From the NCBI GenBank assembly GCA_001692895.1, contig KV748208.1, positions 62,001 to 126,000 on the forward strand: 64,000 bases of DNA, read 5' to 3'. The notes under the pieces were generated by a model. That model had not been told where the DNA came from. It did no database searches and saw nothing but the letters and a program-made list of their open reading frames with translations. Made by a program: the position numbers and the translations under genes. This DNA comes from Cenococcum geophilum 1.58. Taxonomy: Eukaryota > Ascomycota > Dothideomycetes > Gloniales > Gloniaceae. Shown here one piece after another: positions 1 through 64,000 of the stretch. How positions within the stretch are numbered: the stretch's first letter is position 1; each line of letters starts with the position of its first letter.

Positions 1-619
1 TGGGCCAGTGCAACAGTGACAGTCAGTGTTCGTGTGGCAGGTGCTTGATGTTTGGGAAAACTGGATTCTGTTTGTAAGGGATGTGAAAAAGGACGGAGTG
101 ATATATGGGTGGTTAATTTGTAATGTTCGTCATGAAAGGAAGACTTAGAGCATTTGGGGGTTGGGAGAGGCCGTAAGGAATAATATTTAAATCGGACTGA
201 ACTTATGATTGCGGTGTACCTTGCGGCGCGGAATGTCTGTCAACTTTCCTTCATTCTCTCGTGAATAACTTTCGGGCCGTTTAGCAAAGTAGAATAGTGA
301 TGTCTTAGAGATGCTTTTACTCGACTAAAATTTCTTATAGTTGCTAAGAATATACTATATATAATTAGGAAGCCACGTAAAGAGAACCGAGCACGTGTAT
401 CAGCGCCTTCACGGGCTACGCGCACCTTATAGGTAGTACAGCCGTGTCAATAGCTCATGACCGAGAAACACAACTAAATTTAATGCGCCCCGTAAACAGG
501 CTGCAAATAATTTGTTTTGAGAAATGAAAATCTCCGACTACCTGTAAGCTCCAGGTCCATGCTTCTAGTAACGGGCTGACTTGCTTTTTGGCAATCCAAT
601 TTTCCCTTAGGTGACCAAT
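1..619. other. Non-coding 5' flank of the carboxylesterase
   Basis: Ordinary base composition without the TA-rich RIP texture seen later. I see no coding continuity; the short open frames on the minus strand (240-425, 455-727) have no recognisable protein character. The region presumably held the promoter of the esterase that starts at 620. No repeat or RNA gene was recognised. Confidence 0.5.
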
Positions 620-1291
620 ATGCGCGTTCTTGGCACTGTTTGTGCCGTTGTAGCGCTCATTCTTTCGTTGTCTAGCCCTTCGAGTGCCGCTGCAGTCAAA
701 ACCACGAGCGATTTGATTATTGGTCATACAGCGCCGAACCGAACGGCTGTTACTGAGTTCTTAGGTATTCAGTATGGCCAAACTCCAGTGGGAAACTTGA
801 GATTCGCGGCGCTTCAGCGCAGTGATCTATTTGGACTGGCGTGGCGTGGATCCGAGGTCAAATCCACTCCAATGCTCCAGTCCAAATTCAATACACCATA
901 CCTAAATAGGAATAACGTTTTAGCCACCCAGTCGAGCCAGCCACCCGGTCGAGCCACCCCAAAACACATCAAAATCTACCAACTTTAACCTTTTATAACT
1001 CCACCTTTATTAAANATATTTAAATAAAAATTTAAATATAGCTACTTATATATAGAGGTATTCTATTTATAATATTTTTNAAAAAGGTATTATATATTTA
1101 AGCTAATAAATACTTAATAAAAGCCTATATGACCTAAAAGGGACCGAATTAGGTAATAAATAGAAATAATGATGTAATACTCTTTTAAAAATATGATAAA
1201 TAAAATACCTTTATATATAAGCGGCTATATTTAAAATTTTATTTAAATATCTTTAATAGGGGTGGAGTTATAAAAGGCTAAAGTTGGTAGA

Positions 1292-1484
1292 TGTCACGGA
1301 ACGGGGGCAGTGGCTACAGAGCGTATGTATTCGAGGAGTCTATAAGACGTTGCGCGATCGATCGTAAGGGTCGAGGGCGTAAGGAGGTGATATACCTACG
1401 CGTAGCTGATATAAGCTGTACGCGAGGTGTACGCGAGAGCACGGGGCTCTCCTATGGAGGCCCCTGCGGTGGGGTTCTGTGACA
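1292..1484 (-). repeat. 3' LTR of Gypsy D
   Basis: 193 bp. It differs from the other LTR at five sites, all transitions, and is much more GC-rich than the element's interior. Confidence 0.92.
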
Positions 1485-1648
1485 CTACCCCCCCTCCTAT
1501 AAAGGCGGAGCTCCGGCGACGCTGTGGTTACTATATATATATAGAAGGGGCACTTAAGGTATAGAAAAGAAGAAAGGGGGGTATTACTAAAGGTTTAAAA
1601 TAACGTTATATAATAAGGCTTAGTATCTAAAAATCCAATTAATTAGAT

Positions 1649-1671
1649 AACTTTAACCGCCGGTTAAAGTT
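1649..1671 (-). repeat. Conserved 3'-region hairpin, copy in Gypsy D
   Basis: A near-perfect inverted repeat, AACTTTAACC / GGTTAAAGTT around a 3-nt centre, between the pol remnant and the 3' LTR. Related copies with matching flanks occur in Gypsy B (18352-18374) and Gypsy A (62990-63012), all in the same orientation relative to their element. Confidence 0.75.
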
Positions 1672-1699
1672 CCTAGATATCTTAACAATATTCTAGTTA

Positions 1700-4600
1700 T
1701 GTAATCGCACTTTGCCGCAATTTAACGGCAATTTGCCCTTACGTGGTAATATATAACGGTTTAACTCTATAAGGGCTCCTATAGAGGATTGGGTATAAAA
1801 TCTCTGCTTAGGCCCGGTTTCTATAGGTTCGCGTAGTAAAAGTTACTAATTAGATCCTTTGCATTTTTAAAGTCTTTCTATAGTTGCTATTCTAGCTAAT
1901 CTATATCGAATCCTGTGTATATAGCTCTATAATAGAGCCGTTGTCCTCTACCTTTGCTAAAGTATTTAGAGTTAATAATTTGTTTAACAGTCCACTCCTT
2001 ATGGTTCTCGTCTTTGTTCTTATCTTAGATTAGTACTAATAGGGGTTTAGGCTATATTTACCCTAGTAAGGGGTTAGGCTAATAGAGGTGTAGTAGCTAT
2101 AGGTAAAATACAGGCTATATCCCGTGGGTGGTTAGGGTAGGTGGGAGTTTTAGCTTATATGCAGCTCCCATATTAATAACTTATTTAATTAGATAGGGGC
2201 TAAGGTTTTTATAATTAAGTGACTTTATAGGCCTCTATATAGAGATATTACGTATATCTAGCTATACCTAGTCGCTAACACGTATCTCCAGTAGTGGCGT
2301 TCTATAGCGGTTAGCGAAGTAGGCCTACTTTACTTAAGCCTAGGCCATTTCTCCCTTGTAGTAGTTGAGTAGATTTTTTATATAGTCTGCATGCTGGTCG
2401 GTAAGTAGTATCTTAAGGCGTTTTTTATATGGTAGTTTTTTATTAATAGGTTTTAGTGGCTCTATACTAGATTAGGGGTAATAACCCTTATTCGCGAAGA
2501 ACGGGGTAAGTCCTATAGTAGTTAAGACATAGTTATTTGCTATAAATTTACCTAGTAGGAGGTAATCTACCCAGTTATCTTAACTATAGGTAACTACCTA
2601 TTATAGGTACGCTTTTATACTGGCATTAGCGTTTTTTAGTTGCCTAGTAGTTTTATAGTAAAAGGATATAGATATCTTAACAGAGATGCTAAGGCGTTAG
2701 TAGATTCGTCTCTATACATCGGAGTTAAATTATATACCTTAGTCGGACGTAATCAAGTTAGGTAACCTATATAGTCGGTAAACTTTATAAAGGAAGGCGT
2801 TAGTAACGTCGCTAACGGCTACGCCTTTAATTGGGACGTAGTGGCGCTCTTTTATAAGTCGGTATATTATTATAAGGATGTTCTTATAGGTACGGCCATG
2901 TCGTTTACAGGGTGGTAGGTTAATAATAAAATCTATAACGATATCTACCTATCGTCGTATAGGTACTAGTAGAGGGTATAGTAGTCCTTAGTACTTTATA
3001 TTAAAGGCCTTAGCGCGCTTATAACCGTAGCAGGCGCCTATAAAGCGTTTAACTAAGTCTATTATTTTTAGCTAGAAGTAGTATCGGCTAAGAAGCTTAT
3101 AGGTTCCTTCTTTGCCTAAGTGGCCGCTTAATTAAAGGTTGTAGGCCATTTAAATTAGTTGCTATTATAGATTTTCTAGGTTAGGGATAAATAGGCGACC
3201 TCTATAATAGAGCCTATTCTCTTTTACTTCTAAGGCTGCTATATTAATCTAGCCTAAGCTTTAAAGGTTAATAGGTAGCATATAGGTGCTAGCGGTCTTT
3301 ACGGTAATAAGTTAATGTAGTAATAGGTTAACAGGGGTGTTATATACCATAGTAATAAGCTCGTTAATTTTAGGAGGTAACTCTAGTTCTATGGTATAAA
3401 GCTAAGGTACAGTTGGCTTTATTGTAGGTAGTATACCTAGGGCTAAATTTCGTGCTTTTAGGATTGTCTGTTATTGGAACTAATTATAGGGGTTATCTTT
3501 AGACTAAGAAAGGTCTTACGAGCGGCGTATTAGGCTATTAGGTTTAGTACCTTATACTCCTAGTCTATATGTAATTTTAAAGTTAAAACTAGAAAGGAAC
3601 TTGTTCTAATATACTTAGTATTAGTTTAGCTACTTTGTGGTTATAAAGTACTTAAGGTTACAATAGTCCGTAAGGACTTTAGTTGGCTAGTTAGGCTCTG
3701 CTAAGGAAAGTTTTAGTTAGAATTCTTTAAACGCTTATATAATTGTAAGGAGTTCTTTATTATAGATCTTATAGTTATACTCTTATAGTATAAGCTTAGA
3801 TAAGTAGAATGCGACTAGGTAAAGGAAACCGTTATCGCCTATTTAGGAAAGGACGCCTGCGTTAACGTGGTCTAAGGAGTTGGTTTTAAGATAAAGTTAT
3901 CGTCCTAGTGTAAAGTGGGCTAGGATAGGTACTTTAGTAAAGGCATTTTTAAGGTCTTAGAACGCCTTCTCGCATTTAGGCGTCTAGGTAAAGCGTAGGT
4001 GCGTTTTTCTTCCTTTTATAGAAAGGCCCTTTATTCGCATTATTGCTGTAAATAGTGCTACTACGCCTAAGAAGTTATATATAAATTTCTAATAGAAGTT
4101 AGCGAAACCGAGAAAGGCTTATACGTCCTTAATACAGTTAGGGGCTTACTATTTAGTAATTATACGTACCTTCTTAGGGTCTATATAGACACCCTTAGTA
4201 ATAACAATTAGTCTAAGGTATTTTACTTTTGTAACTAAGAATTCGCATTTCTTTAAATTAATATAAAGTCCTACGTCCCTAAGGCGCTATAGGACCTTTT
4301 AAACGTATTTGGTATACTTAGAAGGGTTATTACTATAAATAAGTATATCGTCTAGGTACGCGGAGCAGAAGTCATTAAGGTAGTCCTATAAGGCGTTATT
4401 AATATAGCTTTAAAAGGTGCCTGGGCCGTTATATATACTAAAGGGTATAATAGTGTATTTAAATTAGCCGAAGCGTAATACGAATATAGTTTTCTATTTA
4501 TTACCTTCCTATATTTAGAGATAGTTAAAGGCGGCGATAATATTAAGCTTAGTATAGATTTTGGCTTAGCTAAGCCGCTTAAGGGTCTCCTATATAAGCG

Positions 4601-7300
4601 GTACTAAGTATTAGTTTTTAATCATAATAGCGTTAAGTCCTCTATAGTTAACGTAGAATTAAATACCTCCCCCTAGCTTCTTAGTAGGAAGAATAGGGGC
4701 GGCTGCTAGTAATATGCTGGGACAAATAAACCCTTTATTAAGGTATTTGTTGATATACTTTCTTATAACTAGAAGTTTATCTTTTAATATTAGGTAGGGT
4801 CTCTTATAAGATAGCGTTTTTCCTTATTTAATATTAATGGCATAGTTATTAGGTTAATATAGGGGGAGTATATCTACGCCCTTTTGTAAGCATATGTTAA
4901 TAAAGTTATAGTACCTCTTAGAGAAAAGCTTACGGAGTTCTTTATTAGTAAGTCCTTTTTTAAGTTTTATAAACTTCTTAAAGTCTAAAGGTAAAAGTCT
5001 ATAGAGTTCCGCAGGGGCGTTATCTTCTAGAAGGTTAACTATATCTATCCTATTACTATAGAGGACGTAGTCCTATTCTTTATTAAGCTTATATAGTCGT
5101 AATTGGAAAGCTGTAGTAACGGTCCAGCCTTTCCTATATACTATGCGGTAGAAGGCCGCGGCACTTATATAGTAGTAGTTAGTCATAAGTAAGGTAATAA
5201 GGGGTTTCTTAGGTTAATATCTTAGTAAGTAAATAAAGGCGGCTAGGCTATATCCTAGGCAAGTCTCTCTATAGTATTTAAAGTTAAAGGTTACTTCTCT
5301 CTTTTCCTAGTTAATGGCGGGGTTATATTATTTAAGCTAGCTTATTTTAAGGATAATAGGGTAGTTAGTAAGTAGTATAATATAGGCCTAGAGCTCTTCC
5401 TAGTGCCCGTTTATATCTAAATAGAGTTATACTATATAGGTAATCTTCTATATAGTATAACTACCATTAGCGAGTTATAGGGCGCGGGCTTTAGTAAGGG
5501 GTAAGGTAGGTAGGTTATAAGTACGCACGAGTTAGGTATCTATAAATTAGTTAGTAGCTCCGCAGTTAATTATAGAACGGCTTTTATATTATTTTGTGGC
5601 AGTAGTTCCTATTATAGGTAAAACTATCTATTTCCATCCGTTTATCTTTACTAAGTTATCTATTAAGTAGGCCGATATATAGATCCCTCTATTATTAGGG
5701 CGTCCCAACCCACAACTTAGGGCTAAAACTTAGCGTTTTCCGCTTTTATATCCAATTCTACTGCTATTACTATATTTTCGTCTTATACGGTAATGGCGCG
5801 TAGCAACGTATTTAGTGTTTAGGGTATTAGGTTAGGTATTAGGTAGTAGGTACTAAACCTAGCCATTAGGTAGTTTAGATTATCGCAATAATAGCCTTTT
5901 TAATAGCATCTATAGCAGCGTCCTAATTTTTAGAGTAGCTTACGCTTTCCATCTAGGAGTTTTTACGGAAAGGTTAGTATAGAGAGGTTAATATTAGCTC
6001 TAGTAGTACTTAAGGTAGTAGGCGTCGGTGGCTTAGTATATATAGGTTTAATAGGCCCAGAGGGCTTTTATAGAGAGGTCTTTAAGTAAGGGTTAGCAGT
6101 AGCAATCTAATTTAGTTGTTATTTAATCTTCTATAGGGCTGCTACCATCTTATAAATATCATTATAGTTATAACTAGTGGCTGCGTAACTAAGGTAATAA
6201 GTAACTTTTTTAAGGAGATTCTTCTGGTCTTTAGTATTATCTCGGGTAAGGGCTCCGGTATATTCCTAGAATTTAATATAAAACTTGTTAAATAATTTAG
6301 TAGGGCTTATCTTTAGGGCACGTAGTTTAGCTTAGTTGGTGGCTAGTAGGTTATAGTCGTGGTATATTAGGTTAAGATTATTAAGGACTTTTTAGTAAGA
6401 CTACCACTTCTAGGGGCCACTAGTCTCCTATTAGGCGAAGAGTCTATTAAATGGTATACCCTTTATTCGCCCGATAATATAGCTAATTTTAATATCTTCT
6501 GTAGGAAAAAGGCAGGCGCTTTAAGTTAGTTTCTCGCGGATTTATATCTTCTAGTGGCTATATTCCTTGCGGTCTCCTTAGAAGACTAGGGGATTAAGGT
6601 AGCATATATTAGATTCTACGGTAGCAGTTTAGGTCCGATTATTATAGCTTTTATTATTACTGCTTTAGTAGGGGTTCCTATTAGGTAAAGCTGCTTAGCG
6701 CTGACCCTCTATTAAGTATTAAGTAGGTAAAGTTGCCGGGGGCGTAGAGACTTAGGTGGCGTTATATATAGTAAAAAGGTATCTAACGTTGTTATAAATA
6801 TGCTTATTAAGCTAAGATTATAGGTATTTAATTATGCCTTCTTTTTTAGTAACTGTAGCAATTAGTACAATCTTATTCTTCTTTAACTGTTAAACGTTGC
6901 GTTTAGACATACGGAGGTTGTCTTCGGTTTCTTAATATATGTTATTAGCGAGCGCCTTATAAGCTTATAGGTCTTAGATAATATCGCAATCTTAGGCAGT
7001 ACGCATCTTAGCTTATATAAGCTTTAAGTAGTAGTTCTATAGAAGGCGGTAGTATTTATTAGGGTCTCGTGCTACCATTTTTATAAACGTCTCAGCGTCT
7101 TGTATTTTAATTTTAATAGGTAGTAGCCCTTCCATTTACTTATCCGTAGTTATATAGTTAATAAAAGATAAGATATTATTAGTGTCCATCTCCTTAGGGG
7201 TTAGGGCTAATAAATTAAATTCTCCTAGGATTAATTGGCGTTATAGGTTAAGTATAGGTATTGGATTATTTTTTAGGTTTAATATAGTAGCTAGTAAGGA
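1700..7300 (-). pseudogene. gag-pol of Gypsy D (Ty3/Gypsy), riddled with stops
   Basis: Read on the minus strand. Reverse transcriptase is clear at about 4200-4560: FKYTIIPF, then the catalytic box YLDDILIYS (about 4330-4365), then GLYINLKKCEF. Integrase lies further along (about 2640-2960): DFIINLPPCK, YKNILIIIYRLIKERHYVP and LYRLPNLITSD. The gag portion should occupy roughly 5900-7300, but I cannot delimit it. Domain order PR-RT-RH-INT is that of Ty3/Gypsy. Dozens of TAA/TAG codons replace Gln and Trp codons, the RIP pattern. No functional protein can be made. Confidence 0.88.
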
Positions 7301-7442
7301 ATATTGTTTTACTATTATAGGTTCCTTAAAAGTATAAAGTGAGGTAATTTATAGACACGCTGCTTTTGGCAGCGCCTGCAGTATTATAGAGACGTAGAAT
7401 TAGTTATAGGCTAAGCGTTGGTGGTAAAAAGGCGCAACGTAA

Positions 7443-7635
7443 TGTCACGGAACGGGGGCAGTGGCTACAGAGCGTATATATTCGAGGAGTCTATAAGACA
7501 TTGCGCGATCGATCGTAAGGGTCAAGGGCGTAAGGAGGTGATATACCTACGCGTAGCTGACATAAGCTGTACGCGAGGTGTACGCGAGAGCACGGGGCTC
7601 TCCTATGGAGGCCCCTGCGGTGGGGTTCCGTGACA
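7443..7635 (-). repeat. 5' LTR of Gypsy D
   Basis: 193-bp partner of 1292-1484. The primer-binding region should lie just below 7442 on the minus strand. Confidence 0.92.
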
Positions 7636-9470
7636 GTAGATTTTGGTGTGTTTTGGGGTGGCTCGACCGGGTGGCTGGCTCGACTGGGTGGCTAAAACGT
7701 TAATGGTTACCTATATAGGCTAGCCCGCAATTTTGGATTTCAATTGGCGCGAGTGTTCGCGCCGGTCCAAATAGATCACTGGCCTCAGCGATATGTGGCT
7801 CCGGCGGGAGCAGTCTTGACGGGAGCAGTCTTCCTCATGGGTAAACTTGTAACCATTCCTGGCCCAGGAATCAATTCTTGGACCATCACCGATGCGGGGT
7901 TTCGCAGGCACCGTATGTCGAAGCGTCTATTCCAGAATATGCCGAAATGTCCATTAATATGTTTGGTGACTGTCCGGCGAACATTCCACCATACAGCACG
8001 TTCCCTCTTCACGCAGAACGGCTTCCGTATTTGGAGTCTCTTCACCACGCACACCAGCAATCCTCACGACGAAGACTGCCTGAAACTCAACGTCTGGACC
8101 AAGACACCGAAGGCGAAGGCGAAGAAGCCCGTGTTCATCTGGTTTCATGGCGGAAGTAAGATAGAGGTAGCTCCTATTCCGGAACCGCACTATATACGAC
8201 TTAGGATTCACCATACCTAGCTCATACAGCCCCTTCTACAACAGCCAGTATCTTTCTAACACTGAAGATGTTGTAGTGGTCACGCCCAAGTAAATTTCTT
8301 TCTCCAAATTCACTCTCGCATCTACCCACCTGACTTCTTTAGTTATCGCTCCGGCATATTTGGTTTCTCTGGTGCCCCGGGTATAGAGCAAAATGCCGCG
8401 CTGCTCAATTATTACTCCGTCGTGGAGCGAGTGCGCGACAACATCGTAGGCACCAGCGCTAATCCTTTTCGGATCGTTATATTCGGACAAAGCGCAGGAG
8501 GAACAGCAGTAGACCACTGCTCTTATGCCTGAAAGTCCGATCCCATCGTCGCAGGGTTAATATCTCACTCAGGCACAGCTCTGAGCTCCAACCCAAACAA
8601 TACAACGTATGCCTCGTCCATCTTCTACAACGTTTCCAGGACGCTCGAGTGCGGTGGTGCAAGCGATGATCCTGCTATTGTCGTGGCCTGCGTCTGAACT
8701 GCGAATATCTCCGTCATGCTGACGGCCGCTGCGAAGGCGCCTGCTCTTCCAACAAAGGCATTGGCACACGCGACTTTCCATCCCACCATCGATAATATAG
8801 TAGTGTTCGACAATTATAAGGCAATGTCTGTAAATTGCTCGATCTTAAAGATACCGTACCTCCTAGCAAATGCAGATTATGGACGTGGCTGGTACAAACT
8901 CTCCGCCTACGCCGCGAAGATCAATTTAACACACTCCCAATGGGATTTATTTAATCAGCGTGCGTTTACATGTCCCACTGGCGAGGAGGCGAAATACAGA
9001 GTCCAGTATGAGATACCGACTTAGTGGTATAGATACAATGGTGACGAGGGCAGCCTCAGGCTGTATAATGGCAGTGCAGGGTTGGGTTCCAGACGCAGCA
9101 GCGTGTACCATGGAACAGATCTCGACATGGTGTTTGGCACAGCTTATAGCGCAAGTGGGTAGATAAATACAGCCGAGGAAGACGCGACGAGCGAGTACAT
9201 GGTGGGTGCTTGGGCAGCTTTTGCGAGGGATCCAGCCAAGGCATTGATCAAGTACGGGTGGCCGTCGTATAGCGAGAATAGTGTGTGCCCTTTTTCTGAT
9301 TTTCCGAGAGAATTCAACAGGGTGAAGGCCAGAGCGGAGTTAACAATTGGCAGGCACGAGTCTGGTGCGGTTAGCGTATAATAACTCAGCGAAGCCCAAT
9401 TTCGTCAATCCGGCAGTGTATGAGGGCGAGTGTCCTGCGAAGAGCGATTTTCCCCTGACCAAGGCGCATT

Positions 9471-9818
9471 CTAAACATAGATATGGAGGCGAGCATTATC
9501 ATGGCTATACGGGAAGTCATTCATTAGTCTTCACCACGCTATGCAAGTTCCAAATAAACCATTGGGGGAACTTAGAACGTGGCCCGGGCTTGTACGTGTA
9601 TAAGTATTGTTTTCTTAAGCGTCCGAGGTCGTTTATAGGGGTATGGCGAGGCCGCCGAGGTTGAATGTAAGCTTCAAAGGCACGTTGATATGAAAATGAA
9701 GAGGATATATTTAAAGTTCCCATTTCAAACCAGATTCACACGGAAATAAAATCCACCAAATCTACTGTACAGGTAGGTTAAACGCCCCTTGCTCCCTCTC
9801 GCTCCGGAAGAAACGCTT
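9471..9818. other. Intergenic spacer, esterase 3' side to UstYa-like gene
   Basis: Ordinary composition. The two genes converge here. No separate gene or repeat was recognised; open frames at 9517-9723 look spurious. Confidence 0.5.
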
Positions 9819-10850
9819 CTAGATGTTGTTAGTTGCGACGGTGTTCTCGATGGCCCAGGTCCGGATATTATCATAATTCCTGCACACGTGCTTCGTGCTG
9901 AAATCTGGCCACGGTCCATCGTATCCGGGCATCTCGTGGAAAGTGATAACACCAACATCACTTGAGCACATAAGACTAAGTCGTAGAATCTCGATACAAT
10001 GATCTGTTACAGGTTAGGAACTTTCTAATTATTCCGGATGGGTAGTCGTTAATGTCTTACCAAGATGTATCCGAAGCTTCTTTGGTGGGTCTGCTAGATC
10101 GCCACCTAGAGGGTCATAGTGTTCCTTGTATGCTATCTTCCGGAGAAAGTTTAAGCAGTGGAGCTGAGAGGACATTAGCTACATTGTTCTATGGTAGAAA
10201 TGCACCGGGGATGGCTCACTTGGTGGAAGACCTCCAGCCCGATTCGGAAACCGTGCTCACCAGTCTTCGGATTAGTCACCCCTAATGAATCCATGGGCTT
10301 CCCTAGAGTTTTCATCTGTTCGTGAGAGATCATTTGGTCGCCAACTAAAGATCATCATATTAGCAAGTGTGATATTAGCTCGATATATCAACTCTACATA
10401 CTATCAAATGCGAGGGCATTCCATGCAGCATCGACAGCATCATTGGCTCCAGTGTAGATAGGTGATCCCATCCGGCTAACATTGTACTGTACCGTCGAGT
10501 ACTCGACTGCCTCTAATGCCGGTGCTATTTTTAAGATATCAGTATCCTCAGTCCCGGGTAAGGTGCGCCTGTATCTGGGAAGGCCACTTACACCATGATG
10601 CAAATTTCTGAACGAAGGCCTCATTCGTCGGCTGTCCGAACCAACTTGATACGAATAAGGCTGCCGATATCGAGAATAGTGCGGCGTGTGTGTACCACAT
10701 CCACCTTGGCGTTTTCCGCACATTGCGTGTCCGTGCCTCCTCTCCCAGCCCGTCCTCCAGTAATGTGGCCGTCGAGTCACTCGATAAGCTGACCCTCTTC
10801 TCGTCTTCCAGTACGATCTCATATCCTGTCTTGTCGAATCCGGGCTTCAT
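9819..10850 (-). CDS. UstYa-like (DUF3328) oxidase, intact five-exon gene
   Basis: Type II membrane protein of the UstYa/DUF3328 family; members catalyse oxidative cyclisation, hydroxylation or related steps on fungal peptide products (family knowledge). Exons on the minus strand: 10850-10592, 10524-10402, 10344-10220, 10163-10061, 10003-9819. The four introns are 56-67 bp with GTAAGT, GTATGT, GTGAGC and GTAAGA donors and AG acceptors. The spliced length is 795 nt, exactly 264 codons plus TAG, with no internal stop. Residues 1-52 are polar cytosolic; a single membrane helix spans about 53-70; a WSPALEAVEY segment follows at 86-95. The two diagnostic HxxHC motifs are HQLHC (168-172) and HLDHC (202-206), each assembled across a splice junction. 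The C-terminal HVCRNYDNIRTWA is also family-typical. It converges on the dead esterase. Such genes usually sit in peptide biosynthetic clusters, but no precursor or partner enzyme is visible here. Confidence 0.92.
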
Positions 10851-11579
10851 GTTGGCTGCTGGTGGTCGTTGTCACGTGGGTGAATTACTGGAGGTGGGTC
10901 AGTGAGTAAAATGACTGCCAGCAGTGGCCATTGAAAGTCTGGGCAGCAGCAGCATATTATGGAAGTTGACTTCGGTCCGTGCGAACAGGCTGTGAGGATT
11001 GAATGGTGTTAAGCTAAGTTTGACTGTCTTTTGAAGTTTCAAAAGCTGTAGGAGATGAAGGGAGGGCGCTGTCAAATACTATAAAACAAGCGGATGGACA
11101 ATACGGTAATGCTACTTTAGAAAGAAAATTACATCAAAACGTGCGTTGTCGGGCTAGGAAAATTGCCTAGCCTTCTACTCCAGCTTTTGTACCAAATACT
11201 ACCATTTCAACTTGATGACGCAGCAAAAAAACGGGTAACAAGCTCCCCAGAAGCATGACTTGCCATAACGCTTTACACCCAACGTATGTGAGGAATCCAG
11301 GAGCAATGTTCCAAGACTGTCACCAGCGCCGTTGCAGCCAAGTAATTGCCAACAATGCTAAGACAGCTTGAACCTCTCCGTCCGCTACCTCCTGCCGTTT
11401 CCACCGCTCAAGCATCCTTGGTCGCAGCTGACGACTGGTGTAGCGAATGGGCGGAATCCATCTTTGCGTGGTTTTATCCTTTCGTCAAGGCCTTCTCTCT
11501 GCGGCGGCCGTTTGGGTGTTATTGCATGGGACGTCGCAGCTCTCAAGTGTAATCGCCATGCGAAACAGTTCTTGGCTCA
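10851..11579. other. Upstream region of the UstYa-like gene
   Basis: Ordinary composition, not RIP-affected. It should contain the promoter of the minus-strand UstYa-like gene. A TATAAAA-like string occurs near 11080 on the plus strand, on the wrong strand for that gene. From about 11340 GC content rises and overlapping open frames appear on both strands; I cannot assign a protein to 11346-11579. Confidence 0.4.
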
Positions 11580-11858
11580 TCAGGGTGGGGCCTCCTCTCC
11601 CCAGGGCCACCCCGCGAAGCGTCCCGTTTTGGGCCTTCCACCCGCTTGAGCTTGCCGAACTCTTGCCGACTCCCGAGCCCTGGCATTCTGGGCAAAAGCT
11701 TCTTCGTCCCATTTAGACTGATATTGTTCAAGCTTCATCAACAAGTGTTTGGCCCCGGTTGCAGAATACGTGGTTTTTGGAGCCTTGTGGGTACCTCGCA
11801 TATTTTTGAGCCTGAGGATGGGTGTCACAGGTTGCATGCTAGAGCGCTTGATCGCCAT
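11580..11858 (-). CDS. Possible small gene, unrecognised
   Basis: A 92-codon open frame beginning MAIKRSSMQPVTPILRLKN. It is basic at the N-terminus, with a charged, probably helical middle (LLMKLEQYQSKWDEEAF) and an Ala/Arg-rich stretch after it. I do not recognise a family. Composition is GC-rich with no RIP stops. It could be a 5' exon of a longer spliced gene extending to lower coordinates, or a chance frame; overlapping frames on both strands weaken the case. It points toward the UstYa-like gene and shares its strand. Confidence 0.3.
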   Translation of the reverse strand: MAIKRSSMQPVTPILRLKNMRGTHKAPKTTYSATGAKHLLMKLEQYQSKWDEEAFAQNARARESARVRQAQAGGRPKTGRFAGWPWGEEAPP

Positions 11859-12416
11859 CTAATCAATCTATTTCCTGATTCAGAACCGGGCTGTTGATGG
11901 AGATGGAATGAGTGGAATAGGATGGTTGGCGGCTAGTGGTTCATGTATATAACTCTGTCGACCTAAATCGGGTTGTCTTACTACTGTCTCAGCTGCCTGC
12001 CATCTTGTTTCTGTTGCCTGTTACTACAGCTTTGCGCACGACCAGCTTCCACCTTATCTGATAAATCAGACCCCTGGGGGACCGTTGGTACGCACACTAC
12101 GCGCACTACGCGCACGGGCGGGCATACTGCTCCTTATCACTAACTAAATCTCGCTGAGGGTCTAAGAGCTTATGGGGGTCGTTTTGGTGGTAACAGAGCG
12201 TTAAAAATCACCGAAAATCGCTTTTTTTACTGCCGTATCTCGACCCTTTTATAACGTCCAGTTATTATAAAAATACTACAAGGTGGGAGCTCTTTAGCTT
12301 CTCTATCTAATGCATTAAATAACGACTTTGTAGCTATATTATAAATTTTTTTTGGATATAGACAGTCGGTCATATTAGATCCAAAACTCGTTAGTTGGTT
12401 TTATCGTAAGTGTAAC
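11859..12416. other. Transition from normal to RIP-degraded DNA
   Basis: No gene seen. GC content falls abruptly after about 12,200. Short tandem CGCACTACG units occur near 12,094-12,115. The stretch 12,180-12,400 resembles the edge of a repeat, but I could not find its partner in the window. Confidence 0.45.
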
Positions 12417-13159
12417 AAAGCCTGGTAGTAGATACTACGGTGGACTTGTTAATAGGATAGGTATATAAGTAGAAACACTATAACAAGATCTAACTAGTAG
12501 AGTATATGCCTAATAGATTAACTCTAATTTTATTCTAAGATTTATTATAAAGATAGAACTATCTAAGGTAGGGACTATAGTCCTTTAAATATATAATACT
12601 GCCCCTAAGAAATGTGCTAAGTATATTAGTACGTTAGTACGTTAGTATATTCTACGTTTCTATATTCCTATATTTCCACATTTTAAAATATAATCCCGTA
12701 ATCCGTTATATAGTTTAGTTACCCTTTATCCTATAGTTTAATCGATTCTAATACCTCCCGCGCTATTATAACTAGTTTATCCGCCTCCTCTCTAGGTAGT
12801 CGTACTACTATCTCCCTCCGCTTTATCTTTGCCCTTAAAAATATTCTATATCTCTAAGTCGTCTATTAGGGGTATAGTATTTCTATTTTTAATTTAATAA
12901 CCTTTCTAATTTCTAATAGGAGGTATTAAAAATAATAAAGGTTATTAAACTAAAAACGGGAATACTATACCTCTAATAAATAACTTAGAGATAGAAAATA
13001 TCTTTAAGGACAAAGATAAAGAAGAAGGAGATAGTATTACGGACCTTATATTAGAAGTAGTACAACTATTAAAAAGAGATATAAATGGGTTAGTTAAGAT
13101 AGTATAGGAGGCGCTAGAACTAATTAAGCTATAAAATAAGGGGTAACTAAGTTATATAG
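12417..13159. repeat. Ancient ~1 kb near-palindrome, left arm and start of right arm
   Basis: The left arm (12417 to about 12917) is the reverse complement of about 12925-13159 followed by 63407-63691. Clear matching blocks include the reverse complement of 12841-12900 against 12930-12990 (AATACTATACC, CTTAGAGAT) and the reverse complement of 12430-12700 against the far piece (TAGGACTATAGTCCTTTAAA). The centre is near 12921. The right arm was split by Gypsy A at TATAG. A weak coding feel (acidic, helical) exists in the right arm near 13010-13130, but I cannot name a protein. Differences between arms are mostly transitions. Confidence 0.8.
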
Positions 13160-13362
13160 TGTAACGGCGCTATCGCACGTTACCTGCCATATTCTACTAA
13201 CCCGCGATTAGCTCGCCCAGAGCTAGCGCCTTAGCGGCTCACCCTATATATTTGTTTACATCGGTCCTAATAACCCCTTTTTCCCTTCTTCTTAGCTTAG
13301 TATCTTCATAATACAGCATTCGTTTAAGCTTTGGTTTAGAGGCATTTATTTAAGCCGTAACA
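13160..13362 (+). repeat. 5' LTR of Gypsy A
   Basis: 203 bp, TGTAACGGCGC at the start and GCCGTAACA at the end. It carries ~25 bp near 13332-13356 that the 3' LTR lacks, bounded by TTTAAG repeats, so the 3' copy probably lost it by slippage. Confidence 0.88.
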
Positions 13363-13559
13363 TTATACTAAGCTCTCCCTACCCTGCCTGGGAAGGCCTT
13401 AATAATATCCCACCCTAAAAGAAACTTCGTCTGCAACGACGCGTTAATGCGCTATACTTAGACACTAAAACAACTCTATACTGCCTAGGAAGGCCTAAAT
13501 AATATCCCACCTTATAAGCTAGATAGGACTAGACCTGTACCCCTAAAATTAAAACTAAA

Positions 13560-16500
13560 GCGTATAATACTAACGAACCCTAAAAAGCTAACGATGGTAC
13601 CTAAAGTAAGCTTATTTAAGAGAGCTATCTTTACCTAAGAGGAACCCAAGATCTAATTAGGATTAGAAATTAAAGATAATAATAACGTTATAGACGTACG
13701 CGAGCAAATTCGCGCCCTTGCGGCTAGCTAAAAAGCTAATTATCTTAAAGCAAGAAATATATAAGAGACCCTATAAGAGATCCTAGAAACCCTTACGGCC
13801 CTATAAAATAACCCAGCTTCCCCTTCCTAAAGCCCTAGCTAACCTATTTACTTTACTAAATATAATATACTAGGGAGTATAGATGTAATAATAAAGTAAT
13901 TAAAGTTTATTAAGCTTCTTAACCTCTAACCCCTATCTAATGGGATAAACCCTACCTTTAAGAATTAGAGGATTTAAGTATAAGGAAAACTCTGCGTTAA
14001 CTATAACTATTTCCCCTCTAAAGAAGCTAAGATGCTTTACCTCTTTAGTTAAACTATAGGAGATACCTAACGTTACCTTTAAGCTAAATTTAAGGACGAC
14101 TTCCCTATCCGCTTTATATCTATTAGTAAAATACTATAGCATTTAGCCGCTATATATATAAACCCAAATAAAGCTTAGAACGCGCGTTATAACTATAATG
14201 GCTTAATAATAAAGTTAAATTAATCCTTTACTAAGTTCTAGACTTAATTCTTATACCTAGTAGGTAAAGGCTAGGTTCTCCTTAAGAACTACTATTTAGA
14301 CCTATACAATAAGCTAACGGTTTAACTATAAGAGAAGATCGCGGTAGCCTTAGACGACCTACTAACTTACTTAAAACTTATAGCCTAATGTCTATTACTT
14401 AACTTAAAACTAAAGTGAATTAACGCCCGTTCTAATTAATAAAAAAGGGCTCGCAGTAGTTAAAACTTATTAACTACACCTATACGAGCTAGAGTAGGAA
14501 GATAAGCTATAACGGCCCTTATACTAAAAGCGGTTATATCTATATACCAGCGAGCCTTGCCTAATTAACTACGTACCACACTATTAACTAGTACTCGTTG
14601 TAATACCCTAATTAACCCTACCTTAGCTACGTGCTACAACTATAATAAGGAGGGTTACTTTACCTTATCTTACCTAGAGCTAAAGAATATAGGCGATATT
14701 AAGGAGATAGAGGAAGGAGAAACGTCCAATAAGTTGGGAAAAGAAGAGCCCTAGGGAAAGACTCACCCCTAGGGTACCCTATTAATCTTAAAGAGATTAA
14801 TCTTAGTTAGTTAATGGGTGGAAAGTATTTTACCATTTTATATATAGTATCTTAAAATAGATATAGAGTAAATATAACCGCCCTTATTAACACTAGAGTA
14901 AATAGCTTTACCTTTATAAATACTACCTATATAAATAATATTGCCAAATTTCTAAATATAAAAGCTACCTAATTAGAGAAGCCTGTCTAAGTAAAAGGCT
15001 ATAACAGCTAAGCTGGTTAGCTGGTTACCTACGTCTTAAAGTTGCATATTGCTTTTAATGGACAACGCTAATACGGCATCCCTTTCTATATCCTAGACCT
15101 AGGTTTCTACAATATAATCCTTAACTAAAAATAGATATCCTATTTTAATATTTAGCTAAACGTATAATAAAGACAATTTATTTAGCCAGAGGATAGACCG
15201 AAACTACCCTTATTTATTAGGGAAATTTAAACTAATTATAAGACACTAGCTATAAAGGCTAACCCTATCTACTAGTAGGATATCTAGGCCTATAACCTAG
15301 CCTTTATTTATGAAGACGCTCGCTATAAAGCTAGAAAGAACTCCGTATTAATAAAGATACTTTTCTAAAGCGCTATATCTAAAGAGGACTTTATATATAG
15401 AAGCGGGATAGAGAGTAATGTAAATAATATCTAAGTCGCGCAGATCTAACCGGTATAGAAAAGAACGTATTAATAGGATATAAGGGATAACCTCTAAAAG
15501 ATGCGACAGGAGCTAAAAGGAGTAATAATAACACTAGTACCCTAGAAGCCCCTAAAGTTATATATACCCCTATTATTATATAAACCCCCTATAGTAGATA
15601 TCGCCATAATTAGCGCTATAGCGTTCTACTTTAATATATACTAGAAGAATAATAAGGTCTTTATAATAAGCCTATATAAAATTAACCAAATTATTAATAA
15701 TAGGGAGGAAAAGCCGGCTAAGGAAACCGATGAGGAACTAGTTAAACGCCTCCTTTTTACTATTTATACAGATTATAAGGATATATTCTTAAAAGCGGCC
15801 TTAAATAAGTTACCCCCTTACTAGACGTATAATTATAAGATTTAATTAAAAGCCAATAACTCGCTAAGCTATAGCCCCCTTTACTAATAATTAATAGATA
15901 AGCTAAAAGTAATAAAGTAGTACTTAATTAATAACCTAGATAAAGGGTTTATTAAGCTAAGTTAAGCCCCTTTTACTTCCCCTATCCTATTTATAAAAAA
16001 GCCTAATAGAGGCCTTTATTTTTGTATTAACTATTAAAAGCTAAACGCTATTACTTAAAAGGACTAGTACCTTATTCCTTTAATTAACGAGACCCTTATA
16101 CATCTAAGCTAGGTAAAGATCTTTACTAAACTTAATATCCGCTAAGCTTTCTACCAAATTAGGATAAACCCTATATCTAAAGATTTAACAATATTCTATA
16201 CCTATTATAGTTCCTATAAATATAAAGTTCTTCCTTTTAGACNAATAAACGGACNGGCTACGTACCAAAGGTATATAAATAACGTTCTTTTTAATTACCT
16301 TAAAAGTTCTGCACGGTATACCTAGACGATATTCTTATATACTTAGATAACAAACTTAAGCATTAAGTTTATATTAAGAAGGTCCTAAAGAGACTACAGA
16401 ACGCGGGCTTATAAGTTAATATTAAGAAATATAAGTTTAGGGTAAAACGTATAAAATACCTCGGGTTTATTATAACTATAGAAGGAATTAAGGTTAACCC

Positions 16501-17807
16501 TAAGAAGGTAGAAATAATCTATAACTAGAAGCCCCCTTATATAGTAAAAGAGATCTAATCCTTTCTTAGTTTTTATAACTTCTACCACTGGTTTATCCGC
16601 GACTATAGAATTATAGTAAAACCTCTTATATAACTAACTAGGAAGGATATACCTTTTATCTTTAATAATAACTATATAAAAGCTTTTAAAGAGATAAAGG
16701 ATCGGCTTATCTCTTCCATAATTCTTTATTACTATAACCTAGACCTTAAATTAATGCTAGAAACGGACGCTTTTAATAAGGTTATAGTGAGAATCCTATT
16801 ATAGTTATATCTAGACGGTAAATAGTACCCTATTACCTTTTTCTTAAAAATAATAGACTTGACTAAGTATAACTATAAAGTATATAATAAAGAAATGCTA
16901 GCTATTATTTAATTACTCTTCTAATAGCGCGTAGAACTTAAAGGTACGAACTTCTAGAGTAAGATATATACAGATTATAAAGCCCTAAAGTACTTTATAA
17001 CTATAAAGTAGCTTACTAGATAATAAGTCTAATAGGCTAAAATACTCTTTTAATTCTTCTTTATAATTATATATTGTTCTAGTAAGTAAAACTCTAAGGC
17101 TAATACCTTAACCCAAAAAGAATAAAATATAGAACCCTAGGATAAGCTAAAGACCTAATATTAGACGCGTGCCCTTTTCTATCTTAAACAGCTTAACCTA
17201 CGGATCTTTAAGGAGCTAGACCCCTAGCTAAACGAGCTAGCATTAATAAAGGAGACCTTAAATAAACTAATAGGGCTAATTAACCGCCTCTTAACTATAA
17301 ACCACACGGCTAACGCCTTAAAGGCCCTTCGCGATTAAGCCGTAAAAGAAAAACCCGATTTTAAAGTAAAGGAAGGGTTACTCCTATACTAGGAGCGGCT
17401 TATAGTCCCTAATATTAATAATCTACAGACTAAACTAATTCGAGAAGCTTATTGCTAAGTTTCTACGGCACACCCTAGCAAGAATAAGACCTATAAAATT
17501 ATTAACTACCGTTACTACTAACTAAGAATAGTTGCGGATATTAATCAATATATATGGAACTGCGAAGACTATAGGAGAGCTATAATCCCACGGGATAAGA
17601 CCCTAGGACTACTTAAGCCACTCCTAATACTAGAGCGCCTTTAGTAGTATATCTTTATAGACTTTTATAAACTACCTAGGGACCGTAACGGATACGATAT
17701 AGTTATAGTTATAGTTAACCGCTTTAGTAAACACTTGTTTTTAATTCCCTATTATAAAAACATTAATGCTAAAGAGGTAGCCTAGCTATATATCTATTAC
17801 GTTTACT
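13560..17807 (+). pseudogene. gag-pol of Gypsy A, 5' part (gag to mid-integrase)
   Basis: The gag remnant ends in a zinc knuckle near 14630-14680 that reads CYNYNKEGYF, with one Cys and the His changed to Tyr. Protease-like sequence follows at about 14860-15150. Reverse transcriptase is at 15800-16560: KLNAIT, then LPFRLINGPATYQ, then YLDDILIYL at about 16319-16345, then KYLGFIITIEGIKV. RNase H follows (DAFNKVIVRI, about 16768). Integrase begins about 17420 and is cut at 17807 just after VNRFSKHLFLIPYY. Stops are frequent at expected Gln codons. Ambiguous bases at 16243 and 16255 fall in the RT. Confidence 0.88.
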
Positions 17808-18112
17808 TATAAGGGCGCGGAGAGACTTTAGGAAAGATTTAAAGGAATAATATAAATTCTATCTAAATCTAAGGGTATATAGTTCTTGCTAAGAACAAGA
17901 CGTTACGTAAAGAAGAGAAGGGAATAATAAGAGAATTATATAATTAAATAGTTAGGGGCTTAGTGGTTAATGCATGCGTATATATACACGCGGTCTTTAA
18001 CAGACTTTAATAAAATTTAATTAATCTAGCAGAATTTGGTTAAAGCGTCGGAATTTATCTATTAAGTGTTTTATTAAGACATTCCTACTATAACTAGGCT
18101 AGTCCCGTTATA
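17808..18112 (-). repeat. 3' LTR of Gypsy B
   Basis: 305 bp. On the plus strand it runs TATAAGGGCGCG to CCCGTTATA; the original ends TGTAA/TTACA have been RIP-changed. Confidence 0.9.
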
Positions 18113-18192
18113 GTACCCCCCCTTTTAGCTAAAGGTCCAAATAATTTAATTTTATTTAAGACTTATAACTTATTACGTGTTATGTTTTCGCG

Positions 18193-18325
18193 TTAGGTAG
18201 CGGTATAGGGTTTTACCAATTCTATTATTAAATAGGCTAATTAGGATTTTCTATCCCTAGGATAGAAAATTACTATTAGCTTAGTTAAGGCGGTAAGCAG
18301 AACTAATATCTTTATAGTAGGTCTT
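18193..18325 (-). repeat. 3' module shared with element C
   Basis: About 130 bp closely similar to 30397-30530 in LTR element C, in the same orientation. It contains an inverted repeat ATTTTCTATCC..GGATAGAAAAT. In Gypsy B it lies between the 3' LTR and the chromodomain. Confidence 0.75.
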
Positions 18326-18351
18326 AGCAAGGCGGATCTAACTAATTAGAT

Positions 18352-18374
18352 AACTTTAACCAGCGGTTAAAGTT
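18352..18374 (-). repeat. Conserved 3'-region hairpin, copy in Gypsy B
   Basis: AACTTTAACCAGCGGTTAAAGTT, preceded by CTAACTAATTAGAT, next to the shared 3' module. Confidence 0.75.
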
Positions 18375-18399
18375 CCTTAATATCTTACGTATTACGTAA

Positions 18400-19535
18400 T
18401 TATATTATAAACGTTATAACATATTTTAAGTTCTTTTTAATTTTAAGCTTCTTGCTATTATATTTCGTGTATTTATGTTAGGTAGTAGTTATTTACCTTT
18501 ATATTATATCCATCTAGCTAAAGTAGGCCGTGAAGGATGGTCCTTATAGAATTCTTTTACTAAGAAAGGCGTGTTAGCCTTAATCTAGTTATAGGTTTCC
18601 TAGGTTTATATTTTATATCCTTTTTACTTAATAAGAAGTTTAAATCGTTTAAATTATATTTTTTATTATATATTATTAATTAAGTTAATAAAGTAAAAAC
18701 TGTTACTATTATTAATAATTATAGAAGGTAGCGGCGGCACTTTGCGAGTTATAGGTTTACCTTTTAAGGGTTATAGCAAGTTTATATAAAACGTTAGATA
18801 TATTTTTATCTTAATTAGTAGTTTAAGCTTATAAGCGTATAGGCTTAGTTTCTTTTTAATTTAGTATAGGCCTGCGAACTTCTAATCTAGTTTCTTTAAG
18901 GGTCGTTAAGTCTTTAGGTTTCGTATATTTAGGTAAACTATATTACCTTCCTTAAAGTCCTATATAGGAGCTTATCCTTTATTTATATGCCATTCCTATA
19001 CTATTTAAGCGTACGCTAATTTACTTTATAATAGTTCCGTTAACTGCTTTATTTAATTAGCGAAGTTATATACGTTAATTAGTTAAATCCTCTTAATTAT
19101 AGGTCCTATTATATTAATTTCGGGTTATAGTTTAAATCTAAGTTAAGGGTTTTATCTATAGGTTACGTAGAACAGCGTTACGCCTATTAATTCGTTTCTT
19201 ATATTATTTATAGTAAACTTAGCTAAAGGTAGCTACTTTTCCCAGTCGTCTTATAGGTAGAAGCAGTATATTTATAGATATTGTTCTATAATTACGTTTG
19301 CAATTTTAGTTTAACCATCTATCTCTAGATAAAATATAGTTAAGAGTTATATTTATATACTTAATTATTTATATAGGGCTTACTAAAAGTCTAAAATAAA
19401 CTAGCTTCCGTAGTTAGATATTATTAAATTAGGAAGTTTATATAGCTTAAAAACGTACTTAATAAAACATTCGGCTACTAATATTATATTAATTAAGTCT
19501 ATAGGAATTATATATTATATTTTTATAAGACGGTT
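18400..19535 (-). pseudogene. Gypsy B pol, 3' part: integrase end and chromodomain
   Basis: Minus-strand reading resumes the integrase at NRLIK (about 19535 downward): ECFIKYVFKLYKLPNLI, then SNYGSQFILDF. Towards 18540-18600 the chromodomain tail appears: ...NTPFLVKEFYKDHPSRP. The 5' half of the integrase lies beyond the 37.9 kb insertion. RIP stops throughout. Confidence 0.82.
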
Positions 19536-19590
19536 AATAACTACTAGAATCTTATTATTAGGGAAGACGCAGCCGGATTTAGAGGTTCCT
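19536..19590 (+). repeat. Left end of the Starship candidate: direct repeat and TIR
   Basis: Direct repeat AATAACTACTA at 19536-19546, then a short GAATC, then the inverted repeat starting TTATTATTAGGG. A GAGGTTCCTCCCCCCC...GGAGG stem follows just inside. Confidence 0.72.
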
Positions 19591-20116
19591 CCCCCCCGTT
19601 TTAGGAGGCAGTTTCTCCTCACTTAGACCTATATCTATCGCCACTTTTATAATATGCTAAGCATACCAAGGACGGCAGGGTCTCCCTTACTCACCCACTA
19701 AACCTAAAATTGCGCGTATAACCCTATAACGTACCTTTTAAAGCTCCCCAAACGTCCCTTAGCGGCTAACGTTATTTAAAAAGCTATAGATGTCCGCCGC
19801 CTACCTTTATCCTTATCCTCTGCCAAAAGCATTACCCTTATACGACGAAACCTCCCTTTTATACTACGCTCCTTTAATCCTTTTCCTATAGTAGCTATAT
19901 ATATATTTTCCCCTACTATTATATCATTCACTTCTAATACTCTATTTCTAGGTTTCTACCTATAGGGTTTTTTTGCCCTGTCCCGCTCTTAAGAACGCCG
20001 ATCTCCCGTAAAGCCTTTTTCAGCGTTCCTATTAACAGCAGTCGCTCTTAAGCTAGCTTCTGCGTATAGGCAACTAGCAGCTGCTAAAGCACTAAAACAC
20101 TACGCGTTTAACTACT

Positions 20117-22740
20117 ATGCCCTCTTAAAGTAAGAAATAGCGAAATATAGATTTAGCCTCTAGCTTAAACTCCGAATTAGGTAAGCCGTTTTATTCTAAG
20201 CTAGCTTCGGACTTAGATTTAAGCTCTAACTTTAAAACTAGGGAAAACGCCAATTCTAAGGGGGAATATTTATAGTAGAGGATTATATATTATAAGGATT
20301 AAGGAAGGGCAAAGTTAAAACGGAAGCCCTAATCTACTTTTCTTATTAAGCGTAAGTTCCGGAATTAGAAAAAGTTCGTTTATATTTAAACTAAAATTCA
20401 CCTTATAATACTAACGATTTATATTTAGGTTCTACTTAAAAGTTAAGTCTAACCTAACCGAGACCCTTTATTAGTGTGTACCTAATACGTTTAAAACATA
20501 CCTTAAATAGCGCGTAAAGAATTCTTAAATTAAGAAGAAAAGTATAATCTAGGTGTACTAGAGACGAATACTATATAAATTTATAAATATGGTAGGCTAT
20601 AGTATAAACAATAGCGCAGAACTTAATATATAAGATATAGGTAATCTTTAATTTTTAAAAAAAAATCCTGGCTAATTTATTATAGTAGATCCTAACCTAC
20701 TTAACGCTAATATATAAGCTAGATATATCGGAGAAAGAAAAGGATACTATATATATATAGGACTTATATATAATTATTAATACCTATTAGATAATAGACG
20801 CGAAGCCTTACTATAGTTATTTTTAAGTGTAGATAGGAGGAATCCTCTTTCTCTCTAGTGCTATGGCAATAAGACCCTAAGCTCTTATTAAAAGTTTAAG
20901 CATAAGAGGCTCCAATAAAGCGCTTTTATATAAATATATTACAATCCTAAAAGTTCGCGATACAAAAAACTTTAATTAAACTATAACTATTGCCCTTATA
21001 AGTCTCGTGTATATTAAGAATTCTAAAGGCATAGGTAGACGGTATATAGCGACATTAATTAAAGATGGCGCGAATAGTGCTAATAGACCTATAGTAAGAG
21101 GTTTATTTTCCGTCTTAAAAGCATCCTAGCTTTTTATATCCTATCCTATCCTATAAGCCTTACCATCGCAAATAATACATTTTAATACCATTACACTTCA
21201 CTAAAAGAGATTTTTAGACTTAAAATCCTAATAAAAAAAAGAGTCTTAAAGTAAAGTTTAAGAAGGAGATAGAGAAACAACCCATCTTTTAAGATATTAA
21301 GATAATGGCTAATTATAGGGGAGTATTGGACACTAAAGCATTCCCTTACCAGAAATGCCGCGATTACTATATATAGTTAGGCCGAGTAGCTAGGTTTAAA
21401 TAATCGCTTAAACTTTACTAGCTATAATAAGCGTTTAAAAGAAAATTAAATAGTAAGTATCTAATTTAACATAAGTGTATATATTAACTAAGTTTTCTAG
21501 GCACCCTTACTCTAAAAGAGCGAAATTAGATAATAGGTTATTACGGCGATATTTACTAATAGTTTTATTTACCTAATTTAATTAAGCGCGATTTCTAGTT
21601 AATCTACTTTAGGACTCTATTATAGGATAACCTTATCTAATATACCGTATAGATAGGGATCTTAAGGGACGAGCGGGCCCCTATAGGTCTAACTAATAAG
21701 CAAAAGCTTAAATTTTAGCTAAAACTTAATTAACACCCTAATATTCTGCAGCTTTATAAAAAATGAGAGCGATATAAGCAAAAGATTAAAAGCCGGGGAT
21801 ATTACCCTATTAACACCGTAAAGGGAATAAAACTATATAACCGTTATAACAAAGCTAGACGTAAACTTTATAGTATTATAAACGTCCTACGTAAACAAAA
21901 AGAGGACTAGGTTATTCTTAATTTTTATAACACTATTAATAATCACAATATTAAAAGGCAGCTTAGTAGTAGCGTTAGGACGGAAATTCCTACCCATTTA
22001 GCTATATAGTATAAATTTCGCAAACGTGCTACTATTGCTAAACTACTATCTTAGCCGCTAAATAAGCTTAAAGAAGGACACGCTATAAAACTCCGTATAA
22101 AGTTTATCCGCAATCTCGTCAAGTATTATAATTAATAAGAGAGTTAGTAGAATAGGATCCTAAGCAAAGCTATTAGATTTTAATTTAGGTCTAAAGTAGA
22201 CTAAAGTATAATAGGCGTAAAAAGAGGTGCAAGTGACGCTAATACTAGTACCTATTAATAGGCAAAGCGGTAAAAAGAATAGATTAGCTTAAACTTGCCT
22301 TTTTAAAAAAACCTAAATAAGACGCGGAGCGCGGTCCCAATTAAGGAAGAGGGTATTAAGATAATACAGCTGCTGTATCCTATAACGTTTACTAATCTTA
22401 TTTACCTTATCTATATTAATAATAACTAACTTTTAACGCTAAGGCAGACCCACCTATTTATGAAAAAGGATACACTATAGAAGCATCTTAATAATTACGT
22501 TATAGAAGGAGTGTTTAGGTAGGGGTTCTACTATAAGTATCCTTATTACTTAGAGTAGATTAAAGAACTTAAGTATTTTAAAAATCACGCAGCCCTTATA
22601 TATAGCGTATAGCATCTAATTAAGAGGCACTACTAGGTAAGTCGCCTTGCCTATATAAAAATCCTATACTAACCCTCTAGTACCTATAAAAAGGTATATA
22701 ACTAGTAAATTTAGAACTATACGTTCCTTATATATGGAAC
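20117..22740 (+). pseudogene. DUF3435 tyrosine recombinase ('captain'), RIP-killed
   Basis: DUF3435 proteins are the tyrosine recombinases that excise and insert Starships (established for the family). In order: a candidate ATG at 20117; the N-terminal core-binding segment NTFKTYLK.RVKNS.IKKKS (about 20485-20545) and INMVGYSINNSAELNI; LIYKLDISEKEKDTIYI; the first catalytic Arg region AMAIRP.ALI (about 20860), followed by SIRGSNKALLYK; then the RN.IIGYYGDIY..FYLPN block corresponding to the family's MGH...FYxxxN region (about 21520-21590). The C-terminal third has ERYKQKIKSRGYYPI, LYNRYNKARRKLYSIIN, RATIAKLL and a zinc-finger-like tail MKKDTL.KHLNN...FKNHAALIYSV (22450-22620). Frameshifts and many TAA/TAG codons make it non-functional. 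It is the first gene inside the left end and reads inward, the canonical captain position. Confidence 0.88.
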
Positions 22741-25120
22741 TTTTTCTTAATTATTACGCGCTTATCTTATTATTCTTTATCGCTATTTATTTTATTTTAG
22801 TTTATTATTATTTAATCCTATTTTAGTATTTAATAGAATAGATAAAGATCTTATGGAGCTAGTATACCTTAACTAGCGGATTAATTTTATCCGAAATTTT
22901 ATAAAGTTATACTTACGTTAAGAGGCTTAATAATAAAATACGCCTTCTAACTTATTAAAAGGGATAACTATAAAGTAGGAAGATTTAGCAACGCCTTATT
23001 TATACCCTTTAGAATATAACCCTCACTAGTCTATTTTATATAGGTAATAAGAGTTTACCTTACTAGCAGAGGATTTTCTGTTAGAGTTGGCTAGCTAAGA
23101 TAATAGATTATATTAAAGATAAACATCTCTATCTATTTACACCAGATATAAAAATTCCCTACAGCCATCTAGTATGTAAGGAAAGGCATATAACATTAAA
23201 TAGCGTTTTATACTTTAAAAGCCATACTCACACAGTTTATAAAATTAAGTATTAGGTTTTAAAGACTAATTCTATATAGACTTTCTATCTTTATTATAAA
23301 AGAAGTATACTCTATTTAAAGCGTAAGGCGTTCTACTATTTCACGTTCTAGTTCTACTTTAGATATCTATAGTAAGGGTAATAGCATTTTATTATAATAA
23401 GAAGGCTAATAAGTTTAGTTCTAGCTATAAAAACACGGAGGCTATAGCAGATTTGCTTTATCCTCCTTTATATCTTTATAAATAAAGATTAAAGGGGATA
23501 ATTAGGGGGACTAAAAAACATTAAAAAAAGAGATTAAAGACCACTATAACTATTATAGGCGACCTCATTATCGCAGACACAAAAGCTACCTCCGACGCCG
23601 CTATAAACATTACTAGTAAGGTTAGGAACACCTTTCTAAAATCTATTATAAAGTCCGCCTAAAATGCCGCTATAAACACCTTAGATACTATAGACAGCAC
23701 TATAGCTACGGATACCATAGCAATAAATAACAAATATAAATACAATTTATAACACATAATAGTAGAGATAAAATATTTAAAAATTAATAAAAATAAGGGT
23801 GTTAAGGATAAAGATATAAAATTAGAAGTAAAGTTAGTAAAGAAGTCCCTAAAAATAAGGCGTAAATAGTCCGCTTTAGTTTTAATAAATACTTAAATAG
23901 ATAACAGACGGATATAGTTTTATTTTTAGCCGTCTCTCCTAAATAAAATATCGGATTCGCCGTCTTTAATTATCAAAATACCCTATAATATATAATTTAA
24001 AACCCTTACGCAGTTTAAAGAAAATATTATAAAATATACTATAATACACTCCCCCTAGCCTCTATTAGCGGATGTCTTTAAAGGCTATATATTTACTTAC
24101 TAGAAGGAAATAATCTATCTAATAAATGGCAAGAAGGATTGTACCTACTATAGCTAGAATAATACCAGGTATTCCGACCCTTAAGGTTACCTATAATAAT
24201 CTTTAATTCTATATATATTATTCTACGCCCGCTTACCATATTTTAAAGACTAAAATTATAGCAAATGAGGTGTATACTAGAAAACTTTCTACTACTACTA
24301 GAATATATAGTAGTAGCTAGCGTAATGTAGAGAAGAATCGCCTAACATCTAAGCCCTAGAGTAGAAAAGTAAGAAGAATAGTAATACGGACCACCCAGCG
24401 GCCCTTTATAAATATGCCGACAAAACCCTATAGAGATTGGATTTAGCTTCCTATTAGTAAGTTCCTTTAGTATAGCGGCCTTATAAACCTTAGTAGCTAA
24501 CGCAATTACTAATAAAGATCTTAGTAGCACGGCTATTAGTTATAGTGTGTCTTAAGGTAGATAAATAATCCGGTGCTTTATACACCTAATTAAGGCAGCA
24601 ACTACGAGTCCGGGGATAAGGAAAAGAAATACTATATTAAAGATAAGATGCCACTAAAGGCGCTATAGCTTATAATACTATAGGGCGATAGTATGGAAAA
24701 TTATAAGGTAATAAATAAACACTATATAAACGTACGCAGCAGCTATAGGTAGAGGAGCGTATATTACAGTAAAGGAAAGAAGGCAACTATATTCTTAGCC
24801 TAGTTAGCCTATAGGCCTTATAACTCTACTAGTAAGCCCTAAGTTTCGTAATAGTAAACGGAACCCGGGCTTAATATAGTTAAGCTATTAGTAAAGTAAT
24901 GTTAAAGCACCTACTTAGATTTAGGATTAAGTTAATTCTTATAGGAATATAGGAAGAATCCGATTAGTTCCTAGCAGGAAAGGCTTTTAGGGTATAGAAC
25001 CTTAATTAAGACTTATATTAACTTATCCTAAAAATCTCCCGTTTATCTAGTTTAAGTAATTAATTTAACTCTTTAGGGACGCGTTACTAAGAAGGCTAGT
25101 ATATAAGAGGAGTTGCTTTA
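22741..25120 (+). pseudogene. Unrecognised coding remnant downstream of the captain
   Basis: Plus-strand frames read coherently from about 23530 (SDAAINITSKVRNTFLKSI) through ADVFKGYIFTY and CTYYS.NNTRYSDP.GYL (about 24080-24190) into a long Gln/Arg/Ser-rich, probably disordered stretch to about 25100. Stops fall where Gln is likely, so this was coding before RIP. I do not recognise the family; the low-complexity part could be a gag-like or regulatory protein. Bases 22741-23400 show no convincing frame. Confidence 0.4.
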
Positions 25121-25131
25121 TACTAGTATAG

Positions 25132-25175
25132 ATTTAGGGCACTAAAAAACCTATAGGTTTTTTAGTGCCCTAAAT
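25132..25175. repeat. Perfect 44-bp palindrome
   Basis: ATTTAGGGCACTAAAAAACC on the left arm is mirrored exactly on the right around TATA (centre 25153/25154). It has no mismatch, although surrounding DNA is heavily mutated. It may be a terminator-like hairpin, a recombination remnant, or two abutting inverted ends. Confidence 0.85.
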
Positions 25176-27148
25176 TTATATTAGCTTACCATTACTTAAA
25201 GCAAAAGGTTTTACCCACTATTCGCTATTAGGACTTCTTATAATACCTATAAAATAATTAATATTACTATAAAACTTAGAGCTGCTCTAGTATAAGAAGA
25301 GCTAGCGCTTCTAGAGCCGAGCGTAAGTTTACCTATTCTATGGATATTACCTCTTTATTAAGCTTTTTTACAGTTACTCCAAAAAGTAAATAAAGTTCTT
25401 AAGTTAGTTTATAAAGCTAAGTCGAAGTTAAAATCTTTTATAAAAAAAATAACTTTTAGGGTTAATTTTAAAGAAACTAGTGTTTTGTAATTAAGCCTAT
25501 TAAAGATATACTATTCTAAGCCTAACCCTAAAGTTATAATATTTCTTACTAAAGTTTAAGCCGGAAAGACGGCTTTTTAGAACCCTTAAGTTTAGAAAAC
25601 CTGCATAGACAATTAGAAGCGCTTTTTTAGAAATCCGCTTAATTATACCATTTTTATCTACTTAGTTCTTAAAATAGAGAAAGTACACTACTAGCTCCTT
25701 TGTAGATTTAGTTAAGCAGTTCTATAAAAGCTCTTAAAAGATAAATATATAGCGAGCTTAATAGCCAAAAACTTCTATGGAATTGGCTTAAATACTAAAA
25801 CCCTATTTAAAGACTTTATTAAAGAAATAGAAGATTTCTTTACTAGCGGAAGTAAGTACTGCTTAATTAGGGAGGTACTAGGAGGGCCTAGTATCTTATT
25901 CTTCCTTCCTTTAAAGATAGGGGATAGAGTGTAAGTTTAGTAGTAAATAGTAGTTATTTATATACTAACCGTAACCTTAAATAGGAAAAGAAGTTCCTAA
26001 AGGTAGGTTCTAACTATAACAAATTAATCCAAGCCTTTAAAGCTGCGGGTATTTTAGATATATTAAAAGAATATTATATACTTACCGAGAGCTTAATTAA
26101 AGAAGGCATTAGTATAGTTAAAATCCCTATAATTTAGTGTGGATACTAACTTTACTAGGTGCTACTACGGCTATTATATATAAAGCGATTAATTAGATTC
26201 CGGAAGCTCTAAAGTAAAGATTAGAACCTATTAAGCAACTAAATAGTAGGTAACCTAGGCGACCTAAAATCTAAAGAGATAAGGGGAACTTACTTTTAGT
26301 AAAGTAGAGTGCCGGCACTATAAGGCAAAACCAATATAACGTAGTAAATCCCGTTACTATATTCTAATAAGCCGCTCTAATACTGTATATATAGGAGGTA
26401 TATGGATATACCACTAGAAACAGCACCGGTAAGGGTAAGTAAAACTATATACCTAAGGAAATTCTAACTTCTTATTAGGAAATCCTAAAAATAATTTATA
26501 TAATCTATTACTAGGCTATAAAGATAATAGGGCTTAGCTATTTAATATATTAAATTTAACGGATAAGGGAAGAGGTATACTATATAGTAAGTGCTATTAT
26601 AAATGCCTTTTATAACCAGTACCTAACTTTAAGAAAGACGTATATAAGCAGGCGTAAACACCTGGGCTAAATAGACTATTTAGCGAAAACTAGCTATAAA
26701 TTTAGATGGGAATAACTTACGGCAACTTAGGGGTCCCAATAAACCCTATATAGTAGGAGGTGTATTATAAAGGCATAATAGTTTTATCTAACACTAAAAA
26801 TGGACCTAAAAGTTTCTTATTAAACCTATTTACTCCACTAATAGACGCCGAAAGCTATTTAGCTATACTAGATAACGGAATAAGTAAAGAATTATTAACT
26901 CTAATATAAAACGAAGTCCCTTTTACGCTAGGGATCCTTATAGACTTTAAACTACAATATAATTACTTTAATAAATTCCCTATATCCTTTAAACCATAAT
27001 ATAACTTCTTTAAAACATTAGACTTCGCAAATCTTAATATAGAACTATAGCCGTAAGCTGCCTACTAGGCTTTTCTTTTAGACCGGCTATAGCGATAGGA
27101 TAAGAAACACTACCCCGTTACTAATAGCGGCTGGTTTACTAGTAGTAT
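25176..27148 (+). pseudogene. Unrecognised gene interrupted by LTR element C, 5' part
   Basis: Coherent plus-strand coding: DFIKEIEDFFTSGSKYCLI, then REVLGGPSILFFLPLK (about 25810-25925), later FLLNLFTPLIDAESYLAIL (about 26810-26870) and KKHYPVTNSGWFTSS right up to 27148. The stop pattern is RIP-like. The frame appears to continue past element C from 33545. I cannot name the family. It is Starship-candidate cargo by position. Confidence 0.4.
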
Positions 27149-27374
27149 TGTGGGAGGGTACGACCACTCTTAGATAGGAAAGTCACAGTGCTGTCTGTCT
27201 GTCGGTCGGTCGGTCAGTCGTCAGTCGTAATCAATTAGTAGGAAAGCAGTCAGTAAGAAGAAAGGAAAGAATGTATTCTCTGTGGGTTGTGATGTCTAAG
27301 GAGGGAAGCTAAAGGCTCTATAAATACAGGAAAATGCCAAGCCACTAAGCAGTGGTCCTTTTTACCCTACTATA
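27149..27374 (-). repeat. 3' LTR of element C
   Basis: 226 bp. Starts TGTGGGAGGGTACGACC on the plus strand and contains a GTCTGTCTGTCGGTCGGTCG run and GGCTCTATAAATACAGG, a TATA-like motif. Confidence 0.9.
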
Positions 27375-27559
27375 TACCTCCCTCACTAAGAACGTTGTCC
27401 CCTAACGTTCTATATAGAAGAATAGCTAAATAAAAGCATAGTGAAAGCAGAATAGAAAAAGGAAAGCATATCCCTAAAAGAACGCAGATAACCTCGTCCT
27501 TAGCCCTCCTATAGAACTATTCCACGGCGTCCTTCCGTTACCTATAGCTAAGATCTAAC

Positions 27560-30390
27560 CTAGTAACTAGGGCAGCAGTAAACTAGAAATAATAACGGCA
27601 GCAGTAATAGTAGTAATAGTAACGGTAATAGAAATAGTAATAAAAGCAGATAGTTGGCGTGGTAAGATAAAGCAAAACAGTCAGTAGTAGAACAGTCGGT
27701 GATAGAACAATTGGTAGAAGAGCTCGGTCCGTGTAATAGGCGGTAGGACATCTAATAGCAGAACTTTTAATAGCAGAACACTTAGTAGTAGGACAGTCAG
27801 TAGCAGTTAGTTAGTAGCAGTCGGTCGGCGGAAGTCGGTCAGAATAGTAGCGGTAAAATAGTCAAATCGGTGGAACAGAACGGTGGAACAGTAGCAGTAG
27901 AATAGCTAGCCAGAACAGCAGTAGTAGTAGCAGTAGAACCGTCGGTTGGCGGCGGTCGGTTGGAGTAGCGATCAATAAAAACTAGAACGGAACAGGTTAG
28001 TCGGAACAATTAGGCGTTATAGCAGATTTAGTAGATCTAGTAGTAAAATAGATCTAGTAATGGTACAGATCTAGAACAGTAGAGACAGCAATTGGTTGAG
28101 ATAGTAGGGACAGAACAGTCGGACGGAATAGCGGTAGCAGCGGCGGCGGCAGGGTAGTCGATCAAAATGGCAGAGGCTACGACCCGACTCGATGGTTCGG
28201 CTGGTCGTTTGATATTAAGACTTTGCATCTAGCTCTGCATCGGTCTGTATCGTATACGGCTCTTAATTAAGGCTCTATCCGTGGCGTTGTATCAGGCCCT
28301 GCATTGTTAAGCTCTATGTCCGCATCGCTCTGCATCTGGCTATGCGTCTAGCTGCGCATCTGTAGCTCTGTATTGCATAGTCTACGTCCATGTCTGTATG
28401 CCTACGTTAACGACTGGCCGAAGACTGTCTAATTGGTCGGCGACGACGTGCTGTAACTGATCATTCGGTCGTTTAATTAAGGTAGAAAGTTGGCCCGGTC
28501 AAAGGCCCTAATTATCCTAATTTAGATGCGGAGATAGCGTTTAGCTGATCTAGACTTAATGAGGCCCTGGCTTGACTTAAGGTGTCTTCTGCTATATATA
28601 TGACTGGGGCTTTGCATCCGTAGACAGTTGGTTAAAGCTTCCGTGTAGACGTCTGATTGGTCAAGGTTCCGCATCTGCTATTTAATTAAGGCTTCGCATC
28701 TATAGGCGTCCAGTCAAGCTGCCGTACTGTTGTCGAATTAAGGCTCTGCACCTATATGCTCTATATCTGTAGACTCCGTGTACAATTCTGTGTGAGACTC
28801 CGTGTAAAGCTCCGTAACTATGTTTGTAGGAAAGATCGTTCTGGTTAACTAGTCCGTGGGCGTCAAGACGGGCGGTAGTTGATTAATATGGAGGTGGGTA
28901 GTCAAGGGAAGAGGCTCTCGCAGAGGCTCCAAAACGTTAATTAACCGTGTTTTTGACGTTCTTTTGGCCGTGTACTGGTTTCCTGATTAGGTCTAGTGCC
29001 TTAGTGCCTGCGTGCCTGCGTGCCTGTGGTGATGCATCTTTGGCTGCCGATTGAAGACGTCTGACGGTGACGGTGACTGATTTGATTTAACTATAACAAT
29101 GTATAATTAACTGACGTTTAAATAGGGTATTAGGTCGGCCCGACCGAAGGCTCTAATTTGACGACTTAACCTGTATAGGCGGCGTTCGACTAATCAGGAT
29201 TTGACTAAGGCTCTGGCTTAACTCAAGGCGTCTTCTGCTGTATGTACGACCTGGGCCCTGTACCGTAGGTGTTCGATTAAGCTTCTGTGCAGATATCCGA
29301 TCGGAGCTCCATATCCGTAGACGATCAATTAAGACTCTGGCTGTGCAGTCGTTTAGTCAAAGCTTTATATCTATGTAGTCAATTGATTAGGGCTCTGCAT
29401 TCGTATAATTAGGGCTCTCAATGTCCTCTAGACGTCTAATCTAAAGACCTGTCTTAAGGCTTCCTTCTTTACGAGCACTAACGGTAGCTTCCTCTAAACC
29501 ACTATAATAGGCCTAGTGCTTTTATAGGACGTCCTTAACAGCTACTTTCTTCCTTTTCTAAACCGTCCTTGCTCTTAGCTTCTTCGGTATATCCTTAGGC
29601 TTTTACGGCTGCTTCTTTGTTCCCGCTGCTAGCAGTACGCTTGTGTATCCTTAATCTTCCTCTAGCTTAAGAACCTTTTTAGGATTGTCTTCTGCTTTTA
29701 GTCCCTTAATTACTGTTCTGCTAACTCCATGCTTTGTTAAGTCGTCCTTTAAAACTATCCTATGGCAGCCCCTTAGCTGTTGTGACTACCTCCGTCGTAT
29801 ATCCCTTGCCCTTGTGTCTATAAAACAGTCCTTTATCAAGATGACCTCTAAGAAAAAGCGCTGGCTCCTATACGTCCAATTCCTGTTTCCCTTATAATCC
29901 TCAATAAGGCCCTTTACTAGCTTAGCTAGATACGGCTTGGTCCTATCTTTGGTCGCATAAGAATAGCCTAAGTATGTGGTGCTTTATCACTAATATTGTG
30001 CTGCTGCCTTTATATAAGTCCCTTCCTTATCACGGTGTCCGTTCTCATCGTGTAGCCGGTGCAGTACTAAATTTGGGTGGTAGGGCAGAGCTACAATTAG
30101 CTGTTGTTCGAATAAGGAACAAAGTCGGCCCGATCAAAGGCTCTAATTTAACGATATTTGACTGATTCAATTCAGTGACGGCGACGTGCTAACATCAAGG
30201 CTCTAGCTTGATTCAACTCTTCAACCAGTTGTGGCTTCTATACGGTCGCTCGACTAATCAAGGCTTCCGTACAGTCATTTAATTAAGGCTTTGCGTCTAG
30301 TTCTACATTTAGCTCTGCATCGTACAATCGGCTCTGTATTTGTGCAATCAATTAAGGCTCTTAGTATCCGTTCTTATCATATAGCTGCAT
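27560..30390. repeat. Low-complexity interior of element C
   Basis: 27560-28150 is built from CAGTAG/AACAGTCGGT-type units. From 28260 to 30370 the phrase AATTAAGGCTCTGCATC recurs in degenerate form (near 28265, 28683, 28736, 30278, 30351). No reading frame with protein character was found; short frames such as 29685-29897 are probably chance. Confidence 0.6.
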
Positions 30391-30396
30391 CCTTAA

Positions 30397-30530
30397 ATTT
30401 TAGGGGCGGTGTAGAGTTTTACCGGCTCTATTGCTGAATAGACTAATCAGGATTTTCCATCCCTGGGATAGAAAATCGCTATTAGCTCGGCGATAGGCAG
30501 TGAGCTAAACTGATATCTTTACAGTAAGCC
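30397..30530 (-). repeat. 3' module shared with Gypsy B
   Basis: Matches 18193-18325 in the same orientation (GCGGTGTAGAGTTTTACC start) and contains GATTTTCCATCCC..GGGATAGAAAATC. It is less mutated than the Gypsy B copy. Confidence 0.75.
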
Positions 30531-30899
30531 GTCGCGACTAACGCGTCTTAACGCGTTGCGATTAAGAAAGTAAACAAAAAAAGGAGCCTTAGGAAATACT
30601 GTAACTAAGTAGATAAATAGAAATCTTTTATGCGGCCGTCACCTGCGTCCCCTCCCCTACCTTAGAACTTGACTGTCCCCTAGTCGAATATCCTACACCT
30701 ACGGCGGAGCCTGCTTTGGAGCTTGCTGCGGAGCCTAGTTGCACAGTTGTCTCTAAAGTCGCGGCCAAGGGTCGGACGATCCATCCATAGGTACCACTTA
30801 ATAATAGTCTTCCCTAGCTTCAGCTGCCTTCTCCATAGGCCGTGACCTAATCTGCATGTAGTCTTCTGGTCGTACATTGCTCTCCTATGGCTTAATAGC

Positions 30900-33000
30900 T
30901 GTCCTAGTTGCGCGGCTATCTTTAAGGGTCAGGCGATTCTAATAGTAGTCCCCCCAGTTCATACTTTTCTCGTTACTGATCTTTAGCGCTACTCCATTAT
31001 AGAAGGCCCGCTGCTGTGTCTGTTCTTTTTTCGGTCTGTCTAGGTCTGCTCCTTAGTATATATAGAGCCAGTTCTTAATATTTTTCAATCGTCCCTCATT
31101 GCCGAGCTACGGTAGTTTAGGTCCAGGTCGGTCGCGTGTCCCAACTACCAGTCTTCCTCAATTAGACAGATATACAAATCCTTACTAAATAAGATCCTTT
31201 AAGCCTTAATATTCGTGCTTAGTAAAACGGTGGCTTCCTCCGCATCTAAAACAGGTCCGTCGGCTTTATCCTTGCGTACCCTATACGTCCCGTTGCGGCC
31301 ATCCAAAGGCGGTAGAACCCTGCGGATATTGAGAGTTCTGCGGATATCAAGAGTCCTGCGGATATCAAAAGTCCTATAGAGGTCGAGAGCCTTACGGAAC
31401 AAAGGGAGCTTGGGCGCTATTCTGCCAGTCTTCGTATCCTAGTACTAGCTTATATCCTTATGCTAGGCCTTAAACTACAGCTTAATCTATAGCAGGTGAC
31501 TGCTGCTGCATTAGGGCTCCTCCGTGTACACTTAGTCCAACTAGGTCCGTTTTCTGGCTAGCTTAACGGGCGTTAGCTATCTTATTTGGCTAAAAGATCG
31601 TAGGCAGTCAAAGGGTAGTATCTTTATTTATAACTGGCTGCTGATTACAGAACTGCTTAACCAGCTAATAAAGGCTCTGCTCCTCGGGGTCTATTTTTAA
31701 CAAACGATCTACGCCCTTATATAAACTAAGTCTATCTTCTACGGCTCTTAGTAACTAATAGAAGTCAAAGGACTCTTATCTATCTAGATCAGCTCCCGTT
31801 TTAGCCATAGCGTATCTTTAATATTTAAGCGGAAGTCCTTTTATAAACCAGTATCCTCGCTAACCGTTCTCTAGGTTACCTGCTTCGGTAGCCTTTTAAG
31901 AGATCAGTGTAAACTGCCTACAGTACTCGCGCACGCCAGGTAGGCTGCTCCTACACTGTAGTACGTAGGCCTCCAAGAATTCTACCGTCTCCATTTCACG
32001 AAAGCGGTCACTTCCTCAGTATTCTGCCCTAAGCTTCCTCACGAGCTCTATCTAATTACCAGCTATGAATTTAGGCAGACTTCGGATCCACATTCCTATC
32101 CAGTAATCGCAGTATTCCAGAAGACCCTAGTGCTTCTCCTTGCTCGTAACGTAATATCGGGCGCATAGTCTTTCGTACTGCTCGATAAATTATAACACAT
32201 CTTATCCTATAAAGTACGGAGATCCAACAGTTCCTAGGGCTGGCATAGGCTGGGTTACAACGTATATCCTATCTTAAGTCATCGGCTGCTGGCTATAGGG
32301 CGTATCTAGAGCTTCCTTAGGAGCTTACAGGTAGTCCTTACGGCTCCTATCCTTCGTCTGCTAGGGGTTATCGGCCCTAGGTATTACGAGTGAACGCTAT
32401 AGTAGGTCTGCTTGCATTGCCGCCTAAGGTAATAGTGTCCTAGATGGCTGTCCTAGTATTGGTTTATACTCAGTAAAAGAAGTATAGGCTTCGCTTCCTT
32501 TTGGCTGCTTTTTAACGCCTAGAGGTTGGTCTTCCTAAAAAAGCACGGTATCTTCATTTACGGCCACTGGGTCTTAATACGTCCGTCTATTTTAACCTGC
32601 CGTTATTCTATACGGTAGGGTACTGCTAAGCCTTAGGCTTTCACTTATATATACTTCTTTATAGAACGCCTCCAGAGCCGCCGCTAATACGATCTAGATA
32701 ACTTAAAAAAAGATAAAGCTAAGCTAGAATAGGAAGCTTTCAAGGGCAGATCTAATCTCATATACTTACGACCTTACTCAGTATTCTCTCTTCTGTTCCT
32801 AAAGGGCAGCGCTAACTTCCTTTGCCGCTAGATGCCTTAGATCTCGTTTCTATCTAATTAATTAGCTCTTGGCTTATTGTCTCTGCATCTTCAATAAAGC
32901 TCTAGCCATGCTCGTACGCGGGTAGTAGAAATATCAGGTAATTCCAACCGGTCAAAGTCGTCTAATTGGCTCGCCTGTTCGCTAAACGTCCTTACTTATA
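30900..33000 (-). pseudogene. gag of LTR element C
   Basis: Minus-strand reading. Capsid-like sequence at about 31860-32060 contains ELVRKLRAEY, FREMETVEFLEAYVLQCR and PGVREYCRQFTLIS. Towards the C-terminus (about 31230-31275) is a zinc-knuckle-like CFRCGGSHRFTKHEY whose final Cys appears as Tyr. A proline/tyrosine-rich linker of repeated YPQ units lies between (31320-31380). Occasional TAG/TAA stops show mutation, lighter than in Gypsy A, B and D. No pol frame follows. Confidence 0.75.
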
Positions 33001-33318
33001 ATTTCCGTGACACTCTTTTGCCTCCTATTGCCACTCTTTGGCCTATACATCAAGTCTAATGTCCGTCTTTTCCGCTGTCTTTCTGTTCAGGGACTACCTA
33101 GTTCCCCTCGCTGTCCGATACTACCTGGTTCTCTACTTCTGCTATCTCGTTAGTCTAGCTGGCGGTTCTTTTACAGCTGGTTATTCTTCTACAGCTAGCG
33201 GTTCTTCTATAGCTATAGTATATTCCTGCGTATCTCCTATGTATATAGTTGTATGTAAAATGCCAGACTTCTAATCCAAAGAGCTTGCCGTTATCCCCAC
33301 GTGGAATGCCATAAAATA

Positions 33319-33544
33319 TATAGGAGGGTACGACCACTCTCAGATAGGAAAGTCACAGTGCTGTCTGTCTGTCGGTCGGTCGGTTGGTCGTCAGTCGTAA
33401 TTAATTAGTAGGAAAGCAGTCAGTAAGAAGAAAGGAAAGAATGTATTCTCCGTGGGTTGTAATATCCAAGGAGGGAAGCTAAAGGCTCTATAAATACAGG
33501 AAAATGCCAAGCCACTAAGCAGTAGTCCTTTTTACCCCACCATA
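33319..33544 (-). repeat. 5' LTR of element C
   Basis: 226-bp partner of 27149-27374. It differs by a handful of mostly transition changes, for example TATAGGAGGG for TGTGGGAGGG at the edge. Confidence 0.9.
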
Positions 33545-36079
33545 GTATAAAGGATAGTATACCCGCAAGCCAGTTCTACTTGCTGTTTAGTACTTTTATC
33601 AGTAATATATATAGGCGCCTTTAAGACCTAGATAGGAATAATAAACTAGTCTCTTTAAGTTCTTATATATATATCCTCTTTTATAAATCGAAAAATGACC
33701 TAGCGTTATAGAGGCTGCTAAATTATTAGTAGATTACGTATAATTTAATGCCTTACTACTTACCTTTGTAATAACTTCGGCTAAGCTACTCTATAAAGGT
33801 ATAAAACTTCTTAATCTACTTCCTTTAACGTGCATTTCTCTATACCTAGCTCTAAAAAAGGTGTAAAAGTAGTTTCCTACTTCTTTAGCACCTTGTAAAT
33901 ATTTTTAATTATATTACTAGTATCTAGTTCAATCTAATATAAATATTTAGGTATAAGTGGCGTCTATAAGAGCGGAAGGGTTCCAATAAAAAAGATAAGG
34001 AATTTTGCTGTGTCAGATTAACCATATAGAAACTACATTTAAGGAAGGGCATTTTTTAGTATTAGTATTGCTAAAATCCTAGCGGAGGTCTTACTTACCG
34101 CTTTATGCAGCCTAGTTACCATTAAGTAATTAATAATAAGTATAGATAATACTTTTTAGTAAACTAAGATAAGTGGGGTTTTTTTAGTTATATAACTAGC
34201 TTTATCCAAATAAAGGGGCAGTGGGAAAATGCTTAGTATGTATATAAGCCTTAATATATAAAGATAGATATCGCGTACATTAGAAGCTAACTTATTTACT
34301 ATATTATTTTTATAGTATAATTTAACTAGGTAGTCTAAAATACTATACCTAAACATTTTAACGGCTCTTATTATCTAATAATCAACCTATATTTCCCTAC
34401 GTAGATATATACGTCCTTTCCTATTCCAGCCAATAGGTATAAAGATATAAGACTAGATAAAATACTAGGGCTTTAGTAATTAATATATAAATAGGCCACT
34501 ACTTAAAGCCAAATTTCTAATAAGTTAACCTTCTTATATTTAACCTTTTTAACCTTTTTATACTCTTAAAGGCATATTATATCTAATTCGCTTACTAAAC
34601 GGATCGTAGAGTTAATCTTTAACCCCTTACTAAAGTGGACGGCACCAGACTGTAACGGTTAGGTTTAGGCCAAATATAATTAGCCAACGCAATTTATATT
34701 TAGTGCAGCTAAAGATAAACTTATCTTAGAATAGATTAGATATTCGCCTACTATTAGTTTAACCGTAATAAAATTAAGTAAGCTTTCTAAATAATGCAAT
34801 AGGTCTAAATTATTAGTTATAGATAGGGTAATGGCAAAATATATAAGATCGTGGTTAAAATAAAAGAGACTAAAGGCGCTCCTTACGTTATAGTTGGTTG
34901 GGGTAAGCTATGAACGTTAGAATAGTCAGCAAAATAGTTAAAGTGGGCCGTAAAACCTATCTTATAGTTATTAAGTTAGCTAGGTTTAAACATAGAGGAG
35001 CTATAGGGTCTTAATAGGAAGTTTAGCTCCGGGAAAGCTACCGCGGAAGATCTAGCTTAAGTAGTTAGAGATAACCTCGCTATTTTAAAAAGGGCTCTTA
35101 TAATAGAGAAGCTTATAAAGGTAACTAGGGAAGCTAGCTTAGATTATAGAAATAGCAGTAAAAGGTTCTTCCTATATATTTTAAAGCCTTTAATATATAC
35201 AATACACCTACTTAAAATAACCTATCTATCCCACCTACTATTTTATAGGATAGCTATAGGTTCTTAAGTTATCTAATTATTTTCTAAAACTTAGATAAAC
35301 CGCCTTACTTCTAAAACATTATTACCTCGGTCGCATAATCACCTTAGTTATACTACGCTGCTACCTATAGGTCGTATACGATATATATAAAGGATGCTTA
35401 GGTGCAGTATATATACGGCTTAATTAAGGCGGCAGACTTACGTGTATATTAAAAGCAAACTTAAGGCCCACGTTAATTTGGTACCCTTATATAAAAACTA
35501 ATATATATAAAGGTAAAGTATATTCCCCTAGTTTTTAAATAACTTTATATTATTACTTAAATCCGCCAGTTTAAAAAAAATTCTAACCCTATATACTAAA
35601 TTCCAATCTAGCGTACGCGACATTGGCCTAAGGAACTACATCATATCTTAAGGCAATATGCCACTATATTAATTACACTAAAAAATATAATAAGTGCACG
35701 GCGCCTATAAAGTATATAATTTTAAAGTAAAGATACAATAAGTATAACATAGTAAAAGCCACTAGATACCCTTATAAGGATTTTAAGCTAGCAAAAGGGT
35801 AAAACGGTAAAGAGATCCGGCTTAGGATAAGTAAGAGGAATAAATCTTATCTAAGATGCCTTTTCTAAGTTAGTGCCGTCCGCGCTCTTATTAATAAAAA
35901 GAACCTATTCTAGTATATATTACTCTATAACTAATTAAGCCCGCGCGCTAATCTTAGAGTAAGAAGTGCTAAAGCTATAATAGCTATAATTATAACAACA
36001 AGAACTAAATTAGGGAGAACAGTAATAGAAAAGGCCGAGGAAAATTCATTCCGCTGTACACCTTTATATTATTAAATTA
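33545..36079. other. RIP-degraded cargo remnants, not identified
   Basis: Continues the gene cut by element C for roughly 500 bp on the plus strand (for example NALLLTFVITSAKLLYKGI near 33750-33810, CKYFQLYYQYLV near 33890-33925). Beyond about 34150 no single frame stays coherent; the 66-codon minus frame at 34156-34356 is hydrophobic and probably spurious. Assumed non-functional cargo. Confidence 0.4.
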
Positions 36080-36850
36080 TTAGTTATATAATATAAAATT
36101 TAAAGTAAATATACCTTTTAAATCTTAAATAATAGCATTAAAGGCATTATATTAGCCTTATTAGCATTTTTTAATAATACTTCTAATTACTTACAGAGAC
36201 TTAGTTTTAGGAAATTCGCCTTTTAAATACTAAGCGTAAATGTTAGCCTTAAATAATATATAGTAAGAAGCGACTTTAATTATAATTTTATATAATACAG
36301 AGCTAAACGCAAAGAGATTACCTTTAATAGATAGGGCCGATCTGGGATATTAATAACTAACTATTACCATAATAAAAAAAGGAGAACTATCTAATAAAGA
36401 ACCAGCATAGTCCGCTAATTTAGCATCTAGATTCTTATCTAAGAATACGTTTTAAGACGTTAGGTCTTTATAAATAACGCCTATATAATAGGCGAAACCT
36501 AGAGATTTTATAAGTTAAGTAGCCCAGTAGAGTTAGTACCTAATATTAATGTTATTTATACGCTTCTTAAGGAAAGATTAGAGATTACTATTAGGGGTAT
36601 ATTTAAGGCGGATGCCTAATTTATAAAGTCTATAATAACGTAAAACTCCTTAGTGTCCCCTATGTTCACCAAATCGCTTATAAATTTTCTTTTTAATTAT
36701 AATAAAGTCCGTGTTTTTCTTAGCATAAAGGGATTTAATAATAGTTTAGAAGGATTTATTAAGGTATACTATACCTAAATTTCCCTAAGAAATAATATCT
36801 TTTAGGCTAAATCCTATTAGGTAATTAATTTCGTCCAATATATACAATAG
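36080..36850 (-). pseudogene. Small fungal protein kinase domain, degraded
   Basis: Minus-strand translation shows a protein kinase: FGEHRG.GVLRYYRLYKLGIRL, then NSNL.SFLKKRI, the catalytic loop YKDLTS.NVFLDKNLDAKLA (about 36410-36470, matching HGDLTxxNIFLD), the DFG-equivalent DYAGS, an SALSIKGNLFAFSSVLYKI block corresponding to the DLFALGSVLYEI helix F region, and a YLKGEFPKTKSL tail near 36180. It resembles a compact kinase family common in fungal accessory DNA. Stops at Gln and Trp positions and a His-to-Tyr change in the loop mark RIP inactivation. Confidence 0.75.
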
Positions 36851-37734
36851 CTATGCTATCTAGATTAACTATAAGGCGGAGCTTAATAGGACTCTTAGAG
36901 GATAGATATCGAAGTATATATATATATAAGAGAAACGGACAAATAAGGTTTTATAGGGATGTTAAAAAAAGGGCGGCTCTAAGAAATATCCCGTTAGCAT
37001 ATAAAAGGGAAATTAAAATAGCGTTAGGCGTATATACGCTTGCCTTTATATTAACACTAAAAAATAGATCGCAGGAATTAATAAGCGTTACTTTAGCCCT
37101 TATACATAATAAGCGATCCTTAAGAATTAATAGTAATAAATCCTACTAGTTTACTATAAAAGGTATAGTTTAAGGTAGGCTTTTAAATTAAACGGATAGA
37201 ATTTAGTATTAATAGTATAAGATTCTATATAGAGTATAGTCTAGTAAAAAAAGGGGCCAAAAGTTACCGTATAAGTCCTACTAGTAGTTTTTAATGCAGA
37301 AATCTAAGGGGTAAAAAGGGAAAGTAGAGGAGGCTAAAGGTAAAAAAGGTAAGAGGAAAGTTGGACGTAAAATATAGAGCGGAGGACGTAGCTAAAGCGC
37401 TTCGCGACTTAACCGTGCGGCGTAGCTAATACCCAGATCTATTAAAGTTGCTTTAGTTATATACCTATTAGTATTGTTTAAAAGCTAGCACTAAAGGTAG
37501 TAGGGTTAGCTAAAACCAGCTAAAATATAATTAGGAAAGTAGCCGCGCTTTTAGCCCCCCCGGCGTAAGGGAGTTAAAAATTAGCCCTTTACCCTAACCC
37601 CTCCCTTAACTCTCTAAGTACCCTATTTATATTATCCAGTCTAGTTTAGGACCTTATAATAGTACCTTTATACTTAGTTACTCTAATTAACGCCTAGTAT
37701 ATAAATAGGGTATTAATGGGTTTAATAACTTCGG
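36851..37734. other. Degraded sequence with one 98-codon open frame
   Basis: The plus-strand frame 36853-37149 (MLSRLTIRRSLIGLLEDRYR) is basic and has no recognised family. Because it abuts the kinase's 5' end on the opposite strand it may be the antisense of lost kinase upstream sequence. Nothing else recognised. Confidence 0.3.
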
Positions 37735-37960
37735 CTTTAATTATGCGAGCTAGGTAACCGTAGGAGCTAGCTAATCCTATAAGCTAGGTAGTTGTATAAG
37801 TATAGTGCTCCTATAAGCTAGGAAATCCTATAAGTTAGGCAATTCTACAAGCTAGGTAATTATACGAGCTAGATAATTATGCGAGCTAGGTAATCGTGCA
37901 AGCTAGGTAATTATATAAGCTAAGCAATTATATAAATGGGATAATCGCGTAAGTAGGGTA
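37735..37960. repeat. Tandem ~18-bp repeat, AGCTAGGTAAT type
   Basis: About a dozen degenerate copies of (C/G)AAGCTAGGTAAT(T/C)xTATA in head-to-tail array. No coding interpretation was found. Confidence 0.75.
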
Positions 37961-40900
37961 ATCTAACCTAGCACCCTCTATTAACGCCTAGCTTATAAAT
38001 AGGAAGCAAATATTAGAAAAATATTAGAACTATAAAAAAAGGAAATATATAAGTCCCAGATCTAGAAATATTAAAGAAGTTCTCGCATAAAGACTCCTAT
38101 AAACCTTACAACGACTTAAAGCCCCCTTATATATACTTAGAGAAGTTCCTATATAAACAGCCCTATAAGCGTAGCCATAAGTTTAAGCCCCCTCGCGTAA
38201 CCTAACTACCCCTCCCCACTACACCGGAATAGATAAATAACCGCTGTATACTATAAGTAGAGAAATAATTTAAATAAAAGGAAAATACCGTAAAAGAACG
38301 TATTTATATCCTTAAGATATAAATCTATAAGTACCGTAGTCTTAAACACGACTAATAGTTACTAAGGTGGCATGCGTCCTAGGTCCATAAGAAAATTAAA
38401 AAATCCCAGGTTATTAGTATAGATTTACCTTTTATTATCGCTTTTAAGGTAACAAATAAAATTATCTAAGTAAAAGCATAGATTATCGCAAATACTTTAT
38501 AGCTCGCTATAAGTTAAGCGGGCAGAGACTCTAGTAGGAATAGTAAAATATTATTTTATTTCGCAATAGGCTAAACAAAAAAAGGCTAGAGTTTTAACCC
38601 TTTTACCAGCTTTTATTAGAACTCTTCTTTATATTTTTATCCTTTACTTACAGATTTAAGACTATAAAGTTAAGGCTACCGTATCTAACCGTCGCCTATA
38701 TAGCCTCGTCACTTAATATCTCTTTATTACTATCTGCTCCTATTTCTTAATATTTAGTGCTAAAACCATTTTCTCTGTTATATAATGTCTTTACATCCTA
38801 TTCTTAATCCTTATTACTAAAGTTACTTTCCCAACCAGCTAACGCCTCTATGTTGCCATCGCCATCTTTAAAGTCAGTTTCTCTATTTATAAACGCCCAC
38901 TTACTAGCTAATAATTTAGGGACGCTATATTTATAGGTACTTAGGGTAATAGAATACCACTTAAGGAGAAATTATGGTTAATATTATTAGAATATAAAAT
39001 AAGCCTATAGACCTCTAAGTACCGGCTGCTTAGCGCCTTAAGTAAAAGATCTCCTCTAACGCAAAGCAAATTAATAAAAGTTAATTGCCGCTTATATAAG
39101 GCGGAGCGCTTATAAAGGGCTTAGCCAAAATACTAATTAAACCACCCTATAGGTACTAATAGCTCCTTTACTATAGATAGGGGGTCAATATATAAGATTG
39201 ACTGGCTAGGATAAGTCTACTACTTAGGCAGTGTTTTACCCCAGGAAGGATAGGCGTTAGAAGTTACTTATATAATGCTATTCCTGCTAAGAAAGGTGTT
39301 ATTAGGGGTCATTATTAACTTCCGATTTTAGTTTATAACTTTATACAAATGCTTCTAAACCCTACTAAGGCATACGGCGTCCGTTAGGAATCGTTAGCTA
39401 TTTAAATTTAGTAACAGCTTAGCCAATAGCTACTCCTAATAATGCCTTACTTATAGATCGCTCTAGGCGCCTATAGTCTTAGGCGCAGACAATACGTAAG
39501 CTAAGAGTAATCACAGCCACTAAATATTATACCATAGATACTATATAGGGTAAAAAAGGGCGGCTAGTGTGCTTCGCCTTTCCCTTCTACCTTCTATTCT
39601 AACTCCGCCCTAGAAGAAAAATAGAATATAAACGTCGTGCTCCTAGTTCTTATATGCTATTAAATTAACTTACCTTTAAATCTAACCTCTTAACTATATA
39701 CCCCTTACGATCTTTATAGGAATACTAGATATTATATATATTACCTTAACTAAGCTTAAATACGTTGCTAATATAACCTATAGGTTATCAATTAGTGAAA
39801 AAATCACTATATACTACCGTCCTAGAGATAATATACCTAATTATTAACCTACCAGAAACCTTAAACCCTAAAATTATATTAATACTAAAGACACAGCATC
39901 TAATAGCTAGGAGGAGAAACAATTATAGCTTTCCGGTTATATATAGGAGTAGATACCTTATATACCTACCCAAACACTTAATAAGGCTAGTTCTTACAAA
40001 AAGGACGATAATATAAAGGATATACAAGAGTATACAGTTTAGGCGAGTGTATAAAAAATATACCTTAATTACCTTAGGGGTTTGGAAGGCCATAGCAAAA
40101 CTAAAATAGACTTACCTAAGCTAATAAAGGACTATGGCGAGGCCAAAATGGGCTTACCTTAACCTAGGGAGAGCTATATTAAAGGCTTATCCCAGCAGAT
40201 AAATATAGTTGTAGGTTTTAAATATATTTTACTAGTACCTAGAGGTATATTTATAAAACACCTATACTATTTAGCAATACTAATAATTAAGCAAAGAATA
40301 GTTTAGTCCCTATATATCTATCTAAAGTGTTAATAATTTCCAATACTAAAATTTTAAGCGGATAAGTAAGGTATCTTATATCCTAGTTACCTACTTATTA
40401 TATAATAAAGGACATAATATATCTCCGAAACCCTAGTTATAAAGGAATCGTATCTTTATACAGTCCTATTATAGTAATATACTAATATCCTACCTAGGTT
40501 TTAGCGGTGGCTATACCGCATAAGAGACTTATATTATACTACACTAAGAATCCATATTACCTCCGTTATTATACTAGGATATATAAACCGCTTAGGGATA
40601 TTATAATAGAGATAGCTTGGAATAGTAAGCAAAAAGACTAACTAGAAAAGGCGCTAGACGATAAATTAGAGGATCTATTAAAAAGAGGGACACGTAAAAA
40701 AAAGGTAGATTATACCGTAGATAGAGCCTCCAAAAAGCTAAAGAAATAAGAAATTTCTTATAAGAAAAGATTTTCGCAATTATGTTCTTGTTTTCTGGCA
40801 TTAAGAATTAAGGCGTTAATTAGGATTTTCTTAGCTCGGTATTGTTTTTCTATCTAGTTACTTCTATATTAAGAGTATCTTATTATTATTTACATATACA

Positions 40901-40989
40901 TATACATTAGATTAAAGTTAAAAACTTACTTTATAGTGAGCTTAATAAGTCCTCTACCTTTATATGCTTGGCAGCAATAAGTTAGCCGT
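37961..40989 (+). pseudogene. Unrecognised plus-strand coding remnants
   Basis: Two stretches look formerly coding: 38085-38560 (SYKPYNDLKPPYIYLEKFLY...) and about 39770-40749, which ends in a charged tail (LEKALDDKLEDLLKRGTRKK, stop at about 40749). The 73-codon frame at 39795-40016 is part of the second. I cannot assign families. RIP stops throughout. Confidence 0.3.
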
Positions 40990-41930
40990 CTATAACTTGC
41001 TTCTTATATCTATATACCACTTAACGGAACACCTTTTCTACTTCTTAATACTTATACTGCTTGTAAAGCGTTTATACTAGCCTATATTTGCTATTAAGCG
41101 TACTAAAGTAATCCTTACCCACCGTTGTCTTATGTCCTTATACCGCTTAATAGAATATCTCTTTTACTTCTTAATACTTCTGCTACTCGCAAAGCGTCTA
41201 TACTAGCCCATTTTTGCTATTAAGTATATAAAAGTAATCCTTATCGACCGTTATCTCGTGTCCTTATACCGCTTAATAAAACATCTCTTTTATTTTTTAA
41301 TACTTCTACTATTTGTAAAGCGTCTATACTAGCCCATATTTGCCATTAAACGTATTAAAGTAATCCTTACTAACCGTTGTTTTGTATCCTTATACCGCCT
41401 AATAAAATATCTTTTCTACTTTTTAATACTTATACTACTTATAAAGCGTCTATACTAGCCTATATTTGCTATTAAGCGTACTAAAGTAATCCTTACCGAC
41501 CGTTATCTCGCGTCCTTAAACTGCTTAACGGAATATCTCTTCTACTTCTTAATACTTCTACTACTCGTAAAGCATCTATACTAGCCCATTTTTGCTCTTA
41601 AGTATGTAAAAGTAATCCTTACTAACCGTTGTCTTGTGTTTTTAAACCGCTTAACAGAATATCTCTTCTACTTTTTAATACTTCTGCTACTCGCAAAGCG
41701 TCTATACTAGCCTACGTTTGATATTAAGCGTGCCAAAGTAATCCTTACTAATTGTTGTCTTATGTACCGCTTAATAGAATATCTCTTTTATTTTTTAATA
41801 CTTCTACTGCTTATAAAGCGTCTATACTAGCCCATTTTTGCTATTAAGCATACTAAAGTAATTCTTACTAACCGTTATCTTGCGTCCTTGCACTACTTAA
41901 CAGAACATTACACTATCTATATTTACTTAT
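40990..41930 (-). pseudogene. TPR array of kinesin-light-chain type (NLR-like C-terminus)
   Basis: Seven head-to-tail units spaced 126-127 bp (the last 120), exactly the 42-aa kinesin-light-chain-type TPR. On the minus strand each unit reads like TLNSKNGLV.TLCE.QKY.EVKEIFY.AV.GHKTTVGKDY, matching the LGxxLYxQQKYxEAExIFRQAVQGREKxLGKDHPDT repeats at the C-terminus of fungal NLR-like proteins. Stops sit where Gln and Trp occur in the consensus. No NB-ARC or patatin domain was found upstream: 41.9-43.0 kb lacks a P-loop and a FunK1 gene starts there on the other strand. So this is a truncated relic. Confidence 0.8.
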
Positions 41931-43059
41931 GCTTACACTTCTACTGTTATATATTAGGCATATATAGAGGAATAAAGTTTAAGCTAGAGGCTAGCTAAAT
42001 ATAAAAGTAGGGTTAGGGTTTAGGGGATTATAGTTAGGCCTAAAGTTTATACAGCTTAGTTTAAACTAGATCCTATACCTATTCTATATCACTTATAATA
42101 ATATCTAGATATATAACTAATAGTATAAGAATACGTTGTCTTACTATTTATTACTACTTTAGTCTTTAACTTTAGCCTTACTTATATCTGCCTTCTCTTT
42201 ATTTTATAATATTAGCGCTTAAGCTATCGGATTTATATACCTAATATATTACAGTAATAAAAATACTTTAACACCGTACTGTTGTTTAACGCTTAACTTA
42301 ATTTAGTAAGATAATTACTAAGAGACCTGCTTCTAGGGCGGCAAAATCTTAGTAGCGCGGTTAGAGGGGAAGCCGATTTTATAAGCGGCTGCAATATTAA
42401 GCTAAACGGCTTAATAGTCTCGGTGTTTATAATATTTTTAGTTCTAGCTTAAATTACGACTCTTAAAGGCTAGTTACTAATTCCGGGTTAGGATATAGGT
42501 TAATTAGCTATTATAAAAAGGGCGTAATTCTAAAAACCGGATCCGGTTTTAAACTAGATCCTATTTTTAGGAATAGGTTAATTAACCGCTGTAAAAAGAG
42601 GTTAACTATATCTATATTTGGCATGTTAGGTTTAGCTTATTTTAGGACTAGCTATATAATCTTTTATTAGCGCTTATATAACTAACCCTAGTTAACCTGC
42701 TTAGGCCCTTCAGCCTTACTATATAAGAGCCTTACGCGTTATAGAATAAACTGAAACTAATAGGTATAACTAGAAAACGCTGCCTCCTTATACTTTTAGG
42801 TTATTATAGCTTAGCATTTAACTAAGCTCTGCGAAGCCTCAGTCTAAGCCACGTTAGATTAGCTTAACTTTTCTACACTTAATTTTTAATTCTCCATACA
42901 TTCGCTCGCACCTTATTTCCCTCCTTACACTTTTCTCCTTAGCTATTTCCTTATTGTAAAACGCGCCCAATATGTCCTTGACCTCCCTATACTTGCTTAT
43001 ATTTTTACTATTATACCATCTACCTCTTTAATCTCCCCTTATCGCCTACCTACCTGCCT
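41931..43059. other. Non-coding spacer between TPR array and FunK1
   Basis: No protein character in any frame. The last ~150 bp (42900-43059) is pyrimidine-rich and could be the 5' untranslated region and promoter of the plus-strand FunK1 gene. A GGGTTAGGGTTTAGGGG string at 42010 is isolated and not telomeric. Confidence 0.45.
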
Positions 43060-45515
43060 ACTACATCGGCCCTCCTAACGTAGCTCTCAGCGCGTTCTCC
43101 TACAATAGCGAATCTCCCTAAATTAGAGATAATTAAAATAAAACCTATTAGAGAGGGATTAAATGGTTTTTATAATTTATTTAACTTAATTTATAAAGAT
43201 CTAGGTGTCTCTAACTCTTTAAATACGTTACGTTAGATAAGTAATAAAGGTAACCATTAATTTACTTAATATAAGCTCTATCTAACGCTCGTAGAACTAA
43301 AGGATATTTTACTTAATCTAATACTTACTCTATAAAGCCTTCCTACTTCTTATTTATTACCGTCTAATAGCGATAACAAAAACCTCCTTAGTAATCTATT
43401 AAGACTTAATTTAGCAGTTAACTCTAACGGCTTTAATATTAAACAGTTCCTACCTCTCCTAAATGCAATCCTTTAAATTAAACCTAATAAGGTTATCTAG
43501 GAAAAGGTATACGCTACTATTATAAAGTCTACACCTCCCCTTTAACCGCTGCCACTCTATATTTAATAAACCCCATATCTACGTAATATAAGCAGCTTTA
43601 CCAACTCGTCTAAACACAGAAAATACGTAGATTATATTCTAAAGGAGGAGCTAGGCCCTCTTTACGTGGGGATTCCTAGCTTATATAAAGCATTCTTTAG
43701 GGAAGTAGAAAGTCTTAAAGAGGTAAGCGCTACCGTTTTTAAGAAATATAAGGAAGGGGACAATCCACTATACGCTAAGGGCGATTGGTATAACTGGCCT
43801 AAAAGCACAGAGCAGATTAATATCCTAGAGTGGTTTAATAACCTAATTAAATCATTTTTAGGCTTTATAAAGGAGTATAGGTCCGCCCTAAAGATATAAT
43901 AAACGCTTATCGCACACACTAAGCAGCCTTTATAAGGGTCTACAGCAAAGTAAAAGCTAAATATTGGTTTTATAGATAATCTAATAGCCAGTGAAAGCTC
44001 TTAATGCTATTAGTTATATATACTTATACTAGGAAAGCTAAAGAGTAATTTAAATACCAATATAGCCTCACAGGTATGGTTTAATTTGGGAAAATATATA
44101 AAAGAGGTTTTCGCCGCTTAGGACACTCGTCGCTTTATTCTAGGCTTTACCCTCTATAGATCTATTATACGGCTATAAAAGTATAACCGGGTAGGAGGCA
44201 TTATATTATTACTATTTAATATTAATAAAGACGGATTATAATTTACCTCGGCAATATTGGGATTTCTTTAAATAAATAAGAAGTAGCTTAGGTTTAACCC
44301 TACTATTCTAACATTAGACGGTAAGCGATATATTAAAGTTGTACGCAATAATTAAACTAAGTATTTTATCTTTAACAAACCTATAAAGCGGGCACGCTAT
44401 ATTACTGGTTAAGCGACTACTTACTAAAAAGTATACCGTAAAGGGGATACCTCTAAAATACCCCTCGTTATTAAAGACTTATAGCAGTACCTATAGCGCG
44501 AGGAAGAAGGCAAACTACTACATAAGGTAACGGAGAAAGAAGTAGTTAACGTAGCTAAGTACTATTACCACGAGACAGTTTATATGGGCGGTAAAGAAGA
44601 TAACATTTATAATAACGTCTATAAGGGGCTAGATATTATAAGAGCGACAAACTACAAGCTAGAAGACTTAATAATGCCTTTAAAACCGGCTAAAGTAAAA
44701 ATTAGTATAAGGAAAGGCCGAAGTTCTAGTAAAAAGAGGTCATCTAGCTACACTAACGCCCCATTACCGCCCAGCAAGCGTATATATTTAGGCTCTCCGC
44801 CTAAAGGCGGAAGGCGCCTTATAACCCTAAATTAAGTATATTAACGCGTTATTACTAAAGACTACGGAAAGCCTTTTTATAAGGTAAGCTCTCGGGCTAT
44901 AATACTTACTACACTAAAGGGTGGCATTAAAGGATATAAGTCTTTATATATATAGGCCAGTATTATTTAATATAACATTTTAATAGGCAACCTTATAATA
45001 AACAAGGAAGACGAAAATTCTTCTTAGCTGGCATTTTTAATTAACTTTAATCTTACAATTAAGGAGCAGTAGAAAGGGCCTTTAAGAGCGCGGGGTAAGA
45101 CCGGTATAAAAGCGTTTATAGCAATTAGAGTGCTCCTAGGCAAGATATACTTAGCTTAGTATAATTTTAAGTCATTCTTTTAGGTGCTATTCTAAATATA
45201 TATTTACTATAATAGACCTAATAAAAAAGGCAACGTTGTTAATAGGTTTAATAAATAGAATTCTATAAATATAAAAGAGCTAGCTAAGATAAAGAAAGGA
45301 GAAGTAGATAATAAAGGGGATTTTCTTAAGGGTATAGGTAATAACTTTTCACTATACTATCAGCCACTAATCCCTTAGGTTAATAGATTGCGGAAGGTAG
45401 TATTTTTAGGTAGTAGGAGGCGAAAGGGAAATAATAAAAAACTTCCTTCTTAAATAAAGGAGGTACTTTAGGAAGTAAGGAAAAATCTAAAGGTACTAGT
45501 AAAGTAGATAGAATA
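43060..45515 (+). pseudogene. FunK1-type fungal protein kinase, degraded
   Basis: FunK1 kinases are an expanded fungal eukaryotic-protein-kinase-like family. In order: N-terminal FTNSSKHRKYVDYILKEELG (about 43595-43650), then PLYVGIPSLYKAFFREVE, an open 77-codon stretch to 43899, then YYHHETVYMGGKEDNIYNNV (about 44560-44620), KGLDIIRATNY, a Ser/Lys-rich insert RKGRSSSKKRSSSYTNAPLP, KDYGKPFYKASSRA (about 44855), and a catalytic loop region .YNILIGNLIINKEDE (about 44955-45005) where the Asp of CDIS has become Asn. The tail includes ARGKTGIKAFIA and KELAKIKKGEVD...NFSLYYQPLIP. Length near 800 codons fits the family. The start codon is uncertain and no intact frame exists. Confidence 0.82.
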
Positions 45516-45519
45516 ATAT

Positions 45520-45782
45520 TTTATTACTCTTCTACTATATAAATAAAGTTTTGCGGAGATTCGGGCGGCTAAGGCTAGGTAATAGCCTTAGTTAAAACGC
45601 ATGTAAAATAGCATAGGGTAAGTTACCTGGGCTAAATAAACCCGGGAAAAAATAATATTTTATTTTCCTATATTCTTCCACTATACGGGATTTAGGCGGC
45701 TAAGGCTAAGTAGTAGCCTTAGTTAAAACGTATATAAAATAGCGTAAAGTAAGTTACCTAGGCTAAATAAACCTAGGAAAGC
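45520..45782. repeat. Tandem duplication, two ~131-bp units
   Basis: Two head-to-tail copies containing GGCGGCTAAGGCTA, TAGCCTTAGTTAAAACG and AAGTTACCT.GGCTAAATAAACC. GCCGCC/GGCGGC and GGCTAA motifs suggest each unit can fold. Just downstream of the FunK1 remnant. Confidence 0.8.
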
Positions 45783-45899
45783 GGATAACCTAATCTTCCG
45801 CTAGGCCCTTATACCCTACCATTCTATATAGGCTTTAAATTTCTATAAGATATGTAACCTACTCTTTAGCCTATTAGAAGCCGCCTTATACCGTCTAAA

Positions 45900-46700
45900 T
45901 AGAGGCTATAGGAGAATTAATCCCCTACTCTAGCCAATCCCTTACTTAAATAAGTCCCCTATTTAAATAAATCCCCTACGGGAGCCAATGCCTACGTATT
46001 TCGCCGCCCTATAGGAACTAATCCCCTACTTTTAATAATCCCCTATAGGATCTAATCCCCTACTCTAATAAATCCCCTATGGGATCCACTCCCCTATAGG
46101 ATCCACTCCTCTATAGGATCTACTCCCCTATAGCAATAAATCCCCTATAGTAATAAATCCCCTACGCTAACGAATCCCCTATAGGTGCCAATGCCTATAT
46201 ATTTTACCGCCCTATAGAAACCAATCCCCTACGGCTTATATTCCCATACGGCTTTTACTCCCCTACAGGATCCTATAGCTACGTTTTCCTCTCCTATATA
46301 GAAACTAATGCCCTACGGCTTCCGTTCTCCTATTCCTAGATTTATAAATACTATTAGCTATATCTTCTACTCCCTTACGGAACAAATCCCCTATAAATTC
46401 CGTTCCTATATATAGTAACCGTATCTTCTACTACCTTATAAGAACCATATCTTATAGCTCCTACTCCTATATAGCTTTTACTCCCCTATAAAAACTAATA
46501 GTAATTTCTTCTACTCCCCTACGGAGACTAATCTCCTATAGCTTGCGGTTCTCTACGGGGATTAATACCCGCTTTCCCCGTCGCCTTATAGCTTTTAGTT
46601 CCTTATAGAAACCAACGCCTATATCTTCTACTCCCCTATAAAAACCAATACCCTATAGCTCCCGTTCTCCTATTCCTAGATCTATAAGCAATTTACCTAC
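45900..46700. repeat. Minisatellite of CCCCTATAGGA(T/A)-type units
   Basis: More than thirty degenerate copies of AATCCCCTATAGGATC / ACTCCCCTATAG with spacing of about 18-24 bp. No coding interpretation was found. Confidence 0.75.
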
Positions 46701-46879
46701 ACTATAGCCTATTATATAACCTTATTGTTATAAGAGTAAGCAAGTAATTCTAAGAAAGTAATAAGTAATAATGCCACCAGCTACAAGATCTATAAGATGT
46801 ATTTAATACTATATATATATAAGCGAATCTACGTATATAAGTTCAAATTCTTAACTAATTTAGCGCCTTTAAAGTTACT

Positions 46880-49440
46880 TTTAAAATTTTAGTTTAACGT
46901 AAGAGCCATTCTTAAATACTTATATATAAGTTTCTCCCCCTTACTTTTAGCTAAGCTGTAACCAATCTATATAGTATTCTTAATCTAATATAGTATATTA
47001 GCACTAGCCTTAAAACTCTCACTTAAATATTACCTTACCTATCTTCCGTTTAATTAATAGTCTAAAAGCCGCTCCATATCTTTTTTAGAGATATTAGTAG
47101 TAGTATTAGCTTACTTTAGGAAGGTCTTTTACACCTACTCTTTTACAAGTCTCTTTAGCTTATTATATTTAAATATAAGATATATTCTGCTCTATATAGC
47201 TATATTAAATATAGTAATCCTATTTATTATAAGAAATATAATGCCTTAGAAATACTCTATCTATCGCAGAAAGACGGATACTAGGCTATTACGTTAGACA
47301 TTATTTAAAGTTCTTTCTATAAGAAAGATATCGGCCTCGTTTAAAAAAAGGACAGCGCTCTAGTGGTAAATGTTCTTAACTATTAGAGTTAGGTTTTGTT
47401 CTAAATAGGTTAGATCTATATTAAGGTCTCCTATATAAGCCTTATTATAGTTAAACTAGTATATAAATATACTTATAAAGGGAAACAAACCACATAAAGG
47501 GGTCTCCTCTAAGATTTAGTAAGTGCTTTAACTGTTAATATCTTTTCTACCCTAGGTAGGCCACTAAAACGGTTAGCCTTTAAAACAGCCAATACCTTAC
47601 TAGAAAACTTACTGTAGTAAAAAAACTAGGCCTTTCCCCTTCCCTTTAATTATATTATTAAACTTTAATTTCCCAGACCTAGACTAGTAGCTCTTTATAA
47701 GTCCTTAAAGCACCATTTTCTTATCCTCCTTAATTACGAGTAACTTAAATACTAAGGCATTCCATTTAATGTCCTTAATATTAGCGACGGCAAATTTACC
47801 TATTAGTGCTTGTATTAGTATATATAATTCGCTAACTCTAAAAAAAGTATATAGAAAGCCTAACCCTATTTTTTATCTACCAAACTAAAGGCTAGGGCTA
47901 TTAGTAGACAGATTAGGTACTTATTGTCTCCTATCTCCTTAAAAACTAAACCCTAATTCTTTACGTCCCCTTACTAATTAGTCCCTTAATTAATTACGCT
48001 TATTCCATACGCATCTATAGCGATTAGTTACTTACTATAGTTAAAATTCCAACAATAAAATACTATCGCGTCTACTATAATACGGCCGCTCGTAGAAAAT
48101 CTTAACAGGCTATCTTTAGTCTAGAAAAACGCGATCCCTTTATATTTACGGTGGTTAATATTTTTTAAAGATATAAACTTCCGGCTATTGCTAATAAGAT
48201 CCTACTTTATCTCGGCTTGTCTCTTATAACGCTTTAGCAAAAATACTTTAAAAGATATAATTTTTATAGTTAAACGGAATTCCGGAATAGAGAGGGTGGG
48301 TTTTACCTTACTAAACGCCTTCCTATTATAACTAAAATAGTAACAGTTAAGTTCAAAGCTCTTTTTACCAAAAAGTAAGGTTTTAAAGTTGCCTAAATTA
48401 TATATAAGGCATCTTAGTTAATCTAAGCCTTCGTAAATCATAAGGATATGCGTATTTAGTTTAAATAAGGCCCAAAGGAGATTAAAATTAATTTCGCTAT
48501 AGTGCAGAAGCGGTAGGAGACTATTAGTTATAGGCGCAAAATAGTCTTTAAGGAATCTTAGTAACCCCTAAAAGTACTTAGCGCTAATTAAGTCGGGAGA
48601 AAGACTCTCCTGGTATATTTTTAACTAGGGTAGAAAATTAAATATAAGGTTTATAGGAATTTAGAAGTTAAATTAAAATAAGCTATATTTATAAAAAGGT
48701 TTACTTACTATAGGCTTATCTTCCTAAAGGGAGATAGCTTATACGCCGTTTAGCACCACCTATAAGGCATCTCTCACTTCTCCTAAATTTATACTTAGGT
48801 ACATACTATAGTCTTTCTTGTCCTTTTTTAGCTTAAAGTTAATATCTAAGTTAATATGTTTAAAGGCACCTAAGAAACAGACCAAATTTCTTCTAAAGGA
48901 TATAAATATACTAATTATATATATTACGCTCACTTAACGTATCCGGCGAAGTCTCTATAGTCTTATACTAGCAGTTTTATTTGTCCCAGCTATAGCAGAT
49001 GCTATATTAGCGTATTTCTAAGTATGTTTTAGGGATTTCGCAAGCATACATCTCATTTAACACCTTAACTTTAACCTTAGAACCTCTTACTTTAGGTATC
49101 TCTTTAACCCCTAAACTCGTAGGGGGAGGTAAAAAAGGTAGAGGAGGTAGAGGAGGTTAGGCCGCTTAGACTATCTTTAATACAGCTATAAGTACTTTAA
49201 CTATAAGATGCTGCGCTAACTGCCCATAATATAGATACGTTTAACTTAGGCTACTAGGGGGGGTATTATAAGATAGTAAAGGCGCTGGCGTAATAGGCTT
49301 AGATATAACTAGCATTATTACTCTATAAAGCTTTAGTAACGTAATACTAATCTAAAGAAGAAGCCGAGTGGAAAGAGGAGCTAAATAGTATTGTTTTTTG
49401 GGCTAGATCTACTCTTTTCTTATATAATATAAGCTATACT
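46880..49440 (-). pseudogene. AAA+ ATPase with fungal N-terminal domain, degraded
   Basis: Minus-strand order: an N-terminal domain near 48400-49100 (MYLSINLGEVRDAL, then SPDLISAKYF.GLLRF, EINFNLLWALFKLNT, ILMIYEGLD) typical of the fungal AAA ATPases whose N-terminal region is annotated DUF7025; a middle segment RKFISLKNINHRKYKGIAFF and GRIIVDAIVFY.WN; then the AAA module. Walker A is degraded (GLPRVEKILTVKAL, about 47510-47560, from GPPGVGKTLTAEA) and Walker B reads LFLNEADIFL (about 47320-47350, DEAD-type Asp changed to Asn). RNSLVSVFLR.IEYF.GIIF and SRIYLIFKYNKL follow as sensor/arginine-finger region. Substrate unknown. Inactive by RIP. Confidence 0.82.
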
Positions 49441-52274
49441 ACAGGTATATTTACACCCCTCTTCTAGTAATAGGCTACCCTCCTCAATTAATCCTAGCAA
49501 ACTTTAGTTAAGATATGTTAATATTATCTCTATTATAGTAAATAAAGCCATAGTATATATACTTGCCGTACCTATAAAAATAGTCCCCTAGCTTATATAC
49601 GGGATTTTAACTTTAGCACTAGAGCGAGCTTAAAAAAAGATATTACCTAAAGTATAGAAGTGCTCTAATTAATATATAGGAGATAGGCAATATCTTAGGT
49701 CGAATTAAAGATATAAGTATAGAATTGGTACTAGTAATACTGGCTGGATTACAGTAAGCGATCTAGCTATGCATTATTTAGCTAGGGGAAGTGGCATATA
49801 ATTAGGCTAACCGTCCCGTCTCATCTTGTCTTATCTCGTCTCGTCTTATCTCTTCCCTTCCCTTCCCTTCCTCCTTCCCTTCCTCCTTCCCCCTTCCCTT
49901 CCTCTTTCCCTTTCTATCTCTTCTTATCCCGCTCTTTCTCATCCTAGCTCTCTTTATTCTTCTCTTTATTCTTAGTTAAACTTCTAATAGCGCTAAATAA
50001 CTGGTTTTACGAGCTACTTAAGGAAAAAAGAAAGACGTTTAATGCTAATATATATCTATTACCCTCCCACCAGAACAACGCGTTTAAATTATACCTTAAG
50101 GTACTATAAGAAAACGCAATATCCTTAAAGAAATAATTAAGCTCGCGATAAAGTATAAAGCTACATACGCGCACTCTATTAACGGACGTTTTTATTAGCT
50201 TAGGTCTTAAAGTATTCTTCCTATATACTTTAGCAGCGCCTATCTTAAAGCTAGCAACGGTATTAGTAAAAAACCTCCTCTAAAAGCTTTAAGGATAGTA
50301 GGAGAGTTACCCCTACCCCTATAGTCTTATAGTTGCTGCGAGTATACTTTATAAGGCTAATTTAATTAGCACGTTAATTCCTTCGCCTCTAAAACGTCTA
50401 TCTTTAAAGGTAAATCCCTCTACTAATATAAAAGAGCTTTATATTTTAAATGAATTATTAATAAATATTATTAAAGGAACACCTAATATTAGCCCAAAAC
50501 TCTTGGTTATTAGAGAGGCATTTTAAAGCTCCGATCCCTTAAAACGCTTATTAAACGCTTAGTATATAAGTCTTAGGTGCTTATTAATTAGTTACTTATA
50601 TATTTTAGAGCCAGATTTGTTATAAAAGGAAAGTATAATCTTATCTAATAATTCCAAAACCAATGGTTGGACACCTTATTCCCTAAATTTAATATATTAA
50701 TACTTATCTAAAATAAACACCTCTTCTAAAAGTCCTCTAAGCGCTATTATGCTAGTATATTATTAAGTTACAAATAAACCACTATTAAAGCGTCCCCGGT
50801 TAGAATTATAGCAAACTCTAGGTCTATAAGATAACCTTTAATAAGATATTATATCTATAGTTAATATTAAATAGGAAATCTAATATTGCTAGGGGAAGGC
50901 TAGTACTTATCTTTCTTATTTATAAGGCGCTATATAATTAAAAATCTCCTTAAACCATTTTGCACTAGGATAGAGATAAATAATTTATAAAGAAAGGAAA
51001 AAAAGAGTGGAGGACTAGCGGTTATAAATTGCCTATCTATATATATACTAGAAATAAATAATAAGGACGCTCTTTTATTAGTTAGGATCGGCTATAAGAA
51101 TAAATAAAATATCTTTAAATTATTTAGTTTAGGGGACCTAGATACTCTAGAGTTTTAGGAAAATACTATAAAAGAAGCTAGAGATTAACTTTTATCTATA
51201 ATAAATGGCATATATCGCTTTAGGTTACTACTTATTACTACCTCTTTGCTAACTTAACCCGTGCCCTTATTATATAACATTTATACTTAGTAAGAACCTC
51301 TCTTATTACTTATCTATCTTTTATACCTAAATATTTAACTAGCTTCCCTTTACCGTCTTTAATATTATATAATCTGCCTTTAAATATTATAGTTATATCC
51401 TCCATTATTTTAAATATATAACCTCCAATCTCCTCCTATTCCCTACTAAGCGCCTTATCCCTAGCCTTAGCGGATATAATCTATATAGCTAGAAATACGA
51501 CTATATAAGTTGGCGGGACTAGTGGCTATAAAAGAGAGATATTCTATAGACGTATAATATTAAGTAAATATTATCCTTTATAAAGCGTTCTTAATTATAG
51601 ATAGCTGTCTAAGGAGGAATAGCGGCTAATTTAGGAATTTGTTTTAAAATAAAAGATTATAAAATATATATATATTAAAGCACAACTATTATAAAAGATA
51701 TAAGTAATTAGGCATATACTACGCGGAATAGCTAAGCTAATATTTACCTTAATAGTAAGAATAGAATTACTAGATAACTGCGAGAGGCAGAATATAAGAA
51801 GTATAAAAGGAGGTAGATTATAGGCTTAAACGGAGAGCAGCTTTACGGAACTGCGCTATAAATAATTAGTAAAGTAGGGTTAAAGGAAATTTATAAGGGA
51901 AAATAGAGGTATTACTATAGTTAATAGGTTCATAGCTACTTAGTCGTTAGTGCCTAATAGAAAGGCTTATATAAAAGAATTATTAAGCAGCTACCTCTTA
52001 AACTAAGCTGCGGCCGGATTTACCTTACCCTACTATTAAAGCTTTTTAGCACAGAATATTATATATATAATTAGGCCACCAGCCAAACAATAGGTAAGGC
52101 GTCCACTATAATACGCATTTTAACTATATATTAGCTAAAGTCTAGGGGATTAGAGTTACTAAATATATATAGCCCCTCTACTAACTAAAATATCTTTAAG
52201 GATTAGATTCTTGTGGCTTATTCTTATTTATAAGGCAAATTAACTATAGCCAGTTTATACGCCTTTACGTTATA
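49441..52274. other. RIP-degraded sequence with a pyrimidine tract
   Basis: 49811-49975 is a CCTTCC/TCTCGTC-rich pyrimidine tract on the plus strand, perhaps the upstream region of the minus-strand AAA gene. 51580-51830 reads briefly as basic coding sequence on the plus strand without a recognised family. The rest shows no coherent frame. Confidence 0.45.
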
Positions 52275-52289
52275 TATATAAGTTAATTA

Positions 52290-53284
52290 GGCCGTCGAAA
52301 ACGGACTCTGCACCTGTACGTGGTGACGGCTACGAACCTAAGTCTTCGAAGTTCAGACTCAGAGCCAACGCAGAGACGTCGCACAGCGTGCAATACGACC
52401 TAGTGGTGGTGGTGGGTATTGTGGGCGGTGGTGAAAAGTTTTTACATAGGATGGTGAGATCTCGAAAACCACCACTGAGTGCCCCTTACGAATAATAGCA
52501 ACACTATTCTCCTATTAAGGCACCTGTACGATCCAACATGGATGCGCGGCATTTGATAATATCCCCCGACCCCCAGTAGAGAGCATCGACGACCTCTTAC
52601 ATCAACGAACGAACAAGCAACGAGCAAATATACGGCCCCTCCTAACCCCTAGGGCGATCGCCCGCGGAGCTGCGGTTACTTGCTATTAACTATTAAATAC
52701 TACCTAGCAGCTTGGATAATACCGTACGGTTTTCCTATCTCCTTTTAAGGAGTGGTGACCCTTAGCAAGGGCCTAGTGACTGGGGCCTAGGCATAAAAGA
52801 TACTTAGGCATACACGTCCCGCTCGCCTTTTAGTATAGTGGTAGTTTATAGATGAATCCCCCTTACGCCTTCGATAGGCCTTAGGGGGGGGAAGGCATGG
52901 CGTATATGGTAATAGTTAACAAGAGATAGCATATAGGGGGTGGTTAAAATACGGAATATAACTATAAGTGTACAGCAATCGAACGGCAAGACCTAGCTAG
53001 GACGTAGTAAACCCTAGCTAGGATAAGCTAGAGAAGGAAGCAGTGGTTTCTAAGGAGTTCGAATATCTAAGGAGGACAGGACGTAGCCGTAGGCCCGTAG
53101 GGCCGCCGCTACGGACGGATATGGCAAACCGGGGTTTTTTATCCTACTAAGGTGGCTTATAGGGTTTTTCCTCCCCTAAACTGCAGGGTTTTCTTCCTGT
53201 AAATTATAAGTTTTCCCCCTGTGACGGAGTAGTCTGCGTGGGCCTAGATAGGATCCGTATTAGACGTTAATTAAGAATTACTAC
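52290..53284. other. GC-richer island between 15-bp direct repeats
   Basis: 995 bp of less mutated DNA flanked by identical TATATAAGTTAATTA (52275-52289, 53285-53299). It contains a tRNA-like segment at 52826-52896 and, at the right, three loose ~25-bp repeats built on GGGTTTTTCCTCCCCT/GGGTTTTCTTCCTG. A 61-codon minus frame (52442-52627) has no recognised family. It looks like a separate late insertion, possibly a SINE-like or solo-LTR-like element; the class is not determined. Confidence 0.5.
52826..52896 (+). tRNA. tRNA-Asp-like sequence (pseudo-tRNA or SINE head)
   Basis: TTAGTATAGTGGTAGT at about 52832-52847 equals the A-box/D-arm of eukaryotic tRNA-Asp. A TTCGATAGG string at the expected B-box distance (about 52879) is followed by a G-run. 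The acceptor and anticodon stems do not pair convincingly, so it is not a functional tRNA; a tRNA-derived SINE promoter is plausible. Confidence 0.4.
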
Positions 53285-53689
53285 TATATAAGTTAATTAA
53301 TTATTAACGTCCGACTTTATATTATTCAGACTACTGCTTAGTTTTAACTATATTACGTAATTTTAATTAGCTGGCTAAGTTATAAACGTAGTTTTAGCCT
53401 TATATTCTCTATTGTCCATAGCGTTATAAGTAGTAATAAGTAGCTCTTGCTTACCGCCCTTAAAAAAGTAATACTCTTACGGACCTTTTTATACGGCCCT
53501 TAAGCTTACGGCTTTAAATAACATTATGGTTAGGCGATTATATATAGTATAGCCAGCAGTGTAGTTTGTAAGGGCTTAACTTTCTTAAATTAGAAATTAT
53601 AGGACGTTATAGAAAATGCGCCATAAATAGAATAAGCCAGAAGTAGAACCTAAAGCTAAAAAAAAATCTCCAAACTAGAAAGAAGGGCA

Positions 53690-55050
53690 CTATAATTACT
53701 ACTATCTCTTCCGCCTAGTAGGCCGGCCCCCTTTCTTCTACGCGGTAGGCCGGGCCTTTAATTTTAAATAGTAATACGCCTATAGTAATCCAAGACTTCT
53801 TTCTAAAAAGCGGTCTTTAATCTATTCCTATAGAAGATTACATCCTTTCTTTAATTTAATAAGTAGCGCGTCTTCCTCTTTAGTAAATTTTATTCTAAAC
53901 TTTGGCCCTTAGGGCTTTAGCTCCTAGGGCTACTTAACTAGGTTAAAAGGTAAAGGGAATCGTTAAGGAAGGATATTTAGTATATATAACCTATCTTTCT
54001 AGCGCCTAAAAGCTGCTTAGAGTAAAATTTCTTCTAAATTAGCATTTAAGGCGGCTCCTAGTATTACTTTATTAAAGTTAGAGCCAGAAATAGGGCTTAG
54101 TAGCGGTTTTTAGGTATAGAGGCGATTATATATAGGGGATATAACCTACTTATAATAATTGCTAATAAGCGCAGTGCTTTAGTTAGACGTATACGTAGAT
54201 AAAATTAAAGGGGAATAGTAAAACCGCTAGAGATAATACTTTGTAGTATACTTTGCCTTTAATTAACTAGTAATAGGGGTTAATAATCCTCGTCGCCCTA
54301 TACACCCGCGGGCCTTATTACCCTTATTGCTATTACTGCTGTTATCGTCCCCAGAGTCGTTATTATCCGTATTATTACTATTATTACTTCCGTCGCTATA
54401 GTTCTCGGCCTTATCTTTATCTATAACGTTCTCGCCATCTTTATTATCGCTTTCTTTAGCTAAGCCATTAATAAGATCGTCTAGAATATAATTATAACTT
54501 TCATTAGCCCTATCTTTTAGTAGTTTAGTATTATAAGGAGATATATAGTGCTGAGGGGAGAAGCTAGTAGGCCGCGTAGTAGAGGCTACTCGCTCCTTAA
54601 TACCGTCACTATTGTTAAGGCCAAGGGTAGAAGAGTTAGAAGGCGTGGTCCTCTAAGAAGTAGGTAACCTTTATTACTTCTTAGGTTATATGCTCTCGCT
54701 ACTCTTACTAATAAAAGTATTAGAGATATAATTAATACTATCTAGTTAATTAAGCTAATTAGACCTTTACTTCTTTAACTTCTTAGCTCCTAAAGACTCT
54801 TAACTGGTAGCTACTAATATCTTAAGCTTTTGCCTAAACTGCGGAGTAGTTCTAATATAACGCCCCTTAGCTAAATTATCCGTTTAATTGCCGTCTAGCG
54901 TTAAGGGTATAATACGATTATATATAGGTGCGCGTACCTCCTCTTCTAGCGCTTCTAACGAAGGTAGCTCTTTATTATCTTTATCGCCCTTACTACTACT
55001 ATTATTCCTATTATCTACTAATTATTAAATAAGGCTATTATAAATTAAAA
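53690..55050 (-). pseudogene. Myb/SANT-like DNA-binding protein, degraded
   Basis: Minus-strand reading: a long disordered N-terminal and middle part (EALEEEVRAPIYNRIIPLTL; an Asp/Asn/Ser-rich acidic tract encoded around 54290-54450; KARGCIGRRGLLTP), then a C-terminal Myb/SANT-like helix-turn-helix at about 53750-53910: RIKFTKEEDALLIKLKKG, then NLL.E.IKDRF.ERSLGLL.AYYYLKLKAR. It ends in a basic GGRPTRRKR. Upstream sequence to about 55750 may belong to it. It lies near the right end of the Starship candidate and points inward. RIP stops at Gln/Trp codons. Confidence 0.65.
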
Positions 55051-57442
55051 GGGGAAGCGTATACCTAATCTACGAGGTGTCGGTTGATTATCGGCTTTAT
55101 TAACTTCGTCGTTAGTATTACTAGCTTTATTACCCTTAGTTTCTAAGTCCAGATCGGCTATATTATCTTTAATAACTATTAGATTTGCTACTAGTCGTTA
55201 AAACTATATATTTAGAACTGCTAGGGAAAAAGGGAGAGTAGTAGGGTAATTACTGGGATAATTACCTTAATTACTTCCTCTAGAGACTTAACTGTCATTT
55301 TCATCCCTATAGAAATCTTCCTTATTATCCTCGTTATCCTTATCATCCTTATAATACTTATTATTAGCTTTTTTATAATTATATATAGGGTCTATAGGCG
55401 CTTTATTAGACGGAATATCTAAATTAAGGCCCTAGGTGGAATAATATGCTATTAAGTATCTAAGCTTGCAATACTTCTTAACTTTTTAGGGGGAAAAGAG
55501 GTACTCCCCTACTCCTCCTTATAGGCTTACTGCTCGCGTTTTTCTTAGGGGCTATAATTATATAGTACTAAGATAAAGCTGTTAATTTTCTAGGGGGACC
55601 AGTATAGAAATTATTCTTATTAAGCGAAATTTTAGAAGGAATACGAAATAAAGACTAAGGTGGTACCAACGTTGTTATTATTAGAGTTGCTATTATTTTA
55701 TAGCTTTTAAAAGCTTTAAGGGGAATTAAAGGTCTTTTTAAATGCATGTTAGTCCTCCCTTTGCTACTAGCACTTGCCTATTACCCCTTACCCTTTGCCC
55801 CTCGCCTAGGTTTCTTATTAAATTAAAGTATTTAATATATGCGCCTCCGGTATAAACTAGGGTTAATTGCCGTTTATAGGGTATAGAGGTTTATAAGGGC
55901 TTAAATTCCTAGCACCTAATTAACACCTTTAGCAAATTGCAATTAAACCGTATTTGCCTATTTAAGCTAGTATATTTAGCTCTAACACAGCTATCGCATC
56001 TAGCCCCTTATTAGGAGTTAGTAGCTTAAATTCTTTACCCTTATTCCTTAGTAAAGGGCAAAGCTAATATATCTATTTACTTCCCAATAATACTAATCTA
56101 GCTAATCTTCTACGCCGCTTATATTAATAGGATATAAAGCCCCGCTTATATATACGTGTTGCGAGCTATCTATAATAAAAGGAGGTAGTGTTATTATTAG
56201 TAGCGGGCGGGGTTCTTTAATACTAATCGCCCAGTAACGGATACGCCTGCTATTTATACGGTAATCGTGTGCAGATATATAAATAAGCTAGGTAAAGAAC
56301 TGTATAGGGTGCTATATAAGGTACTATATAATGCTCGCCCTCCTAACATAACTAGCTGGTATTAGATTCCTTCGCAGTTATACTATAGTGCCGCAGATCT
56401 ATTATGCGCCCAAAAGCTATAACCTTCTAATTTTAATCTAGGTGGTTCCTACTATAGCCCCATGGCTTAGAAGGCCGGATTATTAATCCTTTACCGCTCT
56501 ACTATTAAGCAGTTAGGTAGAGCTAATAGCCCCTTAGCCCTAAACTAGTAGATTAAACGGTGTCTCCGAAACATCTATAGTAATATAACTATACCGCTAA
56601 ATAGGCATGTATAGCCACCTAGGCGACACTCTATATAATATCCGTTTAAATAATGCCTAATATAGCCTCGTACGGGGTAGTTACTTAAATTAATAATATC
56701 TAGCTAATTTTCCACTGGGTAGCCTAGTAGGCATACTAGCTATAATATAGGTAGCTTTAGCTATTGGCAAACGCTAAAGCGGGCCGTTTAACTAATAGCA
56801 TATCCTAGGTAAGAAAACAGCGCGTAGGTTAGCTAAAATAAGTGCAACGTAAGCTCGCTTAAGCCCTTAAGGGGGCGGATACAGTACGCCTGTCCCTCCC
56901 TACCTTAGAAGGAGATATGCGGTAGAGTTAAATAAGACAATAGTGCTAACGCGGCTAGTAACTACGGAATTCCCCTAACCCCCTTCCTATGGGACGGTTG
57001 CGGACCAGCGCTATCTAGAAGGCGAAAGGAGATAGGGTGTATATAAGAGAGAGAATAGAATTATAAGGATATAGATACGCTTAGCGGACAGAGGCGGGAA
57101 TTAGAAAAGGAGGCTAAAACTATTTATATATCACCGTAGAATGGAGACTTGCCTATCGGAAAGGCTATAGTTAACTATATTAATTATTAATCTAAGATAT
57201 AGGGGAATAAAGTAATAAGCGGGCTGGACTTATATATGTATTAGCGCTAAAGGGACGGTAGAAATGCCTTAATACGACCGTGCTAGGGACTAGCAGCAAG
57301 AAGAGGAGGAGGCGTAGTGTTAGAAGAAAGGAAAGATGGAGGATAAGAGGAAAAGTAGTAAGAGATATGGCCTTTTATGGTTAAGGTTAAGGGGCAGTCT
57401 TAGCTTGGCCGGGGTTAACAAGCGAGGGCGCCTTGCCCGTAA
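55051..57442. other. Right-end region of the Starship candidate, no clear gene
   Basis: 55051-55780 may hold the 5' end of the Myb-like gene. 55780-57442 shows no coherent frame on either strand; it becomes less AT-rich from about 56800 (GGCGCCTTGCCCG at 57428). Confidence 0.4.
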
Positions 57443-57497
57443 AGGAAGCCTCTATTTCCTAATGCAGTTTTCCGCATAATAAAATAACTACTATAAT
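57443..57497 (-). repeat. Right end of the Starship candidate: TIR and direct repeat
   Basis: The inverted repeat reads, on the minus strand, TTATTATGCGGAAAACTGCA followed by a TAGAGGCTTCCT block. It is followed by the direct repeat copy at 57483-57493, extending to 57497 with one mismatch to the left copy. Confidence 0.72.
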
Positions 57498-60400
57498 ATT
57501 CGTAAACCTATTACTATTAGGTAGGTTAACTATAAAGTTAATTAAGATATCTCGCCATCTTTATATTAGAATTAGTAATAGTTAAAGTACTTCTTATTTC
57601 TTTATATAAGAGGTCTTCCTATACACGCACATTTTATATACTTAAACGTATTTTTATATATAGTTATACATTATAGGCTAGTAATATACTTATTAGATAA
57701 TCTTATAGGTCTTTATATAGCCAGGATATCCTATTATAGGGGAATTATATACAAATTCGAGTATCTTAAATTATAAGAATTCGGAATTTGGGACTACTAT
57801 TTTCTATTAATAGTATAACCAATTATTACGGATTTTATATTTAGCAAGTATAATATCCTTATATTACTGTTTCCCTATTTAAATTGCTTTTATTATATCT
57901 ACTATCCAGGGGTTATTCTTATATTTATGCTCTATTAATTTATTAATTTCTATATCCCACTTATTAATTTCTAATTTATTCCTATTAAGCTCCGCGTCTA
58001 AAAATATAGGGCGTAGTTTCTTAAAGCGTTTAGGGGGCAGTAGAATTTATAATTAATTTATAATCCGTTTATTAGAGGCGTTTATAGGTAAGTACTATAA
58101 TTATTATATTAATAAGTTAGGCTTCTAATTAAGTTTGCTAGGTTAGTATATAATTTTAAAGTTAAATTATAAGAGGTATTCAGCCTAACAAATTTAGCGC
58201 TATATTAATTGCTTTATAATTATAAAGTACTGTAGGTTTTTATAGTCTATTAATACACATATTAGAAACAATAATCCTTTAAGTTCTAAACGCCATTATT
58301 TAAAGCATCTTATAATTATAAGCAGTTCCTTATTATATATCTTATAATTTAATTTAGCAGGGGTAAGTTTCTGGGAGAGAAAGGCTACTAGGCGCAGCTC
58401 GCCGTTCTTATTATATTGCGATAACACTCCTCTTAGTATATAATTAGACAAGTCTATTTTAACAATATATTTAAGGTCCAGATTAAAGTAGGTAAGAATT
58501 AAAGCAGTTATAAAATAATATTTTAGGTTGTTAAAAGCTTATTTATATTTAGTAATCCATTTAAATCTTATATTCTTCCTTATTAAGTTTACTAATAGTT
58601 AAACAATTTTTAAGAAGTGATTAATAAATTAATAGTAGAAATTTGTAAATCCTAAAAATCCTTAAATATCTTATATACTACTAGAACTTTCCTAGTTTAC
58701 AATTATAGCAATTTTCTTAGAGTCTATTTTAATTCCGTTATAGGATATAATTAGGCCTAAGTATATAACTTGCATTTCTTAATATTGCATTATAAGCCCG
58801 CGTCTTATAGGCGTTTAAGGACTATTTAGACGTGCTTCTAATATTTAAAAAGTAAAGATAAATAGATTAAGATATTATTAATATACGCAGTAATAAATAT
58901 ATTAAGAAATTCGCGAAGTATATTATTAACGTATTACTAAAATATACTAGGACCGTTTTTATACTAAATAGCATTACTAGGTATTTAAAAAGTCCCCATT
59001 ATATACAGAAAGCCATATACTTCTTATCTCCTTCGCGAATATAGATTTAATTAAAGGTAACAACTATATTAAGCTTCGTAAAGTATCGTGCTTTTACTAA
59101 GTAATTAAGTATTTCTTAAAGTAGAGGAATCGGATATCGGTTTTAAATTATAATTATATTTAGGGCTTAATAATTAACATAGAACCTTAAGCCTTCTTTA
59201 GGTTTCTTAATAAATAGTATAGGTAAGGCGAATAGTAATTAACTAGGACGAATAAATCCTTTCTCTAAGTATTCTTTAAGGTATTATTATATCACTAGCA
59301 GCTCTTCTCGCGATATACCATATAACGGACCGAACTTTAGCGTTATACTAGGTTTAAGTTCTATCTTAAAATCGTGCTCATTTTAATACGAGGATAGTTA
59401 GTTTATAAATCGTTTCTTAAACGTATTAATTAGATTATAATATTCTTTAGGTATAAGAGGTTGGGGGTTAATATATTGCTTTAGTTCCAACGCCTTTTTA
59501 ATATCTTCTAGTATTATAGCAAAGATCTTATAGTCTCGTTTTCTTACTAATAAATAAAAGGGTACGGCTTGTACTATATAAATTTTAAGGGGTTTTAATA
59601 TATTATTTTCGCATTCTTTACCGCAATTAGTAGTTATAACTTTATTATATTAGTTTAAGGTTTATAGTAAGGGCAATTTATATTATATTAAATTTAAATA
59701 GTTATATATATATTTATAGGGTAAGTAGTATTTTAAGTAATAACTTTAGTAGTAGGTTATATGGAATTTTAGTATTTCTTTAACCTAGTTAATTAAAGGG
59801 TCGTATTATTTTAGTTATCTATATCTAAATATTACCTTATAATACTTTAAGGGTGTTATAAATAGGGAAATATATTTAAGGTATTTACCTATCTATATCT
59901 TTATAAGAGCATAGTGCGTTAGTTCGCCGTATATTAAAGGCTTACTATTAAAGCCTTATAGGCTTTAGGGCTTATTAAGTTTCTTTAAATTTAAGCGTTA
60001 AGTTTTCGCGTAGTTTATATTAATAAAGTCTATACTAGTAGCTTTACTATCTATAAGAATTTATACTTCCTTCTATTTTCTAAGTATTTAAATTTCGCTA
60101 AGTATATTAAGGAAGTTGTGTTATATATTAGCGCTAGAAGAGCCTAAACACTTATACTCTTCCACTTCTTATCCTAAGGCGCGACTTAGCCCTAGGACGA
60201 TTCGTTTTCTAAATTAACTAAAGGTAAGACGCTTTATAGCGACTAAGTATAATTTATAAAATAAGTATAACTTAAGGACTGAGAGGAGCTACGGCGGACC
60301 TTTTTAAAAGGGTAAGTTTGGCAATTTCTTTAAATATATCCCTTTTTACCACATCTAAAGCATTCTCTATTTACGGCTTATATTCTTTATTTATTAGTTC

Positions 60401-61394
60401 CTAAGGGTATATAGGATTAAGTAGCATTAAGGTCTATAAGGTTATATATAGGGCTTTTAGGTTTTAGAGACGGATCGCGCTTTAGGGTATATACTAGTTT
60501 TATAAAAATTTAAACGTAAGGTATAGTTAGCTTTAGGGAATAAGTTTATTTATTATATTAAAGGTCCTTATTAATTCGTTAATATATTATAGCAAATTTA
60601 GGTAAGTCCTTTAGCAGTTTTCTACCTACTAGCTATACTCTAATTTTATCTAAAATAGCTTAACGGAGAGCAGTAACTCTAGCGGCTTTATTCTAATCTA
60701 GTTTATTAATAAGGCCTAAAAATTCTAAAAAGAAGCTGGCAAAGTCTCGGTTCCGTTATTATAGGTTTTTAAGTTTAGTAATAGCTATATATTTACGGCT
60801 GGCGTTATTATACGTTTATTTTAGTAGAGAGATAAAGATTTTAAAATTAACGAAGGTGCTATTACGGAAGAATAGGTCCATAGTTTATATAGCGTCTTTA
60901 TTTAAACGAGACATTCTATAGCTAATCTTGCTAGCTTTAGTAGGGTATTAATTATAGTTTATTAAAAGTTTAAGACAGAGCTTAGTTATAAAGGGACGTA
61001 GGTTATTTTAATTTCTATTAAACATTAGAGGGTTAGGGAGCTTTTTAGATTTTATAGTAGGTAGTGGGTTCATTATAGGTACGGGTTAAGCTACTATTAC
61101 TAGTTTAGGGTTTATATTTAATAGGTCGGGTTCGCATATAGTTATTTTAATTTCGTTTATAGGTATTGCTATTAAGGTCTTTAACGCAAGTACTTTGGCG
61201 TTATAGAGTTCTTTATATATTACTTTAATTAATTACTAATACTAAGCTTCTAGTATAGTTTGTTACTAGACCAAAGCATCTATAAAGGACTGTTATATTA
61301 TAGTTATTTATTCCCTAACTAGGGCCATAATAGTTAACGTAGCGGATTTAAGTTCGTTTACTATTTTAAGGGTATTAGTATTAACGTAACGTAA
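57498..61394 (-). pseudogene. Gypsy B gag-pol, 5' part (gag to start of integrase)
   Basis: On the minus strand, a gag zinc knuckle appears at about 60325-60372 (ECFRCGKKGYI.RNC, with His changed to Tyr). Reverse transcriptase is at about 58700-59260, with the catalytic box reading YINNILIYL near 58860-58890; both Asp have become Asn, the G-to-A change expected from RIP. The frame reaches integrase DFIVNLP-like sequence (NFIVNLPNSNRFTNIIVV) at 57498, where it is cut and continues at 19535 as NRLIK. The join is in frame. Confidence 0.85.
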
Positions 61395-61699
61395 TATAAG
61401 GGCGCGAAGAGACTTTAGGGAAGATTTAAAGGAATAATATAAATTCTATCTAAATCTAAGGGTATATAGTTCTCGCTAAGAATAAGACGTTGCGTAAAGA
61501 AGAGAAGGGAATAACAAGAGAATTATATAATTAAATAGTTAGGGGCTCGGTGGTTAATACGTGCGTATATACACACGCGGTCTTTAACGGACTTTAGTAA
61601 AATTCGATTAATCTAGCAGAATTTGGTCAAAGCGTCAGAATTTATCTATTAAGTGTTTTACTAAGACATTCCTACTGTAACTAGGCTAGTCCCGTTACA
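61395..61699 (-). repeat. 5' LTR of Gypsy B
   Basis: 305-bp partner of 17808-18112, the same length and highly similar, ending CCCGTTACA. The 5-bp duplication follows. Confidence 0.9.
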
Positions 61700-62195
61700 T
61701 TACTAAATCTATAAACCACTAGATACTATTATGTCTAATTATAGGCTATAGTTTATATTAGCCTTCTAAAATAAGTTTATCTAGATCTTAGGTATTAAGC
61801 TAAAGCTTTTTATAGCTTACTACCCCCGGACTAATAGTTAGACAAAGATTATAAATTAGTACCTAGACCAGAGGCTTAGGCCCTTTATTAACTATTTCTA
61901 AGACAACTAGTTTAAACTACTACTCTTAATAAACTACGCCTAAATAACCCTACCCTATAACTCTATAGGGTTTGCCCCAATTTAGCTAGAAATAGAATAC
62001 TTACCCCATATAAGCTTTAACTAAAAAAGGCTAGAAGAACCCCAGACTATATAAGAGAAGCTATTCTATACTAAGGCCTAATAGTACGCCAAATGCTTAG
62101 AGGAAGCTTAGATAGTAGCCTATAAGAACCTAAAAAAAGCTTAAAGGTTGATAAAATAGTAGGTAAACAAATACCGTTAAAAGCCCGACTTTGCC

Positions 62196-62397
62196 TGTTA
62201 CGGCACTGACGCGCGTAACCTGGATAAGGCCTAGTCAGGGGGGTTCGCTTACGTCTTGGCTCCATGTATATAGACGTGTCCTTTCCACGACCTTCTTCTG
62301 CTCCTCATCTTGATATCCGGGTCAATAGACTACCAATTGTACAGGCTTGCATACGTTCTACGGCGCCCGTGCCTCGATTGACTGAGTCGCTGTGACA
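62196..62397. repeat. Solo LTR, young and RIP-free
   Basis: 202 bp starting TGTTACGGCACTG and ending GTCGCTGTGACA, flanked by a perfect 5-bp duplication TTGCC (62191-62195, 62398-62402). It is GC-normal while everything around it is TA-rich, so it is recent or too short to be recognised by RIP. No second copy is in the window, so the parent family is unknown. Confidence 0.88.
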
Positions 62398-62989
62398 TTG
62401 CCCCTAGCGATATAGTCTAAGTTATAATAAGGAATTAGAAGACTGAACGACCCAGCTATAAGCTAAACTATTAGATAGCAGGACCGTATAAGGTTTTTAA
62501 AAAGATAGGCAACTTATATAAGGTAAAGCTCCTAGATTTAATTAGGGTTTACCCTATTTTCTTACTAGATAAGTTATAAAAAGCTATAAACAACCTATTG
62601 CCTAAATAAAAAAACGAGCCTCCCTTACTAGTTTAAGTAAACGGTAATAATAAATAGGAATTTAATAAAATATTGGCCTATAAGATAGTATAGGGAACGC
62701 TAAAATACTATATCTAATAGAAGGGCTATAATCTAGACCTAACTTAGTACCCTATATAAAACTTTATAGACTACCCCTAAAAGCTTAAAGAGTTTTATAA
62801 CTAATACCTTAATATACCTAAACCCCTAAAGTACCCAAATAAATAAATAAAATACTAGTATAATAAAAATAATAAGTTACTGGAAGAATATAGGGACAAA
62901 AACGCCCTAAAGCCCTAATACAGCTATCTGCCAAATTCTGCTATATTCTACTGTTTTCTGCTAGTACTATAAAATTTTAAATATCTAGG

Positions 62990-63012
62990 AACTTCGACTA
63001 CCGGTTAAGGTT
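62990..63012 (+). repeat. Conserved 3'-region hairpin, copy in Gypsy A
   Basis: Degraded form (AACTTCGACTACCGGTTAAGGTT) of the hairpin in Gypsy B and D. The following bases, GTCTAATTGGTTAGATCC, also match the Gypsy B copy in reverse complement. Confidence 0.7.
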
Positions 63013-63229
63013 GTCTAATTGGTTAGATCCGTGCTAAGACTTTTAGCGGCTACTCTTTTTAGCCTAGTGCTTCCACTTAGCCTATAATTGCCTTTTATAC
63101 TTAGTCTGGACGCACTCATATCCCCTTTATCTTCTTATCTTATATTTTATAATCCTATATTTATAGGCCTAGTGCTACCCTATTTCTAACTAAGCCTAAG
63201 GGCAGGCATTCTTTTAAAGAGGGGGGTGA

Positions 63230-63406
63230 TATAACGGCGCTATTGTACGTTCCCTGCTATATTCTACTAACTTATAATTAGCTCGCCTAGAGCTAGTGAC
63301 TTAGCGGCTTACTCTATATATTTATTTACATTAGTCCTAGCGACCCCTTTTTCCCTTTTCCTTAGCTTAGTATCTTTATAATATAGCATTCGTTTAAGCC
63401 GTAATA
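63230..63406 (+). repeat. 3' LTR of Gypsy A
   Basis: 177 bp; starts TATAACGGCGC (G-to-A relative to the 5' LTR) and ends GCCGTAATA. The TATAG duplication follows immediately. Confidence 0.88.
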
Positions 63407-63691
63407 TATAGCTAGTTACGTTATAAGTTATAATGTAAGAATGCGGAAATATGGGAATATAGGACGTACTAACGTACTAACGTCCTTAGTATATTTCTTA
63501 GACGTAGTATTGTATATTTAAAGGACTATAGTCCTTACCTAGATAGTTCTCTTTTTTATAGTAAATTTTAGAATATAATTAAAGTTAATCTATTAGGTAA
63601 CCTACTCTACTAGTTATATTATATTATTAACTTCTTATTTACCTATATACCTAGCCTATTAATAAGTCTACCATAGTATTTCCTATAAGGC
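63407..63691. repeat. Distal right arm of the ancient near-palindrome
   Basis: Reverse complement of about 12417-12720. It includes the tandem ACGTACTAACGTACTAACG at about 63445-63475, mirrored at 12620-12650. It ends where a further Gypsy B-family LTR begins at 63692. Confidence 0.8.
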
Positions 63692-64000
63692 TGTAAGGGC
63701 GCGAAGAGGCTTCGAGGCAGATTTAAAGGAATAATATAAATTCTATCTAAATCTATAGGTATAGCTCTTGCAGAGAATAAGACGTTGCGTAAAGAAGAGA
63801 AAGGAATAACGCGAGAATCTCATAATTAAATGGTCAGGGGTCTTAGTGGTCGATGCGTGCGTATATACGCACGCACGCACACAGTCCTTAACGGACTTCG
63901 GTAGAATCTAGCAGAACTTGGCAGAACTTAGCAGAAGTTAATCAAGCTGGCAGAATTCGGCAGAATTTGGTTAAGCGTCGATTTTACTAAAGCGTTCGTT
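63692..64000. repeat. Third Gypsy B-family LTR, truncated by the window edge
   Basis: Begins TGTAAGGGCGCGAAGAG and follows the 305-bp Gypsy B LTRs closely for its first 180 bp, but is less RIP-mutated (the TG start is kept). It carries extra CAGAA/TTGGCAGAA-type repeats near 63910-63975 and a CGCACGCACGCAC run near 63867. The remainder lies outside the window. Confidence 0.82.

Follow-up and report, generated by a model that had tools for sequence, protein, structure and literature searches.

A 37.9-kb insertion that interrupts a Gypsy integrase in Cenococcum geophilum 1.58 is a member of a new Starship family that multiplied in waves to unusual copy number and whose sampled copies were ruined by RIP. 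It lies in a 64,000-nucleotide stretch of contig KV748208.1 (GCA_001692895.1, positions 62,001 to 126,000 of the forward strand), hereafter the window, whose numbering is used throughout. We hold it to be very probable that the element is a Starship with a DUF3435 captain as its 5'-most gene, that it moved by recombination between a circle and a target motif, and that it reached about 50 copies in several waves, the sampled ones now RIP-ruined.

The insertion, its captain and its cargo

The features of the window are as follows, with the strand given where one applies.

17808–61703, minus strand: host Gypsy; its direct repeats are probable LTRs (RNase H 58275–58559, H2C2 57612–57770, SH3 18768–18947)
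19542–57488, plus strand: whole element, placed by the junctions of 35 copies and 320 uninterrupted target sites; with a presumed crossover within ATAACT, both edges may be off by a few bases
19536–19541, plus strand: left half of the target core, AATAAC, Gypsy-derived, with the left end of the element, TACTAGAATCTT..., next to it
57483–57489, plus strand: right core, made up of the element's own AATAAC and the first target base, T
19549–19590, plus strand: candidate left imperfect terminal inverted repeat, by local alignment
57443–57485, minus strand: candidate right imperfect terminal inverted repeat, by local alignment
20102–22759, plus strand: RIP-ruined DUF3435 captain, with the DUF3435 match at about 21227–22003
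20860–20928, plus strand: captain stretch AMAIRPXALIKSLSIRGSNKALL (frame 20101), containing the first conserved arginine
21413–21568, plus strand: captain stretches LYXLXX and IIGYYGDIYXXFY, which read LYQLRR and MGHHGDTYQQFY in relatives
23144–27139: 4.0-kb nested unit with ACCAG...CTGGT ends, also found apart from the Starship elsewhere; another copy, C25, has it at the same place
27149–33542: later LTR retroelement with TG...CA ends, flanked by TAGTAT left and right and more lightly RIPed than the remainder
37836–49357: backbone block common to many copies, parts of it also behind other captains
41013–41908, plus strand: minisatellite (126 bp x 7) inside the backbone, in a frame poor in stops
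43999–45198, plus strand: cargo, RIPed fungal protein kinase FunK1 (PF17667, E 5.5e-69)
48232–48513, minus strand: cargo, DUF7025 domain (PF22942, E 3.1e-12)
52290–53285: later 1.0-kb insertion with a flanking repeat of about 15 bp, missing in copies C8, C58, C63 and C7
53285–57488: family-wide right-end block, whose last 1.1 kb has 82–87% identity in 39 other places scored

Direct repeats at 17808–18116 and 61395–61703, 93% alike and fitting LTRs, flank the insertion, and because they bracket it the boundaries at 19.5 and 57.5 kb belong to a single insertion in one Gypsy. On one side of the joint there is an RNase H signal (77.8 bits, Pfam cut-off 29.8) together with an Integrase_H2C2 signal of 23.2 bits, under the cut-off of 25.5; on the opposite side, in a matching frame, lies a Tf2-1-like SH3 signal of 28.4 bits, under the cut-off of 30. 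With the insertion removed, the integrase frame reads over the joint as ...SNRFTNIIV / VINRLIKI..., and 320 further instances of the closed (uninterrupted) target site exist in the C. geophilum 1.58 genome (at most 3 mismatches; control 0). The restored frame and the closed sites together show that insertion into the Gypsy was precise.

Despite RIP, a profile search recovered PF11917 (DUF3435) in frame 20102, with stops read as X, at E 2.5e-17 and 63.4 bits (cut-off 25.8); the match, confined to one frame, covers 242 of the 418 positions of the model. Reading inward as the first gene, the frame starts about 0.6 kb from the left end. A weakly mutated relative of the captain lies elsewhere on the same contig (C33, at 1.227 Mb). 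Relatives of the captain carry TRP, LRR and MGH...Y stretches, which we take to be the recombinase boxes. Relative to these, in the window (21413–21568) the LRR arginines are now stops and the histidine is now a tyrosine. Judged from its sequence, the captain is a predicted tyrosine recombinase of the DUF3435 type; a PDB sequence search with a captain relative returned only weak chance matches to haemagglutinin chains (E at least 0.6). A DNA search with the captain end, in which the best 40 of 458 candidates were scored, gave 42 rows, 39 of them at 86–91% identity; of the other three, one was the query and two matched at 80% and 74%. The left end was continuous through the captain in 36 of the 42.

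The element core measures about 27 kb, and the window copy reaches 37.9 kb because three nested insertions pad it. Copy C25 lacks the LTR retroelement and is continuous across its insertion point (27149–33542). No Pfam match was found in the six frames of 22800–27100, and no domain in six-frame scans of the nested LTR retroelement. An Inhibitor_I71 match at 53–57 kb was discarded, its 17.6 bits falling under the Pfam cut-off of 22.1.

The initial annotation had proposed a RIP-dead Starship with matched ends inside an integrase whose frame its removal restores, with an inward-reading DUF3435 captain as first gene at 20.1–22.7 kb and with accessory cargo. This reading is upheld in all of these parts, including the cargo, for which FunK1 and DUF7025 remnants were detected. 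The size of 37.9 kb, which had been called small for a Starship, also stands, and the low figure is accounted for by the core and its nested insertions.

Copies, target motif and decay

The genome of C. geophilum 1.58 contains 49 left and 50 right ends of this element (reversed-pattern controls 0). Thirty-five pairs have the correct order and strand, as compared to 0/49 in a wrong-strand control and 3/49 in a same-strand-upstream control; 14/49 left and 15/50 right ends are unpaired. The pairs span 27.1–111 kb (median 42.9 kb, nested insertions included). Some of the longer spans, the largest being 111 kb, may represent nested elements or ends paired wrongly. The initial picture of a fossil holds as to a mutated, dead element, with the amendment that it is one of about 50 copies and not single.

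Pairwise comparison of 20 copies revealed 10.2% transitions against 0.61% transversions, an excess that, with the stop-ridden captain, bears out the RIP-dead status. C/T columns were followed by A in 264 of 559 cases, a looser context than that of textbook RIP, and all 40 flanks fetched were RIPed. Transversion distances between copies range from 0.03 to 1.6%, with tight subgroups.

The paired copies share one target motif, AT-W-M-CT-N6-A (35/35, W being C in one). Their left cores read AT-N-M-CT in 35/35, with ATAACT in 20/35, ATTACT in 10/35 and W more often A than T, and their right cores read ATAACT in 35/35. ATAAC (35/35) and AATAAC (34/35) at the right end consist of bases included in the search pattern; T at +1 and A at +8, present in 35/35 paired junctions, were not part of the search patterns. 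Where ends were found by DNA search and not by terminal patterns, ATWMCT appeared at 18/20 left ends, and the right ends had T at +1 in 19/20 and A at +8 in 20/20. The landing pads observed consist of old transposon DNA rich in AT, an example being the Gypsy integrase at 19.5/57.5 kb.

The 11-bp direct repeat AATAACTACTA noted initially is present at both ends of the window copy (19536–19546 and 57483–57493), but is not a duplication. A repeat of that length occurs in only 1/35 paired copies, and exact direct repeats of at least 6 bp occur in 22/35 true pairs versus 62% of mispaired ends, a control that rules out a real target duplication. Since mispaired ends match true pairs in repeat length, the direct repeats reflect a shared target motif; the 11-bp repeat is mostly a match to this motif extended by chance, the recurrent core being ATAACT. 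The putative inverted termini of the window copy align locally with a score of 35 over about 45 columns (shuffled mean 17.7; 35 reached in 1/1000), and those of the 35 copies score 26.2 on average, with a minimum of 15, against 14.2 when shuffled, in both cases with single-base shuffles only.

From these patterns we infer a circle intermediate, a crossover point and a timing. Joining of the two ends by the captain would give a circle, and the junction so formed, ATAAC+TACTAGAAT, would itself bear ATWMCT-N6-AT. Through a crossover within ATAACT the captain would then recombine this junction with a chromosomal site bearing that motif, after which the left core would be target-derived and the right core element-derived. 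The short 'direct repeat' would then be simply the motif common to circle junction and target. The core of about 27 kb would have been amplified to about 50 copies in the C. geophilum 1.58 genome in several waves, RIP then ruining the sampled copies, while the window copy would also hold the 4.0-kb unit and have gained the LTR element and the 1.0-kb insert.

Shared cargo and alternative explanations

Behind a second, distant captain family (B) with at least 40 copies, parts of the cargo block (FunK1 kinase, DUF7025) are found again. We offer a tentative account, possible rather than probable, in which a Starship chassis became an ordinary high-copy parasite (about 50 copies, net replicative, with small, near-fixed cargo), a second distant captain drives chassis parts in dozens of copies, and captain/cargo exchange spread one block through two target-site niches until RIP stopped both.

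The cargo stretches at 37.8–49.4 kb could instead be independent transposons inserted separately into the window family and family B, an explanation with a minor but substantial chance of being correct. The 45.65–49.36 kb stretch occurs behind other captains in three copies with identical match edges (query 651–4357, window 45651–49357), as expected of a separate unit, and the whole block is not shown in any single B copy. Furthermore, block matches had no listed DUF3435 captain within 90 kb upstream in 4/21 rows of a first set (21 of 27 rows used, 6 short rows dropped) and in 12/34 of a second, one of them with a wrong-strand DUF3435 (34 of the first 40 long rows used, 6 being in elements already counted; 51 shorter rows excluded). 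The captain list for this tally comprised the DUF3435 matches listed, including a few captains of the window's Starship family, and captains may exist beyond it. Against independent insertion, one B copy (C1) holds a longer collinear stretch, 37.8–45.0 kb, in two pieces, and strand agrees with the captain in 6/6 rows located behind other captains.

That a few insertions were multiplied to roughly 50 by segmental duplication or by rearrangement of chromosomes, and not by transposition, is improbable. Target flanks are shared in five groups (13/35 copies), which could include segmental duplicates, yet the 35 paired copies occupy about 27 different targets with small shifts tolerated (28 by a stricter rule), and all of these fit a single motif. 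Among the shared targets is a high-copy sequence with 320 uninterrupted copies, where repeated landing is expected. Still less probable is a chance nest of unrelated transposons, in which a small Crypton-like element with DUF3435 would lie among neighbours, the ends matching by accident. Transposons are indeed dense in the window, and the element itself contains three nested insertions. But its left end was found 49 times and its right end 50 times, blocks of the backbone recur in the captain's orientation, and this reading is refuted in the main by the 35 pairs in fixed order and strand and by the 320 closed sites. That the assembly wrongly fused two insertions, one at 19.5 and one at 57.5 kb, was named as a possibility in the initial annotation but has practically no chance of being right, as many contigs show this structure and the Gypsy halves match in frame within one LTR-like repeat pair.

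Relation to known Starships

About 50 recognisable insertions in one genome form a rare within-genome sample of target sites, from which the motif is fixed, the 'direct repeats' are recognised as matches to it and not duplications, and the cargo is revealed. The family points to Starships being able to multiply as common transposons do, with RIP cleaning them up. The occurrence of stretches of one block behind two captain families provides a natural test of captain/cargo swapping. The available part of the C. geophilum genome paper gives a repeat content of 81%, and the paper's text contains no occurrence of tyrosine recombinase or Crypton. The initial annotation had called the element previously unlisted; in open-access full-text searches, the genome paper was not among the matches for Cenococcum geophilum and Starship, Cenococcum and Starship(s) co-occurred only in unrelated passages, and Cenococcum geophilum and tyrosine recombinase co-occurred in two papers.

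Cryptons are fungal DNA transposons with a tyrosine recombinase, small and without cargo. The C. geophilum element shares their fungal host and, by prediction, their enzyme class, but its smallest pair spans 27.1 kb, its core is about 27 kb, and cargo is present.

In the available sections of two papers, Starships are described as having an inward DUF3435 captain first at the 5' end, short direct repeats (2–12 bp), imperfect TIRs (common, not universal), a size of 15–700 kb and cargo, and as inserting into transposons and AT-rich DNA (PMC12134995, PMC12153272). The C. geophilum element agrees with this superfamily in captain position, short direct repeats, size range, cargo and AT-rich or transposon landing sites, and differs in its roughly 50 copies per genome and small core of about 27 kb. 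The same sections describe Starships as cut-and-paste elements (PMC12134995) and those of Aspergillus fumigatus as single copy per strain, with few exceptions (PMC12153272); multiple copies readily accumulate in some other species, according to a survey cited there (PMC12153272).

For Hephaestus, the target in the available text is TTAC(N7)A, with direct repeats of 2–12 bp in print (PMC12153272). Compared by printed motif, the C. geophilum target ATWMCT-N6-A resembles it, but TTAC occurs in only 10/35 left cores, while A at +8 and C-T are found in 35/35. Derelict Starships (Pi-rho in P. variotii, Spiromastigoides; G. tritici type A) are likewise heavily RIPed and presumed immobile, but are reported, in the portions available, as single elements or in few copies, as compared to dozens in C. 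geophilum (PMC11623301, PMC11905480). Finally, the C. geophilum cargo stretches behind two captain families recall the Starships with swapped cargo or captain described in the accessible parts of two papers (PMC12134995, PMC11623301), with the difference that both C. geophilum captain families are high-copy.

Boundaries and anatomy of the insertion

The initial annotation assigned the boundaries at 19.55 and 57.48 kb to one insertion, and the surrounding sequence bears this out. The window comprises bases 62001-126000 of contig 33 (C33) in the 177-Mb, 162-contig genome of this ectomycorrhizal dothideomycete. The 11-bp repeat AATAACTACTA lies at 19536 and again at 57483, and a single minus-strand Gypsy element flanks these repeats on both outer sides. 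Its signals are profile matches, with H2C2 and SH3 scores slightly under Pfam cut-offs, and lie between direct repeats that fit the LTRs of the host Gypsy.

Features in and around the element (window positions)
Left of the element, minus strand, in matching frame: Gypsy Tf2-1-like SH3 signal (profile match)
Right of the element, minus strand: Gypsy RNase H and H2C2 integrase signal (profile match)
17808-18116 and 61395-61703: direct repeats enclosing all Gypsy signals, 93% identical
23144-27139: nested 4.0-kb unit (internal-stretch searches)
27149-33542: nested LTR element, TAGTAT at both sides
~52290-53285: nested 1.0-kb unit (copy comparison)
43999-45198: fungal protein kinase (FunK1), cargo (domain match)
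48232-48513: DUF7025, cargo (domain match)

As had been claimed, removing the element restores the Gypsy integrase frame across 19541/57489 (...SNRFTNIIV/VINRLIKI...), with stops from RIP (repeat-targeted mutation) remaining. A whole-genome search for the uninterrupted site (31-place pattern, ≤3 mismatches) returned 320 matches, 145 forward and 175 reverse, against 0 for the reversed control; 20 of the 100 listed were mismatch-free. These are presumably further Gypsy copies. Because one Gypsy flanks the element, the integrase frame is restored and 320 joined sites exist, the insertion is precise and both boundaries are its own.

Searches with internal stretches revealed a backbone common to many copies, interrupted in the window copy by three nested insertions. 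In the copy at C25:2069852-2116111, the 4.0-kb unit occupies the corresponding position and the sequence continues past it with no LTR element; the 1.0-kb unit is absent from copies on C8, C58, C63 and C7. Without all three, the element measures ~26.5 kb, near the smallest pairs of correctly ordered and oriented ends (27.1-28.3 kb). The cargo recognised in it consists of FunK1 and DUF7025. Seven 126-bp repeats occupy 41013-41908 of this RIPed element, where one frame has 8 stops/kb vs mostly 20-45 in the element's other frames; this may point to a protein built of repeats or may stem from base composition. Minisatellites of 17 and 33 bp lie at 45936-46266 and 46582-46660, near the left edge of a shared stretch at 45.65-49.36 kb. 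Elsewhere in the window, 197-bp direct repeats (1291-1487 and 7442-7638, 97% identical) are probably the LTRs of another RIPed retroelement, beside which lies a less mutated carboxylesterase-like stretch (7.7-8.2 kb; PF00135 match on relatives).

A decayed captain in a large family

The presence of a captain, a DUF3435 gene for a putative tyrosine recombinase, was confirmed by profile search: frame 20102 matches PF11917 with 63.4 bits over model positions 135-376. Relatives carry LYQLRR and MGHHGDTYQQFY, which we take to be recombinase active-site boxes; the window captain reads LYXLXX and IIGYYGDIYXXFY, with stops at conserved arginines and tyrosine for histidine. Having lost these positions, it cannot work as read. 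The ratio (CpA+TpG)/(ApC+GpT) is mostly 0.25-0.55, a strong RIP signature over most of the window; the chief exceptions are the opening 2 kb, the interval 8-12 kb and, at 28-34 kb, the nested LTR element. The "fossil Starship" of the initial annotation is thus RIP-dead as proposed, but it is one of a family rather than a single element.

Patterns of both termini (≤3 mismatches) located 49 left and 50 right ends in the genome, with 0 for reversed-pattern controls. A same-strand right end follows within 150 kb downstream of 35 of the 49 left ends, giving spans of 27.1-111 kb (median 42.9 kb) and leaving 14 left and 15 right ends without a partner; among the same 49, a wrong-strand right end lay downstream in 0 and a same-strand right end upstream in 3. 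DNA searches agree, with at least 42 captain-end alignments (40 of 458 candidates scored) and at least 40 right-end alignments (40 of 155 scored). Right-end variants of the TTTCCTTAATAA type, with 2-3 mismatches (C7:2347277, C8:1323116, C17:1079428, C17:1556900, C50:33970), may mark a subfamily. At the left end of the C58 copy (L022), the first ~30 bases are other sequence and the remainder is normal, a possible end exchange or deletion. At C3:747245-754656, sequence matching window 37.2-43.5 kb begins ~1.1 kb past the left end, as if the captain had been deleted.

We describe the 77-kb element at C33:1227567-1304377 (loci L056, L115, L116, L125), on the window's own contig, only as a relative. 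Its right end has 0 mismatches and its left end 3; its captain, with ~70% DNA identity to the window captain, shows little RIP, and its interior contains RIPed stretches. In the protein database, the cluster of this captain spans 62 contigs.

Divergence was assessed in 20 captain-end copies, including the window's, fetched as loci from the 42 DNA-search rows. Pairwise means were 10.2% transitions and 0.61% transversions. The next base at 559 C/T columns was A in 264, T in 153, G in 93 and C in 49, and T preceded 198 of 530 A/G columns; substitutions lean to RIP context yet also fall outside it. Transversion distances of 0.03%-1.6%, with two tight subgroups, suggest several waves of spread, and conflict in 169 of 741 informative transversion column pairs shows that copies exchanged sequence or that mutations recurred.

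Target sites

Junctions were read for all 35 pairs, the window's included. The left core was ATAACT in 20, ATTACT in 10, ATACCT in 3, and ATTCCT and ATCCCT in 1 each; to the right, T occupied +1 and A +8 in 35/35, and T +9 in 30/35, all these bases lying outside the search patterns. The right core was ATAAC in 35/35 and AATAAC in 34/35, a constancy that is partly selection because ATAAC belongs to the search pattern. Ends from the DNA searches gave ATWMCT in 18/20 left ends (exceptions L019 and L022), and T at +1 in 19/20 (G in L047) and A at +8 in 20/20 right ends. Joined to each other, the two ends of the element (ATAAC + TACTAGAAT) likewise fit ATWMCT-N6-A, as would be expected if a putative circular form recombined site-specifically with a target. 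Exact direct repeats of ≥6 bp occurred in 22/35 true pairs vs 62% of mispaired ends. Since mispaired ends repeat as often, the repeats reflect the target motif; the annotated 11-bp repeats are real, but their length beyond the motif is luck.

The 35 copies occupy 28 distinct targets after merging like flanks, or 27 allowing small shifts, with five same-target groups holding 13 copies. All 40 fetched 1.5-kb flanks were RIPed by usual index limits; 25/40 matched another flank, and 17/38 (the window's own two excluded) matched DNA adjoining the window's element. Targets of the C16 and C25 copies resemble the Gypsy integrase site used in the window.

Cargo shared between captains, and known Starships

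With 100 of 346 candidates scored, a genome-wide DUF3435 search yielded at least 165 match rows, two of them apiece for many of the captains. At least four captain sets are separable by match pattern: the window's family; family B; captains that align to model positions 1-210, one of which, at C49:752543-753905, has an almost open frame; and a near-whole-model set (C62, C21). For family B (locus L015), scoring 40 of 182 candidates put the captain copies at 40 or more. Nothing in that locus resembled the window captain as protein at E 0.001, and its only DNA match was 134 bp just downstream of the window captain. Two further captain families match the window captain at ~23%.

Window 45.65-49.36 kb recurs behind three captains, those of family B on C29 (at 25.3 kb) and C11 (at 25.4 kb) and one on C9 (at 25.8 kb), a similar stretch lies 43 kb behind a C10 captain, and window 37.8-45.0 kb starts 26.3 kb behind a B captain on C1; assignment to B is by DNA for C29, C11 and C1 and only by DUF3435 match pattern for C9 and C10. 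In a first set of 21 cargo rows, 13 lie behind window-family captains, 4 behind others and 4 without a listed captain; in a second set of 34, the counts are 20, 2 and 12. The simplest reading is swapping of cargo or captains. Alternatively, the shared stretches could be independently mobile, in line with the whole block being seen in no single B copy among the matches listed; cargo strand equals captain strand in all six rows behind non-window-family captains. A 412-bp stretch of the nested 4.0-kb unit (24690-25102) also occurs a few kb downstream of many B captains.

Among the open papers searched, Cenococcum and Starship(s) co-occurred in one, in unrelated passages; two Starship surveys lay outside this search, and absence from print is unproven. 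The motif ATWMCT-N6-A is similar to the canonical Hephaestus target, given in PMC12153272 as TTAC(N7)A. Other reports already describe RIPed Starships (PMC11623301, PMC11905480) and cargo common to different captains (PMC12134995, PMC11623301), and some species are said to accumulate several copies of one Starship (PMC12153272). RIP has likewise been proposed in print as a possible limit on Starship copy number. Against these precedents, it is scale that sets the present case apart.
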